The translations under genes and the position numbers were made by a program. The notes under the pieces are model-generated. The model searched no databases. It saw only the letters and a program-made list of their open reading frames with translations, and had not been told where the DNA came from. A DNA stretch of 64,000 nucleotides, taken from Solwaraspora sp. WMMD792 (lineage in GTDB: Bacteria; Actinomycetota; Actinomycetes; Mycobacteriales; Micromonosporaceae). Location of the stretch: NCBI RefSeq assembly GCF_029626105.1, contig NZ_JARUBH010000009.1, forward strand, positions 4,526,001 through 4,590,000, in the 5' to 3' direction. Positions within the stretch are counted from its first letter, which is position 1. Each line of letters opens with the position of its first letter. Positions 1-64,000 of the stretch are shown piece by piece.

Positions 1-112
1 CGGTCGGGTCCGGGACAGGGGGTGCCTGCATGTCGCGTTCCTCCACAAGACACAGCGGTGACCTCTACAGACCTGTTCGGCCTGGCCGGTCGGCGCGACC
101 AGCGACATGAAG

Positions 113-146
113 CTAACAACTGATATGGAGCCAGGTCAACTGTTAG
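113..146. promoter_or_regulatory. Putative operator of the gntR-kinase gene
   Basis: An inverted repeat has CTAACA at 113-118 and TGTTAG at 141-146, and a third CTGTTAG lies at 199-205. All copies sit within 140 bases upstream of the ATG at 253. GntR-family proteins often repress their own promoters from such sites, so autoregulation is the simplest reading. The rest of 1-252 holds no gene that I can support. The operator function is inferred from position and symmetry only. Confidence 0.4.
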
Positions 147-252
147 GGCTGAATGAAGATCAAACTTGGCCTCCGACCTGCGGCGATGGGCATACCATCT
201 GTTAGGCAACTGGTAGGCTTCCCTGGACAGACGCCCGACGCGAGAGGAACCC

Positions 253-1113
253 ATGACATCCCCTCAGCCCCGACTCAGCCGACCAGACTCCCTGCACCAA
301 CAGGTGGCCCGGAACCTGCGCAACGAGATCGAAGCGGGCGTACTGCGCGACGGTGACACCCTGCCGTCCACCCGCGAGCTCGCCGAACGCTGGGACGTCA
401 GCGTGTTCACGATCTCCGAAGCGATGAAGATCCTCGGCGACGAGGGGCTGATCGTCAGCAAGTCCCGATCGAAGCGGATCGTGAACGCGCCCAACCAGAC
501 ACGCGGCGGTGACATCCGCCTCCGCACCCCACGGGTCGTGATGATCGGCGGCTACGCCGGCAGCGGGAAGACCGAACTCGGCCGCGTCCTCGCCAGGGAA
601 ACCGGCTGGCCCATGCTCGACAAGGACACCATCACCCGCCCCGTCGTCGAAGCCGCGTTGGAACTCCTCGGCCTGTCACCCCACGACCGCGAGTCGGACG
701 ACTACTTCACCAAGGTCCGGCCACGCGAGTACGAATCCCTCATCGCGGTCGCCCATGAGAACGTCGCCTGCGGCAACAGCGCCATCGTCACCGCCCCGTT
801 CATCCGCGAGTTCACCGACACCGCGTGGGTCGACCGCATCCAGGCCAGCCACACCGCCATGAACGCCCAAACCCTGTTCGTGTGGGTGTACTGCGACGCC
901 GACACCATGCACACCTACATCCGCCACCGGGGAGCGGCCCGCGACGCCGCCAAACTCGCCAACTGGCCCGCCTACCTCGACACCGTCAACTTCGACATGC
1001 GCCCGACCGCACCCCACACCGTCATCGACAACTGCGCCTCCAGCGTCCCCCTGCAGAAGCAGGCCAAAGAGCTCCTGTCCGCCATCCTCACCGCGCCAGC
1101 GGCCAGCGCATGA
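253..1113 (+). CDS. GntR-type winged-helix regulator fused to a P-loop kinase
   Basis: The 286-residue protein has two parts. Residues about 6-75 are a GntR winged helix (LHQQVARNLRNEIEAG, then STRELAERWDVS). Residues about 95-270 are an AAA_33/nucleoside-kinase-like P-loop domain with Walker A GGYAGSGKT near residue 98. The start follows a GAGAGGAACCC ribosome site. The stop overlaps the next ATG (ATGA at 1110-1113), so the two kinases are translationally coupled. GntR proteins normally carry a ligand-sensing domain, and here a kinase takes that place, so phosphorylation of a small molecule may control DNA binding. The substrate is unknown. Similar fusions occur in actinomycete accessory regions. 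Confidence 0.8.
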   Translation: MTSPQPRLSRPDSLHQQVARNLRNEIEAGVLRDGDTLPSTRELAERWDVSVFTISEAMKILGDEGLIVSKSRSKRIVNAPNQTRGGDIRLRTPRVVMIGGYAGSGKTELGRVLARETGWPMLDKDTITRPVVEAALELLGLSPHDRESDDYFTKVRPREYESLIAVAHENVACGNSAIVTAPFIREFTDTAWVDRIQASHTAMNAQTLFVWVYCDADTMHTYIRHRGAARDAAKLANWPAYLDTVNFDMRPTAPHTVIDNCASSVPLQKQAKELLSAILTAPAASA

Positions 1114-1655
1114 AACGCGGTGTCATCCTCTACGGCCCACCAGCGGCCGGCAAGGACACCGTCACCGAACGGCTTGCCGCCATCGACCCCGCCTACCAGC
1201 TGTTCGCCAGACTCAAAACCGGCAGGGGCCGGACCAGCGGCTACCGCATGACCACCCCCGACCACCTTGACGCCCTAGAAGCGGCCGGCGGCATCATCTG
1301 GCGCAACCAGCGGTACGGGGCCACCTACGCCATCGACCGCCACGGCCTGGACCAGGCGCTCACCACCAGCGTCCCCGTCCTGCACATGGGCCAACCCGAC
1401 GGCATCCACGCCGTCACCGACGCCACCCCAACGGCCCGGTGGCTGGTCGTCTACCTGTGGTGCCCCCGCGACATCGCCGCACACCGCATCGCCGAACGCG
1501 CCACCGGCGACACCGCCGACCGGCTCACCGCGTGGGACCAGACACCACCCGTCGACGCGGACCTGACCATCGACACCGCCACCACCGACCCGCAGGAGGC
1601 AGCCCACACCATCCACCACGCCACCGGCGCACTCACGGACACCAGAACGGGCTAA
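1110..1655 (+). CDS. Small guanylate-kinase-like P-loop protein
   Basis: This 181-residue protein begins MKRGVILYGPPAAGKDT, a Walker A loop at residues 9-17 in the form seen in guanylate/nucleotide kinases. A segment with GGIIWRNQRYGATYAID resembles the guanylate-kinase substrate region. The start is fixed by the ATGA overlap with the upstream gntR-kinase gene. The two probably act together, but the nucleotide or other substrate cannot be named. Its 3' end overlaps by four bases the end of the convergent HTH gene at 1652. Confidence 0.7.
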   Translation: MKRGVILYGPPAAGKDTVTERLAAIDPAYQLFARLKTGRGRTSGYRMTTPDHLDALEAAGGIIWRNQRYGATYAIDRHGLDQALTTSVPVLHMGQPDGIHAVTDATPTARWLVVYLWCPRDIAAHRIAERATGDTADRLTAWDQTPPVDADLTIDTATTDPQEAAHTIHHATGALTDTRTG

Positions 1656-1852
1656 TCCTCGTCCGGCTCATCCAGGTGCGGCCGGAACTTCTTGATCCAC
1701 GCTTCCACGTCCGCAATCCGCCACACAGAACCCATAGCCAGACGGTCATACGGCTCCGGGAAATCCGGACGTCGGATGAGCTGCTGTACCCGCTGACGGG
1801 ACACCCGGAGCCGCTCTTGCAGCTCCTGCGGCCCGTACAGGTGGCGACCCAT
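1652..1852 (-). CDS. AlpA/excisionase-like HTH DNA-binding protein
   Basis: The protein has 66 residues from the ATG at 1852. The pattern MGRHLYGPQELQERL followed by VSRQRVQQLI and WRIADVEAWI is the HTH_17/MerR-type fold used by recombination directionality factors (Xis) and AlpA-like activators of integrated elements. A TTG start at 1900 would add 16 residues but lacks a better ribosome site. No integrase is present in the window, so an excision role is inferred from the family. The 5' flank (1868-1940) has repeated CTAGTCA and CTACTTGGCA / CTACTGGCA words that could be its own binding sites. Confidence 0.65.
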   Translation of the reverse strand: MGRHLYGPQELQERLRVSRQRVQQLIRRPDFPEPYDRLAMGSVWRIADVEAWIKKFRPHLDEPDED

Positions 1853-1867
1853 GCCCCGAACACTATT

Positions 1868-1940
1868 CAAACGCCAACTAGTCAAACCGCTACTTGGCAA
1901 ATCGCTACTGGCATATTGACAAGGGGCTAGTCACACCGAC
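1868..1940. repeat. Short direct repeats between HTH gene and the next gene
   Basis: The AT-richer stretch between the divergent genes at 1852 and 1953 contains CTAGTCA twice (about 1878 and 1927) and the related words CTACTTGGCA and CTACTGGCA about 14 bases apart. This is the arrangement expected of iterated excisionase or HTH binding sites in a divergent promoter. It is seen by eye, and no binding protein is proven. Confidence 0.35.
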
Positions 1941-1952
1941 ACCCTTGAACTC

Positions 1953-2237
1953 GTGACCACACCACCGAACCAATCACCCGTCCACCACCGCCAACCCCCC
2001 AAAACCCACACACCACTACGCCCACTCTGGCTCTGCCGCACCTGCGCCCACCCCTGGCCATGCGGACAAGCCCGAATCGACCTCATCAACCAATTCCGCG
2101 ACAACCCCACCGGACTCCCCACCTTCATGGGCGTCATGCTCCACCTCGCCACCCGAGACATAACCAAACTCGACCCCAACGCCGTCACCGACCCGGAAGA
2201 CCTCAACCAACGATTCGTACGCTGGACCCACCCGTAA
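1953..2237 (+). CDS. Small conserved actinomycete protein with CxxC...PWPC motif
   Basis: This 94-residue protein has a GTG start. After a Pro/His-rich N-terminus it carries WLCRTCAHPWPCGQARIDL, a possible Cys cluster for metal, then helical sequence ending in LNQRFVRW. Proteins of this shape recur beside HTH genes in actinomycete integrated elements and are sometimes labelled flavin reductases, for which I see no motif. Function is unknown. The codon pattern and recognisable family pattern make it a likely real gene. Confidence 0.6.
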   Translation: MTTPPNQSPVHHRQPPKTHTPLRPLWLCRTCAHPWPCGQARIDLINQFRDNPTGLPTFMGVMLHLATRDITKLDPNAVTDPEDLNQRFVRWTHP

Positions 2238-2362
2238 AGCCAGCAGCATCCGAACGTTCCCGAGACGGACCGGTCAACCGGATCGACATTTGGCGACTCA
2301 CCGGGCTGCGTCAAGGCTCCCAGAAAAGGCGATAATCAACTGCTCAATTCCACGGAGGAATC

Positions 2363-2533
2363 GTGCTCGGGAAATGGTTCCAACGCCCACACCTCGCAAT
2401 CGACGTCGTGCACCCCGCGCAAGAACGCGATCTCCCGGTCAGCGACAGCCCAGCGGCCAACCCGCGACCGGACAACCGGAACGAGCGGGCCGAACAGCGG
2501 ATCTGCAACACGGACCGACAACCCCGGCCGTGA
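2363..2533 (+). CDS. 56-residue ORF translationally coupled to the XRE regulator
   Basis: A GTG at 2363 follows a strong GGAGGA ribosome site. The frame runs 56 codons (MLGKWFQRPHLAID... to ...TDRQPRP) and ends with a TGA overlapping the GTG of the next gene (GTGA at 2530-2533). The overlap and the good ribosome site make it likely to be translated. No domain is recognisable. It may be a small partner of the downstream regulator or a coupling leader peptide. Confidence 0.5.
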   Translation: MLGKWFQRPHLAIDVVHPAQERDLPVSDSPAANPRPDNRNERAEQRICNTDRQPRP

Positions 2534-3750
2534 CGACAACCAAGCAAGGCCAGACGGCAACGTCGATACCGATCGGACGCCGAGTAGCCCAATGGCGCAT
2601 GCGACGCAGAATGACCCAACAAGTCTTCGCCGACCGCATCGGCAAATCAAAAAGCTGGGTCGACAAAGTCGAACGCGGCATACGCAAGCTCGACAAGGTA
2701 TCCGTCATCCAACACATCGCCGAAGTACTCCACATCGACCCAGCGGAACTACTCGACGAACATGAACCCTCACCAGCCAGCAGCAGCGCAATCGGTGGCC
2801 TGGACAAGCTGAAGGCAACCCTAGCGTGTCATGCCACCTTCAACTCTCCGCCAGGTATTCTGCGCCAGCCGAAACGAGGCGATGTTCAACGGCAAATCGA
2901 GCACGCCTGGCTCACGTACGGACACGGCGACTACCCGCAACTGCTCCGCATCCTCCCGAACCTCCTGAGCGGCAGTCAGCAGTCACACGCGCTGAACCCG
3001 CAGACCGGAACTGAGCCGCTGGTCCAGGCATACAGACTCGCCTCATCAGTACTGGTAAAGCTCGACCAAGCACACCTCGCATGGATCGCCGCAGACCGAG
3101 CAATCATCGCAGCCGGAAACGATCGCACCCTCGCCGCAACCGCCGCACTGAGTCTCGCCCAAGCACTACGCGCTCTGGACCAGAACAGACTAGCGTTCGC
3201 AACGGCCCTCGCCGCTGCACAACACATCGCGCAGCCACCCGAAGACGCCGAGTCAGGCGAACAGGCATCGGTGCACGGAGCCCTGCTGCTACAAGCAGCA
3301 CTAGCCGCCGCCAGCAACAGCGAACCGGCCACGGTAAAGGAACTGCTACGGCAAGCCGCCAAGCTCGCCCGACAGATCAAGGACCACGAAAGCCATCAAC
3401 GGCACGGATTCAGTCAGACCGCCGTCGAACTTACCCAGGTCGTGGCACAAGCAAGCCTCGGCGAGACCCGCCAGGCGCTCGCCCAACACGAGAAAATGAC
3501 ACGGGATCGAAAGTGGCTGCACCTGCCAGCCGAACACCGAGCCGCGTACCTGCTCGACATCACGCACGTATACATGAAGATCGGCAACGTGCAAGCAGCC
3601 GGCCGCACCCTGACAGAGGCACACCGGACCGCATCAGCCGAAGTTCAGCACGCGCCATCCAACCGCGCACTGATCGCCGAAATTGCCCGATGCGCACCAC
3701 AGTTCACCGGCGTAGAACGGCTAGCAATAACCCTCGGGCTAACCCGCTAG
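2530..3750 (+). CDS. XRE-family HTH regulator with TPR-like C-terminus
   Basis: This is a 406-residue protein. Residues about 15-75 form an HTH_3/XRE domain (GRRVAQWRMRRRMTQQVFADRIGKS, given here in parts: GRRVAQWRMRR and MTQQVFADRIGKS). The remaining 300 residues are Ala/Leu-rich helical repeats (LAWIAADRAIIAA, LSLAQALRALD) like the TPR sensor halves of actinomycete XRE regulators. I chose the GTG at 2530 because it overlaps the stop of the coupled small ORF; an in-frame ATG further upstream would add a low-complexity Arg/Pro tail. It ends 18 bases before the CRISPR array, with no cas relation visible. Confidence 0.75.
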   Translation: MTTTKQGQTATSIPIGRRVAQWRMRRRMTQQVFADRIGKSKSWVDKVERGIRKLDKVSVIQHIAEVLHIDPAELLDEHEPSPASSSAIGGLDKLKATLACHATFNSPPGILRQPKRGDVQRQIEHAWLTYGHGDYPQLLRILPNLLSGSQQSHALNPQTGTEPLVQAYRLASSVLVKLDQAHLAWIAADRAIIAAGNDRTLAATAALSLAQALRALDQNRLAFATALAAAQHIAQPPEDAESGEQASVHGALLLQAALAAASNSEPATVKELLRQAAKLARQIKDHESHQRHGFSQTAVELTQVVAQASLGETRQALAQHEKMTRDRKWLHLPAEHRAAYLLDITHVYMKIGNVQAAGRTLTEAHRTASAEVQHAPSNRALIAEIARCAPQFTGVERLAITLGLTR

Positions 3751-3768
3751 GAGCCCCACTGCGTGGGT

Positions 3769-5331
3769 CCCAAAATACGCCCTTAGGCGTGACGCGGTTC
3801 CCGACGTCATCATCGGGGCGGTGCGCTGGATGCTGACCCTGATGGTTTTATACGCCCTTGGGCGTGACGTGGTTCCTGACAATGGTCCGCTCGAGCACGA
3901 TCCAGATCACGTGAGCGCGTTTCTATACGCCCTTGGGCGTGACGTGGTTCCTGACGGACACCGTGTTCGCGTACACCCAGTCCGACGAGATCAGGTTTCT
4001 ATACGCCCTTGGGCGTGACGTGGTTCCTGACACGTGGACGTCATCCACGTCCACTGGCTCATCCGCATCATGTTTCTATACGCCCTTGGGCGTGACGTGG
4101 TTCCTGACACGAAATGAACTCGCTCAAGAACCTCATCGACTTCTTGTTTCCATACGCCCTCGGGCGTGACGTGGTTCCTGACGTCCAGCTGTGACCGGCA
4201 CGGACCCGGGTCCGCACGGGTTTCTATACGCCCTCGGGCGTGACGTGGTTCCTGACCAACAGCATGACCACGACGACCCTGCCGCGCCGCATCGTTTCTA
4301 TACGCCCTTGGGCGTGACGTGGTTCCTGACGGGGCCGGCTCAGCGCCAAGGTCAAGGAGGCGTACGTCACAGTTTCCATACGCCCTTGGGCATGACGTGG
4401 TTCCTGACCAGGACGCGGGGCATCTGGAGTGGCGCCCGGACGGCGCGGTGTTTCTATACGCCCTTGGGCGTGACGTGGTTCCTGACCTGCTGATCGGGGT
4501 CGCGGCCGCCGTGCTCGTGTGGCTGCTCGGGTTTCGATACGCCCTTGGGCGTGACGTGGTTTCTGACCCAGCCAATTCCTGTAGGTCGGGTGTCCGTACG
4601 GACCGAAAGTTTCGATACGCCCTTGGGCGTGACGTGGTTTCTGACCCGGCGTCTACGCCCACCGGATCATGGCCAAGGCCTATGAGTTTCGATACGCCCT
4701 TGGGCGTGACGTGGTTTCTGACCTGACGCGAGCGCCTGCGTGGCCCACGTCAGGCTGGTTTCGATACGCCCTTGGGCGTGACGTGGTTTCTGACTGCCTG
4801 AGCTGACCTGGATCGATTACCTGCTCGCCGCCGCCCGTTTCGATACGCCCTTGGGCGTGACGTGGTTTCTGACTGGAGGCTCTGACCAGCAATGTCACGG
4901 GTGTCACGGGTGTCAGTTTCGATACGCCCTTGGGCGTGACGTGGTTTCTGACTCGATCCACGTCCACGTCTCCAAGAGGTCGGAAAGCTCCGAGTTTCGA
5001 TACGCCCTTGGGCGTGACGTGGTTTCTGACCCAGGAGCACAACGCGGCCAGTTCCGGCACCAGCCAGAAGTTTCGATACGCCCTTGGGCGTGACGTGGTT
5101 TCTGACTCAGGGATAACCTGTTGGAGACCGCGCCGGCTAAGAGGTTTCGATACGCCCTTGGGCGTGACGTGGTTTCTGACGGGGGCGACCGCTGATGTCC
5201 ACCGACTCGCACTTCTGGGTTTCGATACGCCCTTGGGCGTGACGTGGTTTCTGACTACCTTCACCAGGTGGCAGTGACCGTGAAGGCCACGCGGGTTTCG
5301 ATACGCCCTTGGGCGTGACGTGGTTTCTGAC
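3769..5331 (-). CRISPR. CRISPR array, 21 repeats and 20 spacers, no cas genes nearby
   Basis: A 37-base repeat recurs with starts at 3769 (degenerate), 3845 (36 nt), 3919, 3995, 4072, 4146, 4220, 4294, 4372, 4450, 4531, 4609, 4686, 4758, 4837, 4916, 4994, 5070, 5144, 5219 and 5295. Spacers are 35-44 bases. On the plus strand the repeat begins GTTTCGATAC or GTTTCTATAC, has the hairpin ACGCCCTTGGGCGT, and ends TTTCTGAC or TTCCTGAC. Its reverse complement ends ATCGAAAC, the usual 8-base crRNA handle form. That, together with decay at the left end, puts transcription on the minus strand and the leader on the right. The repeat length and handle suggest type I or III; the subtype cannot be set without cas genes, and none is in the window. 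Confidence 0.97.
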
Positions 5332-5530
5332 CCTACCGGCTTTGGGTGGCCTGTGACCAGCGCAGACGCGAGGGCTCTGCACGGCGACCCTCGCAGGTCC
5401 ACATTGCATGGGTGACCCACGTCACTTCTCCCGACGTTTCCGCAGGTCAAAGCCTTGCACGGCGGACGGCCAAACTTCATGATCACCTAACCAGGCCCTT
5501 TTTATGTCGGTACGCGACTCTTGACCTCCT
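5332..5530 (-). promoter_or_regulatory. Candidate CRISPR leader
   Basis: This is the non-coding stretch on the expected leader side of the array. It contains direct repeats TGCACGGCG (5378-5386 and 5456-5464) and CGCAGGTC (5392-5399 and 5441-5448), and an AT-rich patch CCCTTTTTATG near 5496 that could supply the minus-strand promoter. The rest of 5531-5739 shows no supportable gene. The leader role follows from array polarity and is not proven. Confidence 0.55.
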
Positions 5531-5739
5531 TAGCGATGGCTCCTTCTCGGGCGCGGGCAGGTCCTGGTCGTTGGCATGACCGATCCTGCCAGGTCAACGG
5601 GTGGGGTTCCCGCCTCCGACGAGCAGAGGTCCGCTCCATCAGCCGTACGTCTGTGCCGAAGTGGTGCCGAAGTTCGACGCATTGTCAGTTCGCCGCACAC
5701 GGACGCCCAGGTCACGGGGCTGGTGCCAACGGAGCGCCT

Positions 5740-5788
5740 ACCGCCCTCCGGAGGCGGGAGCGCAGGTTCGAATCCTGCCGGGGGCACC
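5740..5788 (+). pseudogene. 3' fragment of tRNA-Arg(CCG), probable attachment site
   Basis: The sequence folds as a tRNA anticodon arm (CCGCC, loop CTCCGGA with anticodon CCG, GGCGG), a four-base variable region, a T arm (GCAGG TTCGAAT CCTGC) and the 3' acceptor CGGGGGC plus ACC. The matching 5' acceptor GCCCCCG and a D arm are absent upstream, so this is only the 3' half. A tRNA 3' half next to accessory genes is the classic scar left by a tyrosine integrase. No integrase is in the window. Confidence 0.65.
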
Positions 5789-5806
5789 CTTTCTGACCTG
5801 CACGAC

Positions 5807-5843
5807 AAGGCCGCTGACCAGGGCAAGCCCAGTCAGCGGCCTT
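5807..5843 (+). terminator. Strong hairpin after the tRNA fragment
   Basis: Twelve-base arms AAGGCCGCTGAC and GTCAGCGGCCTT pair perfectly around a 13-base loop, just after the tRNA 3' end. It probably terminated the original tRNA transcript and is palindromic enough to act in both directions. Confidence 0.75.
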
Positions 5844-5931
5844 CATCGTCCGTCCGGCTGTCACCGGCCGATCGCGCGGCGAGCCGACACTTCCTCCGGC
5901 TGACGGAATCGGCCCGGTGGGCGGCAACCGC

Positions 5932-6816
5932 CTACCGTACGTACACCCATTGCTGGTTGCCGCCGCCCTCGCAGGGCCACAGCACTATCGGGGCCAGGTT
6001 GGCGGTGCCGTGGTTGATGACATCCACGCACTTGCCGGCGTGGCGGCTGACGATGAGCGGAGCAGTGTAGACGAACGCCTGCGCGCTGTTGCCGCTGCAA
6101 TAGGCGAGCTGGACCGGGTTCAGGTTGGCGGTGCCCCCGCCAGCGGCGTCCATGCACAACCCGACCGTCCGGATGGTGCGGTCAGCGAGGATCGACCACT
6201 GCTGGGTACGGCTGTCGGCACAGTTCTCGATGACGAGCTGGACGCCGTCCGCCCCCCACCGGCCGCTCAGGCACCGCTTGGACGCGGGGTTGTAGAGCGA
6301 GCCGACGGCTGCCGGACGCGGCGCGTCGGCGGCGAGTTGGGCGGTGGGTTGGGCAGCGGGTTGGGCGGCGGGTTTCGCGGGCGCGGGTGTGTTGGCCGGC
6401 GTGGCCGACGGACGGTCGGCAGCCGGCCTCGCCGACGGGTCAACCGGAGACGGCTTCCGGCCCGCTGCCGGGGTCACCGACGGGGCCACCGGGGACGGCG
6501 TCCGGACGGCTGTCGGAGTCACCGACGGGGCCACCGGGGACGGCGCCTGGCCGGCGGACGGTGTCACCGACGGCGGCTGCGACCCCTGCGATGATCGGGC
6601 AGCAGCGGCGGGCTGCGGAGGCTGCGGCGCGTCGGTGGCCGGTCCCAGCGCGGCCAGCACCGGCGGTACGGCGCCACCCAGCACGGCGAGGCAGGCCAGC
6701 ACCGCGAGGCTCGTCCACACGCGGCGGCCCGGGACCAGCCCGAGCCGCATCCGGGCCGGGCGGGCGGTGAAGACCTCCGAGAACGACCTCCCGGCCGCAG
6801 GCTCGTGGGACTGCAT
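5932..6816 (-). CDS. Membrane-anchored ricin B-type lectin (CBM13) protein
   Basis: The 294-residue protein has a basic N-terminus, one membrane segment at about 33-57 (VWTSLAVLACLAVLGGAV) and a Pro/Ser/Thr stalk with repeated SVTP...PSPVAP units at about 70-165. A ricin-type beta-trefoil follows at about 168-294 with QxW-like signatures RTQQWSI and NQQWVYV. It is expected to stand on the cell surface and bind carbohydrate. The ATG follows AGGAG. It is the last gene on the minus strand of the type VII-like island, whose kinase at 25537 carries the same lectin domain, so the two may recognise the same glycan. Confidence 0.8.
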   Translation of the reverse strand: MQSHEPAAGRSFSEVFTARPARMRLGLVPGRRVWTSLAVLACLAVLGGAVPPVLAALGPATDAPQPPQPAAAARSSQGSQPPSVTPSAGQAPSPVAPSVTPTAVRTPSPVAPSVTPAAGRKPSPVDPSARPAADRPSATPANTPAPAKPAAQPAAQPTAQLAADAPRPAAVGSLYNPASKRCLSGRWGADGVQLVIENCADSRTQQWSILADRTIRTVGLCMDAAGGGTANLNPVQLAYCSGNSAQAFVYTAPLIVSRHAGKCVDVINHGTANLAPIVLWPCEGGGNQQWVYVR

Positions 6817-6877
6817 CGGACGACTCCTATCAATGACGAGGTACCTGTAGTGCGGGACATCGGTCGTGCGGCACCGG

Positions 6878-9445
6878 CTACGCCGGTACCGGGCACTGCG
6901 GCAGGTCGTCGGCGTTGAGGCCGACCAGGTCGGCGGCTGCGGGGTCAGCGAGTTCGGCGACCCGCTGCGCCTGCCGTTCGGTCATCTCCTGAAACGTCTG
7001 GCGCGCCAGCCGACCGTTGCCGAAACCCTCCCCGCGTGGCAGCTGCGCGAAGAAACGTTCCAACCCGTCCCGGGCCGCGCCGGTCAGCTGGTAACGGTGC
7101 AGTTCGGCCTGGTACTCGACAATCGACACCAGCTCGGACGCGTCGTAGTCGGCGAACCGCATGGTGCGGGTGAACCGCGAGGCCAGTCCGGGGTTCGCGG
7201 CCACGAACCGCGTCATCTCGTCCGGATAGCCGGCGGCGATCACCACCACCTCGTCCCGGTGGTCCTCCATCAGCTTGACCAGCGTGGCGATCGCCTCGGT
7301 GCCGAAATCGTTGCCGCCGAACGTCGGCACGAGCGAGTACGCCTCGTCGATGAACAGCACACCGCCGATCGCCCGCCGGAACTCGGCCGCGGTGCGTGGA
7401 CCGGTGTGCCCGATGTACTCACCGACCAGGCTGCTGCGGTCGACCTCGACGAGGTGACCGCGCCGTAGCAGGCCGAGCGCCTTGAGCAGGCGCCCGTACA
7501 GCCGGGCGACCGTCGTCTTGCCGGTGCCCGGGTTGCCGGCGAAGACCAGGTGCCGGCTCAGCGGCGGGGCCGGCAGCCCGGCCTCCTGACGGAGCCGGAC
7601 CGTCTGCATCAGCTTCACCATCGCGGCCACGTCGCTCTTGACCCGGTCCAGGCCGACCAGCCGGTCCAGTTCGGCGAGCACGTCGTCGAGGTGCTCGTCG
7701 GGCGGATCCGGCTCCGACGACGCCGCGGACGGCACCACCGCGCCGGCCGCTGCCGTGGCAGGCACCGTCGGCGGCGGTCCGGGCACCGGCGACGTCGGCA
7801 TCGACGAGGTGGCCACGTCGTGCACGACGCAACGCTCGAAGACCGGGCGGGCACCGTCGTCGGTACCCAGATCCTCCGCGCAGTCGGTGATCCGGCAGTC
7901 GCGGAACACCGGGTCGGCCCGTGGCCCGCAGTGCACCGCCGGGAATCCGGCACCGGTCACGTCGCAGGAGTCGAACACTCCACCGGCGTCCCCGGCCACG
8001 AAGATGCCGTTCTTGGCGGGTCGGAACACGCGCAGGCCGGACACCTCCGGGCGTGCCCCGGTCCACACCACCAAGGCGGACCCGGCGCTGTCCTCGATCG
8101 TGCCGCCGTCGATCCGGGCCTGCCCACCGGAATCGACGACGATGCCGGCCGTACCGGCGAACACCACCCGGGTGTCCTGCAACCGTGCCGCACCGCCGTC
8201 GCCCACGTCGACCCCGGTCCGTCCCGGACGCTGCACCACGCAACCGTCCAGCTCGACCCCGACGGGTGAATCGACGCGAACCCCGATTTCGGTGTCGACG
8301 ATCCGGCAGCCACGGGCCGACAGTCCGGCATCCCCACGCACGTAGAGGCCGGTCATGGTGATGTCGGCGACGGTGCTTTCGACGAGCTCCGCACGGGCCG
8401 AACCGATCGCGTGGACACCATGCTCGGCACTGCCCCGGACCCGGCAGTCGACCAGCCGGACCACCACATCGTCGGTCAGGTGCACCGCGCTGAACCGGCT
8501 ACCGACCAGCCGGCAGTCGACCAGTTCGGCGGTGGCGGTGCCGGTTGCCATCAGGCTGTTCGCCCCGGCGTCGACGATCGAGCAGCCGACCGCAGCCAGC
8601 CGGGCACCGTCGCGGACGACCACGCCGCTGGCTGCCGGGGCGGTGAGCCGGCAGTCGGCGAGCGACACCTTGCCGGTGCCGCAGATCTGGATGGCGGCGG
8701 CGCCGGCGCCGTTCAGGTGCGATTCGACGGCCTTGACCACCGCCGCGTCCTCGACCGACAGTCCCATCCGGGCGGGGTCGCTGACCCGGCATTCGGTCAG
8801 TAACGCGCGGGAGTGTCCATGCAGGTGCAGTCCGGACCCGGTCGTCGCCGTCACGCGCAGCCGGGCCGCCCGGAGCACGGCGCTGCCGGACAGCGACACC
8901 CCGGTGCCGTCGATGTCACGTACCACGGTGTCCTCGGTCCGGGCCCGCACGGTGCCGGAGAGCGCGAGCGCCGTACCGGTGACGTTCGCGATCTGGACAC
9001 GGGTGAGCACCAACGCGGTGCCGTCGGACCCGGGGCCGTGCTCGCCGTCGCCGGGACCGTGCTCGCCGTCGTCGGGTTCGGTGGTCGCGGTCGCCTCGAC
9101 CCGGCCGCCCAGCACGGCACAGTCGGTCAGGACCAGGCCCGCACCGGCCGGCACGGCCACCGCGACGAGGGCCGAGTCCGCACCATGGATCTCGAACCCG
9201 ACGACCGTGCAGTCCGTCACGGCCACCGTCAGTGCCGGACCGGTCGCCGCCGGACGCAGAACCACACTGCCCGGTCCCTGCGCCGCCTGCAGCGTCACGG
9301 GTGTGGACAGGCACAGATTTTCCCGGTACTCCCCGGCGGGGACGCTGACCACGTCACCCGGGGCGGCGTCCCGCAACGCCGCAGCGATGGTGCGATGTCC
9401 GCGGAACGCGTTCCGGGTCACCCGCAGGACCTGTGCGCCGTTCAC
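6878..9445 (-). CDS. Right-handed beta-helix protein fused to an EccA/CbbX-type AAA ATPase
   Basis: This is an 855-residue protein. Residues about 5-560 form a parallel beta-helix of NosD/pectate-lyase shape: about 22-residue turns such as ALVLTRVQIANVTGTALAL and RLVDCRVRGSAEHGVHAIG. Residues about 600-855 are an AAA ATPase like EccA and CbbX, with Walker A GNPGTGKTT near 636, Walker B GVLFIDEAYSL near 696 and a sensor region RFTRTMRFADYD. The GTG start overlaps the stop of the giant gene (GTGA at 9442-9445). EccA-type ATPases act in the cytosol on type VII substrates; the beta-helix half may be the scaffold that binds the giant protein. Confidence 0.8.
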   Translation of the reverse strand: MNGAQVLRVTRNAFRGHRTIAAALRDAAPGDVVSVPAGEYRENLCLSTPVTLQAAQGPGSVVLRPAATGPALTVAVTDCTVVGFEIHGADSALVAVAVPAGAGLVLTDCAVLGGRVEATATTEPDDGEHGPGDGEHGPGSDGTALVLTRVQIANVTGTALALSGTVRARTEDTVVRDIDGTGVSLSGSAVLRAARLRVTATTGSGLHLHGHSRALLTECRVSDPARMGLSVEDAAVVKAVESHLNGAGAAAIQICGTGKVSLADCRLTAPAASGVVVRDGARLAAVGCSIVDAGANSLMATGTATAELVDCRLVGSRFSAVHLTDDVVVRLVDCRVRGSAEHGVHAIGSARAELVESTVADITMTGLYVRGDAGLSARGCRIVDTEIGVRVDSPVGVELDGCVVQRPGRTGVDVGDGGAARLQDTRVVFAGTAGIVVDSGGQARIDGGTIEDSAGSALVVWTGARPEVSGLRVFRPAKNGIFVAGDAGGVFDSCDVTGAGFPAVHCGPRADPVFRDCRITDCAEDLGTDDGARPVFERCVVHDVATSSMPTSPVPGPPPTVPATAAAGAVVPSAASSEPDPPDEHLDDVLAELDRLVGLDRVKSDVAAMVKLMQTVRLRQEAGLPAPPLSRHLVFAGNPGTGKTTVARLYGRLLKALGLLRRGHLVEVDRSSLVGEYIGHTGPRTAAEFRRAIGGVLFIDEAYSLVPTFGGNDFGTEAIATLVKLMEDHRDEVVVIAAGYPDEMTRFVAANPGLASRFTRTMRFADYDASELVSIVEYQAELHRYQLTGAARDGLERFFAQLPRGEGFGNGRLARQTFQEMTERQAQRVAELADPAAADLVGLNADDLPQCPVPA

Positions 9446-12400
9446 GCGACCTCCTTCTTCGGGTCGTCGTCCTTCTTCGGGTCGTCGTAGTGCGGTGGTG
9501 GCAAATGGTCTATCAACATCGGGTACGTGACGAAGTTGTACAGCGACTTCTCGCCTGACCTCATCACCAACTGGTGGAGGGTGTCCCCGATGCCGAGGGG
9601 GTTGTAGAGCCGGCCACGGGCGTAACCGACCCACGCGGTGGTGAGCACCGAACCGGGCAACCCGCTAGGAACCGACGCCAGGGCCAGGACGCCGCCGTAC
9701 TCCAACGCCTCCGAGAAGGTCGGGTCGACCAAGTCGCCGGCCTTGTTCTCGTACCCGAAGATGGCAGCGCTCGCCGTTCCGTAAATGAAGCTGGTGACGA
9801 CGCTGGTGCCGAGTCCGTAGAAGAAGTTGAAGGTGGTGCCCCGCCAGCGCACCGGATGGTCCGGCCCGGCCCAGTCGGTCCGCCAACTGTCGTCGTGGTT
9901 CAACGGGCGGCGGCTGGGGGCGTAGCCGCTGTCAAGGTTGCTCAGCCCCAGCCGGTAGTTGTGCAGCGGACCGTGGCGCCAGTCGATGAGCGCCGCCCCC
10001 AGACCGGACTTGACACCCGCGCCGACCCCGGCGCGCAGCAGGGCCTTTGCGACGTTCTCGAAGCCGAATTCGTCACCCGTGACCAGCGCCGCGAAGGCCG
10101 AGAACCCGAGACCCACCACGAACTCGAACACGAACTCGTAGCCGAAGTCGAACGCCATCTTCTTCAACACCAGCTCGGTGTACGACCGGTACGCCGCCTC
10201 GCCGAGCAGCGCGCCGTCGGGCCCGACTGCCGAGCGGCCCCACGGCATCCGGTGGATCTCGTGCAGCGTGCCGTTCCAGCCACGCATCGCCTCGAGCATG
10301 CCGCGATACTCGAGGTCGCGACCCACGATCGTGAATCTGCCCGGGTCGATCGGGCTCGTCGGGTCCGGGCTGAGGTAGATGTTGTGGTCCTCGCGGCGCA
10401 GGGCCACCAGAATGTCGTTCTCGCGGTAGACCCGCCACTGCCCGCGCCACGCGTCGGTCTCCTTGTAGAGGCCGGTCGGCAGCGGCTGGCCATCGAAACC
10501 GGTGAACTCCAAGGGCTTGCGGCTACGGACGACGATGCCTTGGTCGAACTCGTTCCACACCCTCCGGTCGGTGATGTCGGGGTACTCCCGCACGCGTGCC
10601 ACCGGAACGTCCGCCGGGATCTCACGGATCACCGTCCCGCCCGGACGACCGTCCCTGATCAGGTCCTGGAACCGGTTCGCACCGCTGACCCAGTCGTCGA
10701 CCCATTCGCCGGTGGGGCTGAGCCACTGACGTATCGGAGTGCCCTCGACCGGTTGCGGGAGGACCCGGCCGTGGCGGTCGAGCTTCTCCCAGCGCCACCC
10801 GAAGCGGCCGGTCTCCGGGTCGTAGTTCCGCCAGGCCCGGACGGTGTCGCCGTCCGCCAGAGCCCGCACGTCGCGGATCACCACGCCGTCGAAGAAGTCC
10901 TGGAAGGACTCGTCGTAGGTCATCGCCGGGTTCCTGGTGAACAGGTTGTAGACCCGATCGCCGCTATGGCCTTCGCTGTCGACCCACTGCCACGAGCGGT
11001 TGCGCAACTCCGCCACCGGCCGGAACCCGTCCCAGATCGAGCTGTCGTCCAGCGGCTTGGCAGCCACCCATCCGCCACGCGGGGCCGCCGGACCGGCGGC
11101 GGCCTCGGCCGGCGACCCGGCCGGGGTGGGGTTGGCGGGTGGTTCGTTCAGCTGCGGCCAGGTGTCGGCGCGACCGCCGACCAGGCCGTGCTTGCCGCGT
11201 CTGACCCAGTCCTGGCCCGCCAACTGCTCGGCGATCCCATCGGGCTGCGGCGGGTTGCGGAACTCCGTCACCGCCCCGTCCGAGTGGCCGATCCGCGCCA
11301 CCCGGAGGGTCTGCCCGTCCAGGAAACGGTCCTCCCAGGCGTGGCCCGCCCCGTCGAGGTCGACCCGCAGACCGGACCGCTCGCCACCGACGCCGCGCTC
11401 CGACCAGCGGTACGTCACCGTACCGGGCTCCGGTCGCAGGTCGACGGCGCCGGGGGCCACCAGGTCGTCGCCGACGGTCAGCGTGTTGCCGTTGTCCAGC
11501 TTGACGAAGGCCCGTTGGAACGAGCCGTCCGCGGCGATGTCGATGTAGCCGCCGTTGTACGTGGTGAACCTGGTGCCGCTGCCCAGCGGCGTGCCGTCGA
11601 CGGCGGTGGCGGTCCAGCGAGAGACGCGGAATCCGCTGTCTGCGGCAAGGTGCGGCCAGCGTTGCTGAAGCGAGTCCGGCACCACCCCGCTGAGGTGGCG
11701 GAGCCAGCCGGGTGGGCGTTGCTCCATCCAGCGTTCGACGGTCAGATGGCCACCGGTCGCCAGTTCGGTCTGGCTGCCGGTCACCGCCTTGCGCGGACTG
11801 ATCCGCTGCCACAGTTCCGAACGGTCCCACTGTCCCGACGGGGCCTGGACCAGGCCGTACTCGAGATACTGATGCTGCCGATCCGGCCAGGTGAACTTCT
11901 TCCACTTCTCGTGCACGAGCGCCCGGTCCGGCGAGCCGGCGGCCCCGAGGTGGTCGGTCCACCCACCGAACAGCTTCTGGGTACGCGGCCCGCTGGCCAC
12001 GTACGCGTTGGTCGCGTCGTCGAACCGGTGCCAGGTCCAGCCGCTGGCCGGGTCGTTCAGGGCGAGCACGTGGCCCTTGTGCAGTCCGGCCTGGAACTCG
12101 TGCACCTTCACCCCCGACGCCTCGTCCCACCAGTAGTTGCCGGTGACGTCGAAGTAGCGCGTGCCGCTGGCCACCTGCGCCCCGGTGTGGTCGGTGACCT
12201 GCCACACCGGCCATTTGTAGAACGCGACGAACGCCGGTGGGGTGAACGCGTTCAGCAGCCGCCCGTCGGGCAGTTCGATCGTTTCGAGGACCTTGAGGGC
12301 GGTGGCGTCCTGCCTGATGAACGTCGTCACGCCGCCCTCCAGACGCCGTTCGAACCCGGTCACGTCGTCCAGTCCGGCGGTCTTGAGCTCCCAGCCGCCG

Positions 12401-15400
12401 GTTCCGGTCCGGACCAGGAACTGGCCGTCCAACGAATGACCCTCGTGTCGCAGTGGGACACCGACCGAGGTGAGTCGATGATCGGCGTCGAGAAGGTGGA
12501 ACGCCCCGCCATCGTGGGTGATCCGCAGTCCCGCGCCGTCCACGTCCACGCGGTATCCGTTCATGAGCAGCCGGTTGACATCCTCGACATGCCAGCCCGG
12601 CCCGTCCATGTGCTGCACCAGAACGTGGTCCCGGAGCGGGTTGCCGGCCCAGCGGACCCCGTCCTCCCCGAGCCGCAGCGGACGGCCAATCGCAACGAGG
12701 TCACGGTCGCCGTTGAACCGGTGGAAAATCCCGGCGTCGTCGGTGACCTGCAGGACGTTCTTTTCCGCATGGACGGTGTAGCCGACATTCAGCTCGTCGA
12801 CGGTTGACCCCAGGTGCCAGGTCCTGGCGGATCGGTCCACCACCGCGTACATGCCGTCCAACGGATGGTCCCCGCGCAGCAGCAGACCGATGCGGCTGAC
12901 ATGAAGTTGATCGTCGAGCCGGTGCACGATGTCCCTGCCGTCGATCCGCCAGCCGCCCCCCTCCAGCCGTTCGACCCCGTACGTGTCCAGCTTGGACCGG
13001 GATGCATCCGTCAGGTACGGCGTACCGTCACCGGACGGCGAGACCAGATAGTGGTCCCGCAACGGGTGGCTCGTGCCCGCGACCTTCGTACCGGTGGCGG
13101 TGACGCTGAGGTCGTCGCCGACGACGTGGAACCCACTCCCGTCGACTTTTACGATCGTCATCGGCATGTCCCCGTCGGCGGGGACGAGGTGGTGTTCATC
13201 GTCCACCGTCCACGAGTCCGCCGACCGACGCTCGACCTGCCATGCCGCACTGTCGAGGTCCTGGACCAGGACGTGTTCCTGCGGGCCGCCGAGCGGCACG
13301 GACCGACCCTTGGCAACAGGAGTCCAGTCAGCCGCGAAACGGGCGAAACGGCCTTCCACGAGCACGATGTGCTTGCCTTCCGACAGGCCGTGGTATCCGG
13401 AGAGTGGTGTTTCGTCGGCGTTGACAACCTGCCAGGGCCCACCGTTCTTACGGAGCGCCTGCCCCGACGGGAGCAGCCAGGTCGGAAGGTCACGGCCCTC
13501 GGCGGTCACCACACCGTCCGGGCCGAACCGGAACCAGCCGGCTTCCGGCGACTCGACGATGAATTCGGATCCGGCTCGTTTCACCTCCTGTTGAATGCCG
13601 TTGCGTTCCAGCCACATGCTGTCCTCGGCGTGACCGCGCATGAAGAACCATCCGTGGCCGGCGACCCCGTCCCCACCGGAGATCCCGACCCCGGACGCCA
13701 CAGGCTCGTACCGATCGCCGTTGCGCCCGAGGCGGTATCGCCACACGTTCGTGTCGCCGACGATCGACGCCGTTCCACCAAACTCGCCGAGATTGAACGT
13801 GTAACTGGTCGGGGCGCCAACCAGATCCAGCACCTGGTACCCGGCCGGCTGACCCCCGGCGTCGCGTATCGGCTGCACCTGGAGGCCGATCGTCTCGTCG
13901 CGGAGCACACTGTTGCGGACCGGCGTGCCGCGTGGGGCCCCCACGCTCGGCTGCCCGTCGCCGCCCCCAATCATGGGGTTGTGCCAGGCACGTTCCCGGT
14001 CGATCCGGTCGGTGGCCGCGTGGGCGGCTTCGATGTCCACGTCCAGCTCACTCAATTTGTCTTCGAGCGCACGCATCTTCGCCGGCTGGCCGGTCAACCG
14101 GGCGGTTTCGTACTCCTGCCATAGCTCGAACCGCTGCGCCGTGATCGGGTCGTTGGCGGCACCGAAGATTCCCCGGTACAGCAGGTGCGACTGGCCGTTT
14201 TCCAGGTATCCGGCGAAAGGCCGTGGATGCTGATGCACCTGGGCGTGGACCGGCTCGGAGCGGACCGGGACCGTGGTCGGACGCGCTGCCGTCCCGGCCG
14301 TTTCCGGGACCGTTGCGGGGCGGACCGTGATGCCAGGCGTTACCGGCGTCGGCGTAGCACGCACCGCAACCCCGGCCGACTCCGCCGTCGGCGTAGCACG
14401 CACCGCAAGCCCAGACGTCTCGGAACGGACCACCGTACCGGCCTTTTCCGGCGTCATCGCACCGGTCGGCACCGATGGTGCCTCGGCCCGGCCCCTAGCG
14501 ACCAGGTCCAGCGCTGCCGCCTCGAGCCGCGCCATCGATCCACCGGGCAGAGTGGTCGCGCCGGACCCGGCGACGTCGACGGGGGTGGCACGGCCGAACC
14601 CGGTCGCACCCGATGGAACCGGCACGGCCACCCCCATGTCCGCAGCCGTCACCGTCGGCCGGGCCGTGGTTCCCACGGCGTGCTGGGCCTGCAGTCCCAG
14701 CATGCGCTGGTCGTGGGTGCTGGCCGCCACCGTGGGCAGGTCGGGGGTGAGCGCGCCGGGCTTGTGCGTGACCACCGAGCCGCTGCCGGGCAGCTCGACC
14801 GGGTGCATCGCCGCCCGTCCGGTCTGGGGCAGATGATGTCCGATGGCGGGCGCCACGTCGGGGCCGGACGCTGCGGTGACGACGACTTTGTGGGCCGACG
14901 GCGACTCGACCACGGAGGTCACGGTGTGTAGCAGTCCAGTGGAGAGGTCACCGGACGGCGCCGCCGACGGAGTGAGCAGGCCGCCGGGCGTGGTCGAGAA
15001 GCCCTTCGGCGTCACGTCGCCGAGCCATGCGCCGGTCTTCACCTGCGCCAGTTCGCTGCGGGTCAGGTCGACGAGAGCGTCCACCTGGTGGCTGACGTGC
15101 AAGCTGAGGAAGTGACTGTCGGTAATGGACATTCCACCGGCCGGCGGGTGAGGTCCGGGCCCGTGCGGCGTCATCCAGCTGGGGGGCAGGGCATCGAACA
15201 TCCTGGGGTGCAGCGGCCAGTCCGGGACCGCCAGGTGGACGAGCCGGCTGGCGGGCAGGTCGACAAGCGCGTCGACGGTACGGCTGGCCCCGCCGACCAT
15301 TGCGCTCCCACCACGCAGGGGCATCGACATGCCGAACAGGTACCTGCTGAAGATGCCCCGCTCGATGAGCGCGACCTTCATGGCCGGACCCACGCCGAGC

Positions 15401-16467
15401 AGGGTGATCTCGGTCGCCTCGGCCGGGGTGATGATGCGCAACCATTTGTGCCCGCCCAGTTCCCCGCGCAGGGAGAAGCTCTTGATCCCCTGCCAGACGG
15501 ATGCGATGCCCCGACCCAGCATCGGAACCCCGTAGTAGACGGCTTTGAACGGCAGGGCGACGACCGTCAGACCGAACTTGCCGAGCCCGACGATCCCGGT
15601 GCCGACCCAGTTCGCCGTGCCGATGGCGGTGCCGTACCGACTGGTGTTCAGGCGCAGGCCGTTGCCGAGGTGGGTGGGCAGGTTGGCGAGTTTCGAACCG
15701 CCCTTGACCACTTGGGTGCCGCCTATTTTGATCCCTTTGCCGACGGCGCCACCGGCCTTGAGCAGCAGATAGCCGAGCGGTGCCGTGGTCGTGGACCCCA
15801 CCATGTTCAGGGTGGCGAAGAGCATCTCCAGACCGCTCGCCTTGCCCTGCGCGAAGGCGATGCCGGTCTTGACGAAGATGGCGGCGTTGGCGGCGATCGC
15901 GGCCAACGCGATCGGGCCGCCGAACACCAGCCCGGCGACGAACAGGGCCAGGGCGACCTTGCCGAAGTCCTGCCAGAACTCCTCACAGGCACCGATCGGC
16001 GAGGAGATGCTCTGCGACGCAGCCTTGATCTTGGCAGCGGCCGACCGAGCCGCCTCCTGCTTCGCCTCACCGGCCGCCTGCGCCGTGGCGGCGTGCTCGT
16101 GCCGGGCCGGGTCGTCATCCTCCAGCGCCGCAGCGTCCCTCAGCGCCCGGTCCGCCCGATCCTGCTGGATACGCAGCTCACCGGCGAAGCTGTCCAACGC
16201 CCCGGCGGCCGCGTAAAAGGCGCTGCAGAGCGTCTGCACGTATCGACGGAGATTCGAGTCGATCAGGTCCCGGAGCGCGTCGGCGGCCTTACCGGCGAAG
16301 GCCTCCGGGCCGGTGGTGCGCAGAATGGCGACGAACCCCTCGTCGACCCTGAGCGCGAGCCTGCCGAGCTGGCGCAGCGAGTCCGCCAGTTCCTCCAGGC
16401 GACCGGGGTCGCCGGGGGTCGGGTCGGACTTCAGGCCGAGCACGTGCCAATCCGTCGGGCGCCCCAC
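9442..16467 (-). CDS. Giant 2341-residue polymorphic-toxin-like putative type VII substrate
   Basis: The first 170 residues are long helices (RLEELADSLRQLGRLALRV, then DALRDLIDSNLRRYVQTL) like WXG100/LXG targeting domains. Hydrophobic patches follow at about 170-205 and 270-300. A Pro/Thr/Ala-rich linker spans about 570-745, then more than 1000 residues of repeated beta-rich units share words such as PLRDHYLV, NPLRDHVLVQ and GWHVED. The C-terminus is Gly-rich and partly hydrophobic, ending in Lys/Asp repeats. I cannot name a toxin domain. The GTG start has GGAG about eight bases upstream. The downstream AAA/beta-helix gene overlaps by four bases, so the two are co-translated and likely partners. 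It could instead be a large surface or adhesion protein. Confidence 0.7.
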   Translation of the reverse strand: MGRPTDWHVLGLKSDPTPGDPGRLEELADSLRQLGRLALRVDEGFVAILRTTGPEAFAGKAADALRDLIDSNLRRYVQTLCSAFYAAAGALDSFAGELRIQQDRADRALRDAAALEDDDPARHEHAATAQAAGEAKQEAARSAAAKIKAASQSISSPIGACEEFWQDFGKVALALFVAGLVFGGPIALAAIAANAAIFVKTGIAFAQGKASGLEMLFATLNMVGSTTTAPLGYLLLKAGGAVGKGIKIGGTQVVKGGSKLANLPTHLGNGLRLNTSRYGTAIGTANWVGTGIVGLGKFGLTVVALPFKAVYYGVPMLGRGIASVWQGIKSFSLRGELGGHKWLRIITPAEATEITLLGVGPAMKVALIERGIFSRYLFGMSMPLRGGSAMVGGASRTVDALVDLPASRLVHLAVPDWPLHPRMFDALPPSWMTPHGPGPHPPAGGMSITDSHFLSLHVSHQVDALVDLTRSELAQVKTGAWLGDVTPKGFSTTPGGLLTPSAAPSGDLSTGLLHTVTSVVESPSAHKVVVTAASGPDVAPAIGHHLPQTGRAAMHPVELPGSGSVVTHKPGALTPDLPTVAASTHDQRMLGLQAQHAVGTTARPTVTAADMGVAVPVPSGATGFGRATPVDVAGSGATTLPGGSMARLEAAALDLVARGRAEAPSVPTGAMTPEKAGTVVRSETSGLAVRATPTAESAGVAVRATPTPVTPGITVRPATVPETAGTAARPTTVPVRSEPVHAQVHQHPRPFAGYLENGQSHLLYRGIFGAANDPITAQRFELWQEYETARLTGQPAKMRALEDKLSELDVDIEAAHAATDRIDRERAWHNPMIGGGDGQPSVGAPRGTPVRNSVLRDETIGLQVQPIRDAGGQPAGYQVLDLVGAPTSYTFNLGEFGGTASIVGDTNVWRYRLGRNGDRYEPVASGVGISGGDGVAGHGWFFMRGHAEDSMWLERNGIQQEVKRAGSEFIVESPEAGWFRFGPDGVVTAEGRDLPTWLLPSGQALRKNGGPWQVVNADETPLSGYHGLSEGKHIVLVEGRFARFAADWTPVAKGRSVPLGGPQEHVLVQDLDSAAWQVERRSADSWTVDDEHHLVPADGDMPMTIVKVDGSGFHVVGDDLSVTATGTKVAGTSHPLRDHYLVSPSGDGTPYLTDASRSKLDTYGVERLEGGGWRIDGRDIVHRLDDQLHVSRIGLLLRGDHPLDGMYAVVDRSARTWHLGSTVDELNVGYTVHAEKNVLQVTDDAGIFHRFNGDRDLVAIGRPLRLGEDGVRWAGNPLRDHVLVQHMDGPGWHVEDVNRLLMNGYRVDVDGAGLRITHDGGAFHLLDADHRLTSVGVPLRHEGHSLDGQFLVRTGTGGWELKTAGLDDVTGFERRLEGGVTTFIRQDATALKVLETIELPDGRLLNAFTPPAFVAFYKWPVWQVTDHTGAQVASGTRYFDVTGNYWWDEASGVKVHEFQAGLHKGHVLALNDPASGWTWHRFDDATNAYVASGPRTQKLFGGWTDHLGAAGSPDRALVHEKWKKFTWPDRQHQYLEYGLVQAPSGQWDRSELWQRISPRKAVTGSQTELATGGHLTVERWMEQRPPGWLRHLSGVVPDSLQQRWPHLAADSGFRVSRWTATAVDGTPLGSGTRFTTYNGGYIDIAADGSFQRAFVKLDNGNTLTVGDDLVAPGAVDLRPEPGTVTYRWSERGVGGERSGLRVDLDGAGHAWEDRFLDGQTLRVARIGHSDGAVTEFRNPPQPDGIAEQLAGQDWVRRGKHGLVGGRADTWPQLNEPPANPTPAGSPAEAAAGPAAPRGGWVAAKPLDDSSIWDGFRPVAELRNRSWQWVDSEGHSGDRVYNLFTRNPAMTYDESFQDFFDGVVIRDVRALADGDTVRAWRNYDPETGRFGWRWEKLDRHGRVLPQPVEGTPIRQWLSPTGEWVDDWVSGANRFQDLIRDGRPGGTVIREIPADVPVARVREYPDITDRRVWNEFDQGIVVRSRKPLEFTGFDGQPLPTGLYKETDAWRGQWRVYRENDILVALRREDHNIYLSPDPTSPIDPGRFTIVGRDLEYRGMLEAMRGWNGTLHEIHRMPWGRSAVGPDGALLGEAAYRSYTELVLKKMAFDFGYEFVFEFVVGLGFSAFAALVTGDEFGFENVAKALLRAGVGAGVKSGLGAALIDWRHGPLHNYRLGLSNLDSGYAPSRRPLNHDDSWRTDWAGPDHPVRWRGTTFNFFYGLGTSVVTSFIYGTASAAIFGYENKAGDLVDPTFSEALEYGGVLALASVPSGLPGSVLTTAWVGYARGRLYNPLGIGDTLHQLVMRSGEKSLYNFVTYPMLIDHLPPPHYDDPKKDDDPKKEVA

Positions 16468-16682
16468 TGTCGCGGCTCCAATCCTCTGGCAGGTGGGTCG
16501 TCGCCGACCCGGCGCGCACCGGCGCTGGGCCGCCTACCCGGACACGTTTGAAGGCCGCGACGGGTTCGGATCCCGGCGGTCGGCATGGAACGGATCACAC
16601 GGCCGGCCCCGGCGACACGAACCGGAGGACGGGCTCAGACGTGTTCTCACCGAGTGACCGGTCCAACGTACGGAGGTGGTGG

Positions 16683-17549
16683 ATGGCCGAGCTGGCAATG
16701 AGCTACAGCAGCCTGTACCAGGCGAAGGACGACCTGTACCGGCTCGCCGAACAGGTCGGCCCGGAGATCAAGAAGACTCTGTTCGCGCAGATTGGCAACA
16801 ATCCGACCGTGGTGCCCCAGGGACGTTTCGCCGGCATCCCGGCCGGCGGCGAGCAGGTGTTGGACCTGGTCGGCGACCACGATCTAGCGCGGGCGATCAG
16901 GGTCCTGTACCGGCAGGTCAAAGGCACGATGGACGACGCCGAGCCGCGTCTGGAACAGCTTGGTGACCTGTTCGGCGCGGTGGCCGACGCGTTCTTCGAG
17001 GCGGACTCGCAGCTGGCAGCGGCCGCCTCGACCGCGGCGGTGAAGGGCCACCAGAGCGTCTGGCAGGCCCAGCAGGAGCAGTACGACCAGTACCTGCAGG
17101 CCTGCGGCCCCGACGTCCCGGACCCGCCCGAGAACTGCGACCAGACGGTCCCGAAACCGCCCGAGAAGCCACCAACGATGTGGAGCCTGAAGACCGACGA
17201 CGACGCGGGTGAGCTCACCACCGAGGTCACCCTGGACGACGACGGCGAGGTCTTGGTGGAAAAGACGGTCGCCCGCTACGACGGCCATGAATGGAGCGTA
17301 GTCACCACGTACGAGGACGACCACCGCTCGTACACCACGATCACGACAGCGGTCGACGGCAGCACGACGAAATCGGTGGCGAAGATCGAAGAGGACGGCT
17401 CCGGAACCATGACGAACACCGACGCGGACGGGTACCTCACCAGTTACGTCCGCGGGGACGCGGACGAGGAGTGGAAGTTGGTCGGCAAGTCGGCCGAGGA
17501 GCAGGCCAAGGAGGAGGCCAGCGAGCTGAACAACGGGCAATATTTCTGA
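16683..17549 (+). CDS. WXG/Esp-like helical protein, putative secretion substrate
   Basis: A 288-residue protein with its ATG six bases after GGAGG. Residues 1-150 are helical and coiled-coil-like (LYQAKDDLYRLAEQ, VGPEIKKTL, FFEADSQLAAAASTAAV), as in ESX-associated substrates. A Pro-rich hinge (PKPPEKPPT) follows, then an acidic beta-rich repeat domain (EVTLDDDGEVLVEKTV, YTTITTAVDGSTTKSV). There is no signal peptide or membrane segment. It is the first gene of a two-gene plus-strand unit divergent from the giant gene. A role as substrate or chaperone of the FtsK-type ATPase encoded nearby is inferred from context. Confidence 0.65.
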   Translation: MAELAMSYSSLYQAKDDLYRLAEQVGPEIKKTLFAQIGNNPTVVPQGRFAGIPAGGEQVLDLVGDHDLARAIRVLYRQVKGTMDDAEPRLEQLGDLFGAVADAFFEADSQLAAAASTAAVKGHQSVWQAQQEQYDQYLQACGPDVPDPPENCDQTVPKPPEKPPTMWSLKTDDDAGELTTEVTLDDDGEVLVEKTVARYDGHEWSVVTTYEDDHRSYTTITTAVDGSTTKSVAKIEEDGSGTMTNTDADGYLTSYVRGDADEEWKLVGKSAEEQAKEEASELNNGQYF

Positions 17550-17576
17550 CCATCACGACCGGACAAGGGAACCGAC

Positions 17577-17882
17577 ATGCCTGACATCTCACTGATCTCC
17601 GAAAAGGTCGAGACCACCGTCACCAGCTTCATCAACGCCAACCACGACATCCTGGCCCGGATCAGTGTCCTGAAGAACGAACTGAACGGGATGTTCGACG
17701 AAGGACTGGTGCTCAAGCAGAGCACGCCGGCGCTGCGGGAGTCGTACGACCAGTTCAACACCAATCTCACGGCCGCGATCCAGGGCCTTGAGTCGTTCGC
17801 GAAGCAGTTCAAGGGCATCAAGGACGGTCTGCTGGAGTTCGACACGAAGATCACCGAGCAGATCAAGAGCAGCGGCAGGTAA
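17577..17882 (+). CDS. Small 101-residue WXG100-sized helical protein
   Basis: The size, all-helical composition (VETTVTSFINANHDILARI, YDQFNTNLTAAIQGLESFA) and place beside a type VII-like ATPase match the ESAT-6/WXG100 group, although the WxG turn itself is not present. A short gap (27 bases) from the preceding gene indicates one transcript. It is probably exported as a helical hairpin with the 288-residue neighbour or the giant protein. A strong hairpin follows the stop. Confidence 0.65.
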   Translation: MPDISLISEKVETTVTSFINANHDILARISVLKNELNGMFDEGLVLKQSTPALRESYDQFNTNLTAAIQGLESFAKQFKGIKDGLLEFDTKITEQIKSSGR

Positions 17883-17890
17883 CGATCCGG

Positions 17891-17930
17891 GGCCGGGGCC
17901 GGGCGGGTGGGTACCCGCCCGGCCCCGGCC
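17891..17930. terminator. Perfect 18-bp bidirectional terminator
   Basis: Arms at 17891-17908 and 17913-17930 (beginning GGCCGGGGCC and ending GGCCCCGGCC) pair without mismatch around a four-base loop. It lies between the convergent small helical-protein gene and the ATPase gene, stopping transcription from both sides. Confidence 0.85.
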
Positions 17931-17932
17931 GT

Positions 17933-20900
17933 TCAGTCCCCGCGCAGCGCAGTCAGCGGCACCTGGACCGCCACCGCCGTACCGTGCGCCCCGGCGGTCC
18001 AGGCCCGACCGACCGGTGACACACCCCGCAGCAGGTTCATCGGCAACCGCAGACCGACCAGGTCGGCCTCGGCCGGCGTGCGCGGCTGGAACACCAGTCC
18101 CCGCCGGGACCGCTTCACCGCGCTGAGCCAACTGCCCATGGCCATGCTCAGGGAGTCGACCGCCCCCGCGCAGACCAGTGCCATACCGTGGTCCCGGCCG
18201 GTCGCCGCCACCTCGCGCAGCACCCGGTCCGCAGCGGTCGAGGCGAGCAGGTCCGCGTCGTCGACGAGCACCACCCGCGGGCCGGTGAGACTGTCCAGTG
18301 CCGACTGCACCGACTCCGCCGACGGGTCGGCGTCGGCCAGCAGGCGCACCGCCGGGTGCCGGCCGAGCGCGTGCAACGGCGACTCACGCGGGGTGAGGAC
18401 CACCAGAGCGGTCCCGCCTGCCAGCAACGACACGGCCAGTGACGCGAGTGCGTTGCTGCGTCCCGACCCGGTCGGCCCGGCGATCACGAACGTCGACGTG
18501 GCGCCGATCAGATCGACGGTGACCGGCCCCGCGTCGTCGTTGCCGACGCCGAGCAGTGCCCGCAACGGCCTGCGGTCCTCGTCCGGCACCCGGCCCAGGA
18601 CGTCGGCGAACTCGATCCGGGCCGGCAGGGCGGCGATCGGAAACGGTCGGGGGCCGACCGGGGCACCGACGCCGGACCGGGCCTCGGCGCCGATCCGCCG
18701 CAGCGCCTCCGCCTGCAGCTTGCCCGCCGGGTCGGCGGTGAGCAGCGCCACCTGGGTCTCGACCTGGTGGACCGCCTCCCAGCCCCGGCCGGGCGGCACA
18801 TGGGTCGGTGCCCTGCTCGGCAGGAACCCGACCGCCTGGTACTCGGCACGGTCGGACTGGCGCAGCAGCAGTTTGTGGTCGTTGAACGCGGCCAGCCGAC
18901 CGCCCAGCAGCGACCGTTCGGAGGTCATCACCAGGTGTATGCCGACCCCGGCGCCCTCCCGCAGCAGCCGGGACATGTCCTCGAGCAGCCGACCGTGGTC
19001 GTGTTCCTCCAGCAGCGGCACGAGGGCATCCCAGCCGTCGACGAGCACCAGCAGGTGCGCCGGACGCCGCGCGGCGGGGAGCAGCCCGCGCAACTCGGTC
19101 AGGCCCGCGCAGTGATGCTCGGCGCACAACTCCTGCCGTCGGCTCAGCTCCTGCCCGAGTCGGCGCAGCAGCCGCTCCACCCGTTCCATGTCGTGGCGGG
19201 ACACCACGGCGCCGCAGTGCGGCAGCGCCTCCACCGCGACCAGCCCACCGCCGCCCGCGTCAAGGCCGTAGACGTGCACGTCGCTCGGGTGCACGGCCCG
19301 CGCCACCGACCCGGCGATCGTGCGAAGCACCTGGGTACGCCCGGACCGCGGCGCACCGACCACGTACAAATGACCGAACGTGGTGAAGTCGATCACGGCG
19401 ACCTGTCGGCGCTGCATCGACGGCAGGTCCTGCAACGCGTACGGCACCGGCGGTGGCGCCGCCGGGACCGGCTGTTCCCGGGACACCGCCGGCAGGTCGT
19501 CGACGACCACGTGGTCGGGCAGCGGCGGCAGCCACGGGCTCGGCTGCGGCGGACAGTCCTCGAGCAGGTCGGCGGCCCGGACGATCGCGTCGACCAGCGC
19601 GTCCAGGTCGGTCGGGACGGGTTCGGGCGGGTCCGGTTCGACACCCTCGGGCACCGGGGTGGTGATCGGGCGACCGAGCCGTTGGACCGGAACCTCGGCC
19701 ACCGACACCGGCCGACGATGCTTGGCGGCACCCGTCGGTCGGGCGCCGGGACGCTCCGCGCCAAGGTACGCGGCCTGAAACGGGACCGGTTGCCCGGCGC
19801 CGGTGCGCACCAGCGCCCGCCCCGGCGTGGTGGGGGAGATCAGCCCCGCCTCGCTGGTCTCGATGACGTCCTGGCTCTCCCCGCTGTTGGTGACCCGCAA
19901 CGCGATCCGCAGATTGGTGTTGGCGCGGATGTCGGCGGTGACCACACCGGCCGGGCGTTGGGTGGCCAGCACCAGGTGGATGCCGAGGGACCGGCCCCGC
20001 TGCGCGATCGAGATCATGCCGGTGACGAACTCGGGCATCTCCCGGATCAGGGTCGCGAACTCGTCGATGACCAGGAGCAGCCGTGGCAACGGCGGAAGCT
20101 CGGTGCCGGTCGCCCGCCGGGCCCGGTACGCCGAATGGTCCTTGACCGCCGCCTCGGCGAGCAGATGTTCGCGCCGGCGCAGCTCCGCGGCCAGCGACTG
20201 CAGGGCCCGCTGGGCCAGGTGCGCGTCCAGGTCGGTGACCATGCCGAGGGTGTGGGGCAGCATCGCGCACTGCCGGAACGCGCTGCCTCCCTTGTAGTCG
20301 ACCAGGACGAAGGCCATCTCGTCCGGCCGGTTGGTGGCGGCCAGGCCAGCCACCAGCGACTGGAGCAGCTCCGACTTACCCGATCCGGTGGTGCCGGCCA
20401 CCAACCCGTGCGGCCCGTCGCGGACCAGGTCGAGAACCAGCGGCCCGTCGTAGCCGAGCCCGATCGGCACCGCCGTGCTGGCCGGGCGCCGTCGCCACCG
20501 TTGCACGACGGCGGCCGCCGTGGGTGGTTCGAGCGTGAGAAGGTCGAGCAACCGGGCCTGTTCGGGGAGGCCGCTGTCGCTGTGCGGGCTGACGTCGCGC
20601 AGCGGCGCGACGGAACGGGCGACCTGCTCACACAGTTGCACGGTGACCCGGTCGGGACGAATGTCGGCCAGGTCCGGCACCCCGCCGCGCCGCAGCACGA
20701 ACCCGTCCGCGTCAGCGGCCACGACGGCGGTGCACTCCTCGGGGAGGAGGCGTTCCCGCTCGTCGAGGCAGACGCTGAACACCCGCACCTGCGGCCCGGC
20801 GGTGAGGACCTGCACCAGCCCCGGCACGTCACGCATCCGGCGGGCCCCGTCGACGATCACCAGCAGATCCGGATCGGTGAACATCGCCCGCGACATGGAG

Positions 20901-22579
20901 GAGCCGAGGGCCCGTTCCCGGTTCTCGATCTGCGACACCAGTTCGGCGAGCCGGTTGGCGACGCTCTCCGGGTCGGTGCCGACAGCGACCAGCGGGCCGT
21001 TGGCGCCGATCGGCGCCGCGTGCGGCAGCCAACGCACCCAGGCGAACCCGTCGGCGCGGTCCGGCTCGGTGAGCACCACCACGCGCAAATCCCGAGGGCT
21101 GTGCAGGACCGCTGCCTGCAACAGCCACCAGCGGGCCAGTTCCCGGGTCGCGGCCGCGGTGCCGGCCACCCCGATCACGCCCGACTCGGCCACGTCCACG
21201 GCGATGCCGACGTCCGGCACGTTCCAGCGCACCTCGCCGCCGTCGTCGCGGGCCGGGTCGTCGACAGCCTTCGCGGACGGCTGGTCGACGGTGCCGATCC
21301 GCAGCACCAGATGGTCCGGGTCGCGGCGGCGACGTTCCCACAACCGGCTGCCCGGGCCGGTGGCGATCAGGGCCACCGTCGCCGGGTCCGGGACGGTGTG
21401 GTTGCGTACCCGCCGTTCGTGGCGCACGGCCCGGTGGATGGCACGGTAGGTGCGGCGCAGCCGGGCGCCGTAGCGGCGCCGGCTCTTCACCGCCTCCCTC
21501 CGGTTGGTCCGGCGGCCACCGATCCAGTTGGCCACCCCCATGACCGGGCTGAGCACGACGAACATGAAGTACAGGTACGACTGAAAAAGCCACACCATGC
21601 CCAGGCCCATCACCGCCGGTGCGGCGACCAGCAGCAGTGGGAACCGCGGCGGCGGCTGTGGGCCGGGTGGGGTCGGCAGCCGCACCCGGTCGGTGTCCAG
21701 GTGCGGAGCGATCCGCGGCGGGCGGTTGTAGTCGAGGCCGAATCCGTCGGCCGAAGGCACCACGGCGGCGTCCGGCTCGACCGGCGCGGTGAGGCGCAGC
21801 AGCACGGACCCCACGACCAGGTCCTCCCCGCAGGGCCAGGCGGTGGCGCCCGACGGCACGTCGGCCACGTCGACGTCGGCGGTCGTCGACGCCACCGGCA
21901 GGTGGGCCTCGTCGGGATCGTCGGGGTCGTCCTCGCCGGGGTCGGGTTCGCCGATGGGACGCCCGGTGAGCGGACTCGCCTGGGCGGGCGCGACGACGGA
22001 TGCCGCCCGGACCTGTTCGTCGATGTCGGCGGTGAGGTGCCAGTACGCGCCGCCGTGGACCGTGACGGTGACCCAGAGGCCGCCGGCCGGGCCGTCCGGG
22101 TCGGGGATCCGCACCGCGCACCGCTCGTCGTGGCCGATCTCGTGGCTGCCGGCGGCGAGCTGCCAGGTGCTGCCGGCGCCGGGGCCGCTGACCAGGTGCA
22201 CCTCGGCCAGCACCGGTTCGTCGGGGTGGGGCACGGCGCGCCGGACCTGGTCGACCGGTTCGACCGGGCCACCGACGCCGATCAGGGCACCGGCCCAGAT
22301 TCCGCTGTCACCCACCGTGGTGGCCGGGTCCAGTCGGCGTCCGCCGAGGAACAGCGGCCGACCGACCGGACCCCCGACGGACCGGCCACCACCGGTCGGG
22401 GCACGGTCCGGAGCGCCGGGGCGGCCGGCGGCGTCGGGTGTGTCGGCGGCCGGTGGGTCGGCGGTGGGTCGGTCGAACGCGGCGGCCAGTTCGCCGACGG
22501 TCATGGTCTGCGCGGCGTCCACCACCCGTTCCCGACGGTCGCCGTCGACCGCGTCGACTGTGGTGATCATCAGTCTCAC
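17933..22579 (-). CDS. EssC/EccC-type FtsK/SpoIIIE ATPase with ubiquitin-like and FHA N-terminus
   Basis: This 1548-residue protein is the motor of the type VII-like system. Residues about 1-85 look like a YukD/ubiquitin-like domain (VGELAAAFDR, PLFLGGRRLDPATTV). Residues about 120-175 are an FHA domain (AGSHEIGHDERCAVR). Two membrane helices lie at about 310-357. Three P-loop domains follow: GTTGSGKS near 729 (intact, with LLLVIDEFATLI Walker B), GAPRSGRT near 1076 and GPTGSGRS near 1367; the last two have Arg in place of the Walker Lys. An N-terminal FHA is typical of Firmicutes EssC, whereas actinobacterial EccC lacks it. The GTG start overlaps the upstream stop (GTGA at 22576-22579). Confidence 0.88.
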   Translation of the reverse strand: MRLMITTVDAVDGDRRERVVDAAQTMTVGELAAAFDRPTADPPAADTPDAAGRPGAPDRAPTGGGRSVGGPVGRPLFLGGRRLDPATTVGDSGIWAGALIGVGGPVEPVDQVRRAVPHPDEPVLAEVHLVSGPGAGSTWQLAAGSHEIGHDERCAVRIPDPDGPAGGLWVTVTVHGGAYWHLTADIDEQVRAASVVAPAQASPLTGRPIGEPDPGEDDPDDPDEAHLPVASTTADVDVADVPSGATAWPCGEDLVVGSVLLRLTAPVEPDAAVVPSADGFGLDYNRPPRIAPHLDTDRVRLPTPPGPQPPPRFPLLLVAAPAVMGLGMVWLFQSYLYFMFVVLSPVMGVANWIGGRRTNRREAVKSRRRYGARLRRTYRAIHRAVRHERRVRNHTVPDPATVALIATGPGSRLWERRRRDPDHLVLRIGTVDQPSAKAVDDPARDDGGEVRWNVPDVGIAVDVAESGVIGVAGTAAATRELARWWLLQAAVLHSPRDLRVVVLTEPDRADGFAWVRWLPHAAPIGANGPLVAVGTDPESVANRLAELVSQIENRERALGSSMSRAMFTDPDLLVIVDGARRMRDVPGLVQVLTAGPQVRVFSVCLDERERLLPEECTAVVAADADGFVLRRGGVPDLADIRPDRVTVQLCEQVARSVAPLRDVSPHSDSGLPEQARLLDLLTLEPPTAAAVVQRWRRRPASTAVPIGLGYDGPLVLDLVRDGPHGLVAGTTGSGKSELLQSLVAGLAATNRPDEMAFVLVDYKGGSAFRQCAMLPHTLGMVTDLDAHLAQRALQSLAAELRRREHLLAEAAVKDHSAYRARRATGTELPPLPRLLLVIDEFATLIREMPEFVTGMISIAQRGRSLGIHLVLATQRPAGVVTADIRANTNLRIALRVTNSGESQDVIETSEAGLISPTTPGRALVRTGAGQPVPFQAAYLGAERPGARPTGAAKHRRPVSVAEVPVQRLGRPITTPVPEGVEPDPPEPVPTDLDALVDAIVRAADLLEDCPPQPSPWLPPLPDHVVVDDLPAVSREQPVPAAPPPVPYALQDLPSMQRRQVAVIDFTTFGHLYVVGAPRSGRTQVLRTIAGSVARAVHPSDVHVYGLDAGGGGLVAVEALPHCGAVVSRHDMERVERLLRRLGQELSRRQELCAEHHCAGLTELRGLLPAARRPAHLLVLVDGWDALVPLLEEHDHGRLLEDMSRLLREGAGVGIHLVMTSERSLLGGRLAAFNDHKLLLRQSDRAEYQAVGFLPSRAPTHVPPGRGWEAVHQVETQVALLTADPAGKLQAEALRRIGAEARSGVGAPVGPRPFPIAALPARIEFADVLGRVPDEDRRPLRALLGVGNDDAGPVTVDLIGATSTFVIAGPTGSGRSNALASLAVSLLAGGTALVVLTPRESPLHALGRHPAVRLLADADPSAESVQSALDSLTGPRVVLVDDADLLASTAADRVLREVAATGRDHGMALVCAGAVDSLSMAMGSWLSAVKRSRRGLVFQPRTPAEADLVGLRLPMNLLRGVSPVGRAWTAGAHGTAVAVQVPLTALRGD

Positions 22580-23802
22580 CGGTCGGTCGCCCCTCTTCCG
22601 GTCGACACGGAGTACGCCGCGTTTGCCCGCCGGGCGGCGGCCTCCTGCGGAGTGGCGGCCAGCAGATCGGTGGGGACCGTCCCGGCTGCGGCGGAAACAC
22701 CCAGGCCGGCGAGGTGCATGGTGTCGGCACCGGCCAGGGTTTCCGACCCGGAGCCGGAACCGGGGTCGTGGAGCGCGGAGCGGCCGAGAGCCGTGTCGCG
22801 CCATTCCCCGACCGGTTCGAGCGGACCCGCCGGCGGGGTGTACGGCGGAACGTGGGGCAGCACCCGGGCCAGCGCCGCGGGCAGTGCGGTGACGGCGACG
22901 GACAGTGGTGTGCCGTGGACGGTCAACCATCCCGCCCCGTCGACGGTGAGCATCCGTACCCGGCCACGCCCCGGGCCCCGTACCAGCAGCCGCGCATTCG
23001 AGTCGGGCGGTGGGTCGACGGACGGGTCCGTCGCGCAGACCGCCCACCGGGGCCCCGGCTCTCGCCGGGTGAGCACCGCGCTCGCCAGCTCTGCGGTGGC
23101 GCCCCGGTACCGCGGGTGGACCCCCTCGGTGACCAGCACCGATCCGGCAGGCAGGCGCCGGTCGAGCTGCGCGGCGAGGGCCTGGAGCAGCACCGTCGCC
23201 GTCCGGGGATCGCCGTCCACCGACACCCGCGCGGGCCCCTGTGCGAGGTCGAGCAGGGCGATCCTTCGATCGGCGAGGCCGAGACCGACAAGCAGGACCG
23301 TCGGGGCGCCGGGTGGCTCCTGGGCGAGCGTGGCCGCGTCCGGTCGGGACAGCCACCACAGTCGCGGGTCCTCCTCGTCGGCCGTCCACGGCACGGGCGG
23401 AGCCGGAACGTCCCGGCCGAGCACCAGCACCCCGACCCGGTCCTCCTCGATCAGCGCCCCGTACGGCTGAGCAGGTGGGTGTCCACCCGGGCCGGGCCGC
23501 CCGGCGGTGGTCCGGTAGGCGTGTCGAATCGCCCGTTCGGCGTCCTGCCACACGTCCGGGCGGCGCAGCACCGCCCCGAGCAGCCGCCGCTGGCTGCGGT
23601 ACCGCAGCCAGCGGCGGACCGGGGTGACGTAGGCGGCCACGGTCAGTGCCGTCTCGCTGCGCAGCCGCCGAACCACCGCCGCCCACCCGCCGAAGCGCGA
23701 CGCCAGCCGGTGCGCGAGGACGACCGCCAGGATCAGCAGCGCCGCCAGGCCGAGGACCCGGGTGAACAGGGCGGTGTCCCCGAACAGGCCCGGGGTCCTC
23801 AC
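22576..23802 (-). CDS. Membrane protein partner of the secretion ATPase, unknown
   Basis: A 408-residue protein with a hydrophobic segment at about 12-37 (LFTRVLGLAALLILAVVLAHRL), then a basic region and a long soluble domain with YGALIEEDRVGVLVLGRD and TVLLVGLGLADRRIALLDL. It is locked between the sigma-factor gene and the ATPase gene by GTGA overlaps at both ends, so it is part of the machine. The layout recalls EccE (N-terminal membrane helix, large soluble domain), but I see no diagnostic motif and do not assign that name. No EccB, EccD or MycP homologue is present in the window. Confidence 0.7.
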   Translation of the reverse strand: MRTPGLFGDTALFTRVLGLAALLILAVVLAHRLASRFGGWAAVVRRLRSETALTVAAYVTPVRRWLRYRSQRRLLGAVLRRPDVWQDAERAIRHAYRTTAGRPGPGGHPPAQPYGALIEEDRVGVLVLGRDVPAPPVPWTADEEDPRLWWLSRPDAATLAQEPPGAPTVLLVGLGLADRRIALLDLAQGPARVSVDGDPRTATVLLQALAAQLDRRLPAGSVLVTEGVHPRYRGATAELASAVLTRREPGPRWAVCATDPSVDPPPDSNARLLVRGPGRGRVRMLTVDGAGWLTVHGTPLSVAVTALPAALARVLPHVPPYTPPAGPLEPVGEWRDTALGRSALHDPGSGSGSETLAGADTMHLAGLGVSAAAGTVPTDLLAATPQEAAARRANAAYSVSTGRGATDR

Positions 23803-24392
23803 GCGGCCATCCCACCGTCGAGCTGGGCGCGCAGGCAGCGAACGGCGGTGAAGGTCCGGGACTTGACGGTGCCCGGCGGAATGCCCAGGTGACGAGCTGC
23901 CTCGTCACCTCCCCTGCCGAGCAGGTAGAGCTGGGCGATCACCTCCTGCTGCGGTCGGGAGATGCGCCGCAGCGCGTCGACGAGGACATGACGGTCCACC
24001 ACACCGTCGGCGACGTCGCGGACCCGGGGGGCGGTGACGAACGCCTCGGCGGCGATGCCGACCGGCGCGGCGCGGTCTCGGCGCCGACTGTCCACAGCGA
24101 GGTTGTGCGCGATCCGTAGCAGCCACGGCAGGATCGGGCGGGTCCGCCACTCGATGCGGTCGGCGTAGATGAACGCCCGCAGCAGTGCCTCCTGCGCGAT
24201 GTCCTCGGCCAGATGCAGGTCCGGGGCGAGCATCTTGGTCAGGTAACGCAGCAACGGCTGTCGTTGCGCAATCAGATGTTCACCCAGTGTCTCGTCGGGT
24301 GCCGGTTCTTGCGTCGGTGACCCTTCGGCGTTGGAAGTCACCATGTCCGCCGCTCGTCGGTGGTGCCCTTTTTGGACGATAGAACGGTTCAT
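23799..24392 (-). CDS. ECF RNA polymerase sigma factor heading the secretion operon
   Basis: This 197-residue sigma-70 family protein has region 2 at about 40-105 (LLRYLTKMLAPDLHLAEDIAQEALLRA; pieces: AEDIAQEALLRAF, PWLLRIAHNLAVD) and region 4 at about 135-190 (RISRPQQEVIAQLYLLGRGGDEAARHLGIPPG; pieces: QQEVIAQLYLLG, GTVKSRTFTAVRCLRAQL). I chose the ATG at 24392 (MNRSIVQKGHH) for its GAGGG ribosome site; an ATG at 24344 is possible. Its stop overlaps the membrane-protein GTG. No anti-sigma factor is adjacent, so control may come from the nearby kinase and FHA proteins. Confidence 0.85.
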   Translation of the reverse strand: MNRSIVQKGHHRRAADMVTSNAEGSPTQEPAPDETLGEHLIAQRQPLLRYLTKMLAPDLHLAEDIAQEALLRAFIYADRIEWRTRPILPWLLRIAHNLAVDSRRRDRAAPVGIAAEAFVTAPRVRDVADGVVDRHVLVDALRRISRPQQEVIAQLYLLGRGGDEAARHLGIPPGTVKSRTFTAVRCLRAQLDGGMAA

Positions 24393-24465
24393 GCCCACCA
24401 CCCTCATCCCCTGGTCACTTCCCTGGCCGCCGGACCGGGTGAACGCGACCGCGCGGCACCCGCAA

Positions 24466-24591
24466 GACGGCAACGACCTTCCAGGACGGCAACGGCCTTC
24501 GAGGGATGGGACCGCTGCCGCCAGCCCCGCACATCGCAACCCGGGGCAGACCTGCCCAGCAAGCACCGTCGTGGGCAGGCCTGCCCACGAC
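24466..24591. promoter_or_regulatory. Palindromes and repeats in the divergent control region
   Basis: The 340-base gap between the sigma and FHA genes holds a perfect 24-base palindrome at 24568-24591 (half-site GTCGTGGGCAGG). A smaller inverted repeat GGGCAG/CTGCCC lies at 24544-24557, and a 16-base near-identical direct repeat (GACGGCAACG...) at about 24467 and 24485. It is likely an operator region for the divergent operons; no other gene is visible in the gap. Confidence 0.5.
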
Positions 24592-24693
24592 GCAGTGGCG
24601 GACATCTCACCATCTTCGATCATGACGAGCTGCACAGGTGTTTGTCGTCTCTGCCAGAATCCACGTACACCACAGATAGAGGACCCACCGGCG

Positions 24694-24728
24694 GGGCTCG
24701 GAGAAGGGCGAGGGCTCGGAGAAGGGCG
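24694..24728 (+). repeat. Tandem 17-bp repeat carrying the ribosome-binding region
   Basis: GGGCTCGGAGAAGGGCG occurs twice, at 24694-24710 and 24712-24728, directly before the ATG at 24734. Each copy contains a GGAGAAGGG Shine-Dalgarno-like sequence, so the ribosome site has been duplicated and only the second copy is correctly spaced. Confidence 0.7.
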
Positions 24729-24733
24729 GTACC

Positions 24734-25540
24734 ATGCCACCCTGGCGGGAACAGGAAATCACCACCCCGCTGCTGACGGTTACCTACGTGGCGGCACCCG
24801 ACGATCCCAGGCAGAACGAAGTGTTCGAGTTCTTCGTCGACGGTCAACGCCGCACATTCGGTCGGGACCGCTCGTGTGACATCGTCATCTGGTCGGCGAT
24901 GAACACCCAGAAACTGACCCGGGTCGCCGGAGAGATCTGGCGGTCCGAGGGTGAGCTGTGGCTGCGCAACCTCTCCACGTCCCACGAGCTTTTCGTCACC
25001 GAACCCGGCCAGCCCGCCGAGGAACCGTTGCGTCGCCGCCCGGACCGGCATGCCCGCGGGTACGCCTGTTCGATTCCGGCACCGGTCGCCACCGTCACCG
25101 CCCCCGACGGGTGCCGGCTCGACGTCCATCAGTTGCACCAACCCTCGCCCGCGGTGCTGCAACCGGTGGACGAGGATCCGACGGTGTCGGTGGTGCCGGA
25201 CGTGCCACCCCAGTTCCGGCGGCTGGCGGCCGCACTGTGCGAGCCGTTGCTGTCGGGCAGCGTGCTGCCCGCCGCGTACCGGGAGGTGATGGCCAGGATC
25301 GGTCAGCCCAGTCTCAAGATCGTGCGCAACGACGTCGCCCATCTGTGCTCGGTGTACACGAAGGCCGACCCGCGGCTGGCCCGCCGGGTCAACGAACGAC
25401 GCAACGCCAACGCCCACCAGGCCCGACGCCTCACCGGCCTGACCCTGCCCGACTACTACGAGGTGGCTCTGCTGCTGGTCCGGTACCAGCGGATAACCCG
25501 GGACGATGTTCACCTGTTGGCGATCTCGGAGGGTGGATGA
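24734..25540 (+). CDS. FHA-domain protein paired with a Ser/Thr kinase
   Basis: A 268-residue cytosolic protein. Residues about 15-110 read as an FHA phosphothreonine-binding domain (RRTFGRDRSCDIVIW, then SEGELWLRNLSTSHELFV). The C-terminal half (about 155-260) has a basic helical domain with LKIVRNDVAHLCSVYT. The gene overlaps the kinase gene (ATGA at 25537-25540), so the FHA protein is the natural reader of that kinase. It may carry phospho-signals to the FHA-bearing ATPase system or the sigma factor across the divergent promoter. Confidence 0.8.
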   Translation: MPPWREQEITTPLLTVTYVAAPDDPRQNEVFEFFVDGQRRTFGRDRSCDIVIWSAMNTQKLTRVAGEIWRSEGELWLRNLSTSHELFVTEPGQPAEEPLRRRPDRHARGYACSIPAPVATVTAPDGCRLDVHQLHQPSPAVLQPVDEDPTVSVVPDVPPQFRRLAAALCEPLLSGSVLPAAYREVMARIGQPSLKIVRNDVAHLCSVYTKADPRLARRVNERRNANAHQARRLTGLTLPDYYEVALLLVRYQRITRDDVHLLAISEGG

Positions 25541-27141
25541 ACAGCCGGGCCGGGGAGCCGGACCATGCAGCGACGGACCCGCACCCGCCGCTGACGGATC
25601 CGGTGGCACCGCAGCCGGTGACGAGCCACGAACGACCCGACCCGCCGCCCGGATACCGCTTGGACCGGCTCCTCGGCAGTGGCGGCCAGGCGCAGGTGTG
25701 GGCGGCGCGCAGCGAGCCGCTGGACCTGCCGGTCGCGCTGAAGTTCTGGCCGCCGGATCTGCACGAGCACGATCGGGGCCGGATCCGACGTGAGATCGAC
25801 GTGCTGCGCCGGCTCGCCGGACACAACAACATCGTACGTCTTCTCGACGCGGAGACCCGTCCGGACGCGGCACCGTGGCTGGCTACCGAGCTGTGCGACA
25901 CGTCGCTCGCGGCGGCGCTGCGGTCCGGTTCGATCCCGGTCGACGACGCGTTCACGGTCGCCGACGACATCCTGACCGGTTTGGCCGCGGTCCATCAGAT
26001 CGGCCACCTGCACCGCGACGTCAAGCCCGCCAACGTGCTGCTGCACCACGGCCGGGCCAAGCTGTGCGACCTGGGGCTGGTCGGGCAGATCGACCACTAC
26101 ACCCGGATGCACTTCTCCGGCACCGCCTACTTCCTCGCCCCGGAACTGCGCACCTGCCAGCCGACGGTGGCCAGCGATCTGTACGCGGCCGGTCGCACCC
26201 TGGAGGCCCTGTTCGAGGTCGCCTACGGTGCGTCGTCGGTACCGCCGGCCCTGGAACGGCTGCTCACCCGGGCGACATCGGCCCGCCCGCACGACCGTCC
26301 CGCCGACGCGGAGGCCTTCCGGCAGGCGGTGGCGTCGTCCCGGTTCGCCGACGGCACCGGTCCCACCACGACCCGGCCGGACGGCGCTGGGACCGGGCGG
26401 CGGCCCGGCCGGTACCTCGTGACGATCGCGGCGGTCACCGTCCTGGCACTCGGGGTTGCCGGATGGGCGGTGACCGAGGACCGGCGGTCGGCATCAGCGG
26501 TGCCGGCGGTGCCCACGACACCGACCGTGCCGCCGACACCAACGGCACCGGGCGCGCCCTCACCGGGCGCGACACCGACCGTGCCGCCGACACCAACGGC
26601 ACCCAGCGCTCCCCCGACGTCCGCGACACCGACCGTGCCGCCGACACCAACGGCACCGGGCGCGCCCCCACCGTCCGCGGCACCGGGCCGGCTCACGGCA
26701 TCGTCGACGACGACCAGTTCCACAGCGCCCAGCCCCGCCGTAGTGGTCGCCCCGTCGAGTGCGCCGCAGCAGATCCAGAGCCTGTTCGCCAGCCGCTGCG
26801 TCGACGTGCGCGGACCCGATACGCGGGACGGCACCCCGTTGCAGCTGTGGGACTGCATCAACGCACCGGAGGAGCGCTGGGTCTGGGACGGCGCGCGGCT
26901 GCGGGGGTTCGGCGACAAGTGCATCAGCCTGCCCGACGACACGGCCCGCGACGGCACTCCCGTCCAGCTGTCCACCTGCACCGACGAGCCCCGGCAGCAG
27001 TGGCGCCTGGAACCGTCCGGGGAGCTGCGCGGGCTGCACGACAAGTGCCTCGACGTGCGTGGCCCGGAAGCCGGAAACGGCACCCCGTTGCAGATCTGGA
27101 CCTGTGTCGACGTTCCGCAGCAGCAGTGGCGCCTGTTCTGA
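25537..27141 (+). CDS. Receptor Ser/Thr protein kinase with extracellular ricin B lectin domain
   Basis: This 534-residue protein has a kinase domain at about 35-270: Gly loop LLGSGGQAQVW, Lys in VALKFW, catalytic loop HLHRDVKPANVLL, and DLG in place of DFG (LCDLGLVGQ). A membrane helix lies at about 293-312. A stalk contains three tandem copies of an 18-residue TPTVPPTPTAP unit. A ricin-type beta-trefoil occupies about 407-534 with three QxW marks (EERWVWD, RQQWRLE, QQQWRLF). This is a PknB-like sensor topology with a sugar-binding ectodomain. The start is set by GGAGG and by the overlap with the FHA gene. Confidence 0.88.
   Translation: MNSRAGEPDHAATDPHPPLTDPVAPQPVTSHERPDPPPGYRLDRLLGSGGQAQVWAARSEPLDLPVALKFWPPDLHEHDRGRIRREIDVLRRLAGHNNIVRLLDAETRPDAAPWLATELCDTSLAAALRSGSIPVDDAFTVADDILTGLAAVHQIGHLHRDVKPANVLLHHGRAKLCDLGLVGQIDHYTRMHFSGTAYFLAPELRTCQPTVASDLYAAGRTLEALFEVAYGASSVPPALERLLTRATSARPHDRPADAEAFRQAVASSRFADGTGPTTTRPDGAGTGRRPGRYLVTIAAVTVLALGVAGWAVTEDRRSASAVPAVPTTPTVPPTPTAPGAPSPGATPTVPPTPTAPSAPPTSATPTVPPTPTAPGAPPPSAAPGRLTASSTTTSSTAPSPAVVVAPSSAPQQIQSLFASRCVDVRGPDTRDGTPLQLWDCINAPEERWVWDGARLRGFGDKCISLPDDTARDGTPVQLSTCTDEPRQQWRLEPSGELRGLHDKCLDVRGPEAGNGTPLQIWTCVDVPQQQWRLF
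26521..26682 (+). repeat. Three tandem 54-bp repeats in the kinase stalk
   Basis: CCGACCGTGCCGCCGACACC begins at 26521, 26575 and 26629. The 54-base period encodes an 18-residue Pro/Thr/Ala unit. Such stalk repeats span the cell wall and can change copy number by slippage. Confidence 0.85.
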
Positions 27142-27390
27142 TCCGCAGCGCCGGACCGGCCGGGGCGCCGACCAGCATGGCCCACCGGTCACCACACCCT
27201 GAGACGCAGCTATCCGGCTCCCCATAGAACCCGGGGCTTGGCACCAGACGCCGCAATTTTCGCCATCTGCCGATCCCGCCACCCCACCAGAGGTATTTCT
27301 GTCCATCGATCTCTCTCGGTAGAGGTATCCACCCCGCGCGACCGTGACCGTCACGGTCTGCCTTCCACACCCCTACCTCGGGAGGAACCT

Positions 27391-28434
27391 TTGTCCACGC
27401 GACTGACGCAACGCGTACGTCGATCAACGCTCGCCCTGGTAACCGCTGCCGCCGTAGCGCTGCTGCTGCCGGTCACCTCGGCAGGAGCGGCAGCCCTCGA
27501 CCGGTCGACCGGCAGCGGTGCAGCCGGCACGGCCGCCGACGTCTATATGATGGACAACTCGTCCGACGTCGGACTCCAGCCGCACAACATCGGTTCGATC
27601 TGGCAGAGCCCAGACATCAAGGTCTGCAACACCGCCGTGGAGTGTGCGGTCAGCCAGAACCCGATCATCGGGCAGACCAACTACATCTTCGTCAAGCTGC
27701 GCAACCCCGGACCGTACGGCAACCCGGTGACCGAGCAGGGTGAACTCCACGTCTACCGGACCACCCCGGGCGGCGGCGCGTCCTGGCCCACTGACTGGAC
27801 CGAGATCGGCTGGACCTCGGTGTCGGTCGCCCCAGGCATCACCACGGTCACCATCCCGTGGAACGGGGTCCCCGGGCCGGGGCACTTCTGCCTGCTCACC
27901 CGGTGGGTCTCCGCCAACGACCCGATGACCGTCGAGGGCCCGGACACCCCGCAGAACACGCGAAACAACAACAACATCGCCTGGCGCAACGTGGACTCGG
28001 TGGCGCTGGCACCCAACGGGCCGACCGAGGTCCGGCCGTTCGCGATCGGCAACGTCCTGCGGGAGCCGACCCGCAACAGCGTGGTCTTCAACGAGGACGG
28101 CGCGCCGCTGCGCACCGCCGGTGGCCGACTCGTGGTGGATCTCGGGCCGACGTTGTTCGCGCGCTGGGTCGAGGGCGGAATGGCTGGCAAGGGCATCCGG
28201 GAAGCGGGCCGCAACCGGGTCGAGATCGTCGATCCGGGCCAGGCCAGCCTGGACAACCTGATGCTGCGCGGCAACGAGCGGCTGACCATGCGACTGCTGT
28301 TCACCGCCACCAAGCCGGTCGAGAAGCCGATCGCCGTACTGGTGACGCAGTTCGGCCCGGACATCGACGGCTCCGACCGGGCCGACCTGGGTGGTGTGCG
28401 TTACGACGTGACCGTCAGCAAGCAGGACCGTTAG
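27391..28434 (+). CDS. Secreted protein of unknown function
   Basis: Translation most likely begins at the TTG at 27391, correctly spaced after GGAGGAACC; no ATG or GTG fits as well. The 347-residue product has a signal peptide (RRSTLALVTAAAVALLLPVTSAGAAA in outline: basic RRS, hydrophobic LALVTAAAVALLLPV, Ala-rich cleavage region) and a mature part with VYMMDNSSDVGLQPHN and a CARDB-like beta segment (NYIFVKLRNPGPYGNP). I recognise no catalytic motif. It has its own terminator at 28450-28488 and no operon partner. Confidence 0.65.
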   Translation: MSTRLTQRVRRSTLALVTAAAVALLLPVTSAGAAALDRSTGSGAAGTAADVYMMDNSSDVGLQPHNIGSIWQSPDIKVCNTAVECAVSQNPIIGQTNYIFVKLRNPGPYGNPVTEQGELHVYRTTPGGGASWPTDWTEIGWTSVSVAPGITTVTIPWNGVPGPGHFCLLTRWVSANDPMTVEGPDTPQNTRNNNNIAWRNVDSVALAPNGPTEVRPFAIGNVLREPTRNSVVFNEDGAPLRTAGGRLVVDLGPTLFARWVEGGMAGKGIREAGRNRVEIVDPGQASLDNLMLRGNERLTMRLLFTATKPVEKPIAVLVTQFGPDIDGSDRADLGGVRYDVTVSKQDR

Positions 28435-28449
28435 CCACCTCGCAGGGCA

Positions 28450-28488
28450 GGGACGGAGGTGGCGTCCGGGACCCGTGACCTCCGTCCC
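28450..28488. terminator. Bidirectional hairpin terminator
   Basis: GGGACGGAGGT at 28450-28460 pairs perfectly with ACCTCCGTCCC at 28478-28488, between two convergent genes. Confidence 0.75.
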
Positions 28489-28510
28489 GCCGAGGTCCGG
28501 ATCTGCTGGC

Positions 28511-28975
28511 TCAGCGCAGGCTGACCCAGCAGGTCCGGACCTTGTACGTCGCGGTGCTGGCCCGCAGCTGCACCGGGCCGGTCGGCGGTACGCCCATCGA
28601 GAAGAACCCAGCCTCGTCCACCGGCACGTCCTCGTACTGCCCGGCGGCGGACCGGGCGCTGAGCCGGCCCGGCGCGGCCGGCGAGAGCTGCCCCACCACC
28701 CCGCTCGCGGCGACCTCGACGGCGAGAACCACCGGGCCGGACCGGAAGGTCAGGGTCCGGTCGGTACCGCCGGACCGGGTCGACCCGGCTGGCTCCAGGT
28801 CACAAGCCGAGTCGAAGGTCAGCTCGGCGACCGCCAGCTCGGCGTCGACGGTCCGCCAACTGAACGCGGCCAGTGCCGCGGCCAGGAAGTGCTCCGGCAC
28901 CGGTCCGGAGTCACGCAGGGCGGCACCCAGCTCGATCAGCAGCTCGTCGTCACTGTGTGGTGGCCACTGCCGCAT
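28511..28975 (-). CDS. 154-residue protein in the sigma/subtilase operon, unknown
   Basis: It starts MRQWPPHSDDELLIELGAAL, a short acidic helical N-terminus like those seen next to ECF sigma genes, followed by FSWRTVDAELAVAELTFDSA and a beta-rich second half with TGPVQLRASTATYKVRTCWVSL. The ATG at 28975 is seven bases after GGAGG and lies inside the 3' end of the sigma gene (26-base overlap), indicating translational coupling. It could be a partner or regulator of the sigma factor, but it has no membrane helix or zinc anti-sigma motif. Confidence 0.65.
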   Translation of the reverse strand: MRQWPPHSDDELLIELGAALRDSGPVPEHFLAAALAAFSWRTVDAELAVAELTFDSACDLEPAGSTRSGGTDRTLTFRSGPVVLAVEVAASGVVGQLSPAAPGRLSARSAAGQYEDVPVDEAGFFSMGVPPTGPVQLRASTATYKVRTCWVSLR

Positions 28976-29639
28976 CACGTTCACCTCCGTTCCCCTGCTT
29001 CTCCCCGGGCGGGCCGATCCTGACGTACGGGGCGAGGGCTGGGCAGTTGCGCAGCTTCGCCAGGCATCGGGCCTGGGTCGGACCGACGCTTCCAGTGGGC
29101 ATGCCGAGTTGCTCGCCGATCTCACGGTAGCTGGCCGGCGGGTCGGCGACGAGTAGCGCGAGTAGTTCCCGGCAGCGCGGCGGCAACTCGGCGAACGCGT
29201 CACGCAGTGCCTGGCGCCGCTCGTCCCGGAGCAGATCCTCGTCGGGAGTCGTCGGGTCGACCAGCCGGAAGACACCGACATGCGCGTCGGTCGATTCATC
29301 GTACGGGTCGAACGGCTGGGTACGCCGACCGAGCCGCAGCATCCGGTGACACTCCCGTCGGGTGGTGGTCACCAGCCAGGCGGGCAGTGCGTGCGACTCG
29401 CGCAGCCGGCCCAGGTGCTCGACCAGCCGCAGCCAGACGGTCTGGTTGACGTCGGCGGCGTCGGCGTGGCCGAGTCCGTAGCTGCGGATCACCGTCGCCA
29501 CCAGCGGGCCGTACCGGTGGACCAGCGCGGCCCAGGCAGTCTCGTCGCCGGCGGCGGCAGCGGAAACCAGGTCGGGGACGGTAGCCGGCGCCGGATCGGG
29601 AGCAGGCGCCGGATCGGGAACGGCGTCGGGACTGCTCAT
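28950..29639 (-). CDS. ECF-type sigma factor co-transcribed with a subtilase
   Basis: This 229-residue protein has an Asp/Pro/Ala-rich N-terminus of about 22 residues. Region 2 is at about 35-100 (ALVHRYGPLVATVIRSYGL, ADVNQTVWLRLVEHLGRL, ALPAWLVTTTRRECHRML) and region 4 at about 140-200 (LPPRCRELLALLVADPPASYREI, in parts; GMPTGSVGPTQARCLAKL). The ATG overlaps the subtilase stop (ATGA at 29636-29639). Actinomycete genomes place such sigma factors beside CHAT-domain proteins, as here. Confidence 0.85.
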   Translation of the reverse strand: MSSPDAVPDPAPAPDPAPATVPDLVSAAAAGDETAWAALVHRYGPLVATVIRSYGLGHADAADVNQTVWLRLVEHLGRLRESHALPAWLVTTTRRECHRMLRLGRRTQPFDPYDESTDAHVGVFRLVDPTTPDEDLLRDERRQALRDAFAELPPRCRELLALLVADPPASYREIGEQLGMPTGSVGPTQARCLAKLRNCPALAPYVRIGPPGEKQGNGGERDAAVATTQ

Positions 29640-30979
29640 CCGACCAGCACGCCGTAGTCGGGGTGCCAGGCCGGGCCGGCGGTCAGCACCGCCGCGGCTG
29701 CCGCCGCGTCCAGCCCGGCGCTGGTCATCAGGGCGGCGAGCCGGCCGGAGACGTGGCCGGTGGCGAAGGAGGTGCCGGCCCAGGCGGCGAAGCCGTCGAA
29801 GTGCAGCACCGGCTGGCCGGGCAGGACCATCTCCCCGTCGACGTACGTGCTGGTGCGGTCGCCGTACGCGCTGGCGTCCACCCAGGAGCCGTAGTTGCTG
29901 TAGTCGGCCGGCACCGGGACGCCGTCGGTCGCGTCGAGGGCGGCGACGGCCAGCACCCCGGGCAGCGCCGCCGGCCAGGACGGGCGGCTGGTGCCCGCGT
30001 TGCCGGCGGCGGCGACCACCTTCGTCGTCTTGGGCAGCGCGGCGAGGGCGTTGGCCAGCGGCAACGGCGGCTGGTCGTGCTGCGTGAAGTAGCCGAGGGA
30101 AAGGTTGATGACCGACACCTGCTGGCCGAGCCGGCCGATCGCGGCGATCAGGCTCTCCTCGTCGCCGATGCCGTTGGCGTCCAGTGCGGACTCCGGGTCG
30201 ACCCGTACGCCGGGGGCGGCCTGCCGTACGACACCGGCGACGAAGGTGCCGTGCCCACCCTGCAGAGCCAGTTGGGTGCCGCCGAGGTACAGCGGGTCCT
30301 CGTCGTCGGGCTCCGGCAGGTAGCTGCCGCCGAGCCAGTCCGGGTGCACGTCGCCGGCCAGCCGCCAGATGCCGGTGTCGCAGACGCCGACCGTGACGTC
30401 GGCCCCTTCACCGAGCCGGGTCGGGTCGGGCGGAGGCAGCGCGGCCGCTACCCGTGGTGGTCCACCGGGGTTGCCCATGATGTTGCCGAAGCCGAGCAGG
30501 ACGTGGTGTGGCTGCACCTGCGGGGCCCGCCCGCCGGGCCACTGGCGCGGGTCGCGGAGCTGGTCGACCACGGCCGGGATGTCGGTCTCCCGGTCGAAGC
30601 GCAGCCGGCCGACCTGAGCGAAGCCGTCGTCCTCGGTGACCTGGTGGCCGTCGGCGCGCAGCCGGGCCGTCACCCGCTCGACGTCGGCCGGGGCGACCAG
30701 TAGTTGCCGGGGACGGTAGAGGAACTCCTTACCGGCTGCCGCGGTGTACCGCCGTACCGCCGGGTGGGCGGCCAGGATCTCCCGGAACGCCCGTTGGTAG
30801 CTCTGGTCGAGGGACCGGTCGGCGGGTCCGGGCGTGCCGGCCCGGCCGGTCGGGTGCGACCAGCCGGTCGCCGGACCGAGGGGCAGCAGCGCGGCGGCCA
30901 GCGCGGACCATCCCATCAACCGCCGACGGGAGACCGGCCCGGGGAGACCCGGCACGGGGTGACGGTGGTCGGGCGACAC
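29636..30979 (-). CDS. Subtilisin-like S8 serine protease with Tat-type signal
   Basis: This 447-residue protein starts at a GTG six bases after GGAGGG. Residues about 15-45 read as a twin-arginine signal (PVSRRRLMGWSALAAALLPL). A prodomain-like region spans about 60-180. The catalytic triad is complete: Asp near 201 (VGVCDTGIW), His near 243 (GGHGTFVAGV) and Ser near 402 (AGTSFATGHVS). It should act outside the membrane. It heads an operon with the sigma factor and the 154-residue protein, and it is divergent from a CHAT protein, so two proteases of different classes share one control region. Confidence 0.9.
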   Translation of the reverse strand: MSPDHRHPVPGLPGPVSRRRLMGWSALAAALLPLGPATGWSHPTGRAGTPGPADRSLDQSYQRAFREILAAHPAVRRYTAAAGKEFLYRPRQLLVAPADVERVTARLRADGHQVTEDDGFAQVGRLRFDRETDIPAVVDQLRDPRQWPGGRAPQVQPHHVLLGFGNIMGNPGGPPRVAAALPPPDPTRLGEGADVTVGVCDTGIWRLAGDVHPDWLGGSYLPEPDDEDPLYLGGTQLALQGGHGTFVAGVVRQAAPGVRVDPESALDANGIGDEESLIAAIGRLGQQVSVINLSLGYFTQHDQPPLPLANALAALPKTTKVVAAAGNAGTSRPSWPAALPGVLAVAALDATDGVPVPADYSNYGSWVDASAYGDRTSTYVDGEMVLPGQPVLHFDGFAAWAGTSFATGHVSGRLAALMTSAGLDAAAAAAVLTAGPAWHPDYGVLVG

Positions 30980-31046
30980 CTGACCCTCCAAGCGGGTAGG
31001 AGACGGGGCCGGCACCACGAGGGCGACCACAGAAGGTTACGGGACC

Positions 31047-31078
31047 GACACGATAATTTCAAAGGATAGTTATGTGTC
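31047..31078. promoter_or_regulatory. Inverted repeat between subtilase and CHAT genes
   Basis: GACACGATAA at 31047-31056 pairs with TTATGTGTC at 31070-31078 apart from one bulged G. The stretch is far richer in A and T than its surroundings. It sits in the 165-base divergent control region and is a likely shared promoter or operator. Confidence 0.5.
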
Positions 31079-31144
31079 AATTAAGTGACTGGCGTCCGGG
31101 TGCCGGCGTTGACCTGGATGCACGGGTGGGGAATTCTCTGTCTC

Positions 31145-33805
31145 GTGACCGAACGCGCCGATTCCGGTGTCGACCTGGCACAGCGGGCCCTGGACACCGT
31201 CCAGCGCTACCCACACGAGGCCATCTCGATCGCCCACCGGGTGCTCGCCGACGCGCCCGACGCCCGCACCCGGTCCACTGCGGAACGCGCTATCGGGCTG
31301 GCGTTACGCGAGCTCAACGACCTGACTGGCGCGGCACACCACCTGCGCCGGGCGGTACGGGCCGGGGACGACGCCCGGCTACGGGCACTTGCCCGGATGA
31401 GCCTCGGCTACGTACTGGCCAGTGCCGGCCGGACCACCGCCGCACTGCGGGTCGTCACCCTGGCCCTGCCGCAGCTGACCGGCGCCGACGCCGGCCGGGC
31501 CCGGATGCAGCGCGGCGTGGTGCTGCACTACCGGGGCCGGTTCGACGAGGCGGTCCGCGACTACGACCAGGCGGTGGAGATCGCCCGCCGCGAGGGCGAC
31601 CTGCTACTGGAGGCGCGCGCCCGCAACAACCGAGGGCTGCTCAACGCCCACCTCAACGCCCACCTCGATGCCGACACCGACGACGACCTGAACCGCGCCG
31701 CGACCATCTTCAGCCAGCTCGGGCTGGACCTGGCCGCCGCCGACGCCCGGTGGAACAGCGGCATCGCCACCGGACAACGCGGCGACGTGGCCGGCGCGCT
31801 GCACTGCTTCGCCGAGGTCGACAACGAGTACCGCCGACTCGCGGTGCCCCGCCCCGCGCTGCTGCTGGACCGCTTCGAGCTGCTGCTGTCCGTACCGCTG
31901 ATCGACGAGGCGGTCGCGGTGGCCGAGACCGCCGTGACCGAGCTGCGCCGGCTCGGGATGGCCTCGGACCTGGCCGAGGCGCTGCTCGCCCAGGCACGGG
32001 CCGCGCTGCTCGCCGGCGACCTGGCCACCGCAGCCGACACCGCTGGGGCGGCGCGTAGCCGGTTCCGACGGCAGGGCCGGCGGGCCTGGGCAACCCTCGC
32101 CCGGCACGTCGAGCTGCGGGCCGGGTACGCCCGGGGCACCCGGTCCCCCGCACTGCTCGCCGCGATGATCCGTACCGCCGACCAGCTCGACGCCACCGGC
32201 TGGCCCGGACCGGCGTTGACCAGCAGGATCGAGGCCGCCCGGCTGGCCACTACGCTGGGTCGGCACAGCCGGGCGGTCGAGCTGCTGGAGATCGCCGCTG
32301 ACGCCCGGCGGCGGGGTACCGCGCCCCGCCGGGCCCAGGGGTGGTACGCCCTGGCGTTGCGCCACCGGCTGGCCGGCGACGAGTCCGGGGCGGCCCGTGC
32401 GCTGCGCCACGGTCTGGCCGTACTCGACGGGCACCGCGCCTCGCTCGGCGCTACCGAGCTGCGGGCCAACAGCGGGACGTACGGCAAGGAGCTGGCCGCC
32501 GAAGGCCTGGACATCGCCATCCGGCGGGGCGCGCCGGCGCAGGTGCTGACCTGGGCGGAACGCTGGCGGGCCAACGCGCTGCGGATGCGGCGGGTCTCAC
32601 CGCCACCGGATCCGGACCTGGCCACCGCGCTGACCGAGCTACGGATGGTCAGCGCCGCGCTGGAGGACGCGCTGCTGGCCGGCAACCCGGTGCAGACGCT
32701 GCGCGGCAGTCAGGCCCGGCTGGAGCAGCGGATCCGGGAGCTGGCCCGAGGGGTCAACGGTGGCGGCGAACTGCTCGCGCCGCCCGGGGTCACCGACCTC
32801 GCCGCGGCGCTCGGTGCCGCCGTACTGCTGGAGCTGGTGGCGCACGGCGAACGGCTGCTCGCGGTGCTGGTCCGCGACGGCCGGCCGACGCTGCACGATC
32901 TCGGGTCGCTGACCGACGCGGTACGGGTGGCCCGGCTGCACCGGTTCGGGTTGCGCCGGCTGGTCACCACCGGCGACAGCGCCGACGCGCGGGCCGGGGT
33001 GCGGCACACCGCCGGCGTGTTGGACCGGCAACTGTTCGATCCGGTACGCGAGCTGATCGCCGACCGTCCGCTGGTGATCGTGCCGATCGGCGACCTGCAC
33101 GCCGTACCGTGGTCGGGTCTGCCGACCTGTGCGGGCCGGGCGGTGACCGTGGCGCCGTCGGCGACGGCGTGGCTGCGGGCCGCCGGCCGGCGCACCGGCG
33201 GGGCAGACCCGCGGCCTGCCGGGGTGCAGCCTGCCGGCGGGCCGGCGGTGCTGGTGGCCGGGCCGCGGTTGCCGGCCGCCGAGACCGAGGTACGGCAGCT
33301 CGGTGCGGTGCTGCCCGGCTCCCGCACGCTCACCGGTGCCGCCGCCACTGCCGACGCGGTGACCGGGGCGCTCAACGGTGCGCGGCTGGCGCACATCGCC
33401 GCGCACGGGCGGTTCCGGGCGGACAACCCACTGTTTTCCACACTGGAGCTGGCCGACGGACCGCTGACCGCGTACGAACTGGAGCGGATCACCAGCCCGC
33501 CCGGTTGTGTGGTGTTGTCGGCCTGTGATTCCGGGCTGGCCGGGGTCCGCCCCGGCGACGAGGTGATGGGCTTCACCGCGGTGCTGCTGGCGCTGGGCAC
33601 CCGCTGCCTGATCGCGACGGTGCTGCCGGTGCCGGGCGAGCTGACCACCGCGCTGATGCTGGAGCTGCACCGCGAGATGCTGGCCGGACATGCTCCGGCG
33701 GTGGCGCTGGCCCGGGCACAGCAGGCGTTCGCCGCCGGGCCGGACGGTGCGGCCGGGGCCCGGCACGCGACCGCCGCCGCGTTTGTCTGCTTTGGCGCCG
33801 ACTAG
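31145..33805 (+). CDS. TPR-CHAT protein, putative caspase-like protease
   Basis: The protein has 886 residues from the GTG at 31145; an ATG at 31118 is an alternative. About 1-560 are TPR-like helical repeats (AERAIGLALRELNDL, YRGRFDEAVRDYDQAVEIA, RDYDQAVEIARREGDL). The C-terminal 250 residues are a CHAT domain of the caspase/separase clan with the catalytic His in LAHIAAHGRFRADNP (near 750) and Cys in VVLSACDSGLAGVRPGDE (near 791). TPR-CHAT proteases cleave partner proteins when activated, as in the gRAMP-TPR-CHAT (Craspase) complex. Here the partners are a sigma factor and a subtilase across the divergent promoter. Confidence 0.88.
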   Translation: MTERADSGVDLAQRALDTVQRYPHEAISIAHRVLADAPDARTRSTAERAIGLALRELNDLTGAAHHLRRAVRAGDDARLRALARMSLGYVLASAGRTTAALRVVTLALPQLTGADAGRARMQRGVVLHYRGRFDEAVRDYDQAVEIARREGDLLLEARARNNRGLLNAHLNAHLDADTDDDLNRAATIFSQLGLDLAAADARWNSGIATGQRGDVAGALHCFAEVDNEYRRLAVPRPALLLDRFELLLSVPLIDEAVAVAETAVTELRRLGMASDLAEALLAQARAALLAGDLATAADTAGAARSRFRRQGRRAWATLARHVELRAGYARGTRSPALLAAMIRTADQLDATGWPGPALTSRIEAARLATTLGRHSRAVELLEIAADARRRGTAPRRAQGWYALALRHRLAGDESGAARALRHGLAVLDGHRASLGATELRANSGTYGKELAAEGLDIAIRRGAPAQVLTWAERWRANALRMRRVSPPPDPDLATALTELRMVSAALEDALLAGNPVQTLRGSQARLEQRIRELARGVNGGGELLAPPGVTDLAAALGAAVLLELVAHGERLLAVLVRDGRPTLHDLGSLTDAVRVARLHRFGLRRLVTTGDSADARAGVRHTAGVLDRQLFDPVRELIADRPLVIVPIGDLHAVPWSGLPTCAGRAVTVAPSATAWLRAAGRRTGGADPRPAGVQPAGGPAVLVAGPRLPAAETEVRQLGAVLPGSRTLTGAAATADAVTGALNGARLAHIAAHGRFRADNPLFSTLELADGPLTAYELERITSPPGCVVLSACDSGLAGVRPGDEVMGFTAVLLALGTRCLIATVLPVPGELTTALMLELHREMLAGHAPAVALARAQQAFAAGPDGAAGARHATAAAFVCFGAD

Positions 33806-33823
33806 CCACCAACCCATTGACAC

Positions 33824-33845
33824 GTTTCGTTGTATCGTTCGAAAC
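33824..33845. promoter_or_regulatory. Putative operator of the glucuronoyl esterase gene
   Basis: GTTTCG at 33824-33829 and CGAAAC at 33840-33845 form an inverted repeat about 70 bases before the GTG of the esterase gene, in an AT-richer stretch. CGAAAC-type palindromes are used by LacI-family repressors of actinomycete xylan genes. No regulator gene is adjacent, so this is inference. Confidence 0.4.
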
Positions 33846-33914
33846 TTATCGCTGTGACATCCGCGATCTTCGATCGATGTCGCGACCATCACCTAGCCAG
33901 AAGGGAGAGCCCTG

Positions 33915-35618
33915 GTGACCATCAGCTCGGGCCGCTCGATGATCCGTCCGGCGGTCGTCGTGCTGTCCACAGCAGCCCTCGCGGTCGCTGGAGCCATGAC
34001 AGCACTGGCGGGAACCCACACCGCCGACGCCGCCGTCGGCAGCCTCGCCTTCGCCTCGAACGTCGAGGACGAGGGCGCCGACTGCCCCGTACCCAATCCA
34101 GGTTCCTTCAGCCCCAACTCCCGACTTCCAGATCCGTTCCGAAAGATCGACGGTTCGCGGATCACCACCAAGGCCGAGTGGGTCTGCCGGCGGGCCGAGA
34201 TCCGGGAGCAGGCCGAACGGTACGTCTACGGTGACAAGCCGGCCAAGCCGGCCACCGTCACCGGCACCGTGACCAGCTCCACCATCACGGTGAACGTCTC
34301 GCACAACGGCCGCAGCTCCAGCTTCTCGGCCGGCGTCCAACTGCCCAGCGGATCCGGACCCCACCCGGCCGTCATCGTCTACGGTGGATTCGGCGCGGAC
34401 ACCGCCACCATCCGGTCCGCCGGTGCCGCCGTGATCAGCTTCGACCCGTTCTCCGTCGGCCAGGAAGGCACCGGACGCAGCAACAAGCAGGGGGCGTTCT
34501 ACAGCATCTACGGATCGTCCAGCAGCACCGGACTGCTGATGGCCTGGGCGTGGGGGGTCAGCCGGATCATCGACGTCATCGAGCAGTCCGGCGGCAACAT
34601 CCTGCGGACCGACATCGGCGTCACCGGCTGCTCCCGGTTCGGCAAGGGGGCCTTCGTGGCTGGCGTCTTCGACCAGCGGGTGGCGCTGACCATGCCGATC
34701 GAGTCGGGCAGCGGCGGCGCGCCGGCCTTCCGGGCGATCGCCCAGGAAGCCGGGGCACAGCCGCTGAGCAGCGCGTACGGCGAGCAGCCGTGGCTCGGCG
34801 ACGCGTTCGGCTCGTACACCGGCAACCCGGCCGGCCTGCCGGTGGACACCCACCAGATGGTCGGCATGGTCGCCCCACGTGGCCTGTTCATCATGGAGAA
34901 CCCGCACATCGACTGGTTGGCAGCCCAGTCCGGCAGCGTCGCCGCGCTCGGCGGCGCCGAGATCTACCGGGCACTTGGAGCGTACGAGAACATCACCTAC
35001 TGGTCCGCCGTCTCCGACGGCAGCCACTGCGCCAGCCGGTCGGAGTGGCGCACCCCACTGCAGCAGCACATCCAGAAGTACCTGTTGAACACCGGCAGTG
35101 CGGCCGGCACCTTCCGGATCGCCAGCAACAAGTCCGGCAACCTGGCCCAGTGGCGGGACTGGACGACGCCGACCCTCGCCGACGGCCCGACCACTCCGCC
35201 ACCGACGACCGTTCCGCCGACAACTCCGCCGCCCACGACTCCACCGCCGACCACCCCGCCACCTACGACTCCGCCACCGACCACCCCGCCACCGACCACC
35301 CCGCCGCCCACGACCCCGCCACCGGCTGGCGGCTGCACGGCGACGGTGTCGGTCAACCAGTGGCCGGGCGGCTTCGTCGCCACCGTACGGGTGACCGCCG
35401 GCTCCTCGCCGGTCAACGGCTGGTCGGTCACGATGGCCCTGCCGTCGGGTGCCAGCGTGACCAACGCCTGGAACGCCAGCCGCAGCGGTAACAGCGGCAC
35501 CGTCCAGTTCAGCAACGTCAGCTACAACGGCAACATCGGTGCCGGCCAGTCGACCGAGTTCGGCTTCCAGGGCACCGGTACCGGCACCGGCATGACCCCC
35601 GCCTGCTCAGCCGGGTAG
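33915..35618 (+). CDS. Secreted CE15 glucuronoyl esterase with CBM2 cellulose-binding module
   Basis: A 567-residue exported enzyme. It has a signal peptide at about 1-40 (MIRPAVVVLSTAALAVAGAM). A CE15 catalytic domain spans about 45-420 with the family's nucleophile motif VTGCSRFGKGAF (Ser near 240) and the catalytic His in SDGSHCASR (near 371). A Thr/Pro linker follows at about 424-472 and a family 2 carbohydrate-binding module at about 473-567 (VSVNQWPGGFVATVRVTAG). CE15 enzymes split the ester between glucuronoxylan and lignin alcohols, and CBM2 holds the enzyme on cellulose or xylan. The GTG start has GGGAG upstream. It is monocistronic with a strong terminator. Confidence 0.92.
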   Translation: MTISSGRSMIRPAVVVLSTAALAVAGAMTALAGTHTADAAVGSLAFASNVEDEGADCPVPNPGSFSPNSRLPDPFRKIDGSRITTKAEWVCRRAEIREQAERYVYGDKPAKPATVTGTVTSSTITVNVSHNGRSSSFSAGVQLPSGSGPHPAVIVYGGFGADTATIRSAGAAVISFDPFSVGQEGTGRSNKQGAFYSIYGSSSSTGLLMAWAWGVSRIIDVIEQSGGNILRTDIGVTGCSRFGKGAFVAGVFDQRVALTMPIESGSGGAPAFRAIAQEAGAQPLSSAYGEQPWLGDAFGSYTGNPAGLPVDTHQMVGMVAPRGLFIMENPHIDWLAAQSGSVAALGGAEIYRALGAYENITYWSAVSDGSHCASRSEWRTPLQQHIQKYLLNTGSAAGTFRIASNKSGNLAQWRDWTTPTLADGPTTPPPTTVPPTTPPPTTPPPTTPPPTTPPPTTPPPTTPPPTTPPPAGGCTATVSVNQWPGGFVATVRVTAGSSPVNGWSVTMALPSGASVTNAWNASRSGNSGTVQFSNVSYNGNIGAGQSTEFGFQGTGTGTGMTPACSAG

Positions 35619-35648
35619 TCCGCCTACGGATCCAGTGCGGACCCCGTC

Positions 35649-35683
35649 GCGGGTGTGGTCGGCGACAAGCCGGCCACACCCGC
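35649..35683. terminator. Bidirectional terminator after the esterase gene
   Basis: GCGGGTGTGG at 35649-35658 pairs perfectly with CCACACCCGC at 35674-35683 between two convergent genes. Confidence 0.8.
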
Positions 35684-35751
35684 GGCGAGGTCCTCGCTTG
35701 TGGCGCCTGGATCAACTCACCCGAGGTCGCGGACGACCTGCAGCGAGCTGA

Positions 35752-36228
35752 TCAGAGCCCACACCCCCACCGCTCCTGGATCTTGATCACGATCGGCATG
35801 CGCTGGGTCACCACGCCGTCCGACAGCGTCATCTCGGCCCGGTACTCCCCGAAGTCCAGCGGCGGCAGGGTCATCGCCACCCAGGCGATGCCGACGTACC
35901 GGTCGCCGTTCGACCCCGGCGGGATCGGAACCGGCAGGCCGTAGTCCGTACCCTCGGGCAGACCGTGCATGTCGACGTGCAGGGGCGTCGACCACGACCC
36001 GGCGACGAATCCAACGAAGTACGTGAAGTTGGATACGTTGGCCGGGAGACAGGCGCGCTGCTCGTAGTCGGACAGATGCCAGGTCGCCTGCGACGTTCCG
36101 GCGGCAGGGGCCGGCGCCGCCGAACTCGCGCCACCGGCCGCCGACGCGGTCGATGGACTGATCGCCAAGGTCAGCGCCAGGCCGGTTGCCACGGCGAGCG
36201 CCATCTTGACCGAGCGGGACAATCTCAC
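35752..36228 (-). CDS. Small secreted protein of unknown function
   Basis: The product has 158 residues from a GTG seven bases after AAGGAGG; longer reading of the frame upstream lacks a ribosome site. A signal peptide (about 1-32, VKMALAVATGLALTLAISPSTASAA in outline: Lys, then ALAVATGLALTLAI, then Ala-rich cleavage) precedes a short, probably beta-rich domain with two Cys (RACLPANVSN and ERWGCGL) that may form a disulfide. The motif TYFVGFVAGSWSTPLHVDMHG suggests an immunoglobulin-like fold. I recognise no family. Confidence 0.65.
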   Translation of the reverse strand: MRLSRSVKMALAVATGLALTLAISPSTASAAGGASSAAPAPAAGTSQATWHLSDYEQRACLPANVSNFTYFVGFVAGSWSTPLHVDMHGLPEGTDYGLPVPIPPGSNGDRYVGIAWVAMTLPPLDFGEYRAEMTLSDGVVTQRMPIVIKIQERWGCGL

Positions 36229-36312
36229 GATGAGCCTCCTTCGGTGATCCTGCCTTGGACGACCTCCAACCCCAGAACCCGGTCCACACCCGGTTCGCCG
36301 CCCCTTGTGCAC

Positions 36313-36333
36313 GGAGTATCACGTGGATACTCC
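36313..36333. promoter_or_regulatory. Perfect palindrome in the divergent gap 36229-36576
   Basis: GGAGTATC at 36313-36320 and GATACTCC at 36326-36333 flank ACGTG. The sequence is 85 bases upstream of the minus-strand secreted-protein gene and also faces the plus-strand gene at 36577. It has the form of a dimeric repressor site. The remainder of the 348-base gap shows no gene. Confidence 0.5.
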
Positions 36334-36576
36334 TCGAACACCACGCACCTCTTGGGTATCCCCTACCTCCCGAGATTCATCGATGTTGCTGAATTGGGTC
36401 CGGCCGTGCTGAAATGACTCACATCGCCGCAGCGCGGGGGCAACCGCACTGAGAACGGCCAGCCGGGAGCATCGCGGTGTCGGCAGCGCCCCCTGGCAGA
36501 CGCCCGCACCCGCACCGCCCGACGGCATCATCCACGGTGGTCTGTCAGCGCAACGGATTCGGCGACGAGGTGAGAA

Positions 36577-37164
36577 GTGGTCATGGTTTCCCGGGAGAGA
36601 TTCGCGAGGTGGTACCGGAACCGCTTCGTCTGGGTGGGGGTGATCCTGCTGGCGACGTCGGCCAGCGTGGTGGTGTTGGTCAACTCGGCCGGCCCGGAAC
36701 TGGCACCGGCGGATCTGCGCGGGCAGATCATGACCCGGATGCGCGCCACGCTCGAACAGGCGGACCCGGAGCAGCACAACCACGCCGGACACATCGTGCA
36801 GGCGGCCAACGGGGACGAGCCGGCACCGACGGTGATCTGCGGGGTCCACGTCTACGGCCACGAGCCGGCCGACGTCGACAAGCTCGCCGACGTGCACACC
36901 GTCTACGGTTTCCACCTGTGCGGGGTCGCCGGACCCGACCGCCCCTGGGACGTCGCTCCGAAGCTCGCCGGTCCGGTGATCATGGACCTGTCCACCGAGC
37001 CTCCGGGCATCCAGGTGGTCGAGGCCACCGCCGAGATCATGTTCGTTGACCGGCTGCGACAGATGTTCCCGCCGAAGTACGCGGAGCTGGCGATGAAGGA
37101 GGCCCTGGCCGAACCGGAGATGGCCGATCTGCGCCGCCGGTACGACGCTGCAGCCGGACTCTGA
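36577..37164 (+). CDS. Single-pass membrane or secreted protein, unknown
   Basis: This 195-residue protein has an N-terminal basic segment and one hydrophobic helix at about 16-36 (FVWVGVILLATSASVVVLV), then a soluble extracytoplasmic domain with VICGVHVYGHEPADVDKLAD and two Cys. The GTG at 36577 is six bases after GAGG; an ATG two codons later is possible. No family is recognised. A perfect terminator follows at 37202. Confidence 0.65.
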   Translation: MVMVSRERFARWYRNRFVWVGVILLATSASVVVLVNSAGPELAPADLRGQIMTRMRATLEQADPEQHNHAGHIVQAANGDEPAPTVICGVHVYGHEPADVDKLADVHTVYGFHLCGVAGPDRPWDVAPKLAGPVIMDLSTEPPGIQVVEATAEIMFVDRLRQMFPPKYAELAMKEALAEPEMADLRRRYDAAAGL

Positions 37165-37201
37165 CCACGCCGAACGGAGCGCCGACGGCGCCGACGGACG
37201 T

Positions 37202-37239
37202 CCCGTGGTGGTCGGGACCAAGGTCCCGGCCACCACGGG
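37202..37239. terminator. Hairpin terminator
   Basis: CCCGTGGTGGTCGGGACC at 37202-37219 pairs with GGTCCCGGCCACCACGGG at 37222-37239 with one wobble or mismatch, after the gene at 36577. Confidence 0.8.
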
Positions 37240-37318
37240 TGTTCCGCCTCAGGCGCCGGGAACCGCCAACGCGGGAAGCTGATCTCGTCACAGCGAGATA
37301 CGAGTCGCGGAGGCGACG

Positions 37319-37915
37319 ATGACCACCACCCAGCACACCAGCCACCGGTCGATCGAACGGCCCCTCGAGCGCGCCGAACTCCCCGGCGCGATGCTGACCA
37401 CCACCGCCGCCCGGGCCCTGGCCGTGCTGCGGATCTCCACCGGGTTCGTCTTCCTCTGGGCGTTCCTCGACAAGACCTTCGGCTTCGGCTTCGCCACCCC
37501 GGCCGAGCGGGCCTGGGTCAACGGCGGCTCGCCGACCAAGGGCTTCCTCTCCTCGGTCGAGGTCGGCCCGCTGCAGTCGTTCTTCCACTCGATCGCCGGC
37601 ACCTGGTGGGCCGACACCCTGTTCATGACCGGTCTCGGTGCCATCGGCATCGCCCTGATCGCCGGCATCGGGCTGCGCGTCGCCGCCGCTTCCGGCGCCC
37701 TCATGATGGTGTTCATGTGGCTCGCCGAGTTCCCGCTCGACCGCGTCACCGCCAGCGGCGAACCCGCCCACGCGACAAACCCGCTGGTCGACTACCACAT
37801 CGTCTACGCGGTCGTCCTGGTCGTCCTCGCCGCCGCGTACGCCGGCCACACCTGGGGTCTCGGCCGGCTCTGGGCGAAGCTGCCCTTCGTGCAGCGCAAC
37901 CGCTGGATGATCTGA
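37319..37915 (+). CDS. DoxX/DoxD-like membrane protein
   Basis: A 198-residue protein with four predicted membrane helices (AVLRISTGFVFLWAFLD, TLFMTGLGAIGIALIAGIG, VAAASGALMMVFMWLAEF, YHIVYAVVLVVLAAAYAGH). The pattern is that of the DoxX superfamily, including the DoxD subunit of thiosulfate:quinone oxidoreductase. The substrate is unknown. The ATG follows GGAGG. A short inverted repeat (ATCTCG/CGAGAT at 37282-37299) lies just upstream and may be an operator. It is monocistronic, with its own terminator at 37931. Confidence 0.75.
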   Translation: MTTTQHTSHRSIERPLERAELPGAMLTTTAARALAVLRISTGFVFLWAFLDKTFGFGFATPAERAWVNGGSPTKGFLSSVEVGPLQSFFHSIAGTWWADTLFMTGLGAIGIALIAGIGLRVAAASGALMMVFMWLAEFPLDRVTASGEPAHATNPLVDYHIVYAVVLVVLAAAYAGHTWGLGRLWAKLPFVQRNRWMI

Positions 37916-37930
37916 CCTTCCCTCCCCCCA

Positions 37931-37970
37931 CCGGTGTGCCGGACCGCTCCCCCGCGGTCCGGCACACCGG
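37931..37970. terminator. Perfect 17-bp hairpin terminator
   Basis: CCGGTGTGCCGGACCGC at 37931-37947 pairs with GCGGTCCGGCACACCGG at 37954-37970 right after the DoxX-like gene. Confidence 0.85.
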
Positions 37971-38058
37971 TGTCTGACGTACCCGACGTCGGATTCCCAG
38001 GCTGGGTCGATCCCCGGCGCAGTGGCTCTGGGAGCTCAAGCCGGCGGACAATGATCTG

Positions 38059-38943
38059 ATGCGCCTGGTGTCGTTACTACCGTCGGCGACGGAGATCGTC
38101 TACGCGCTCGGGCTGGACCACGATCTCGTCGGGGTGACCTTCGAGTGCGACGAGCCGCCGACCGCCCGCCGGGACAAAGCCGTCGTCGTCGGTGGCCGGG
38201 ACACCCGGGGCATGACCCCGGCGGAGATCGACAGCTACGTCAAGGGCCGGATGGCTGCCGGGGACGACCTGTACACGCTGCACGCCGATGCGCTGGCCGA
38301 CCTGGCACCGGATCTGATCCTCACCCAGGACCTGTGCCGGGTGTGCGCGCTGCCGTCCGGCCAGGTATCCGACGCCCTCGACTACCTCGGCTGCCGCGCC
38401 GACGTGCTGTCGCTCGACCCGTACACCCTCGACGAGGTGCTCGACACCATCGTCGCGGTGGGCGACCGGACCGGCGTACCGGATCGGGCCGGCGTGCTGG
38501 TCGCCGGGCTGCGCCGCCGGCTCGCGGCGGTGGCCGCCGCGGTCGCCGGTGCCGACGCACCCCGGGTGGCGGTGGTGGAGTGGGTCGACCCGCCGTTCAC
38601 CGCCGGCCACTGGGTGCCCGACCTGGTATCGGCGGCCGGCGGCAACCCGGTCGCCGCCCGTCCCGGTGCCCGCTCGACGCAGACCACCTGGGACGCCTTC
38701 GCCGCCGCCGACCCGGACGTGGTGCTGGTGGCACCGTGTGGTTTCCATCTCGACGGGGCCGCCCAGCAGGCCCGGGTGGTCGCGGACCGGATCCCGGGCG
38801 TACCGGTGTGGGCGCTCGACGGGGACTCCCTCGTCGTCCGGCCCGGACCCCGGCTGATCGACGGGGTCGAAACCATCGCCGCCGTACTGCACCCCGACCG
38901 GGTGCCGGCCGCACCGGCCGGCACCGCCACCCGCGTCGCCTGA
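38059..38943 (+). CDS. BtuF-like cobalamin/metal-complex binding protein without signal peptide
   Basis: This 294-residue protein starts MRLVSLLPSATEIVYALGL, the hallmark of the BtuF/periplasmic-binding-protein class III family, and continues with LAPDLILTQDLCRVCALPS and GARSTQTTWDAFAAADPDVVL. It has no signal peptide or lipobox, and no ABC permease or ATPase genes flank it. Cytosolic BtuF-like proteins of this type are common and their ligand is not established. I see no cobalamin riboswitch upstream. Confidence 0.8.
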   Translation: MRLVSLLPSATEIVYALGLDHDLVGVTFECDEPPTARRDKAVVVGGRDTRGMTPAEIDSYVKGRMAAGDDLYTLHADALADLAPDLILTQDLCRVCALPSGQVSDALDYLGCRADVLSLDPYTLDEVLDTIVAVGDRTGVPDRAGVLVAGLRRRLAAVAAAVAGADAPRVAVVEWVDPPFTAGHWVPDLVSAAGGNPVAARPGARSTQTTWDAFAAADPDVVLVAPCGFHLDGAAQQARVVADRIPGVPVWALDGDSLVVRPGPRLIDGVETIAAVLHPDRVPAAPAGTATRVA

Positions 38944-39054
38944 TCTGGAATCCGGTGTCGGACCCGGCGGCCACGCACGCAGGGCTGAGATCTTCGTTGG
39001 CTGGGTAATAGGTGCCAGCAGCGCACGGACTTGCCGCCGACCCGAGGAGAACTC

Positions 39055-40581
39055 GTGACCGACCAGCGACAACGCCCACCGACCACCACCGACGCCGGGG
39101 TGCCGGTCGCCAGCGACGAACACTCGCTCACCGTCGGCCCGAACGGCCCGCTGCTCCTGCAGGACCACTACCTGATCGAGCAGATGGCGAACTTCAACCG
39201 GGAGCGGATCCCGGAGCGGCAGCCGCACGCCAAGGGCGGCGGTGCGTTCGGCGTGTTCCAGGTCACCAGCGACGTCAGCGCGTACACCCGGGCGGCGGTC
39301 TTCCAGCCCGGCACCGAGACCGAGGCGATCGTCCGGTTCTCCACCGTCGCCGGGGAGCGGGGCAGCCCGGACACCTGGCGTGACCCACGCGGCTTCGCCG
39401 TCAAGCTGTACACCAGCGACGGCAACCTGGACATCGTCGGCAACAACACGCCGATCTTCTTCATCAAGGACCCGATGAAGTTCCAGCACTTCATCCGGTC
39501 GCAGAAGCGCCGGGCCGACAACAACCTGCGCGACCACGACATGCAGTGGGACTTCTGGACCCTGTCGCCGGAATCCGCGCACCAGGTCACCTGGCTGATG
39601 GGCGACCGGGGCATTCCGCGTACCTGGCGACACATGAACGGGTACGGCAGCCACACGTACATGTGGATCAACGAGCGGGGCGAGAAGTTCTGGGTCAAGT
39701 ACCACTTCAAGACCGACCAGGGCATCGAGTTCTTCACCCAGGACGAGGCGGACCAGATGGCGTCGGCCGACACCGACTACCACCAGCGGGACCTGTTCGA
39801 GCACATCGCCGCCGGGCAGTTCCCGTCCTGGACGCTGTACGTGCAGGTGATGCCGTTCGAGCAGGCCAGGACGTACCGGTTCAACCCGTTCGATCTGACC
39901 AAGGTGTGGCCGCACGGCGACTACCCGCTGCACGAGGTCGGCCGGCTGACCCTGAACCGCAACGTCACCGACTACCACACCGAGATGGAGCAGGCCGCGT
40001 TCGAGCCGAACAACGTGGTGCCCGGCACCGGGTTGTCCCCGGACAAGATGCTGCTGGCCCGCGGGTTCAGCTACGCCGACGCACACCGCGCCCGGCTCGG
40101 CGTCAACTACCGGCAGATCCCGGTCAACTCGCCGAAGGTGCCGACACACAGCTACTCCAAGGACGGCGCGATGCGCGTGCGCAACGTCACCGACCCGGTG
40201 TACGCGCCGAACTCGTACGGCGGACCGCAGGCGCAGCCGAATCTCACCGACGACGGCGGCACCTGGTACGCCGACGGCGAGATGGTCCGGGCGGCGTACT
40301 CGTCGCACGCCGAGGACGACGACTGGGGTCAGGCCGGCACCATGGTCCGCCAGGTGCTCGACGACGCGGCTCGCGACCGCCTGGTCGACAACATCGTCGG
40401 CCATCTGCTCAACGGGGTGAGCGAGCCGGTGCTGCAACGCGCCTTCGAGTACTGGCGCAACGTCGACAAGAACATCGGCGACCGGGTGGCCGCCGGAGTG
40501 CGGGCCAAGCAGGATGAGAAGGACCCGAAGGCGGCCAAGCAGGCCAATCCCGCCCGGTCCAGCATGCAGGCCAAGGCCTGA
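39055..40581 (+). CDS. katA: Haem catalase (clade 3, small subunit)
   Basis: This 508-residue catalase disproportionates hydrogen peroxide in the cytosol. The catalytic His is in [14 protein letters not shown] (near 66), the Asn in [10 protein letters not shown], and the proximal haem Tyr in [14 protein letters not shown] (near 345). The [18 protein letters not shown] signature is complete. The GTG at 39055 follows GAGGAGA. The length fits small-subunit clade 3 enzymes. The gene stands alone with a perfect hairpin after it; no FurA or OxyR gene is adjacent. Confidence 0.95.
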
Positions 40582-40587
40582 CCCATG

Positions 40588-40620
40588 GCGGTACGGCGGA
40601 CCGGCGGGCCGCCGTACCGC
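40588..40620. terminator. Hairpin terminator after the catalase gene
   Basis: GCGGTACGGCGG at 40588-40599 pairs perfectly with CCGCCGTACCGC at 40609-40620. Confidence 0.85.
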
Positions 40621-40687
40621 TCGGCGCGGCGCCGGTCCCGCCTGGTGTTCACATGTCCACCGCGAGGCAGCCCGTTAGGATGCGAGC

Positions 40688-41239
40688 ATGAGTTCAGAGG
40701 CTGTCGGCAGGCACATGCCCCCGATCGTAAGTCTCGACGACCTCACCGCGATGATGGCTGCCGACGAACACCACCGGTACGAGATCAGCCCCGACGGAGT
40801 CCTCTCGATCATGCCACCCCCGGGGTACGCCCACGCGATCATCGCGACCCGGCTGATGGTGTGGCTCGCCGCAGCCGGTGTCCCCACCGATCAGATCGCA
40901 CAGGCGGTGGGACTACGCATCCCCGGCCGCGCCGGCATCGGCGGGCGCATCCCCGACCTTGTCGTCTGGAGCAAACCTCAGGCCGATGCGGTCTGGCTGC
41001 CGGTCGCCGACGTACTCCTCGTCGCCGAGATCGTCTCACCGGGCTCCGAAGGCACCGACACGGTGACCAAACGCAATGAGTACGCGGCAGCTGGCATCCC
41101 CCAGTACTGGGTGGTCGACCAGGACACGGCTCAGACCGTGACCGTGCACCGGCTGGACGGCGACCACTACGCCGTACAGGCAACCATGCCGCTCGCCTGG
41201 CTCCTCAACACCAGCCCGGCCGAGCACGGCCTCGGCTGA
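40688..41239 (+). CDS. Uma2-family (DUF820) putative endonuclease-fold protein
   Basis: A 183-residue protein with the restriction-endonuclease-like core: an N-terminal helix with HHRYEISPDGVLSIMPPPGYAHA, Asp in GRIPDLVVW (near 98), and LLVAEIVSPGSEGTDTVTKRNEYAAAGIPQYWVVD containing the ExV and K residues (in parts: LLVAEIVSPGSE, KRNEYAAAGIPQYW). The Uma2 family is greatly expanded in actinomycetes and cyanobacteria and its role is not settled. No toxin-antitoxin or transposon partner is visible. ATG after a short AGGATGCGAGC leader. Confidence 0.85.
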   Translation: MSSEAVGRHMPPIVSLDDLTAMMAADEHHRYEISPDGVLSIMPPPGYAHAIIATRLMVWLAAAGVPTDQIAQAVGLRIPGRAGIGGRIPDLVVWSKPQADAVWLPVADVLLVAEIVSPGSEGTDTVTKRNEYAAAGIPQYWVVDQDTAQTVTVHRLDGDHYAVQATMPLAWLLNTSPAEHGLG

Positions 41240-41273
41240 TCCCGGTCGGGGTACTTCGACCCGACGCTGTGGA

Positions 41274-41807
41274 TCATCGGCGGTCCCGCGACCGGACGCG
41301 GTACAGGCGGACGGCGAGCCACAGCCCGCTGACGGCGAACATCGCCGCGCTGGCCAGCAGCCAGCGAGTCAGGTACGGCTGCTGGGTCAGGCCGGTCGCG
41401 GCGGTGAACGTGCCGCCGCCGAGCTGCAGAATGCCCGGCAGGTAGACGACGAACAGCAGCGCCGACCCGAGCGCCGGCACCCGGACATGGTTCACCACGG
41501 ACAGCCGCGCCGGGCGGCTACCGTTCCCGGTGGCCGCCTGGGTCGCGGTGGTGGACCGGGTCGCGGTGAGCAGCGCCCGGTCGGCGGCCGCGTAGACCGG
41601 CCACATGACCAGGTCGTGCACGATCACCGCGGCCACGAACCAGATCAGCATCCGTACGGCGGTCGTCTCGTCGGCCAACCTCAGCACCACCCAGCCGGTG
41701 ACCGCGAAACAACCCACCAGCACCAGCAGGTGCCACAGCGGCGCCCCGTAGCCGGCCCGGAACCGGGCGGCCACCGTCTGCGTGCTCCGGTCACCCATCG
41801 CCGTCAC
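41274..41807 (-). CDS. Four-helix membrane protein coupled to the molybdoenzyme gene
   Basis: This 177-residue protein has predicted membrane helices LWHLLVLVGCFAVTGWVVL, MLIWFVAAVIVHDLVMWPV, ALGSALLFVVYLPGILQLG and LLASAAMFAVSGLWLAV. Its start lies 17 bases inside the end of the molybdoenzyme gene, so the two are coupled. It may supply electron-transfer or membrane anchoring, but no haem His pair is clear. Function is unknown. Confidence 0.65.
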   Translation of the reverse strand: MTAMGDRSTQTVAARFRAGYGAPLWHLLVLVGCFAVTGWVVLRLADETTAVRMLIWFVAAVIVHDLVMWPVYAAADRALLTATRSTTATQAATGNGSRPARLSVVNHVRVPALGSALLFVVYLPGILQLGGGTFTAATGLTQQPYLTRWLLASAAMFAVSGLWLAVRLYRVRSRDRR

Positions 41808-43149
41808 CGTCCCCGCTGAACTCGATGGTCGCCACCCATTTGGTGCAGTGCACGCCGGGCAGGGCCGGCACGATGATCCGGGCCGGGAATCCGTGGTCGA
41901 GCGAGAGGTCGACCCCGTTGACCCGCAACGCCAGCAGCGAGTCCGGGTCCAGCACCTGGTTGGCCTGCAGGGTCGCCTTGTTGAACAGGCCGCCGCGCTG
42001 GATCGAGGTGACCCGGGCCGACGCCGGCTCGGGCACCCCGGCCTCAGCGGCCAGGTCGCGTAGCCGTACCCCGGTCCAGGTCTGCAGGGTCGACCAGCCC
42101 TCCACGCAGGCGATCGGCAGCCGCGCGGTGTGCGACGGCAGGCCGAGCAGCTGTTCCCGACTCAGGCTCACCACCCGGTCGTCGTCGCCGCGCAGCTCCA
42201 GGCGCCAGCCGTCGCCGGTGTCGGCCGGCCCGATCCCGGCCGCGGCGGCGGTCCGGTTGACCGGGAAGCCGTTCGGCCCGTCACCGGCCGGCCGACCACG
42301 GGGCAGCAGCAGAGCGAGCCGCCGCCACGGACCGTCCAGGCTCTGCCCGACGGTCAGCACCGCCAACAGCAGCGACCCGCCGCCGACCAGGGCGAGCGCA
42401 CCCCGGCGGCTGATCGTGGCGGGCGCGGGGCGCGGGGCGACCAGGCCGTCCGGGTCGGGCGGCTCGGGCCGGGTGTCGGCCCGCGAGGTGCGCAGTTCGG
42501 CACGCAGCGACCGGGACCGCAGCGCGGTGACCATCCGGGGCAGTTTGACTACGACGTGGACGACGAGCGCGGCGGTGAACACCCACGCCCCGAAGTAGTG
42601 CGCGGTGTAGAAGTCGAACCCGAACAGGTACGCGTACTGCACGTTCAGCACACCGGTGACGGTCTGGAACAGGATCCCGCCGACCAGCAGCAGCAGCGAG
42701 ACCCGCTCCAGCGCCTGCGCCACCGACCGCACCGGCGGCCAGGCGAACAGTTTCGGGATCACCGACCACAGTTTGGCCAGGATCACCGGGATCAACGCGA
42801 TCCCCAACGCCACATGCAGGCCCTGGCTGACCCGGAACAGCCAGGACGGGCGGGTCGGCCAGTCGAAGTACGGCAGCCGCAGCCAGCCGACGTCGCGCGG
42901 GAACGCCTGCCCGAACTGCGGCCCGTAGGCGATGTAGTCGAGCAGCCCGGTGATCATCACCACCGGCAGGCCGATCAGCAGGACGAGGCCGAGGACCGAG
43001 GTCAGCCAGGGGCCGCGCAGCGGGCTGCGCCAGCGGTGGGCAACGTCGAACGGCCCGGCAGAGGCGGGGCCGGCAGAGGTGGGACCGGCAGAGGCGGGGC
43101 CGGCGGGGCCGGAGCCGGGGTCCGGTGCCGGATCGGTGGTGGCGGCCAT
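41791..43149 (-). CDS. Sulfite-oxidase-like molybdopterin oxidoreductase with membrane N-terminus
   Basis: This 452-residue protein has four or five membrane helices in residues about 40-270 (SVLGLVLLIGLPVVMITGLL, LHVALGIALIPVILAKLW, YFGAWVFTAALVVHVVVKL), like a cytochrome b561 or DMSO/YedZ membrane part, with His residues in LHVALG and VVHVVV that could bind haem. A YedY/sulfite-oxidase-type Mo domain follows at about 285-452, with the molybdenum-ligand Cys in LPIACVEGWST (near 348) and GFPARIIVPALPGVHCTKW. The fusion replaces the usual MsrP-MsrQ pair. The substrate is unknown. It is divergent from the epimerase gene over a 7-4-7 site. Confidence 0.88.
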   Translation of the reverse strand: MAATTDPAPDPGSGPAGPASAGPTSAGPASAGPFDVAHRWRSPLRGPWLTSVLGLVLLIGLPVVMITGLLDYIAYGPQFGQAFPRDVGWLRLPYFDWPTRPSWLFRVSQGLHVALGIALIPVILAKLWSVIPKLFAWPPVRSVAQALERVSLLLLVGGILFQTVTGVLNVQYAYLFGFDFYTAHYFGAWVFTAALVVHVVVKLPRMVTALRSRSLRAELRTSRADTRPEPPDPDGLVAPRPAPATISRRGALALVGGGSLLLAVLTVGQSLDGPWRRLALLLPRGRPAGDGPNGFPVNRTAAAAGIGPADTGDGWRLELRGDDDRVVSLSREQLLGLPSHTARLPIACVEGWSTLQTWTGVRLRDLAAEAGVPEPASARVTSIQRGGLFNKATLQANQVLDPDSLLALRVNGVDLSLDHGFPARIIVPALPGVHCTKWVATIEFSGDGDGDG

Positions 43150-43197
43150 GTACCGGGACGCTAGTTCGCGACGACCCGGTCAGGCCCCGGTTCGACG

Positions 43198-43215
43198 ATT
43201 ACGGAATTCTGACGG
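43198..43215. promoter_or_regulatory. 7-4-7 direct repeat, putative OmpR-type response regulator site
   Basis: On the minus strand the two 7-base words CCGTCAG and CCGTAAT are separated by AATT, matching the CCGTAAG-ACTT-CCGTAAG element at 45830-45847. It lies in the divergent gap between the molybdoenzyme and epimerase genes. Confidence 0.5.
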
Positions 43216-43264
43216 CTGGCCGGAACCGGACCGGCGACCCGCCGGCCGGCCCTACCGTGAGCGG

Positions 43265-44332
43265 ATGCGGATACTGCTCACCGGCGCGGCCGGGTTCATC
43301 GGATCGCACATCGCCGACCTGCTGGTCGACGAGGGACACGAGGTGGTCGCGCTGGACGCGCTGCTGCCGCAGGCGCACGGCGACGAGCCACCCGACTGGG
43401 TCCGCCGGCACGACCTGGTACGCGGCGACGTCCGCGACGGCGACCTGCTGGACCGGCTGCTGCCCGGCGTCGACGTGGTCTGTCACCAGGCGGCGATGGT
43501 CGGCCACGGCCTCGACCCGTCGGACGCGCCGGCCTACGCCGGCCACAACGACTACGGCACTGCGGTGCTGCTGGCCGCGATGCACCGGGCCGGCGTGACC
43601 CGGCTGGTGCTGGCCAGCTCGATGGTGGTGTACGGCGAAGGCCGCTACACCTGTGCCGGACACGGCGTCGTCCGGCCGGCACCACGCCGCCCTGACGACC
43701 TGGCCGCCGGCCGGTACGACCCCCGCTGCCCGCGGTGCGCCGGTGAACTCCGCTGGACACGGGTGCCGGAGGACGCGCCGCTTGAGCCGCGCAGCACCTA
43801 CGCGGCGAGCAAGCTCGCCCAGGAGCATCTGGCGGCGGCGTGGGCGCGGCAGACCGGCGGCGGTGGCTGGGCGCTGCGCTACCACAACGTGTACGGCCCC
43901 CGGATGCCGCGCGACACCCCGTACGCGGGAGTGGCGTCGCTGTTCCGGTCGGCGTTGGCCGGCGGACGGGCGCCGCAGGTGCTCGAGGACGGCCGGCAGC
44001 AGCGGGACTTCGTGCACGTCACCGACGTGGCCTGGGCGAACCTGCTGGCCATGGTCGCCGACCAGCCGGCCGGCATGGTGCCGGTGAACGTCTGCTCGGG
44101 TGAACCGCACACGGTCGGTGAGCTGGCCCGGCAGTTGGCCGCGGCGATGGGCGGGCCGGAGCCGGTGATCGTCGGCGGTGCCCGCCCGGCGGACGTACGG
44201 CACGTGGTGGCCGACCCGGGCCGGGCGGCGCAACTGCTCGGCTTCACCGCCCGGGTCGGTTTCGCCGACGGAGTGGCCGCCTTCGCCACTGACCCGCTGC
44301 GGGAGCCGGCCGCGCTGCCGGTGCCGGCCTGA
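43265..44332 (+). CDS. NAD-dependent sugar-nucleotide epimerase/dehydratase with Cys insert
   Basis: This 355-residue extended short-chain dehydrogenase has GAAGFIGSH at residues 7-15 for NAD binding, and its catalytic YxxxK is in STYAASKLAQ. Between the SSMVVYGEG strand and the active site (about 125-165) there is an insert with Cys in RYTCAGHG and the pair CPRCAGEL, which looks like a small zinc ribbon. It probably acts on a nucleotide sugar used by the neighbouring glycosyltransferases. ATG at 43265. Confidence 0.88.
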   Translation: MRILLTGAAGFIGSHIADLLVDEGHEVVALDALLPQAHGDEPPDWVRRHDLVRGDVRDGDLLDRLLPGVDVVCHQAAMVGHGLDPSDAPAYAGHNDYGTAVLLAAMHRAGVTRLVLASSMVVYGEGRYTCAGHGVVRPAPRRPDDLAAGRYDPRCPRCAGELRWTRVPEDAPLEPRSTYAASKLAQEHLAAAWARQTGGGGWALRYHNVYGPRMPRDTPYAGVASLFRSALAGGRAPQVLEDGRQQRDFVHVTDVAWANLLAMVADQPAGMVPVNVCSGEPHTVGELARQLAAAMGGPEPVIVGGARPADVRHVVADPGRAAQLLGFTARVGFADGVAAFATDPLREPAALPVPA

Positions 44333-44349
44333 ACCCGGTCAGGAGAAGG

Positions 44350-45756
44350 TCAGGAGAAGGTCAGCAGCAGGTGGTTGACGGCCAGCGCGGTCGCCGCCTG
44401 CCCGGCCAGCCACCAGCGGCGTGTGCCGGCCGGTAGGTGGGCGGTGGCGACCAGCAGCCACACCACGAACGGCAGCCAGATCCGCTCCACCTCGGCCTTG
44501 CTCAGCCCGGACAGGTCGGCGGCGAGGATCGCGGCCGCCGCCGTCAGCGGCAGCACGACCGTCGGCCGTGCGGCGGCCCGCAACCCGGTGCGCAGTCGCC
44601 GCCAGCGCGGCTCGCCGGCCGCCCCGGTCGGGGCGGCCGGGGTGGCCCGGCGTACCGTCTGCCGGGCCGCGTCGACCGTGCGTCGCAGTGCCGGCCCGAC
44701 GACCAGGCCGGCGGAGAGCAGCATCGCCGCCAGGTTGGCCCACACCCAGTAGCTATACGGGCGCTCGGCCGCCCAGCCCTGGTAGTACCGCTCGACAACC
44801 AGCTGATAGCCCTCCCACCACCAGAAACCGGCGGCGGTGAAGGCGACCACGACGGCCACCACCCCGGTGCCGGCGATCAGCAACGCCGGCAGGAACCGGC
44901 CCGGCCGCATCACCAGCACCGCCAACGCCAACGGCCCGACCAGCACGAACCCGTACGACAGGTAGAGCGCGAAGCCGAGCAGCAGGCCGCCGGTGAGCAG
45001 CGCCGCCGGGTGGCGGGCGGCCAGCAGGGCCAGCCCGGCGGCGACCACTCCGGTGAACACCCCGTCGCCGGACGAGCCGATCCACACCGCGCCGGGCAGC
45101 AGCACCAGGAACGGCAGTACGGTGCGGGCGGCGTCCTCGGCACCGAGCCGGCGCAGCGCCGCCGGCACGCTGACCACCAGCGTCGCGCCGATCAGGATGC
45201 AGGCCAGGCCGGCCGCGGTGCCACCGCCGAGGCCGATCCGGTCCAGCCAGACGAAGACCAGCAGCGCCCCCGGCGGGTGGCCGGCGGTGTGCGTGGACCA
45301 GGAGCCGGGCTGGAAGTCGATGATCCGGTCACTGAACCCGGCCAGCATCGCCGGGATGCTGGTGATCCGGTGCACCTCGTGCAGGTACTCGGCCTGGTTG
45401 GTGAGGCGTTCGGTGACTCCGGCGGTCCAGCCGTCGATCAGGGCCAGCGACAGAATCCAGACCACCGCGGCGAGGTAGCCGACACCGAGCAGTCGGCCCC
45501 AGCTGGCGGTGCGCGCCCACCGCATCCCCCAACCGACGACCACGACGGCGACCGCGACGGCGAGCGGCGTGCCCCAGCCGACGTGCGGACGCCAGAACGC
45601 GTACAGCGGCGCGGTCTCGGCGTAGAGTCCGACTCCACGCCGGTTGAGCACCACACCGATGACGACGGCGGCGGCGATCAGCGCCAGCTCGACCCCGAGC
45701 ACGATCAGGTCGGCGCGACCGGACCGCCGGGTGGCGGATTCTGGTGTCATGACCAA
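44350..45756 (-). CDS. Polytopic GT-C-like membrane protein
   Basis: A 468-residue protein with about ten membrane helices (LIVLGVELALIAAAVVIGVVL first) and a periplasmic loop after the second or third containing SWSTHTAGHPPGALLVFVW. The overall form resembles GT-C glycosyltransferases of the mannosyltransferase type that use polyprenyl-phosphate sugars, though the acidic catalytic loop is not clear. It lies between the epimerase and the GT2 genes, divergent from the latter over the 45803-45847 repeats. It would use a lipid-linked sugar made by the GT2 enzyme if the reading is right. Confidence 0.65.
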   Translation of the reverse strand: MVMTPESATRRSGRADLIVLGVELALIAAAVVIGVVLNRRGVGLYAETAPLYAFWRPHVGWGTPLAVAVAVVVVGWGMRWARTASWGRLLGVGYLAAVVWILSLALIDGWTAGVTERLTNQAEYLHEVHRITSIPAMLAGFSDRIIDFQPGSWSTHTAGHPPGALLVFVWLDRIGLGGGTAAGLACILIGATLVVSVPAALRRLGAEDAARTVLPFLVLLPGAVWIGSSGDGVFTGVVAAGLALLAARHPAALLTGGLLLGFALYLSYGFVLVGPLALAVLVMRPGRFLPALLIAGTGVVAVVVAFTAAGFWWWEGYQLVVERYYQGWAAERPYSYWVWANLAAMLLSAGLVVGPALRRTVDAARQTVRRATPAAPTGAAGEPRWRRLRTGLRAAARPTVVLPLTAAAAILAADLSGLSKAEVERIWLPFVVWLLVATAHLPAGTRRWWLAGQAATALAVNHLLLTFS

Positions 45757-45802
45757 CGGACGGTACGGCCTGCGCCGGCACCCGGACCGGGCAACGGCCG
45801 GA

Positions 45803-45847
45803 CCGTAACCCTCCGGTAAGAATTGCCGCCCGTAAGACTTCCGTAAG
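45803..45847. promoter_or_regulatory. Two 7-4-7 direct repeats, putative response regulator sites
   Basis: CCGTAAC (45803-45809), CGGTAAG (45814-45820), CCGTAAG (45830-45836) and CCGTAAG (45841-45847) form two pairs, each with an 11-base start-to-start spacing typical of OmpR-family dimers. They occupy the divergent gap between the GT-C-like and GT2 genes. The same element recurs at 43198-43215. Confidence 0.65.
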
Positions 45848-45894
45848 CGCGGAACGCCACCCGGTCAGGGGCGGTTCGTCCTAGCGTCGGCGGT

Positions 45895-46569
45895 ATGCCG
45901 ACACCGATCGACGTGGTGCTGCCCTGCCTCGACGAGGCAGCCGCCCTGCCGGGCGTACTCGCCGCGCTGCCGCCCGGCTACCGGGCGGTGGTGGTGGACA
46001 ACGGGTCCCGGGACGGGTCCCCGCAGGTGGCCGCCGCGCACGGCGCCCGGGTGGTGCACGAGCCCCGGCGCGGGTACGGGGCCGCCGTGCACACCGGCCT
46101 GCTGGCCGCCGAGACCGAGCTGGTCTGCGTGCTCGACGCGGACGGGTCGTTCGATCCGACGGAGCTGCCGGCGCTGGTGCGTCCGGTCGCCGACGGGCAC
46201 GCCGAGCTGACCGTGGGACGCCGCCGACCGGTGTCGGCGCGGGTCTGGCCCTGGCATGCCCGGGCCGGTACGGCGCTGGTCGCGGCGCTGCTACGGCAGC
46301 GCGGCGTACCGCTGCGGGACCTCAGCCCGATCCGGGTGGCCCGCCGCGAGGCGCTGCTCTCGCTCGGGGTCACCGACCGGGCCTTCGGCTACCCGTTGGA
46401 GCTGATGATCCGGGCCGCCGGTGCCGGGTGGCGCATCGTCGAGCTGGACGTGACGTACGCACCCCGGGCGGCCGGCACCCGGTCGAAGGTGTCCGGCTCG
46501 GTACGCGGCACGCTGCGGGCGACCCGCGACTTCGGTCGGGTGTTGCGCACCGTGGACGGTGCCCGGTGA
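45895..46569 (+). CDS. Family 2 glycosyltransferase (polyprenyl-phosphate sugar type)
   Basis: This 224-residue protein has the GT-A fold: VVLPCLDEAAALPGVLAAL at the N-terminus, VVVDNGSRDGS near 35 and the metal-binding motif LDADGSFDP near 80. It resembles dolichol-phosphate glucose/mannose synthases without membrane helices. It likely transfers a sugar from a nucleotide to a lipid phosphate or small acceptor. It is coupled by GTGA (46566-46569) to the DUF2064 gene. Confidence 0.88.
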   Translation: MPTPIDVVLPCLDEAAALPGVLAALPPGYRAVVVDNGSRDGSPQVAAAHGARVVHEPRRGYGAAVHTGLLAAETELVCVLDADGSFDPTELPALVRPVADGHAELTVGRRRPVSARVWPWHARAGTALVAALLRQRGVPLRDLSPIRVARREALLSLGVTDRAFGYPLELMIRAAGAGWRIVELDVTYAPRAAGTRSKVSGSVRGTLRATRDFGRVLRTVDGAR

Positions 46570-47330
46570 CCGTCCTGCTGGTGATGGCGAAGACACCGGT
46601 GGCCGGGCTGGTGAAGACCCGGCTCTGCCCGCCGGCCACTCCCGCGCAGGCCGCCCGGATCGCCACCGCCGCGCTGCTGGACACGATGGACGCGGTCCGT
46701 GCGACCGGCGCGGCCGGTGCCGTGACGCCGGTGCTGGCGCTGGCCGGCCGGCTGACCGACGCCGACGCGTACCCGGGTGCCGCTGAGGAGCTGGTCGTGG
46801 CGACTGCCGGCTGGCGGGTACTGCCGCAGCGCGGGGACGGGTTCGCCGACCGGCTGGCCAACGCGCACGCCGACGTGGCGGCGGCGTACCCGGGTCGGCC
46901 GGTGCTGCAGATCGGGATGGACACTCCGCAGCTGACCGGCGCGGCACTGGCCGCTGCCGTCGAGACGCTGACCGGTGCCGGTGGGGCGCCGACCCAGGCG
47001 GGTGGGGTGCGGGCCGGCACCGGCGCGGTGCTCGGTTGGGCGGCCGACGGCGGCTGGTGGGCGCTGGGTCTGACCGATCCCCGGCATGCCGAGGTGCTGC
47101 GGCGGGTGCCGATGTCGACCTCGCACACCGGTCGCGACACCTGGTCGGCGCTGCGCGCGCGAGGGCTGCGGGTCGCGCCGCTGCCGGTGCTGCGCGACGT
47201 CGACGAGTGGCGCGACGCGCTGGCGGTGGCCGACGCGGTCCCCGGCAGCCGGTTCGCCGGTCAGGTGGCGGCGGTGGGCGTGCCGGCTCTGGCCCGGATA
47301 CCGGTGCCGGCCGTCGGGGCGCGACGGTGA
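46566..47330 (+). CDS. DUF2064 / TIGR04282-type nucleotidyl- or glycosyl-transferase
   Basis: The 254-residue protein begins VTVLLVMAKTPVAGLVKTRLCPP, the family signature of DUF2064 proteins (GT-A fold, CofC-like), with IGMDTPQLTGA and GWAADGGWWALGL further on. It is fused in translation with both flanking genes (GTGA overlaps at 46566 and 47327). In other genomes the family travels with the same GT2 and methyltransferase; the biochemical role is not established. Confidence 0.85.
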   Translation: MTVLLVMAKTPVAGLVKTRLCPPATPAQAARIATAALLDTMDAVRATGAAGAVTPVLALAGRLTDADAYPGAAEELVVATAGWRVLPQRGDGFADRLANAHADVAAAYPGRPVLQIGMDTPQLTGAALAAAVETLTGAGGAPTQAGGVRAGTGAVLGWAADGGWWALGLTDPRHAEVLRRVPMSTSHTGRDTWSALRARGLRVAPLPVLRDVDEWRDALAVADAVPGSRFAGQVAAVGVPALARIPVPAVGARR

Positions 47331-48001
47331 CCGCCAGCGTGCCCGGCCGGTACGCGGCGGACCACGGTTTCGCCGCCGCGCTGCTGGCTCCGGCGTCCGG
47401 CGGACACTGGCTGGTGCAGGGTGACGGGGTCCGCTGGCGGCTGCCGGTGGAGCGCTGGCATGGGCCGGTGGAGCCGACGACCGATGCGGTGGTGGCCCGG
47501 TGCTGCGGCCCGACCCTGGACCTGGGCTGCGGGCCGGGCCGGGTCACGGTGGCGCTGACCCGGGCCGGGGTGACCGCCGTCGGGGTGGACGTGTCGGCCC
47601 GAGCGGTGGCGCTGACCCGGGCCCGGGGCGGGGTGGCGATCCACCGTGACCTGTTCGACCGGCTGCCCGCCGAAGGCCGGTGGCGGCACGCCGTACTGCT
47701 GGACGGCAACATCGGCATCGGCGGCGACCCGGTGGCGCTGCTGCGCCGGTGCCGGTCGTTGCTGCATCCGCTGGGCACCCTGCTGGTGGAGCTGGATCCG
47801 CCCGGGGTCGGGCTGTGGCGCGGGTACGCGCACGTGGTCAGCACCGCCGCCGGGGGCCGGCCCCTGCTGGGGCCGGCGTTCCGGTGGGCACGGCTGGACA
47901 CCGACGCGGTACGGGCCGCTGCGGCCGCCGGTGGGCTGACCGTCCGGGAGGTGTTCCGCGACGCCGGCCGGTGGTTCGGCGAACTGGCGGTGTCGCGGTG
48001 A
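47327..48001 (+). CDS. Class I SAM-dependent methyltransferase
   Basis: A 224-residue protein with motif I TLDLGCGPGRVTVALTRAGV (near 60), a Gly-rich SAM loop, VGVDVSARAVAL as motif II and HAVLLDGNIGIGGDP. GTG start in a GTGA overlap with the DUF2064 gene. It is the last gene of the three-gene GT2 operon, so it probably methylates the product or an intermediate. It ends four bases before the end of the convergent Grx-AhpD gene. Confidence 0.85.
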   Translation: MTASVPGRYAADHGFAAALLAPASGGHWLVQGDGVRWRLPVERWHGPVEPTTDAVVARCCGPTLDLGCGPGRVTVALTRAGVTAVGVDVSARAVALTRARGGVAIHRDLFDRLPAEGRWRHAVLLDGNIGIGGDPVALLRRCRSLLHPLGTLLVELDPPGVGLWRGYAHVVSTAAGGRPLLGPAFRWARLDTDAVRAAAAAGGLTVREVFRDAGRWFGELAVSR

Positions 48002-48005
48002 GTGG

Positions 48006-49673
48006 CTACCGCCCGCCGGCCGACACCGCGCCGTCCGACACCGGGCCGTCCGGCAGCGGGTAGCGCAGCACCAGTGAATCGGCCGACAGATTGTGCCGGG
48101 CGAGGAACTCGCGTACCTGCGGTTCGACGGCCGGGCCGGTCAGCGCGGCGAACCGCTGGAGCATCGACGCGACCGCGCAGACCACGGCGAGCTCGACCAG
48201 CTCGTCGGCGTCGAAGTGGTCGATGGCCGGCTGCACCTGCCGCCGGGGGGTCACCAGCGGCACCTGGGCGGAGAGCCAGGCCAGCCGCAGCGCCGCGCGT
48301 TCCCGGTCGTCGAAGACGCCGCCGTCGTCGGCACGGCCGGTGGCGGCGGCCACGCAGCGGTCGATCCGGGTCACCGCGTCCGGCCGGTCCGGTGCGGCGG
48401 TGAAGGCGAGGTAGCCCTCGGCAGCGGCCAGGTAGCCGTGGTCCCGGGCGACGGCCGACACCCGGGCCATCAGGTGCTTGAGGTCGGCGGGGATCCGGGA
48501 GTGCGGCCGGTCACGCATCAGTTCGACGTACAGGTGACAGTGCCGGCGGCGCTGCGCGGCCGGCCAGGCCCGCACCCAGGCCGGGACGAAACCCAGCTCG
48601 CGTTCGGCGTAGGTTTCCGGGTCGCCGACGAGTTCGTCGTAGCCGGCCATCAGCTGCGGCAGGGTCGGCCCGCCGGACGGCAGCTCGTGGTCGAGGTTGC
48701 GCGGGTTGGTGTCGCCGACCGCGTGCCGGCCGGCGGCCACGCCCCGGGCACTGGCCGTCGCCGCCCAGTCGCCTTCGATCTCCAGGCCGACCAGGTCGTT
48801 GAACACGTTGAGGAAGCCGAACGACGCCACCACCATGGTGAGCGCGTCCATCCTGGCCTGGGCGTCCCCGTCGCCGTGGCGGGCCTGGTCGACGGTGTCC
48901 CGGACCTTCGCCAACGCCTGCGGGGTGACGGCGTTGCGGGTGGCGCGGGCCGCCAGGTCGGTCAGGGCGGCTTCGTGCGGCCCGACCGCGCTGTCCGGGT
49001 CCGTCGGGCCGGTCGCGCTGTCCGGGTCCGCCGGGCCGGTCGCGCCGGGCACGGCGACGGCGTGGGTCATGCAGTACGAGCAGCCGTGCGCGCGGGACGT
49101 CGCGTAGGCGACCTCGGACATCACCGCCCGACCGAGCCGCTGCCCGCCGGTCTGCACGGCCGCCGCGTTCTGGCAGTAGACGAACAGCTTGTACGCTGCC
49201 GGCCAGCGGTGCAGGTAGGCGAAGGTGTTGGGCCAGAAGCCGAAGAACCTCCGGTACATGTGCAGGATCGGCCAGGTCTGCGGGTCGGGATCGTGGGTGC
49301 CGTCGCTGGTGGGGATGACGGTGGACAGTGCGAGGTCGGCCGCCCCGTGGGCCAGTTCGTCGTCGGTGTGCGCGTCCAGGTCGAGGTCGCCGCGTGGCGG
49401 CGCGCCGGTCAGGGCGGCCAGCCGGCCGGTCGCGGCCAGCCGGTCCAGGTCGTCGGCGCTGCCGACGTGGTAGTCGCCGAGGAAGATCTGCGGGACGGTG
49501 TACGCGCCGGAGAAGTAGGCGCTGGCGTTCGCGGTGCGGGCGTCAGTGGTGACGTCGTACGACTGGAAGTCGATGCCTTCGCCGGTGAGCGTCCGCTTGG
49601 CGCGGGCGCAGAAGACACAGTCGGGCTTGGTGAAGGCGCGCACGGTCGGTCGGGTGGGCAGGGACGGGTGCAC
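48006..49673 (-). CDS. Glutaredoxin-AhpD (carboxymuconolactone decarboxylase) fusion
   Basis: The protein has 555 residues from a GTG seven bases after GGAGG. Residues about 8-90 are a glutaredoxin with redox CVFC at 19-22 and TVPQIFLGDYHVGSADDL. The rest holds two AhpD-like helical regions; the first has SRAHGCSYCMTHAVAV near 195-205, the proton-relay and CxxC site of AhpD hydroperoxidases. The second (about 400-540) lacks a clear CxxC. The fusion could reduce peroxides using its own thiol relay. It is divergent from a TetR gene over a near-perfect operator. Confidence 0.85.
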   Translation of the reverse strand: MHPSLPTRPTVRAFTKPDCVFCARAKRTLTGEGIDFQSYDVTTDARTANASAYFSGAYTVPQIFLGDYHVGSADDLDRLAATGRLAALTGAPPRGDLDLDAHTDDELAHGAADLALSTVIPTSDGTHDPDPQTWPILHMYRRFFGFWPNTFAYLHRWPAAYKLFVYCQNAAAVQTGGQRLGRAVMSEVAYATSRAHGCSYCMTHAVAVPGATGPADPDSATGPTDPDSAVGPHEAALTDLAARATRNAVTPQALAKVRDTVDQARHGDGDAQARMDALTMVVASFGFLNVFNDLVGLEIEGDWAATASARGVAAGRHAVGDTNPRNLDHELPSGGPTLPQLMAGYDELVGDPETYAERELGFVPAWVRAWPAAQRRRHCHLYVELMRDRPHSRIPADLKHLMARVSAVARDHGYLAAAEGYLAFTAAPDRPDAVTRIDRCVAAATGRADDGGVFDDRERAALRLAWLSAQVPLVTPRRQVQPAIDHFDADELVELAVVCAVASMLQRFAALTGPAVEPQVREFLARHNLSADSLVLRYPLPDGPVSDGAVSAGGR

Positions 49674-49727
49674 GATAGAGCCTCCTCTGGCTGCGGTTAC
49701 CGGGCCCCGGGGCGCTTCATTGAGCAT

Positions 49728-49757
49728 ACACTCATTGAGTTTTTACTCAACGAGTGT
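49728..49757. promoter_or_regulatory. TetR operator between the Grx-AhpD and tetR genes
   Basis: ACACTCATTGAGT at 49728-49740 and ACTCAACGAGTGT at 49745-49757 are inverted copies with one mismatch, separated by TTTT. The site covers the divergent promoters, so the TetR protein probably represses itself and the Grx-AhpD gene. Confidence 0.8.
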
Positions 49758-49777
49758 GGTCGAGGATGTGGAGGACC

Positions 49778-50437
49778 ATGGCAACCAGTCGGCAACAGGC
49801 CGCCGAGCAACGGCGACGGCAGCTGCGTGAGGTCGCGGTACGCGTCTTCGCCCGGCAGGGCTTCGCGGCCACCACCACCAAGCAGCTCGCCAAGGAAGCC
49901 GGCGTCGCCGAGGGCCTGCTGTTCCACTACTTCCCCACCAAACTCGACCTGCTCAAGGACGTGGTCTCCGAGTACGGCGGCTACCGGCTCGCGATCAGCG
50001 GCGTCCTCGACCCGCTCGACCCGGACGACCCCCGGTCCGCGCTGGCCGCCTACTGCCGGGCGCTCCTCGCCCACCTGCGCGAACACGCCGACCTGATCGC
50101 CGTACTAGCTGGGGAGAGCCAACTCGACAGCGACCTGTCGAGTGTGTTCTGGGACGTGGTCGGCGACATGCGGGCCGGTCTGGCCGGGTGGCTCGACCGG
50201 GCGGTGCGGGCCGGTTCGGTACGCCCGGATGCCTCGACCACCGTCGCGGCGCACCTGGTCACCTCGACGCTGTCGCTGTTCTTCCTGGAACACCGGCGAC
50301 TGCCGGAGCGGCAGTGGCGTACCCGGGCGGCGGAGCACGTCGCCGCCGTGGTGGACAACACGCTCGCCGGCATCGGCGCGGCACCGGCACCCGGCACCGC
50401 CGCCCGGGTGGACCGGCCACCTGCCCCACCGAGTTGA
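49778..50437 (+). CDS. TetR-family repressor of the Grx-AhpD gene
   Basis: This 219-residue protein starts at an ATG after GGAGG. The HTH lies at about 10-55 (REVAVRVFARQGFAATTTKQLAKEAGVAEG, in parts: RVFARQGFAATTTKQ and AEGLLFHYFPTKLDLL). The remainder is the helical ligand-binding/dimer domain. The adjacent inverted repeat is its expected operator. The inducer may be an oxidant or lipophilic compound, given the Grx-AhpD target; this is inference. Confidence 0.88.
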   Translation: MATSRQQAAEQRRRQLREVAVRVFARQGFAATTTKQLAKEAGVAEGLLFHYFPTKLDLLKDVVSEYGGYRLAISGVLDPLDPDDPRSALAAYCRALLAHLREHADLIAVLAGESQLDSDLSSVFWDVVGDMRAGLAGWLDRAVRAGSVRPDASTTVAAHLVTSTLSLFFLEHRRLPERQWRTRAAEHVAAVVDNTLAGIGAAPAPGTAARVDRPPAPPS

Positions 50438-50510
50438 TCTTCCGTTGGTCGCAGACCGTCGTTCAGCCAGCTGACGCCCGGCGCTCACCACCGGGCGCGA
50501 CGTTGCTCGG

Positions 50511-52439
50511 GTGACTGACGATCCCCTGCGTACCCACCAGCCGGAACACTCCGAGAACCCGCCGCACGGTACAGCGCCCGGCCGTCTGCAACGACGTTCC
50601 CTGCTGCAGGCGGCGCTCGCCGCGCCCGCCGCCGGCGCCGCCGCCACGGTGATCGGCGCTCCCGCCGCCACCCCCGCCGTGGCCGCCGCCGGCGGGCCGT
50701 TCGACCCGGCGAGCCCGAGATTCGCGCTCGCCGTGCTGCCCGACACGCAGTACCTGTTCGACGCCGACAGCTCCGACCCGGAACCGCTGAAAGCCACCTT
50801 CCGCTACCTCAACCAGGAGCGGCGGGACGCGAACATCGCGTTCATGACCCACCTCGGTGACATCACCGAGCACGGCAGCGAACACGAGATCGACCTCGCC
50901 AGCGACGCCTTCCGCACCATCGACGGCCGGCTGCCGTACAGCGTGCTGGCCGGCAACCACGACATCCGTGGCGGCGACGACCAGCGCGGCGACAGTGTCT
51001 ACCTGCGCGCCTTCGGACCACACCGGTTCACCGACACACCGACCTTCGGCGGTGCCTCGCCGGACGGCTACAACAGCTACCACGTGCTGCGCGCCGGTGG
51101 CCGGGACTGGCTGATCATCGCGCTCGACTGGCGGGCCTCCGACAACGGCCTCGCCTGGGCGCAGGGCGTCATCGACGCCCACCGTACGCTGCCGGTGATC
51201 CTCACCACCCACGACCTGGCCTGGGCCGACGACGCCGGCGCGGCTCAGCTGTCCGGCCACGGGCAGCGGCTGTGGGACCGGCTGATCCGCGACAACGACC
51301 AGATCTTCCTCACCCTCAACGGCCACTACTGGCCGCCGGGGCGGACCACCCTCACCAACGCGGCCGGCCACGACGTGCATGTGCACATCGCCAACTACCA
51401 GGACCGCTACTACGGCGGGGCCGGCATGATCCGGCTCTACCACTTCGATCTGGTCCGTAACGTCATCGACGTGGAGACCTTCGCCCCCTGGTTCCTCACC
51501 CGGGATCCGGCCAAGCGCACGCCGCTGCAGGCCGAGACGGTCGAGCTGACCGGCCCGGTCGACCGGTTCAGCGTCGAGCTCGACTTCGCGGCCCGGTTCG
51601 ACGGGTTCGCGCCGGTGCCGCCGCCCGCGGCCCGGCCGCCGGTCGCGGTGCTGCGCCACACCACCGTCGGCTACTGGCGCTTCGACTCGGCCGGCTTCGG
51701 CGCCGGCACCGGCAGCCCGGTCGCTGGCAACCCGGTGCTCGACGGCACCGTGGTCCGCGACCTTAGCGGCAACGGCAACGACCTGACCGTGGGCCGGATC
51801 GGTGCCGGCAACGCCGAGACGTTGACCTTCTCCGACGAACACCACAGCGGCCAGCCGGCGCACGCCAGCCTGCGCTTCGACGGCGGCAAGGGCCCGGACC
51901 GGGGTGCCATCCTGCGGGCCGGGCCGGACGCGCCGATAAACAGCTTGAAGTTCCGCGACGGCTACACCATCGAGGCGTTCGTCAAGCTGCCCGACCCGTA
52001 CCAGGGCGACCACGCCTGGATGGGCATCCTGAGCTGGGAGGGGCGCAGCGGCGACGCCGGCAAGACCACCGGCTGGTCGCCGTTGGAGTGCACCTGCAGC
52101 CTGAACATCTCCCCCGAGCGCTTCCTGCAGTACGTCGTCTACGCCGACGTGCAGGACGCCGACCCGACGTCGTGGAGCCACGCCCTGCCGCCCGGCCGGT
52201 GGATGCACCTGGCCGTGGTCAACGACTCCGAGCAGACCGTCGTCTACGTCGACGGGTCGAAGATCGCCCGCAACCCCACCCAGACCTCGACCGGCATCGC
52301 CACCCTCGGCCTGCCGTTCGTGATCGGCGCGACCTCGTTCGACCTGCAGTACGGGCAGGGCTTCTACGGCTGGATCGGTGACGTGCGGATCACCGCGAAG
52401 GCGCTGCGCCCGCACCAGTTCCTGCACCCGTACGGCTGA
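50511..52439 (+). CDS. Tat-exported metallophosphoesterase with LamG-like domain
   Basis: A 642-residue protein. Residues about 28-60 form a Tat signal (LQRRSLLQAALAAPAAGAAA). The calcineurin-like phosphoesterase at about 70-340 has LPDTQYLF, HLGDITEHG, LAGNHDIRGG, TTHDLAW and NGHYW metal-binding motifs. The C-terminal 250 residues are a concanavalin/LamG-type beta sandwich (VGYWRFDSAGFG, DGYTIEAFVKLPDPY, WMHLAVVNDSEQTVVYVDG). It is expected outside the cell, with the LamG part binding sugar or protein. GTG start. The substrate is unknown. Confidence 0.88.
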   Translation: MTDDPLRTHQPEHSENPPHGTAPGRLQRRSLLQAALAAPAAGAAATVIGAPAATPAVAAAGGPFDPASPRFALAVLPDTQYLFDADSSDPEPLKATFRYLNQERRDANIAFMTHLGDITEHGSEHEIDLASDAFRTIDGRLPYSVLAGNHDIRGGDDQRGDSVYLRAFGPHRFTDTPTFGGASPDGYNSYHVLRAGGRDWLIIALDWRASDNGLAWAQGVIDAHRTLPVILTTHDLAWADDAGAAQLSGHGQRLWDRLIRDNDQIFLTLNGHYWPPGRTTLTNAAGHDVHVHIANYQDRYYGGAGMIRLYHFDLVRNVIDVETFAPWFLTRDPAKRTPLQAETVELTGPVDRFSVELDFAARFDGFAPVPPPAARPPVAVLRHTTVGYWRFDSAGFGAGTGSPVAGNPVLDGTVVRDLSGNGNDLTVGRIGAGNAETLTFSDEHHSGQPAHASLRFDGGKGPDRGAILRAGPDAPINSLKFRDGYTIEAFVKLPDPYQGDHAWMGILSWEGRSGDAGKTTGWSPLECTCSLNISPERFLQYVVYADVQDADPTSWSHALPPGRWMHLAVVNDSEQTVVYVDGSKIARNPTQTSTGIATLGLPFVIGATSFDLQYGQGFYGWIGDVRITAKALRPHQFLHPYG

Positions 52440-52450
52440 CCGGGCGCCGC

Positions 52451-52476
52451 CGGCGGCTGACGAAGTTCAGCCGCCG
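52451..52476. terminator. Hairpin between convergent genes
   Basis: CGGCGGCTGA at 52451-52460 pairs with TCAGCCGCCG at 52467-52476; the right arm includes the stop codon of the TetR gene. Confidence 0.6.
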
Positions 52477-53072
52477 ATGGTCGGGTCGGCCCAGTGGTCG
52501 GTGGTCGACGTGAGGGCGCTACCGATGAGAACCTCGGCGGCGGAGCGCGCGTGAGCGGCGGCGGCGTTGTCGCCGGCGATCGCGGTGGTGGTCTGTACGC
52601 CCTCGGCGAGAATCGCGAGTTGGGCGGCCAGGGTCGCGGATCCGCCGGCTTCGGCGACCAGTGCCGCCACCCGCTGCTGGAACTCGGCCTTCTGCGCTCG
52701 GACGAACTCGGCGACGCGTGGCGTGGTCCCGCCCAGTTCGCCGAAGGTGTTGATGAACAGGCAGCCACGGAAGTCGTCGTCCGTGGCCCACTGCGCAAGC
52801 CCGTCGTAGATGGCGAGCAGCTTGTCGCGTGGCGTGCCGCCGCTGGCCAGGGCAGCGTCCACCAGGTCGTTCCACATTCGCTGCCGGCGGGTCAGCACCT
52901 GCTCGACCACAGCCTCCTTCGACCCGAAGACCTGGTAGAGCCGTTTGAGCGGGACTCCCGCCTCGGCGCGCAGCGCGTCCATGCCGACGGCCTGCACGCC
53001 CCGGGCGTAGAAGAGCTGATCGGCGGCGTCGAGCACCCTGCGCCGCACCTCGTCGTCGGTCAACGCCGGCAT
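52467..53072 (-). CDS. TetR-family repressor divergent from an alpha/beta hydrolase
   Basis: This 201-residue protein starts at the ATG at 53072 after AAGGAGG. The HTH is at about 12-55 (RRVLDAADQLFYARGVQAVG, GVPLKRLYQVFGSKEAVVEQV). The C-terminal domain contains FRGCLFINTFGELGG, typical of the subgroup near YcdC/AcrR. Two inverted palindromes at 53163-53214 in the divergent gap are its likely operators. Confidence 0.88.
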   Translation of the reverse strand: MPALTDDEVRRRVLDAADQLFYARGVQAVGMDALRAEAGVPLKRLYQVFGSKEAVVEQVLTRRQRMWNDLVDAALASGGTPRDKLLAIYDGLAQWATDDDFRGCLFINTFGELGGTTPRVAEFVRAQKAEFQQRVAALVAEAGGSATLAAQLAILAEGVQTTTAIAGDNAAAAHARSAAEVLIGSALTSTTDHWADPTIGG

Positions 53073-53123
53073 GTCTCCTCCTTCAGGTCGGGCCGCCACC
53101 CGGCTGACGGCTGTCGCCGGTGA

Positions 53124-54071
<948 letters not shown>

Positions 54072-54142
54072 AACCGGGCACGCCAGGGCGGTGGACCGGG
54101 TGCCGACGCGCCGGGTGCGGGCAGGTCCGGGTGGGCCGACCC

Positions 54143-54517
54143 TCACCCGGCGTACGGGGTCGCGTCGGTCAACGCCACCACCCCCGGCAGCCGGGTGTCC
54201 TGTCGCTGGAACTGCACCACCACCGGCTCCGACGAGGTCAGTACGCAGCCGAACGGTCGGCCCAGCCGGATCGGCTCCGGGTCGATGAGGTCGTTGAGCC
54301 GGGCGTGCCGGATCCGGCGCGCCCACACCACCCAGCGGTACGGCCCCGCCGGCTCCTGATCGTCGTAGTACACGGTCAGCTCGACCTCGGCGTCGACGTG
54401 GCCGGCGTTGAGCAGGCAGAGCTGGTCGAAGCTGGTGAACTCCGGCTCGTCGCCGTTGCTGACCGGCGGGATGCGCCCCCCGGCCACCGCCCAGACGCGG
54501 GCACCGATGCCAGCCAT
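54143..54517 (-). CDS. ASRT-family (sensory rhodopsin transducer-like) protein
   Basis: This 124-residue protein matches the pattern of the PF07100 family along its length: VWAVAGGRIPPVS near the start, EPEFTSFDQLCLLNAG, YYDDQEPAGPYRWVVWARRIRHARLN (in parts), LIDPEPI and PVVVQFQRQDT. The founding member is the transducer of Anabaena sensory rhodopsin, a beta-sandwich tetramer. No rhodopsin gene is nearby. The ATG at 54517 is preceded by AGGAGG; a GTG one codon earlier is too close to it. Confidence 0.8.
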   Translation of the reverse strand: MAGIGARVWAVAGGRIPPVSNGDEPEFTSFDQLCLLNAGHVDAEVELTVYYDDQEPAGPYRWVVWARRIRHARLNDLIDPEPIRLGRPFGCVLTSSEPVVVQFQRQDTRLPGVVALTDATPYAG

Positions 54518-54638
54518 CACGCCTCCTCGCCGGCCACTGCCGCTACGGTCGCGACTACCAGCACCTGCCGGCTACCCGGCGACCGGCTCGGCTAACCCGG
54601 CCACGACGCACCGGGAAGCGCGGGGGCGGCTGCGCACG

Positions 54639-54917
54639 CTAGCCGGCGGCGGCGTCGTCGCCCTCCGGGCGCTTCTTCCGGGCGTACTTGGCACGGAACT
54701 TCTCCACTCGACCGGCACTGTCCAGCAGCCGCTGCCGACCCGTCCAGAACGGGTGGCTGGCCGAGGAGATCTCCACGTCGACCACCGGGTACGTCTGGCC
54801 GTCGGTCCACTCGATCGTCTTCTGGCTGGTCGCGGTCGATCGGGTCAAGAACGCAAAGTCCGCACTTCGATCCCGGAAAACCACATAATCGTACTTAGGG
54901 TGGATATCAGGCTTCAT
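54639..54917 (-). CDS. rpmE2: 50S ribosomal protein L31 type B, zinc-free paralogue
   Basis: A 92-residue protein with [28 protein letters not shown] and [27 protein letters not shown] (given in pieces: [41 protein letters not shown]). It lacks the CxxC zinc motif of L31 type A, so it replaces that protein when zinc is scarce. The ATG at 54917 is preferred over one at 54962, because the latter would put the Zur-like box inside the reading frame. A His-rich gene and a metal ABC transporter lie alongside. Confidence 0.92.
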
Positions 54918-54947
54918 CGGCGGGAACCGGCCTTCCTGGCGGTCGAC

Positions 54948-54962
54948 GATAATGGTTGTCAT
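54948..54962. promoter_or_regulatory. Zur-box-like palindrome upstream of rpmE2
   Basis: On the minus strand TGACAACCATTATCG matches the TGATAATGATTATCA pattern of actinobacterial Zur sites at 11 of 15 positions. It lies 31 bases before the L31 start and in the divergent gap shared with the His-rich gene, where Zur would repress when zinc is plentiful. Confidence 0.6.
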
Positions 54963-55085
54963 TTTACCAGAGCCATCGCACTCCCGGACCCGGAACGTGC
55001 CAGGCACGTCGGAACACGCCCCGCACGTCGAGCCCGGATGACGTATGCTCGTATCGCAATGTAAACATAAAATTAGGGAGTATCC

Positions 55086-55379
55086 ATGTCTCACCCGGTG
55101 CACACCGAACACCCCCACAGCCACTCCGCGACCTGCGGGCACGCTGCGGTGACCCACGACGGGCACACGGACTACCTGCACGACGGGCATGTCCACCACG
55201 AGCACGCCGGGCACTGGGACGAGTGCGGCACGGACCAGCACGTGACAGCCGAGTCACATGCTGACCACAGGCATGGTCCCGACTGTGGCCACGAGATGGT
55301 GTCCCATGGCGACCACCAGGACTTCGTCCACGCCGGGCACCGACACGCCGCACACGGCGACCACTACGACGAGCACTGA
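55086..55379 (+). CDS. Histidine-rich putative metal-binding protein
   Basis: This 97-residue protein is about one quarter His and has three Cys in [28 protein letters not shown] and [21 protein letters not shown] patterns. The CGH...HDGH unit occurs twice, suggesting internal duplication with two zinc sites. It has no signal peptide. Start ATG 7 bases after AGGGAG. It is divergent from the zinc-free L31 gene, so it is probably a zinc-storage or chaperone protein controlled by Zur. Its 3' end overlaps the end of the LPxTG gene by 16 bases. Confidence 0.8.
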
Positions 55380-57067
55380 GCGACGCGTCGCCGACGCGTC
55401 GCGAACAACACCAGCGCGCCAGCGATCACCAGGATGGCTCCGGTGGCCGGCAGGTGCCACGACGATCCGGTCTGCGGCAGTCTCCCGTCACCGGAGCCGC
55501 CACCACCCGGGTTGTCGTCGCCGCCGGGCCCGAAGCCCGTGTCCGGGTCCGTCGCGTCACCGATCGCCACGGTGAGCGAGCGGGAGTCGGTGACCGTCGA
55601 TCCCGACGACGTGGTGGCCGACATCTCGAAGGCCAGCCGGTAGATCCCGGGCTCGCTGAACGCCCAGTTGCCGTGGGCGTGCGTGTTGATCGGGATGTCG
55701 AGCTGCTGCGGCAGCCGGGCCGACGAATCGAACAGCACCTCGGATTCACCGAACGACCCGGTCAGGAACAGCGCGAACCGACCGGGGCCGTCGACACCCT
55801 TGAAAGTCCAGGTGACCGGGCCACGAACCCCGGCCACGACCGACGGATGCTGCGTGTTCCAGCCCGGCCAGACGATCCCGGAACGCTGCCCCTGCGGCAA
55901 CAGCCACACCTCGTCCCCGGGCGCACCGAGGAAGTCGGCGTCGTCCGGAACGGTGATCTTCGCGTTGTCCTTGACGTGCAGCACCACGTCGGCGAGCTCG
56001 CGCCACACCGGGGGCGAGACGGTGTCGTCCTTGAGGCGGATCGTCCAGTCCGCACCGGTGAGATCCGGACCCATGTCGACATGACCGTCGTCGATCACCA
56101 CCCGTGACCCGTCCTGCTGAACCGCTGCCGCGAGCGGCGACGCGGCGCTGGTCGCCGCCGGTGCGGCACCCGCCGCCAGCGCCCGCGCGGGGGTGCCGGC
56201 CGACGGCGAATCGGCACCGAGCGGTACACCGTCGCCCGGGGCGGCACCGGACGCCCTCGCCAGGTCCGCCGCCGGAGCGGGAGCCGGGGCCGGCACCGGC
56301 CGGGAGTCTGCGGGGTCGGGCCGCGCCTCGTCGAGCCGCGGCACCAGCACCCGATAGTCGGCGTCGGCCGTCACCTCGGTGCCGTTGGCCAGCGTCGCGG
56401 CCGCCGACAGCGTCAGCCGGTACTCGCCCGCAGCGTCGAAGAGCCAGACCAGACCGCCGGTCCTGGTCGCTGCCGGCAGCCGAGCGGTACGCGGCATCGC
56501 GTCGAGGGTGCCGAACAACGGCGTCGGCTCGCCGAGCCCACCGAGGGTGTAGGCGGCGAATCCACCCGGGCCGTCGACCTGACGCAGCGACAGCTCGATG
56601 GTGTCGCCGCGGACCGCCCCGCGGGGCACCGCCCTCGTGTCCAGGTACGGAAAATCGGTGTCGCCACCGGTCAGTGCCCACATCGGCCGACCGGCCGTGC
56701 CGAGGAACCGGAACGCCGGATGGTCCGGGGTCCGCACCGCCACGCCGCCCGCCGGTCCGAAGACCACCGTCGCCGGCTGCCGGCCGACGCCGGGAGTTCC
56801 TCGACCAGTCGCCAACTCCGTACCCGCCGCCCGGGTGACCACCGAGAGCGTCTCGCCGTCGATCGCGACCGCCACCAGGTCGGCCCCGGCGGCGCTCACC
56901 GACGCAGACTTCGGCGACGAGGCCGGCGTCGGCGACGCGGCGGTCGCGGGTGCGGCGGTCACCGGGGCCGGCGCGATCAGGGCCGCGGCCAGTGCACCGA
57001 CCGCCAGCACGGCGGCGTACCGGCGACGGGTCGCCGCACCGGTGGGGCGGTGGATCGTCGTCATCAT
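55364..57067 (-). CDS. LPxTG-anchored surface protein with TIGR03769-type domains
   Basis: This 567-residue protein has a signal peptide at about 10-42 and two actinobacterial surface-anchored domains. The first is at about 55-250. The second is at about 345-510 (IDDGHVDMGPDLTGADW, then WPGWNTQHPSV and NTHAHGNWAFSEPG). The C-terminus has a sortase signal: LPQTG followed by a hydrophobic helix and RRRR. It is expected to be wall-linked. Start ATG overlaps the upstream stop (ATGA at 57064-57067). It belongs to the metal transporter operon, where such proteins are thought to present metal at the surface. Confidence 0.88.
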   Translation of the reverse strand: MMTTIHRPTGAATRRRYAAVLAVGALAAALIAPAPVTAAPATAASPTPASSPKSASVSAAGADLVAVAIDGETLSVVTRAAGTELATGRGTPGVGRQPATVVFGPAGGVAVRTPDHPAFRFLGTAGRPMWALTGGDTDFPYLDTRAVPRGAVRGDTIELSLRQVDGPGGFAAYTLGGLGEPTPLFGTLDAMPRTARLPAATRTGGLVWLFDAAGEYRLTLSAAATLANGTEVTADADYRVLVPRLDEARPDPADSRPVPAPAPAPAADLARASGAAPGDGVPLGADSPSAGTPARALAAGAAPAATSAASPLAAAVQQDGSRVVIDDGHVDMGPDLTGADWTIRLKDDTVSPPVWRELADVVLHVKDNAKITVPDDADFLGAPGDEVWLLPQGQRSGIVWPGWNTQHPSVVAGVRGPVTWTFKGVDGPGRFALFLTGSFGESEVLFDSSARLPQQLDIPINTHAHGNWAFSEPGIYRLAFEMSATTSSGSTVTDSRSLTVAIGDATDPDTGFGPGGDDNPGGGGSGDGRLPQTGSSWHLPATGAILVIAGALVLFATRRRRVAQCSS

Positions 57068-58182
57068 GAGGTCCCCTGGGTCGTCTTGTCGTCGGTGACA
57101 TCGGTGACCGCGCGGTCCCGTACGGCCTCGGCGCGGCCCTGTTCGCGCGCGGCGGCGACGGCCTGTTCGAGTTGTGCGGCCTGCCGGCGCCGGGCGCGGC
57201 GGCGGCGCGCAGTAATCAGCCAGCCGGCCAGCCCGATCACCAGGAGGATCACCAGCTGCGGCCACGGGACGGCCCAGAGGCCGCTCTCCCGCGTCACGGT
57301 CGCCGGGGCAGGGTCGAGCACCTCGTCGGTGACAGCGACCGGTGCGACGGTGAGCCGCGCGCCCAGCCGGAACATCGGCGGTACGCCGTCGACCCGGATC
57401 GTGGTCCGGAAACTGTCGCCGGGCAGGATCTCCGGCAGCGGATCGCCGGTGACGCTGCGCCCGGCCAGCCCGAACGGTCCGGCGACAGTCAGCTCGGGGC
57501 GCCCGGTGAGTCGGACGTTGCCGGTGTTGCGGACGGTGAAACTCGTCGTGACGGTGCCACCGCCGACCGGGTTCCAGGTGCCGTCGTACGTCGTCGACAG
57601 GTCCACGACGTCCAGACCGGGCTGGAGTTCGCCGGTGACCCGCAGGTAGATCCGGGAGCCGACCCGATGGTCGACCGCCACCTGGTTGCCCTCGGCGTCG
57701 GTGCCGGTGGCGGCGAGCGAGGCGACGATGCCGCCGGGGTGGTCGCCGGGGGTGGCGTTGTCCGGCACGGCGATGGTGAACGGCACGTCCAGCCGCGACG
57801 TCGACGGCACGGTGAAGGTGCGGGACTCGAACGTGACCCAGGACCCGACGTCGACCGGTTCCCCGGTCGCCGGCAGCAGGTCGAAGCCGCCCTGGTCGGT
57901 GGTGAACGCGTCGCTGGCGTACACGTCGAGGGTGATCGGCTGGTCGGAGTGGTTCGTGATCGCCACGTAGTCGGTGAGGGTGGCGCCGGGGTCCAGTTTG
58001 TACTCGAACGCTGGTCGGCCGTTCGGCCCGTCAGGGCTGGACGGGGCGACGCCCCAGGTGAGTGACTGCGCCGCGACCGGCGGGTAGCTCGGCGATCCGA
58101 CCGTCACCGGTCCGGTGACCGGGCCCGTCAACACGACGGCGGCGGCGAGGAGTCCGGCGAGCAGGGCTGCTGGCGTACGCAT
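57064..58182 (-). CDS. DUF916/WxL-interacting-like surface protein
   Basis: A 372-residue protein with a signal peptide, an Ig-like domain with the DUF916 pattern (ATLTDYVAITNHSDQPITLDVYASDAF, in parts; GDHPGGIVASLAATG), a second beta domain and a C-terminal membrane helix at about 305-325 (PQLVILLVIGLAGWLITARR), then a basic Gln/Ala-rich cytosolic tail. DUF916 proteins in Firmicutes bind peptidoglycan and WxL proteins, which fits the neighbour at 58273. Coupled to the LPxTG gene by ATGA. Confidence 0.8.
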   Translation of the reverse strand: MRTPAALLAGLLAAAVVLTGPVTGPVTVGSPSYPPVAAQSLTWGVAPSSPDGPNGRPAFEYKLDPGATLTDYVAITNHSDQPITLDVYASDAFTTDQGGFDLLPATGEPVDVGSWVTFESRTFTVPSTSRLDVPFTIAVPDNATPGDHPGGIVASLAATGTDAEGNQVAVDHRVGSRIYLRVTGELQPGLDVVDLSTTYDGTWNPVGGGTVTTSFTVRNTGNVRLTGRPELTVAGPFGLAGRSVTGDPLPEILPGDSFRTTIRVDGVPPMFRLGARLTVAPVAVTDEVLDPAPATVTRESGLWAVPWPQLVILLVIGLAGWLITARRRRARRRQAAQLEQAVAAAREQGRAEAVRDRAVTDVTDDKTTQGTS

Positions 58183-58272
58183 GCGGGGTGGTCCGTTTCA
58201 CGGAGGGGGTGGGACGGGCCGGGCGACGACGCGGCTTGGTGTCGTCGCCCAGCCCGTTCCCTGGTGCGATCC

Positions 58273-59742
58273 TCAGATCGCGGTGAGGGTGAGGGTCGCG
58301 GTGTAGGTGCCGGGCACGGTCTCGGTCGGCAGGCGCAGCTGCAGGCCGGCCGACAGGGTCGCGGTGCCCCGGCCCACGCCGGTCGGCGCCGAGCCGAGAA
58401 CGGCGCTGCTGCCGAGTCCGCCACCGACGCCGACGACGTACGGCTCGACGACCGGACCCGCGACGACGCCCTGACCGGCGGACTGGTCGACCACCTGTGG
58501 GGTCCAGCCGAGGTAGCCGGAGCTGAAGGTGGCACCGTCGGGTCCGGTGAAGTTCTCCGGCAGCTGACCGGAGGCGCTCCAGCCGGGGGTGCCGGCCCGG
58601 GTGTCGGTGACGGTGACCGGGCGCAGGCTTCCGGTGCTCTCCCAGCTGTCACCACCGCTGGTCAGCTGCGCCGGCGGCAGGACGACGCTACGGTCGTCCG
58701 GGTCGACGCTGATCACCAGTGCGCCCTGGGTGGGGTCGATCGACGCGGTGATGGTCTGCGAGGCCTCCGGGTCGGTCGGGGTGAAGGCCACCCAGAGCCA
58801 GACCTCCGCGCTGGTCGCGACGACGCTATGGTTGTCGTCGTAGAGCTTCACCTGGTATTCGCAGGCGTTGAGCTCACGGGTGGCGGTGAAGCTGTAGGAC
58901 GCGCCGGCCTCGCCGGGGATGATGGCGAAGTCGTCGCTGCCGGGGCAGCGGCTGAACCAGTGGTAGTGGTCCAGCTCGGTCTGCGGGGTCTGCACCGCCT
59001 GCAGGGTGACGGTGTCGCCGGGCTGGTACTCGTCGGCCATGCCGGCGATACTCAGCACGGTCTCGGGACCGGTGCCGTCGAGCTCGCCGACGACGAACGA
59101 ATAGTCGACCGGGCCGGTGCTGACGGCCGTGCCGTCGGTCAGCGTCGCGTCGGCCTGGAAGGTCAGTGTGTAGGCGCCCAGCGCGCTGAACGCCCAGTTG
59201 GCGTGCGCATGGGTGCGGATCGGTACGTCGATGGCGTCCGGCAGGCCGTCGTCGCTGCGGAACTTCATGATCGGGCTACCGAAGCTGTCCTGGGTGAACA
59301 CCCAGACGGTTCCTGGTCCGGTGACCTCGACGAGGCTCAACTGGACCTTGTCGCCGGCGAAGACGCCGGAGCCGAGGGTGGTGGTGTTCCAGCCGGGCCA
59401 GAGCAGGTCGGGGTCCTGGGTCAGCGGCAGCAGCCAGATCTGCGATCCGGCCGGACCGAGGAAGGCGAACCGGGGGTCGTCCGGCACGGCCATGGCCGCT
59501 TCGGGTAGCACCTGGAAGGTCACGTCGGCCGGGTCGCGGTTGACCGACGGGCTGACCGTGTCGTCGTGGACCTCCAGGGACAGTTCACCGTCGTGGTAGT
59601 GGACGTCGACCGCGTCGGTGTGGCCCTTGGCGAGCACCACCTTCTCGGCGGCGGCCGCGGCGGTCGGCACCAGCAGCACACCGCCGGCGATCACCGCCGC
59701 ACCGGCCAGGGCCGCGAGCGTTCGGGCACCTGTCGTTCTCAT
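58273..59742 (-). CDS. Secreted TIGR03769-type surface protein with WxL-like C-terminus
   Basis: This 489-residue protein has its ATG at 59742 after GGGGAGG, and a signal peptide at about 1-33. The surface-anchored domain at about 38-220 is marked by GHTDAVDVHYHDGEL, FLGPAGSQIWLLPL, WPGWNTTTLG and RTHAHANWAFSALG. An Ig-like region follows. A C-terminal beta domain ends GYLGWTPQVVDQ...TYTATLTLTAI, resembling the WxL cell-wall-binding fold. A Zur-box-like site is 81 bases upstream of the start. It probably pairs with the DUF916-like protein downstream. Confidence 0.82.
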   Translation of the reverse strand: MRTTGARTLAALAGAAVIAGGVLLVPTAAAAAEKVVLAKGHTDAVDVHYHDGELSLEVHDDTVSPSVNRDPADVTFQVLPEAAMAVPDDPRFAFLGPAGSQIWLLPLTQDPDLLWPGWNTTTLGSGVFAGDKVQLSLVEVTGPGTVWVFTQDSFGSPIMKFRSDDGLPDAIDVPIRTHAHANWAFSALGAYTLTFQADATLTDGTAVSTGPVDYSFVVGELDGTGPETVLSIAGMADEYQPGDTVTLQAVQTPQTELDHYHWFSRCPGSDDFAIIPGEAGASYSFTATRELNACEYQVKLYDDNHSVVATSAEVWLWVAFTPTDPEASQTITASIDPTQGALVISVDPDDRSVVLPPAQLTSGGDSWESTGSLRPVTVTDTRAGTPGWSASGQLPENFTGPDGATFSSGYLGWTPQVVDQSAGQGVVAGPVVEPYVVGVGGGLGSSAVLGSAPTGVGRGTATLSAGLQLRLPTETVPGTYTATLTLTAI

Positions 59743-59822
59743 TCTTGGTTCCTCCCCTCGCCCGCACCGTGGACCGGTGCGGGGCGTGGTCGTGACGGGG
59801 CGGAAGCCCCACCGCACCGTAA

Positions 59823-59837
59823 CGACAATCATTTTCA
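59823..59837. promoter_or_regulatory. Zur-box-like palindrome inside the transporter operon
   Basis: On the minus strand TGAAAATGATTGTCG matches TGAAAATGATTTTCA at 13 of 15 positions. It overlaps the region just after the permease stop and lies 81 bases before the surface-protein start at 59742, marking an internal zinc-controlled promoter. Confidence 0.7.
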
Positions 59838-60779
59838 TTATCCCATCGGCCGTTCGGCCACCTCTGCCGACACCGGTGTGACCTGGGACTCCGGCGTACC
59901 GTCGGACTCCCGGTGCGGCTCCTCAGCCGGCTCCCGACGGCGACGGGCGAGCAGGCCGTGACGCGGGGCGAAGACCCAGGCCAGCAGGAACACCCCGGTC
60001 GCCACCAGCACGACCGTGCCGCCCACCGGCAGGTCGTAGCTCCACGACAGGTACAGCCCCACCAGCGCCGAACCGCCGCCGATCACCGGGGCGAGCAGCA
60101 TCATCACGCCGAGCCGGTCGGTGAGCAGCCGGGCCGCCGCCGCCGGAGTGATCAGCAACGCCAGGACCAGGATGTTGCCGATCGTCTGCAACGAGATCAC
60201 CACAGCCAGGGTGACCAGCACGTACAGCACGATGTCCAGCCAGAACACCGGCAACCCGACCGACCGGGCCGACTCCCGGTCGAGACTGACCGCGACCAGC
60301 TCCTTGTGCAGCAGGAACAGCACCGCGAGGATCGCCAGCCCGGTGAAGCCGACCGTGTAGAGATCCCGGTCCGGAATGCCGGTGATCGAACCGAACAGGA
60401 ACTGCTGCAGCGAACCGGCGTACCCCGGCGCCTGCGAGATGATCACGATGCCCAGGGCGAAGGCGGCCACGAAGAACACCCCGATCAGGGAATCCTCCTT
60501 GATCCGGCGACGCTGGGCGAACACCGCGATCAGCAACGCGGTCACGATCCCGGCGACCGCGCCGCCGAGCACCAGGCTGCCCTGCAGCACGAAGGCGACC
60601 GCCAGCCCGGGGAAGACCGCGTGCGCCACGGCGTCACCGATGAACGCCATCCCACGCAGCACCACGTAGCAGCCGACCACTCCACAGACCACGCTGGACA
60701 TGACCGCGATCAGCAGCGCCTTCGGCAGGAACGCCAGATCCGGATTCAACAGGTCGGCGATGAACTCGGTGATCGGCAT
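59838..60779 (-). CDS. ZnuB-like metal ABC transporter permease (anchored-repeat type)
   Basis: This 313-residue protein has about eight membrane helices with the ABC-3 family pattern (VVCGVVGCYVVLRGMAFIGDAVAHAVFPGLAV near the start, VTLAVVISLQTIGNILVLALLITPAAAARLL; given here in parts: VLRGMAFIGDAVAHAVFPG, IGNILVLALLITPAAAARL). It forms the channel for zinc or manganese with the ATPase and substrate-binding protein encoded next to it. The ATG overlaps the ATPase stop by one base. Confidence 0.9.
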   Translation of the reverse strand: MPITEFIADLLNPDLAFLPKALLIAVMSSVVCGVVGCYVVLRGMAFIGDAVAHAVFPGLAVAFVLQGSLVLGGAVAGIVTALLIAVFAQRRRIKEDSLIGVFFVAAFALGIVIISQAPGYAGSLQQFLFGSITGIPDRDLYTVGFTGLAILAVLFLLHKELVAVSLDRESARSVGLPVFWLDIVLYVLVTLAVVISLQTIGNILVLALLITPAAAARLLTDRLGVMMLLAPVIGGGSALVGLYLSWSYDLPVGGTVVLVATGVFLLAWVFAPRHGLLARRRREPAEEPHRESDGTPESQVTPVSAEVAERPMG

Positions 60780-61561
60780 CAGCCGGTCCCCTCGCTGGAC
60801 GCGGCGGCCACGGCCGCGGTGTCGACGCCGACCAGACGCAGCAACGGTGACCGTTCACTGATCCCGAACGTCCGCATCCACAGCTGCGGATCCCGCAGCT
60901 CGGCCGGCTTGCCCTCGGCGATCACCCGCCGGTTCAGCAGCACCAGCCGGGAACAGGCATCCATCGCCCCGATCAGGTCGTGCGTGGTCATCAACAACGG
61001 CGTACCCTCGGCCGCCAGACCGGTGAACAGCTCACCGAGCAGCTCCTGAGTCGGCATGTCCAGTCCGGTGAACGGCTCGTCGAGCAGCAGCAACGCCGGC
61101 TGCAACGCCAACGCGCGGGCTACCAGCACCCGCTGGCGCTGGCCGCCGGACAACTCGGCAACCGGCCGGCGACGCAGGTCGCCCAGGCGTACCCGGTCGA
61201 TCGCCTCGGCGGTGGCCCGCCAGTCGGCCGCCCCCGGTCGCCGCAGCAGGCCGATCCGACCGGTACGGCCGCTGAGCACCGCCTCCTGCACCGAGATCGG
61301 GAACTCCCAGGCGAACTCGTGCCGCTGGGGCACGTACCCGATCGCGCACCGCCCCGGCCGGCTCGGCACCCCGTCGACCAGCACCTGCCCGGAGCGGATC
61401 CGGATCAGCCCGAGCACCGCGCGCAACAGCGTTGTCTTGCCGGCACCGTTCGGCCCGATCAACCCGACCAGCTCCCCCGGATCGACGTGCAGCCGGACAC
61501 CGCGCAACACCGGGCGGCCACCGAGGTCCACGTCGAGATCGTGTACGGCGAGCGCGGTCAC
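60779..61561 (-). CDS. ZnuC-like metal ABC transporter ATPase (anchored-repeat type)
   Basis: A 260-residue ABC ATPase with Walker A GPNGAGKTT near 37-45, Q loop YVPQRHEF, signature ELSGGQRQRVLVARAL, Walker B LLLLDEPF and the switch His in MTTHDLIG. GTG start overlaps the surface-protein stop (GTGA at 61558-61561). The sequence falls in the zinc/manganese importer class. Confidence 0.92.
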   Translation of the reverse strand: MTALAVHDLDVDLGGRPVLRGVRLHVDPGELVGLIGPNGAGKTTLLRAVLGLIRIRSGQVLVDGVPSRPGRCAIGYVPQRHEFAWEFPISVQEAVLSGRTGRIGLLRRPGAADWRATAEAIDRVRLGDLRRRPVAELSGGQRQRVLVARALALQPALLLLDEPFTGLDMPTQELLGELFTGLAAEGTPLLMTTHDLIGAMDACSRLVLLNRRVIAEGKPAELRDPQLWMRTFGISERSPLLRLVGVDTAAVAAASSEGTG

Positions 61562-62508
61562 GAGCCGGCACGCTCCTGTTCGACCCGACGCCGTACCGCC
61601 CGCCCGCGCAGCACCACGACGACCAGCGCGCCGGCCAGCGCGACGGCGACCACGACGAGGCCGACGACCAGCCACGGACCGCCACCACCGGCGTCGTCCG
61701 GCTCGGCGGGGTCCGGCCCGGCCGGCGGCGGTGCCGCGACCTCGCCGGGTCGCGCGGCCAGCGCCTCGTCGGTGCTGGACGCGTCGCCGACGGCGAAGCG
61801 TAGGTGCCGGGTGGCCGAGACCCGCTCGCCACCGACCAGGTCGGCGCTGGCCCGGACGGCGATCAGGTACACGCCGGGGGCGGTGAACACCCAGTTGGCG
61901 TGGGTGTGGGTGTTGACCTCGACCCACATCGGCTGGCCGGGCGGCTCGGTGGAACGCCACAGCACCTGCGGTTCGCTGAACGTGCCGTCCTGCAGGTACA
62001 TGACGACCTCGCCCGGACCGTCCACGTCGGCCAGCTCCAGGGTGACGCCCCGGTCAATGGTCTGCATCACCCGGGGGTCCTGGGTGTTCCAGCCGACCCA
62101 CACCACGTCGGGGTGCTGCACCTGCGGCACCACGTGCACGTCGGTGCCGGCCGGCACGCCGAGGAAGCCGTACGTCGGATCGTCCGGGACGGCCCGCAGC
62201 GCGGCGTCGGTGACCCGCAGCACGGTCCGGTCCGGATCCCGCCATACCGGCTGCGCGGCGTCGTCGTGGATCAGCAGGGTCCACTCGTCGTCGACGTAGC
62301 GCGGCCCCAGGTCGACGTGGCCGGCGTCGAGCACCGCCGGTTCGGCGGCCACCGGCTGGTCCGGGGCGATCGACTGGTCCAGCGCCGGGTCTGGCGACGA
62401 GGGCTGGGCGGCGGGCAATGCCGGCTGGGCGGCAGGCAGTGCGGGCTGGGCGGCCGGCGTCATCGCCAGCAGCGCGGAGACGGCCATCGACAGGCCGATC
62501 GACTTCAC
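61558..62508 (-). CDS. Membrane-anchored TIGR03769-type surface protein
   Basis: This 316-residue protein starts at a GTG after GAGGAGG. A signal segment is followed by three AQPALPA repeats, the surface-anchored domain at about 55-245 (AGHVDLGPRYVDDEW, VVWVGWNTQDPRV, NTHTHANWVFTAPG), a Pro-rich stretch and a C-terminal membrane helix (WLVVGLVVVAVALAGALVVVVL, in parts) with a basic tail. It sits between the substrate-binding and ATPase genes. Confidence 0.85.
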   Translation of the reverse strand: MKSIGLSMAVSALLAMTPAAQPALPAAQPALPAAQPSSPDPALDQSIAPDQPVAAEPAVLDAGHVDLGPRYVDDEWTLLIHDDAAQPVWRDPDRTVLRVTDAALRAVPDDPTYGFLGVPAGTDVHVVPQVQHPDVVWVGWNTQDPRVMQTIDRGVTLELADVDGPGEVVMYLQDGTFSEPQVLWRSTEPPGQPMWVEVNTHTHANWVFTAPGVYLIAVRASADLVGGERVSATRHLRFAVGDASSTDEALAARPGEVAAPPPAGPDPAEPDDAGGGGPWLVVGLVVVAVALAGALVVVVLRGRAVRRRVEQERAGS

Positions 62509-62518
62509 TGATGCCTCC

Positions 62519-64000
62519 TCACGGTGCCAGGCAGTCGAGCAGCGACTCGGCGTTGAACCGCATCAGCTCGACGTAGCTGGTCACCCGGTCGTCCAAGGTG
62601 TCGCCGTAGATTTCGCAGACCCGCACGTCGAGGTCGTCGGCGAGCTCGGTCAACGTCGACGACCGCGACCGCAGGTTGGGCTCCAGGAACACCGCCGGCA
62701 CCCGCAGGTTGCGGATCGTCTCGGTGAGCCGACGCCGGTCGGCCAGGCTCGGTTCGGCCGCCGGATGCGGGGTGACGAAGCCGGAGATCTGCACGTCGTA
62801 CGCGGCCCCCAGGTAACCGAACGCGTCGTGGGTGGTGATCAGGTGCCGTCGGCCGGGTGGGATGCGCGCGATGGTCTGGCGGACGTGGTCGTCGAGCACC
62901 GACAGTTCGGCGATGTAGGCGGTGGCGCGCCGCCGGTACTCGGCGGCACCGGCCGGGTCGACGCCGGTCAGGGTGTCGCGGATCAGCTCGACGTAGGCGA
63001 TCACGTTGCGGACGTTCTGCCACAGATGCGGGTCGATCTCGCCATGTACGTGCTTGCCGAGCACCGCCTGAGGCAGCTGGAAGATCTCGGCGCCGGGGCG
63101 GCCGAGGAACCGGAAGTCCCGCCCGGCCGGCACCTGGGCGAGGGCCTTGTTCGGCACCTCGATGACGGTGTCGGCCGGGTCGTGCACCTGCTGGTGGGTC
63201 CCGCCGTCGCCGTGCGGGTCGGCGTACAGGTACAGCGCCGGCTCGCCGCGCGCCGCCGCGTCGAGGTCGACGGTGATGTCGGCGTGCCCGCCGCGCAGCA
63301 CCTCGGCACCGGCCATGCCGGGCACGCTGTGCGGGTCGACGCCGACGGCGAAGGTGAAGGTCTGTTCCCCGAGGGCGACCGGGCGGCTGTCGGGGCTGAC
63401 CGCCAGCCGCGCCGACATGGTCAGCCGGTAGACGCCCGGCTCGGTGAAGGCCCAGCTCATGTGGGTGTGCGCGTCGGCCGGCAGGGTGGCGGTGTCGTCC
63501 CGGTAACCGGTGGCGGCGTCGAACCCGTCGGCCGAGTCGAGGTAGACGGCCGGGTTGCCGAACGACTCGGTGAGGTAGGCGGCCATCGTGCCGGGGCCGG
63601 TCACGGCGGTGCTCTGCAGCAGGATGTCGGAGGCCCGGTCGGCGCCGTAGGTCTCGCCGGTGCCACGTACCCGCATGCCGAGCCAGATGGTGTCGAGCGC
63701 GACGTCCTCGACCAGCGGGATGATCTCGGCGGCGTACTTGACGGCACCTTCGGCGAGCGAGATGTTCGGTACGCCGTCGGGCAGGTTGGCGTCGAGCGCC
63801 TTGATGATGGCGTGCTCCTCCAGCAGCAGGTAGTTGCTGAAGGCGACGTCGGCGTAGACGACGTTGCGCACGTCGCGCAACGACGGCTCGTACGAGTGGG
63901 GGTCGGCGCCGTCGGGGACGAGCGAGGCGACCGCGACCCGGTCTCCGCCGACGTTGTCGACCAGGTCCCGCAGGATGCCGGTGGTGGTGACGACCTGGAG
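62519..64000 (-). CDS. Metal ABC transporter substrate-binding protein with inserted anchored-repeat domain (5' end beyond window)
   Basis: The reading frame is open to the right edge, so this is the C-terminal 493 residues only. It reads VVTTTGILRDLVDN...DGADPHSYEPSLRDV, the first lobe of a ZnuA/TroA protein with its metal-binding His. A surface-anchored-type domain then interrupts the fold (HTHMSWAFTEPGVYRLTMSA, RGGHADITVDLDA, FRFLGRPGAEIFQL), and the second lobe follows (GEIDPHLWQNVRN and HDAFGYLGAAYDV). His in DPHSYEP, DPHLW and TTHDAFGYL match the metal ligands of the cluster 9 family. Gene order and insert match the anchored-repeat substrate-binding subunit (TIGR03772). Confidence 0.9.
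   Translation of the reverse strand, partial: LQVVTTTGILRDLVDNVGGDRVAVASLVPDGADPHSYEPSLRDVRNVVYADVAFSNYLLLEEHAIIKALDANLPDGVPNISLAEGAVKYAAEIIPLVEDVALDTIWLGMRVRGTGETYGADRASDILLQSTAVTGPGTMAAYLTESFGNPAVYLDSADGFDAATGYRDDTATLPADAHTHMSWAFTEPGVYRLTMSARLAVSPDSRPVALGEQTFTFAVGVDPHSVPGMAGAEVLRGGHADITVDLDAAARGEPALYLYADPHGDGGTHQQVHDPADTVIEVPNKALAQVPAGRDFRFLGRPGAEIFQLPQAVLGKHVHGEIDPHLWQNVRNVIAYVELIRDTLTGVDPAGAAEYRRRATAYIAELSVLDDHVRQTIARIPPGRRHLITTHDAFGYLGAAYDVQISGFVTPHPAAEPSLADRRRLTETIRNLRVPAVFLEPNLRSRSSTLTELADDLDVRVCEIYGDTLDDRVTSYVELMRFNAESLLDCLAP

Follow-up and report, generated by a model that had tools for sequence, protein, structure and literature searches.

Solwaraspora sp. WMMD792 carries a gene island that raises the question of how a type VII-like secretion motor might function with none of the familiar actinobacterial channel genes beside it. 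The window, by which we mean the whole 64,000-nucleotide stretch analysed, holds this island at positions 5932..27141, and on codon bias and family matches its named parts are genes. Comparison with loci of other genomes showed the gene set recurring in other genera, which is more than chance; the type VII-like island that an earlier note had observed is confirmed. We consider that it probably represents a compact, undescribed type VII secretion subtype in Actinomycetota, with secretion itself predicted from sequence. The parts are as follows.

5932..6816, minus strand: ricin-B lectin protein, 294 aa (Pfam Ricin_B_lectin, 1.1e-21), with one N-terminal hydrophobic segment
6878..9445, minus strand: right-handed beta-helix plus EccA/CbxX/SpoVK-type AAA ATPase, 855 aa (Pfam matches)
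9442..16467, minus strand: giant putative secreted effector, 2341 aa, with an N-terminal T7SS_signal and a DPTPGDP motif
16468..16682, no strand: divergent promoter region; two AAC-N17-CGT motifs of ECF type point outward
16683..17549, plus strand: p288, 288 aa, putative co-secreted partner (family in 9/9 loci of ATPase subclade W)
17577..17882, plus strand: p101, 101 aa, WXG100-like by the annotation of its homologue in locus L047, with W-x-G absent (GLVLKQSTP)
17933..22579, minus strand: EssC-like FtsK/SpoIIIE ATPase, 1548 aa (domain matches, profile scores, three trees)
22576..23802, minus strand: p408, 408 aa, one TM segment (12-30) and a cytosolic domain common to Tad-locus proteins
23799..24344, minus strand: ECF sigma factor (start 24344 or 24392), overlapping p408 by 4 nt
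24734..25540, plus strand: FHA-like protein (weak match)
25537..27141, plus strand: Ser/Thr kinase, TM segment and ricin-B lectin (Pfam domain matches)

The motor has several P-loop domains of the EccC/EssC-type FtsK kind and scores 572 bits on the EssC profile (cut-off 778), 429 on EccCa (509) and 333 on EccCb (347), all below the cut-offs. Three trees place it among actinobacterial EssC-like ATPases, in a clade separate from both EccC and Bacillota-type EssC, with support of 100 each for EccC as a single clade, for the EssC-like clade and for W. These results support the view that the ATPase is not an EccC and belongs to a distinct actinobacterial EssC-like branch, as the earlier note had suggested in proposing a separate branch of type VII secretion. 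As with T7SSb (EssC, EsxA, EsaB, EssA, EssB, EsaA), its best-scoring model is EssC; unlike T7SSb, it stays under that model's cut-off, Ubl-like and FHA-like regions replace the two FHA domains, and p408 did not match the one EssB compared (hhalign 0.1-0.2%). Forty-four genomes had EssC-model matches, of which 36 were taken with their neighbourhoods, one (L056) as ATPase only, one was the host genome itself and six were left out; the partial L013 was omitted from the trees, and three loci (L177, L179, L181) whose edge fragments match the ATPase at 30-303 bits were excluded from the counts. Scans found no relatives in viral contigs and two in genome contigs. Close relatives are carried by plasmids of Streptomyces, Embleya and Curtobacterium, either under the annotation FtsK/SpoIIIE or unannotated, and S. 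clavuligerus carries the W set on pCLA1. The motor of what may be a secretion route in actinomycetes is named just "FtsK/SpoIIIE domain-containing protein" in the annotated plasmid records examined.

The earlier note had described the island as having no EccB/D/E or MycP. That holds for the island itself, but elsewhere the host genome has eccB at three loci, at which EccD, EccE and subtilases were confirmed by Pfam, and five EccCs besides the island motor. The three eccB loci might suggest a decaying ESX copy that borrows EccB/D/E from them. We regard this as very improbable: the motor lies outside EccC in the trees, does not group with the five other EccCs and falls below the EccC cut-offs, the island's reading frames are open, and other genera carry the set too. 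The earlier note had named beforehand two findings that together would speak against a separate branch, and the first, eccB/D/E elsewhere in the genome, was indeed found; the second and decisive one, an ATPase inside EccC, was not. Nor was EccB, EccD, EccE or MycP found at any of 47 EssC-like loci, which together with the trees led us to reject ESX membership, while the same detection at 14 control EccC loci recovered EccD in 12, MycP in 6, EccB in 5 and EccE in only 1, so that the absence of EccE is weakly tested. With T7SSa/ESX (EccB-E, MycP, EccA) the island nonetheless shares an FtsK-type motor, a candidate WXG-like partner and an EccA-type AAA protein. An anti-phage or DNA-translocation (FtsK/HerA) system was also considered, because in PADLOC the ATPase hits mad8 and SspH, and the kinase hits PD-T4-6 and mad6. 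These hits span the common P-loop or kinase domain, stronger or more specific evidence comes from the T7SS_signal effector and from the EssC/EccC profiles (333-572 bits), and we find such a system hardly credible.

A search for the gene set in other genomes, as the earlier note had proposed, gave a clear result. The ATPase, p408, WXG-like (p101), p288 and effector families are all present in each of the nine W loci, and three further W loci carry the same five, p288 being recognized in one of them (L169) by place and size only.

In other type VII systems the ubiquitin-like (Ubl) component is EsaB/YukD or a domain of EccD. In the island it appears, from profile comparisons, to be fused to the motor, whose layout reads as a YukD-like Ubl (about residues 1-106), a degenerate FHA-like region, TM segments at 314-332 and 336-354, and three FtsK-type domains. 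Pfam found no match in the first 330 residues of the window ATPase and YukD in 5 of 32 N-termini (best 1.4e-4); an N-terminal profile aligned by hhalign with the genome's own EccD Ubl gave 89.5%, against 0.1% for a reversed control. That profile was built from 11 of 20 N-termini, the nine that the domain-end pattern missed being dropped. The ubiquitin-like and FHA domains that the earlier note had placed on the motor would in this sense hold, the latter in degenerate form. EccD, in which YukD is fused to 12 TM helices (PMC1779556), offers a precedent for a YukD-like Ubl fused to another actinobacterial component; in the window the fusion partner is the ATPase. By analogy with ESX-5, where the EccD Ubl docks on the first nucleotide-binding-type domain of EccC (PMC11217815), the Ubl ahead of the FHA-like domain might dock in cis on the corresponding domain of the motor. 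The Walker A lysine is present in D1 of 9/9 W ATPases and in neither D2 nor D3 (0/9 each), and is present in D2 and D3 of 14/14 EccCs; in the island motor, normal ATP burning would be by D1 alone.

The earlier note had further supposed that the branch has its own phospho-signalling. The residues of the FHA phosphothreonine site (R, S, H, N) are each found in 0/9 W ATPases, and in 6, 6, 5 and 5 of 6 in group A and 13, 13, 12 and 13 of 16 in group B, where the row for L095 lacks the N-terminus. The kinase plus ricin-lectin gene lies near the island in 2 of 12 W loci, namely the window and its close relative L167, and is absent from the other eight of the nine W loci; a congener (G005) retains its 3' remnant, and a kinase family occurs near 10 of 47 EssC-like loci. 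A gene does stand at 24734-25540, where an FHA reader had been reported, but its FHA match is a weak one, below the cut-off (E 0.037), and it has no match in related loci. With the site lost, the kinase rare and the FHA gene unmatched, phospho-signalling of its own is not supported as something that defines the branch, and we rejected it in that role; a kinase link may still exist in part of W, for which the kinase and ricin-lectin gene of L167 speaks.

These results bear on whether the island is a member of T7SSd, the subtype described by Garrett, Higginson and Palmer in 2024 (PMC11217815), with an FHA-bearing TsdC, a kinase TsdD, TsdH and a large TsdI. The two share the phylum, an EssC-type ATPase with an FHA region and apparently the lack of an EccB/D/E or EssA/EssB/EsaA core, and the kinase genes of the window, of L167 and near other EssC-like loci speak for membership. 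According to that survey, however, TsdC retains the phosphothreonine motif that W ATPases have lost, and it finds a Ubl component in every type VII subtype except T7SSd; no further family present in at least three W loci could serve as TsdI or TsdH. The trees contained no named TsdC, and it is by published description that the window system is set apart from it: by the Ubl-like domain on the ATPase, the lost FHA site, p408, the giant effector, the beta-helix/AAA protein and the ECF sigma factor. We think membership of T7SSd quite unlikely, and suggest that an actinobacterial motor bearing a Ubl-like domain is a place to seek the missing Ubl. No description of the present subtype, of a Ubl-ATPase fusion or of a Tad link in Actinomycetota was found in the open-licence literature.

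The membrane partner of the motor may be p408, replacing EccB/D/E or EssA/EssB/EsaA. As EccB, EccD, EccE or EssB itself it was rejected (hhalign below 1% throughout, with one to three sequences on the reference sides). Against ATPase domains it gave 62% over 53 columns for the first domain of EccC, 12% for that of its own clade and 1-14% for D1-D3, a likeness to the EccC first domain that is suggestive only. Among solved structures no trusted relative emerged, the best match being a universal stress protein (E 0.0064). Alternatively, p408 might be a regulator or sensor in the membrane that adjusts expression instead of taking part in secretion: long proteins that carry its domain can have a C-terminal BTAD match (over the cut-off in L172, under it in L164, none in L165), and its gene directly follows the ECF sigma gene in 6 of 9 W loci, or 8 of 12 with the three later ones. 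The short forms near the ATPase have no Pfam BTAD match, however, and p408 is at most three genes away from the ATPase in 19 of the 25 C-clade loci, including loci in which no sigma gene was found, so that we hold a regulatory role to be possible but doubtful.

Long proteins encoded at Tad pilus loci carry the p408 domain as well, and at seven loci from three lineages Tad genes are joined to an EssC-like ATPase. The p408 proteins of C2 have an ectodomain that looks LysM-like by eye, with no Pfam LysM match; a p408 match in G166 was treated as spurious, no EssC-like ATPase adjoining it. In Bacillota, Tad pilus genes neighbour the motors of the subtypes T7SSg and T7SSh, and the survey (PMC11217815) left the meaning of that neighbourhood undecided; here the setting is Actinomycetota and a protein family is common to Tad loci and motors, which makes the link testable. 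We speculate, with considerable reserve, that Tad pili and the EssC-like type VII systems of actinobacteria have a real component in common, a TM protein with the p408 domain in the cytosol serving both, and that a Tad pilus was the working partner of an ancestral C-clade system with a Ubl-fused motor. The island in the window would then descend from that system in streamlined form, with p408 alone retained; it would have gained a cargo set for itself (giant effector, p288, beta-helix/AAA protein, lectin, ECF sigma factor) and spread on plasmids and islands.

As to control, the AAC-N17-CGT motifs lie at 16620-16642 on the plus strand and 16544-16566 on the minus strand, and in 8 of the 9 W loci the stretch that separates the effector gene from p288 has outward ECF-type motifs on both strands, the pattern having been picked from these same sequences. 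The ECF sigma factor may turn on the effector and p288 operons through back-to-back promoters; ahead of its own gene the motif was not evident (3/6 loci).

The cargo would centre on the giant effector, whose T7SS_signal (PF21725) scores 30.1 bits against a cut-off of 27, with hydrophobic segments near 173-191, 292-310 and 2112-2130 and no trusted solved relative found for its body. This signal is above the cut-off in the window and in 5 of 8 C2 effectors; among other W effectors it is below the cut-off in L048 and L166 and without a match in L017 and L046. The Gln_amidase tip of L042 is barely over its cut-off (24.2 bits versus 24.1). The earlier note had counted two WXG-sized helical proteins here, of which the 101-residue p101 is of that size, without a W-x-G motif or a Pfam WXG100 match, and the 288-residue p288, with no Pfam match, is not; the p101 homologue in L047 is annotated "WXG100 family type VII secretion target". 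We propose that p101 and p288 may be co-secretion partners of the effector, helping to present its N-terminal signal. The EccA-like AAA fused to a beta-helix, also reported earlier, is borne out by Pfam (Beta_helix 2.6e-31, AAA, AAA_lid_6), and the protein scores 227 bits on the EccA model, under the cut-off of 467. Its gene start and the stop of the effector gene share 4 nt, and the gene adjoins the effector in 8/8 of those of the nine W loci that cover this end; translationally coupled in this way, it may handle the effector as a substrate. The function of the island would presumably be contact with, or antagonism of, other cells. With L046 left out and L048 lacking it, a lectin-family gene after the beta-helix/AAA gene is also found in L017, L122, L123, L125 and L127.

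We note that the ten genes recognised within 5932-27141 by codon bias and families form a set that, judging from sequence, reads like type VII secretion. The genes for the sigma factor, the 408-residue one-TM protein (p408) and the ATPase run leftward with 4-nt overlaps between them; the putative effector (2341 residues) and beta-helix/AAA genes also run leftward with a 4-nt overlap, and a lectin gene comes next. Rightward lie the genes for the 288-residue protein (p288) and the WXG100-like 101-residue protein (p101) and, from 24734, FHA-like and kinase genes. The best candidate for the ATPase start is the GTG at 22579, because several relatives open with the same M-x-L pattern.

The earlier note had proposed that this island may be a separate branch of type VII secretion; the alternative considered is an ordinary ESX system (T7SSa). 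The genome does hold such parts: eccB is present at three loci other than the island, five other ATPases score above the EccCa cut-off, and EccD, EccB, EccE, subtilases and YukD domains were confirmed by Pfam at other loci (ten proteins). The solved relatives of the window ATPase by sequence include 4nh0, which we take to be T. curvata EccC, as well as YukB and EccC5. The window ATPase itself, at 400.9 bits against the EccCa model, is below cut-off. In a tree of 64 ATPases over 1186 columns, with three EssC-type rows as outgroup, EccC formed a single clade of 14 rows (support 100), and 47 actinobacterial EssC-like ATPases, the window's included, formed a third clade (support 100). A 30-row mixture-model tree was concordant (100 each for EccC, the EssC-like clade and the window's subclade W), and a 49-row tree with further loci gave the same arrangement; all three came from quick searches with SH-aLRT as the only support measure. 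The separate branch is supported in that the window ATPase falls outside EccC in all three trees. EccB, EccD, EccE and MycP were found at none of the 47 EssC-like loci, in stretches of ~6-37 kb and with one reference set; the same limits kept the counts low at 14 control EccC loci (EccB 5, EccD 12, EccE 1, MycP 6), so the absence of EccE is weakly tested. EccC also carries the Walker A lysine in its second and third FtsK-type domains (14/14 each), whereas in W ATPases arginine replaces it in both (9/9 each), the first domain keeping its lysine (9/9).

In the features examined here the island differs from T7SSa, T7SSb and T7SSd; for subtypes c and e-j the comparison was with their published descriptions. 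Membership of T7SSd is disfavoured, on trees that hold no named TsdC, the ATPase of that subtype. A locus on Rothia terrae plasmid p2 resembles T7SSd as published: it has an EssC-like ATPase of group A with an intact FHA site, beside kinase and RHS/DUF6531 genes. Other unusual loci occur in the Solwaraspora genome itself. One (contig C9, 6222000-6241999) forms with a Streptomyces sp. NBC_01455 plasmid locus a second odd type, in which an EccC-type ATPase accompanies small proteins of WXG-like kind, another related to beta-helix/AAA and a giant one of at least 2327 residues (~5170 codons by annotation on the plasmid); the C9 locus has a 474-residue protein with a YukD domain and no EccB. Another (C9, 5218000-5237999) combines EccC, EccD and a subtilase, the three EccB matches of the genome all being elsewhere.

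The earlier note had also suggested that the system may have its own phospho-signalling, which finds no support as a conserved feature of the branch. Pfam matched 17 of 32 aligned ATPase N-termini to FHA, 22 to the FHA-like Yop-YscD family and five to YukD; that of the window had no Pfam match. A first-domain profile, built from 11 of 20 sequences tried, aligned at 89.5% to the ubiquitin-like domain (Ubl) of the EccDs encoded in this genome (reversed profile, 0.1%). The phosphothreonine-site residues R/S/H/N were present in 6/6/5/5 of six group A ATPases, in 13/13/12/13 of 16 in group B (one row lacking the N-terminus), in 3/2/3/2 of 16 in C2, the wider relatives in the C clade, and in 0/0/0/0 of nine in W. 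A second W locus, L167, has two genes adjoining its sigma gene (10979-13963), one for a ricin lectin and one for a kinase+ricin lectin, which lessens the weight against phospho-signalling but does not shift the overall odds.

Subclade W is consistent in content, with WXG-like, effector, p408 and p288 families each at 9/9 loci. Next after the effector comes the beta-helix/AAA gene in all eight loci whose sequence reaches that far (the L040 stretch ends earlier), and a lectin-family gene is next in six of the seven covering that place, the exception being L048. The sigma gene, directly upstream of p408, occurs in 6/9. Three added loci (L166, L167, L169) have the core genes and two have sigma, making 8/12; their effectors are incomplete in the sequence examined, that of L166 being broken by an assembly gap, and the p288-like gene of L169 matches by place and size with no BLAST match. 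Between effector and p288, AAC-N17/18-CGT, a pattern picked post hoc, points outward on both strands in 8/9 W loci (16/18 strands), against 5-34% per strand in shuffles and 26/199 in 180-nt window pieces. Of W loci with no sigma gene nearby, two have this candidate promoter and one lacks it.

With regard to cargo, the p101 family has GLVxxQSSP-like residues at the W-x-G position of WXG100 proteins, and p288 is conserved at its start and rich in T, D and G at its end. The effector opens with DPTPGDP, as do most C-clade effectors compared, and matches T7SS_signal; among four other W effectors two fall just below cut-off and two have no match, and 5/8 C2 effectors are above it. Because the W effector body aligns to its end in the five complete proteins aligned (25-35% identity to the window's) and Pfam found no toxin domain in the four of these scanned, it does not look, by sequence, like a tip-swapping toxin. 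One C2 effector has a marginal Gln_amidase toxin tip. On a Streptomyces sp. NBC_00019 plasmid (L047/L127) an effector-family gene of ~6345 codons by annotation is followed by beta-helix and RICIN-domain genes.

The p408 domain also occurs at Tad pilus loci. Nineteen relatives have seven invariant columns in common, the alignment of W to C2 forms reaches 99%, and the W domains form a single group of 13 (support 99). A profile search matched 114 of 394 genomes of the class, many matches sitting in open frames of ~750-1830 codons. At the first three such long-protein loci the p408-domain protein closes a Tad pilus locus (3/3), and an EssC-like ATPase adjoins in two; TadA, TadB/C and TadE/G families were confirmed at L164, and BTAD matched at L172, below cut-off at L164 and not at L165. 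Twenty further loci, hand-picked along the score list, had Tad genes in 14 (one resting on a single TadC at the edge), an EssC-like ATPase in eight and both in four; at one of the 14, L186, gene calling had missed the p408 gene. Tad genes and motor are joined in seven loci (L164, L165, L173-L176 and L012 of Actinomadura soli), which make three lineages since L164 and L173-L176 are from one genus, and in the 49-row tree these motors occupy three separate places within the C clade. In all but L012 of the seven, a long TM/p408-domain protein terminates the pilus genes; no Tad genes were seen in the stretches examined at W loci. A Tad-linked ancestry would fit, with roots not inferred and either direction allowed.

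The p408 protein is in 2/41 genomes and 11/300 of the family (own genome counted in both, one family match spurious), and in 0/6 congeners. The ATPase matched 43 plasmid records by tblastn, the best 16 (Streptomyces, Embleya, Curtobacterium) covering 77-95% of it at 39-54% identity, with the motor bearing no type VII annotation. The right flank, from ~27244-27290, is kept in 6/6 congeners. In one congener (G005), between a tRNA-Arg and this flank, sits a 150-bp piece that matches the 3' part of the window kinase-lectin gene at 95% identity, an arrangement that reads as a scar left by an island since lost. To the left of the window's island, a separate integrative element of ~14.4 kb (C9, -8658 to 5870 in window coordinates) holds an FtsK-type gene, presumably TraB-like; the direct repeat at its two ends (131 bp, 96%) takes in the 3' half of tRNA-Arg. 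Since the intact tRNA-Arg(ccg) sits at -8658 to -8585, the tRNA-Arg(acg) called at 5695-5788 is a pseudo-copy with an altered 5' half.
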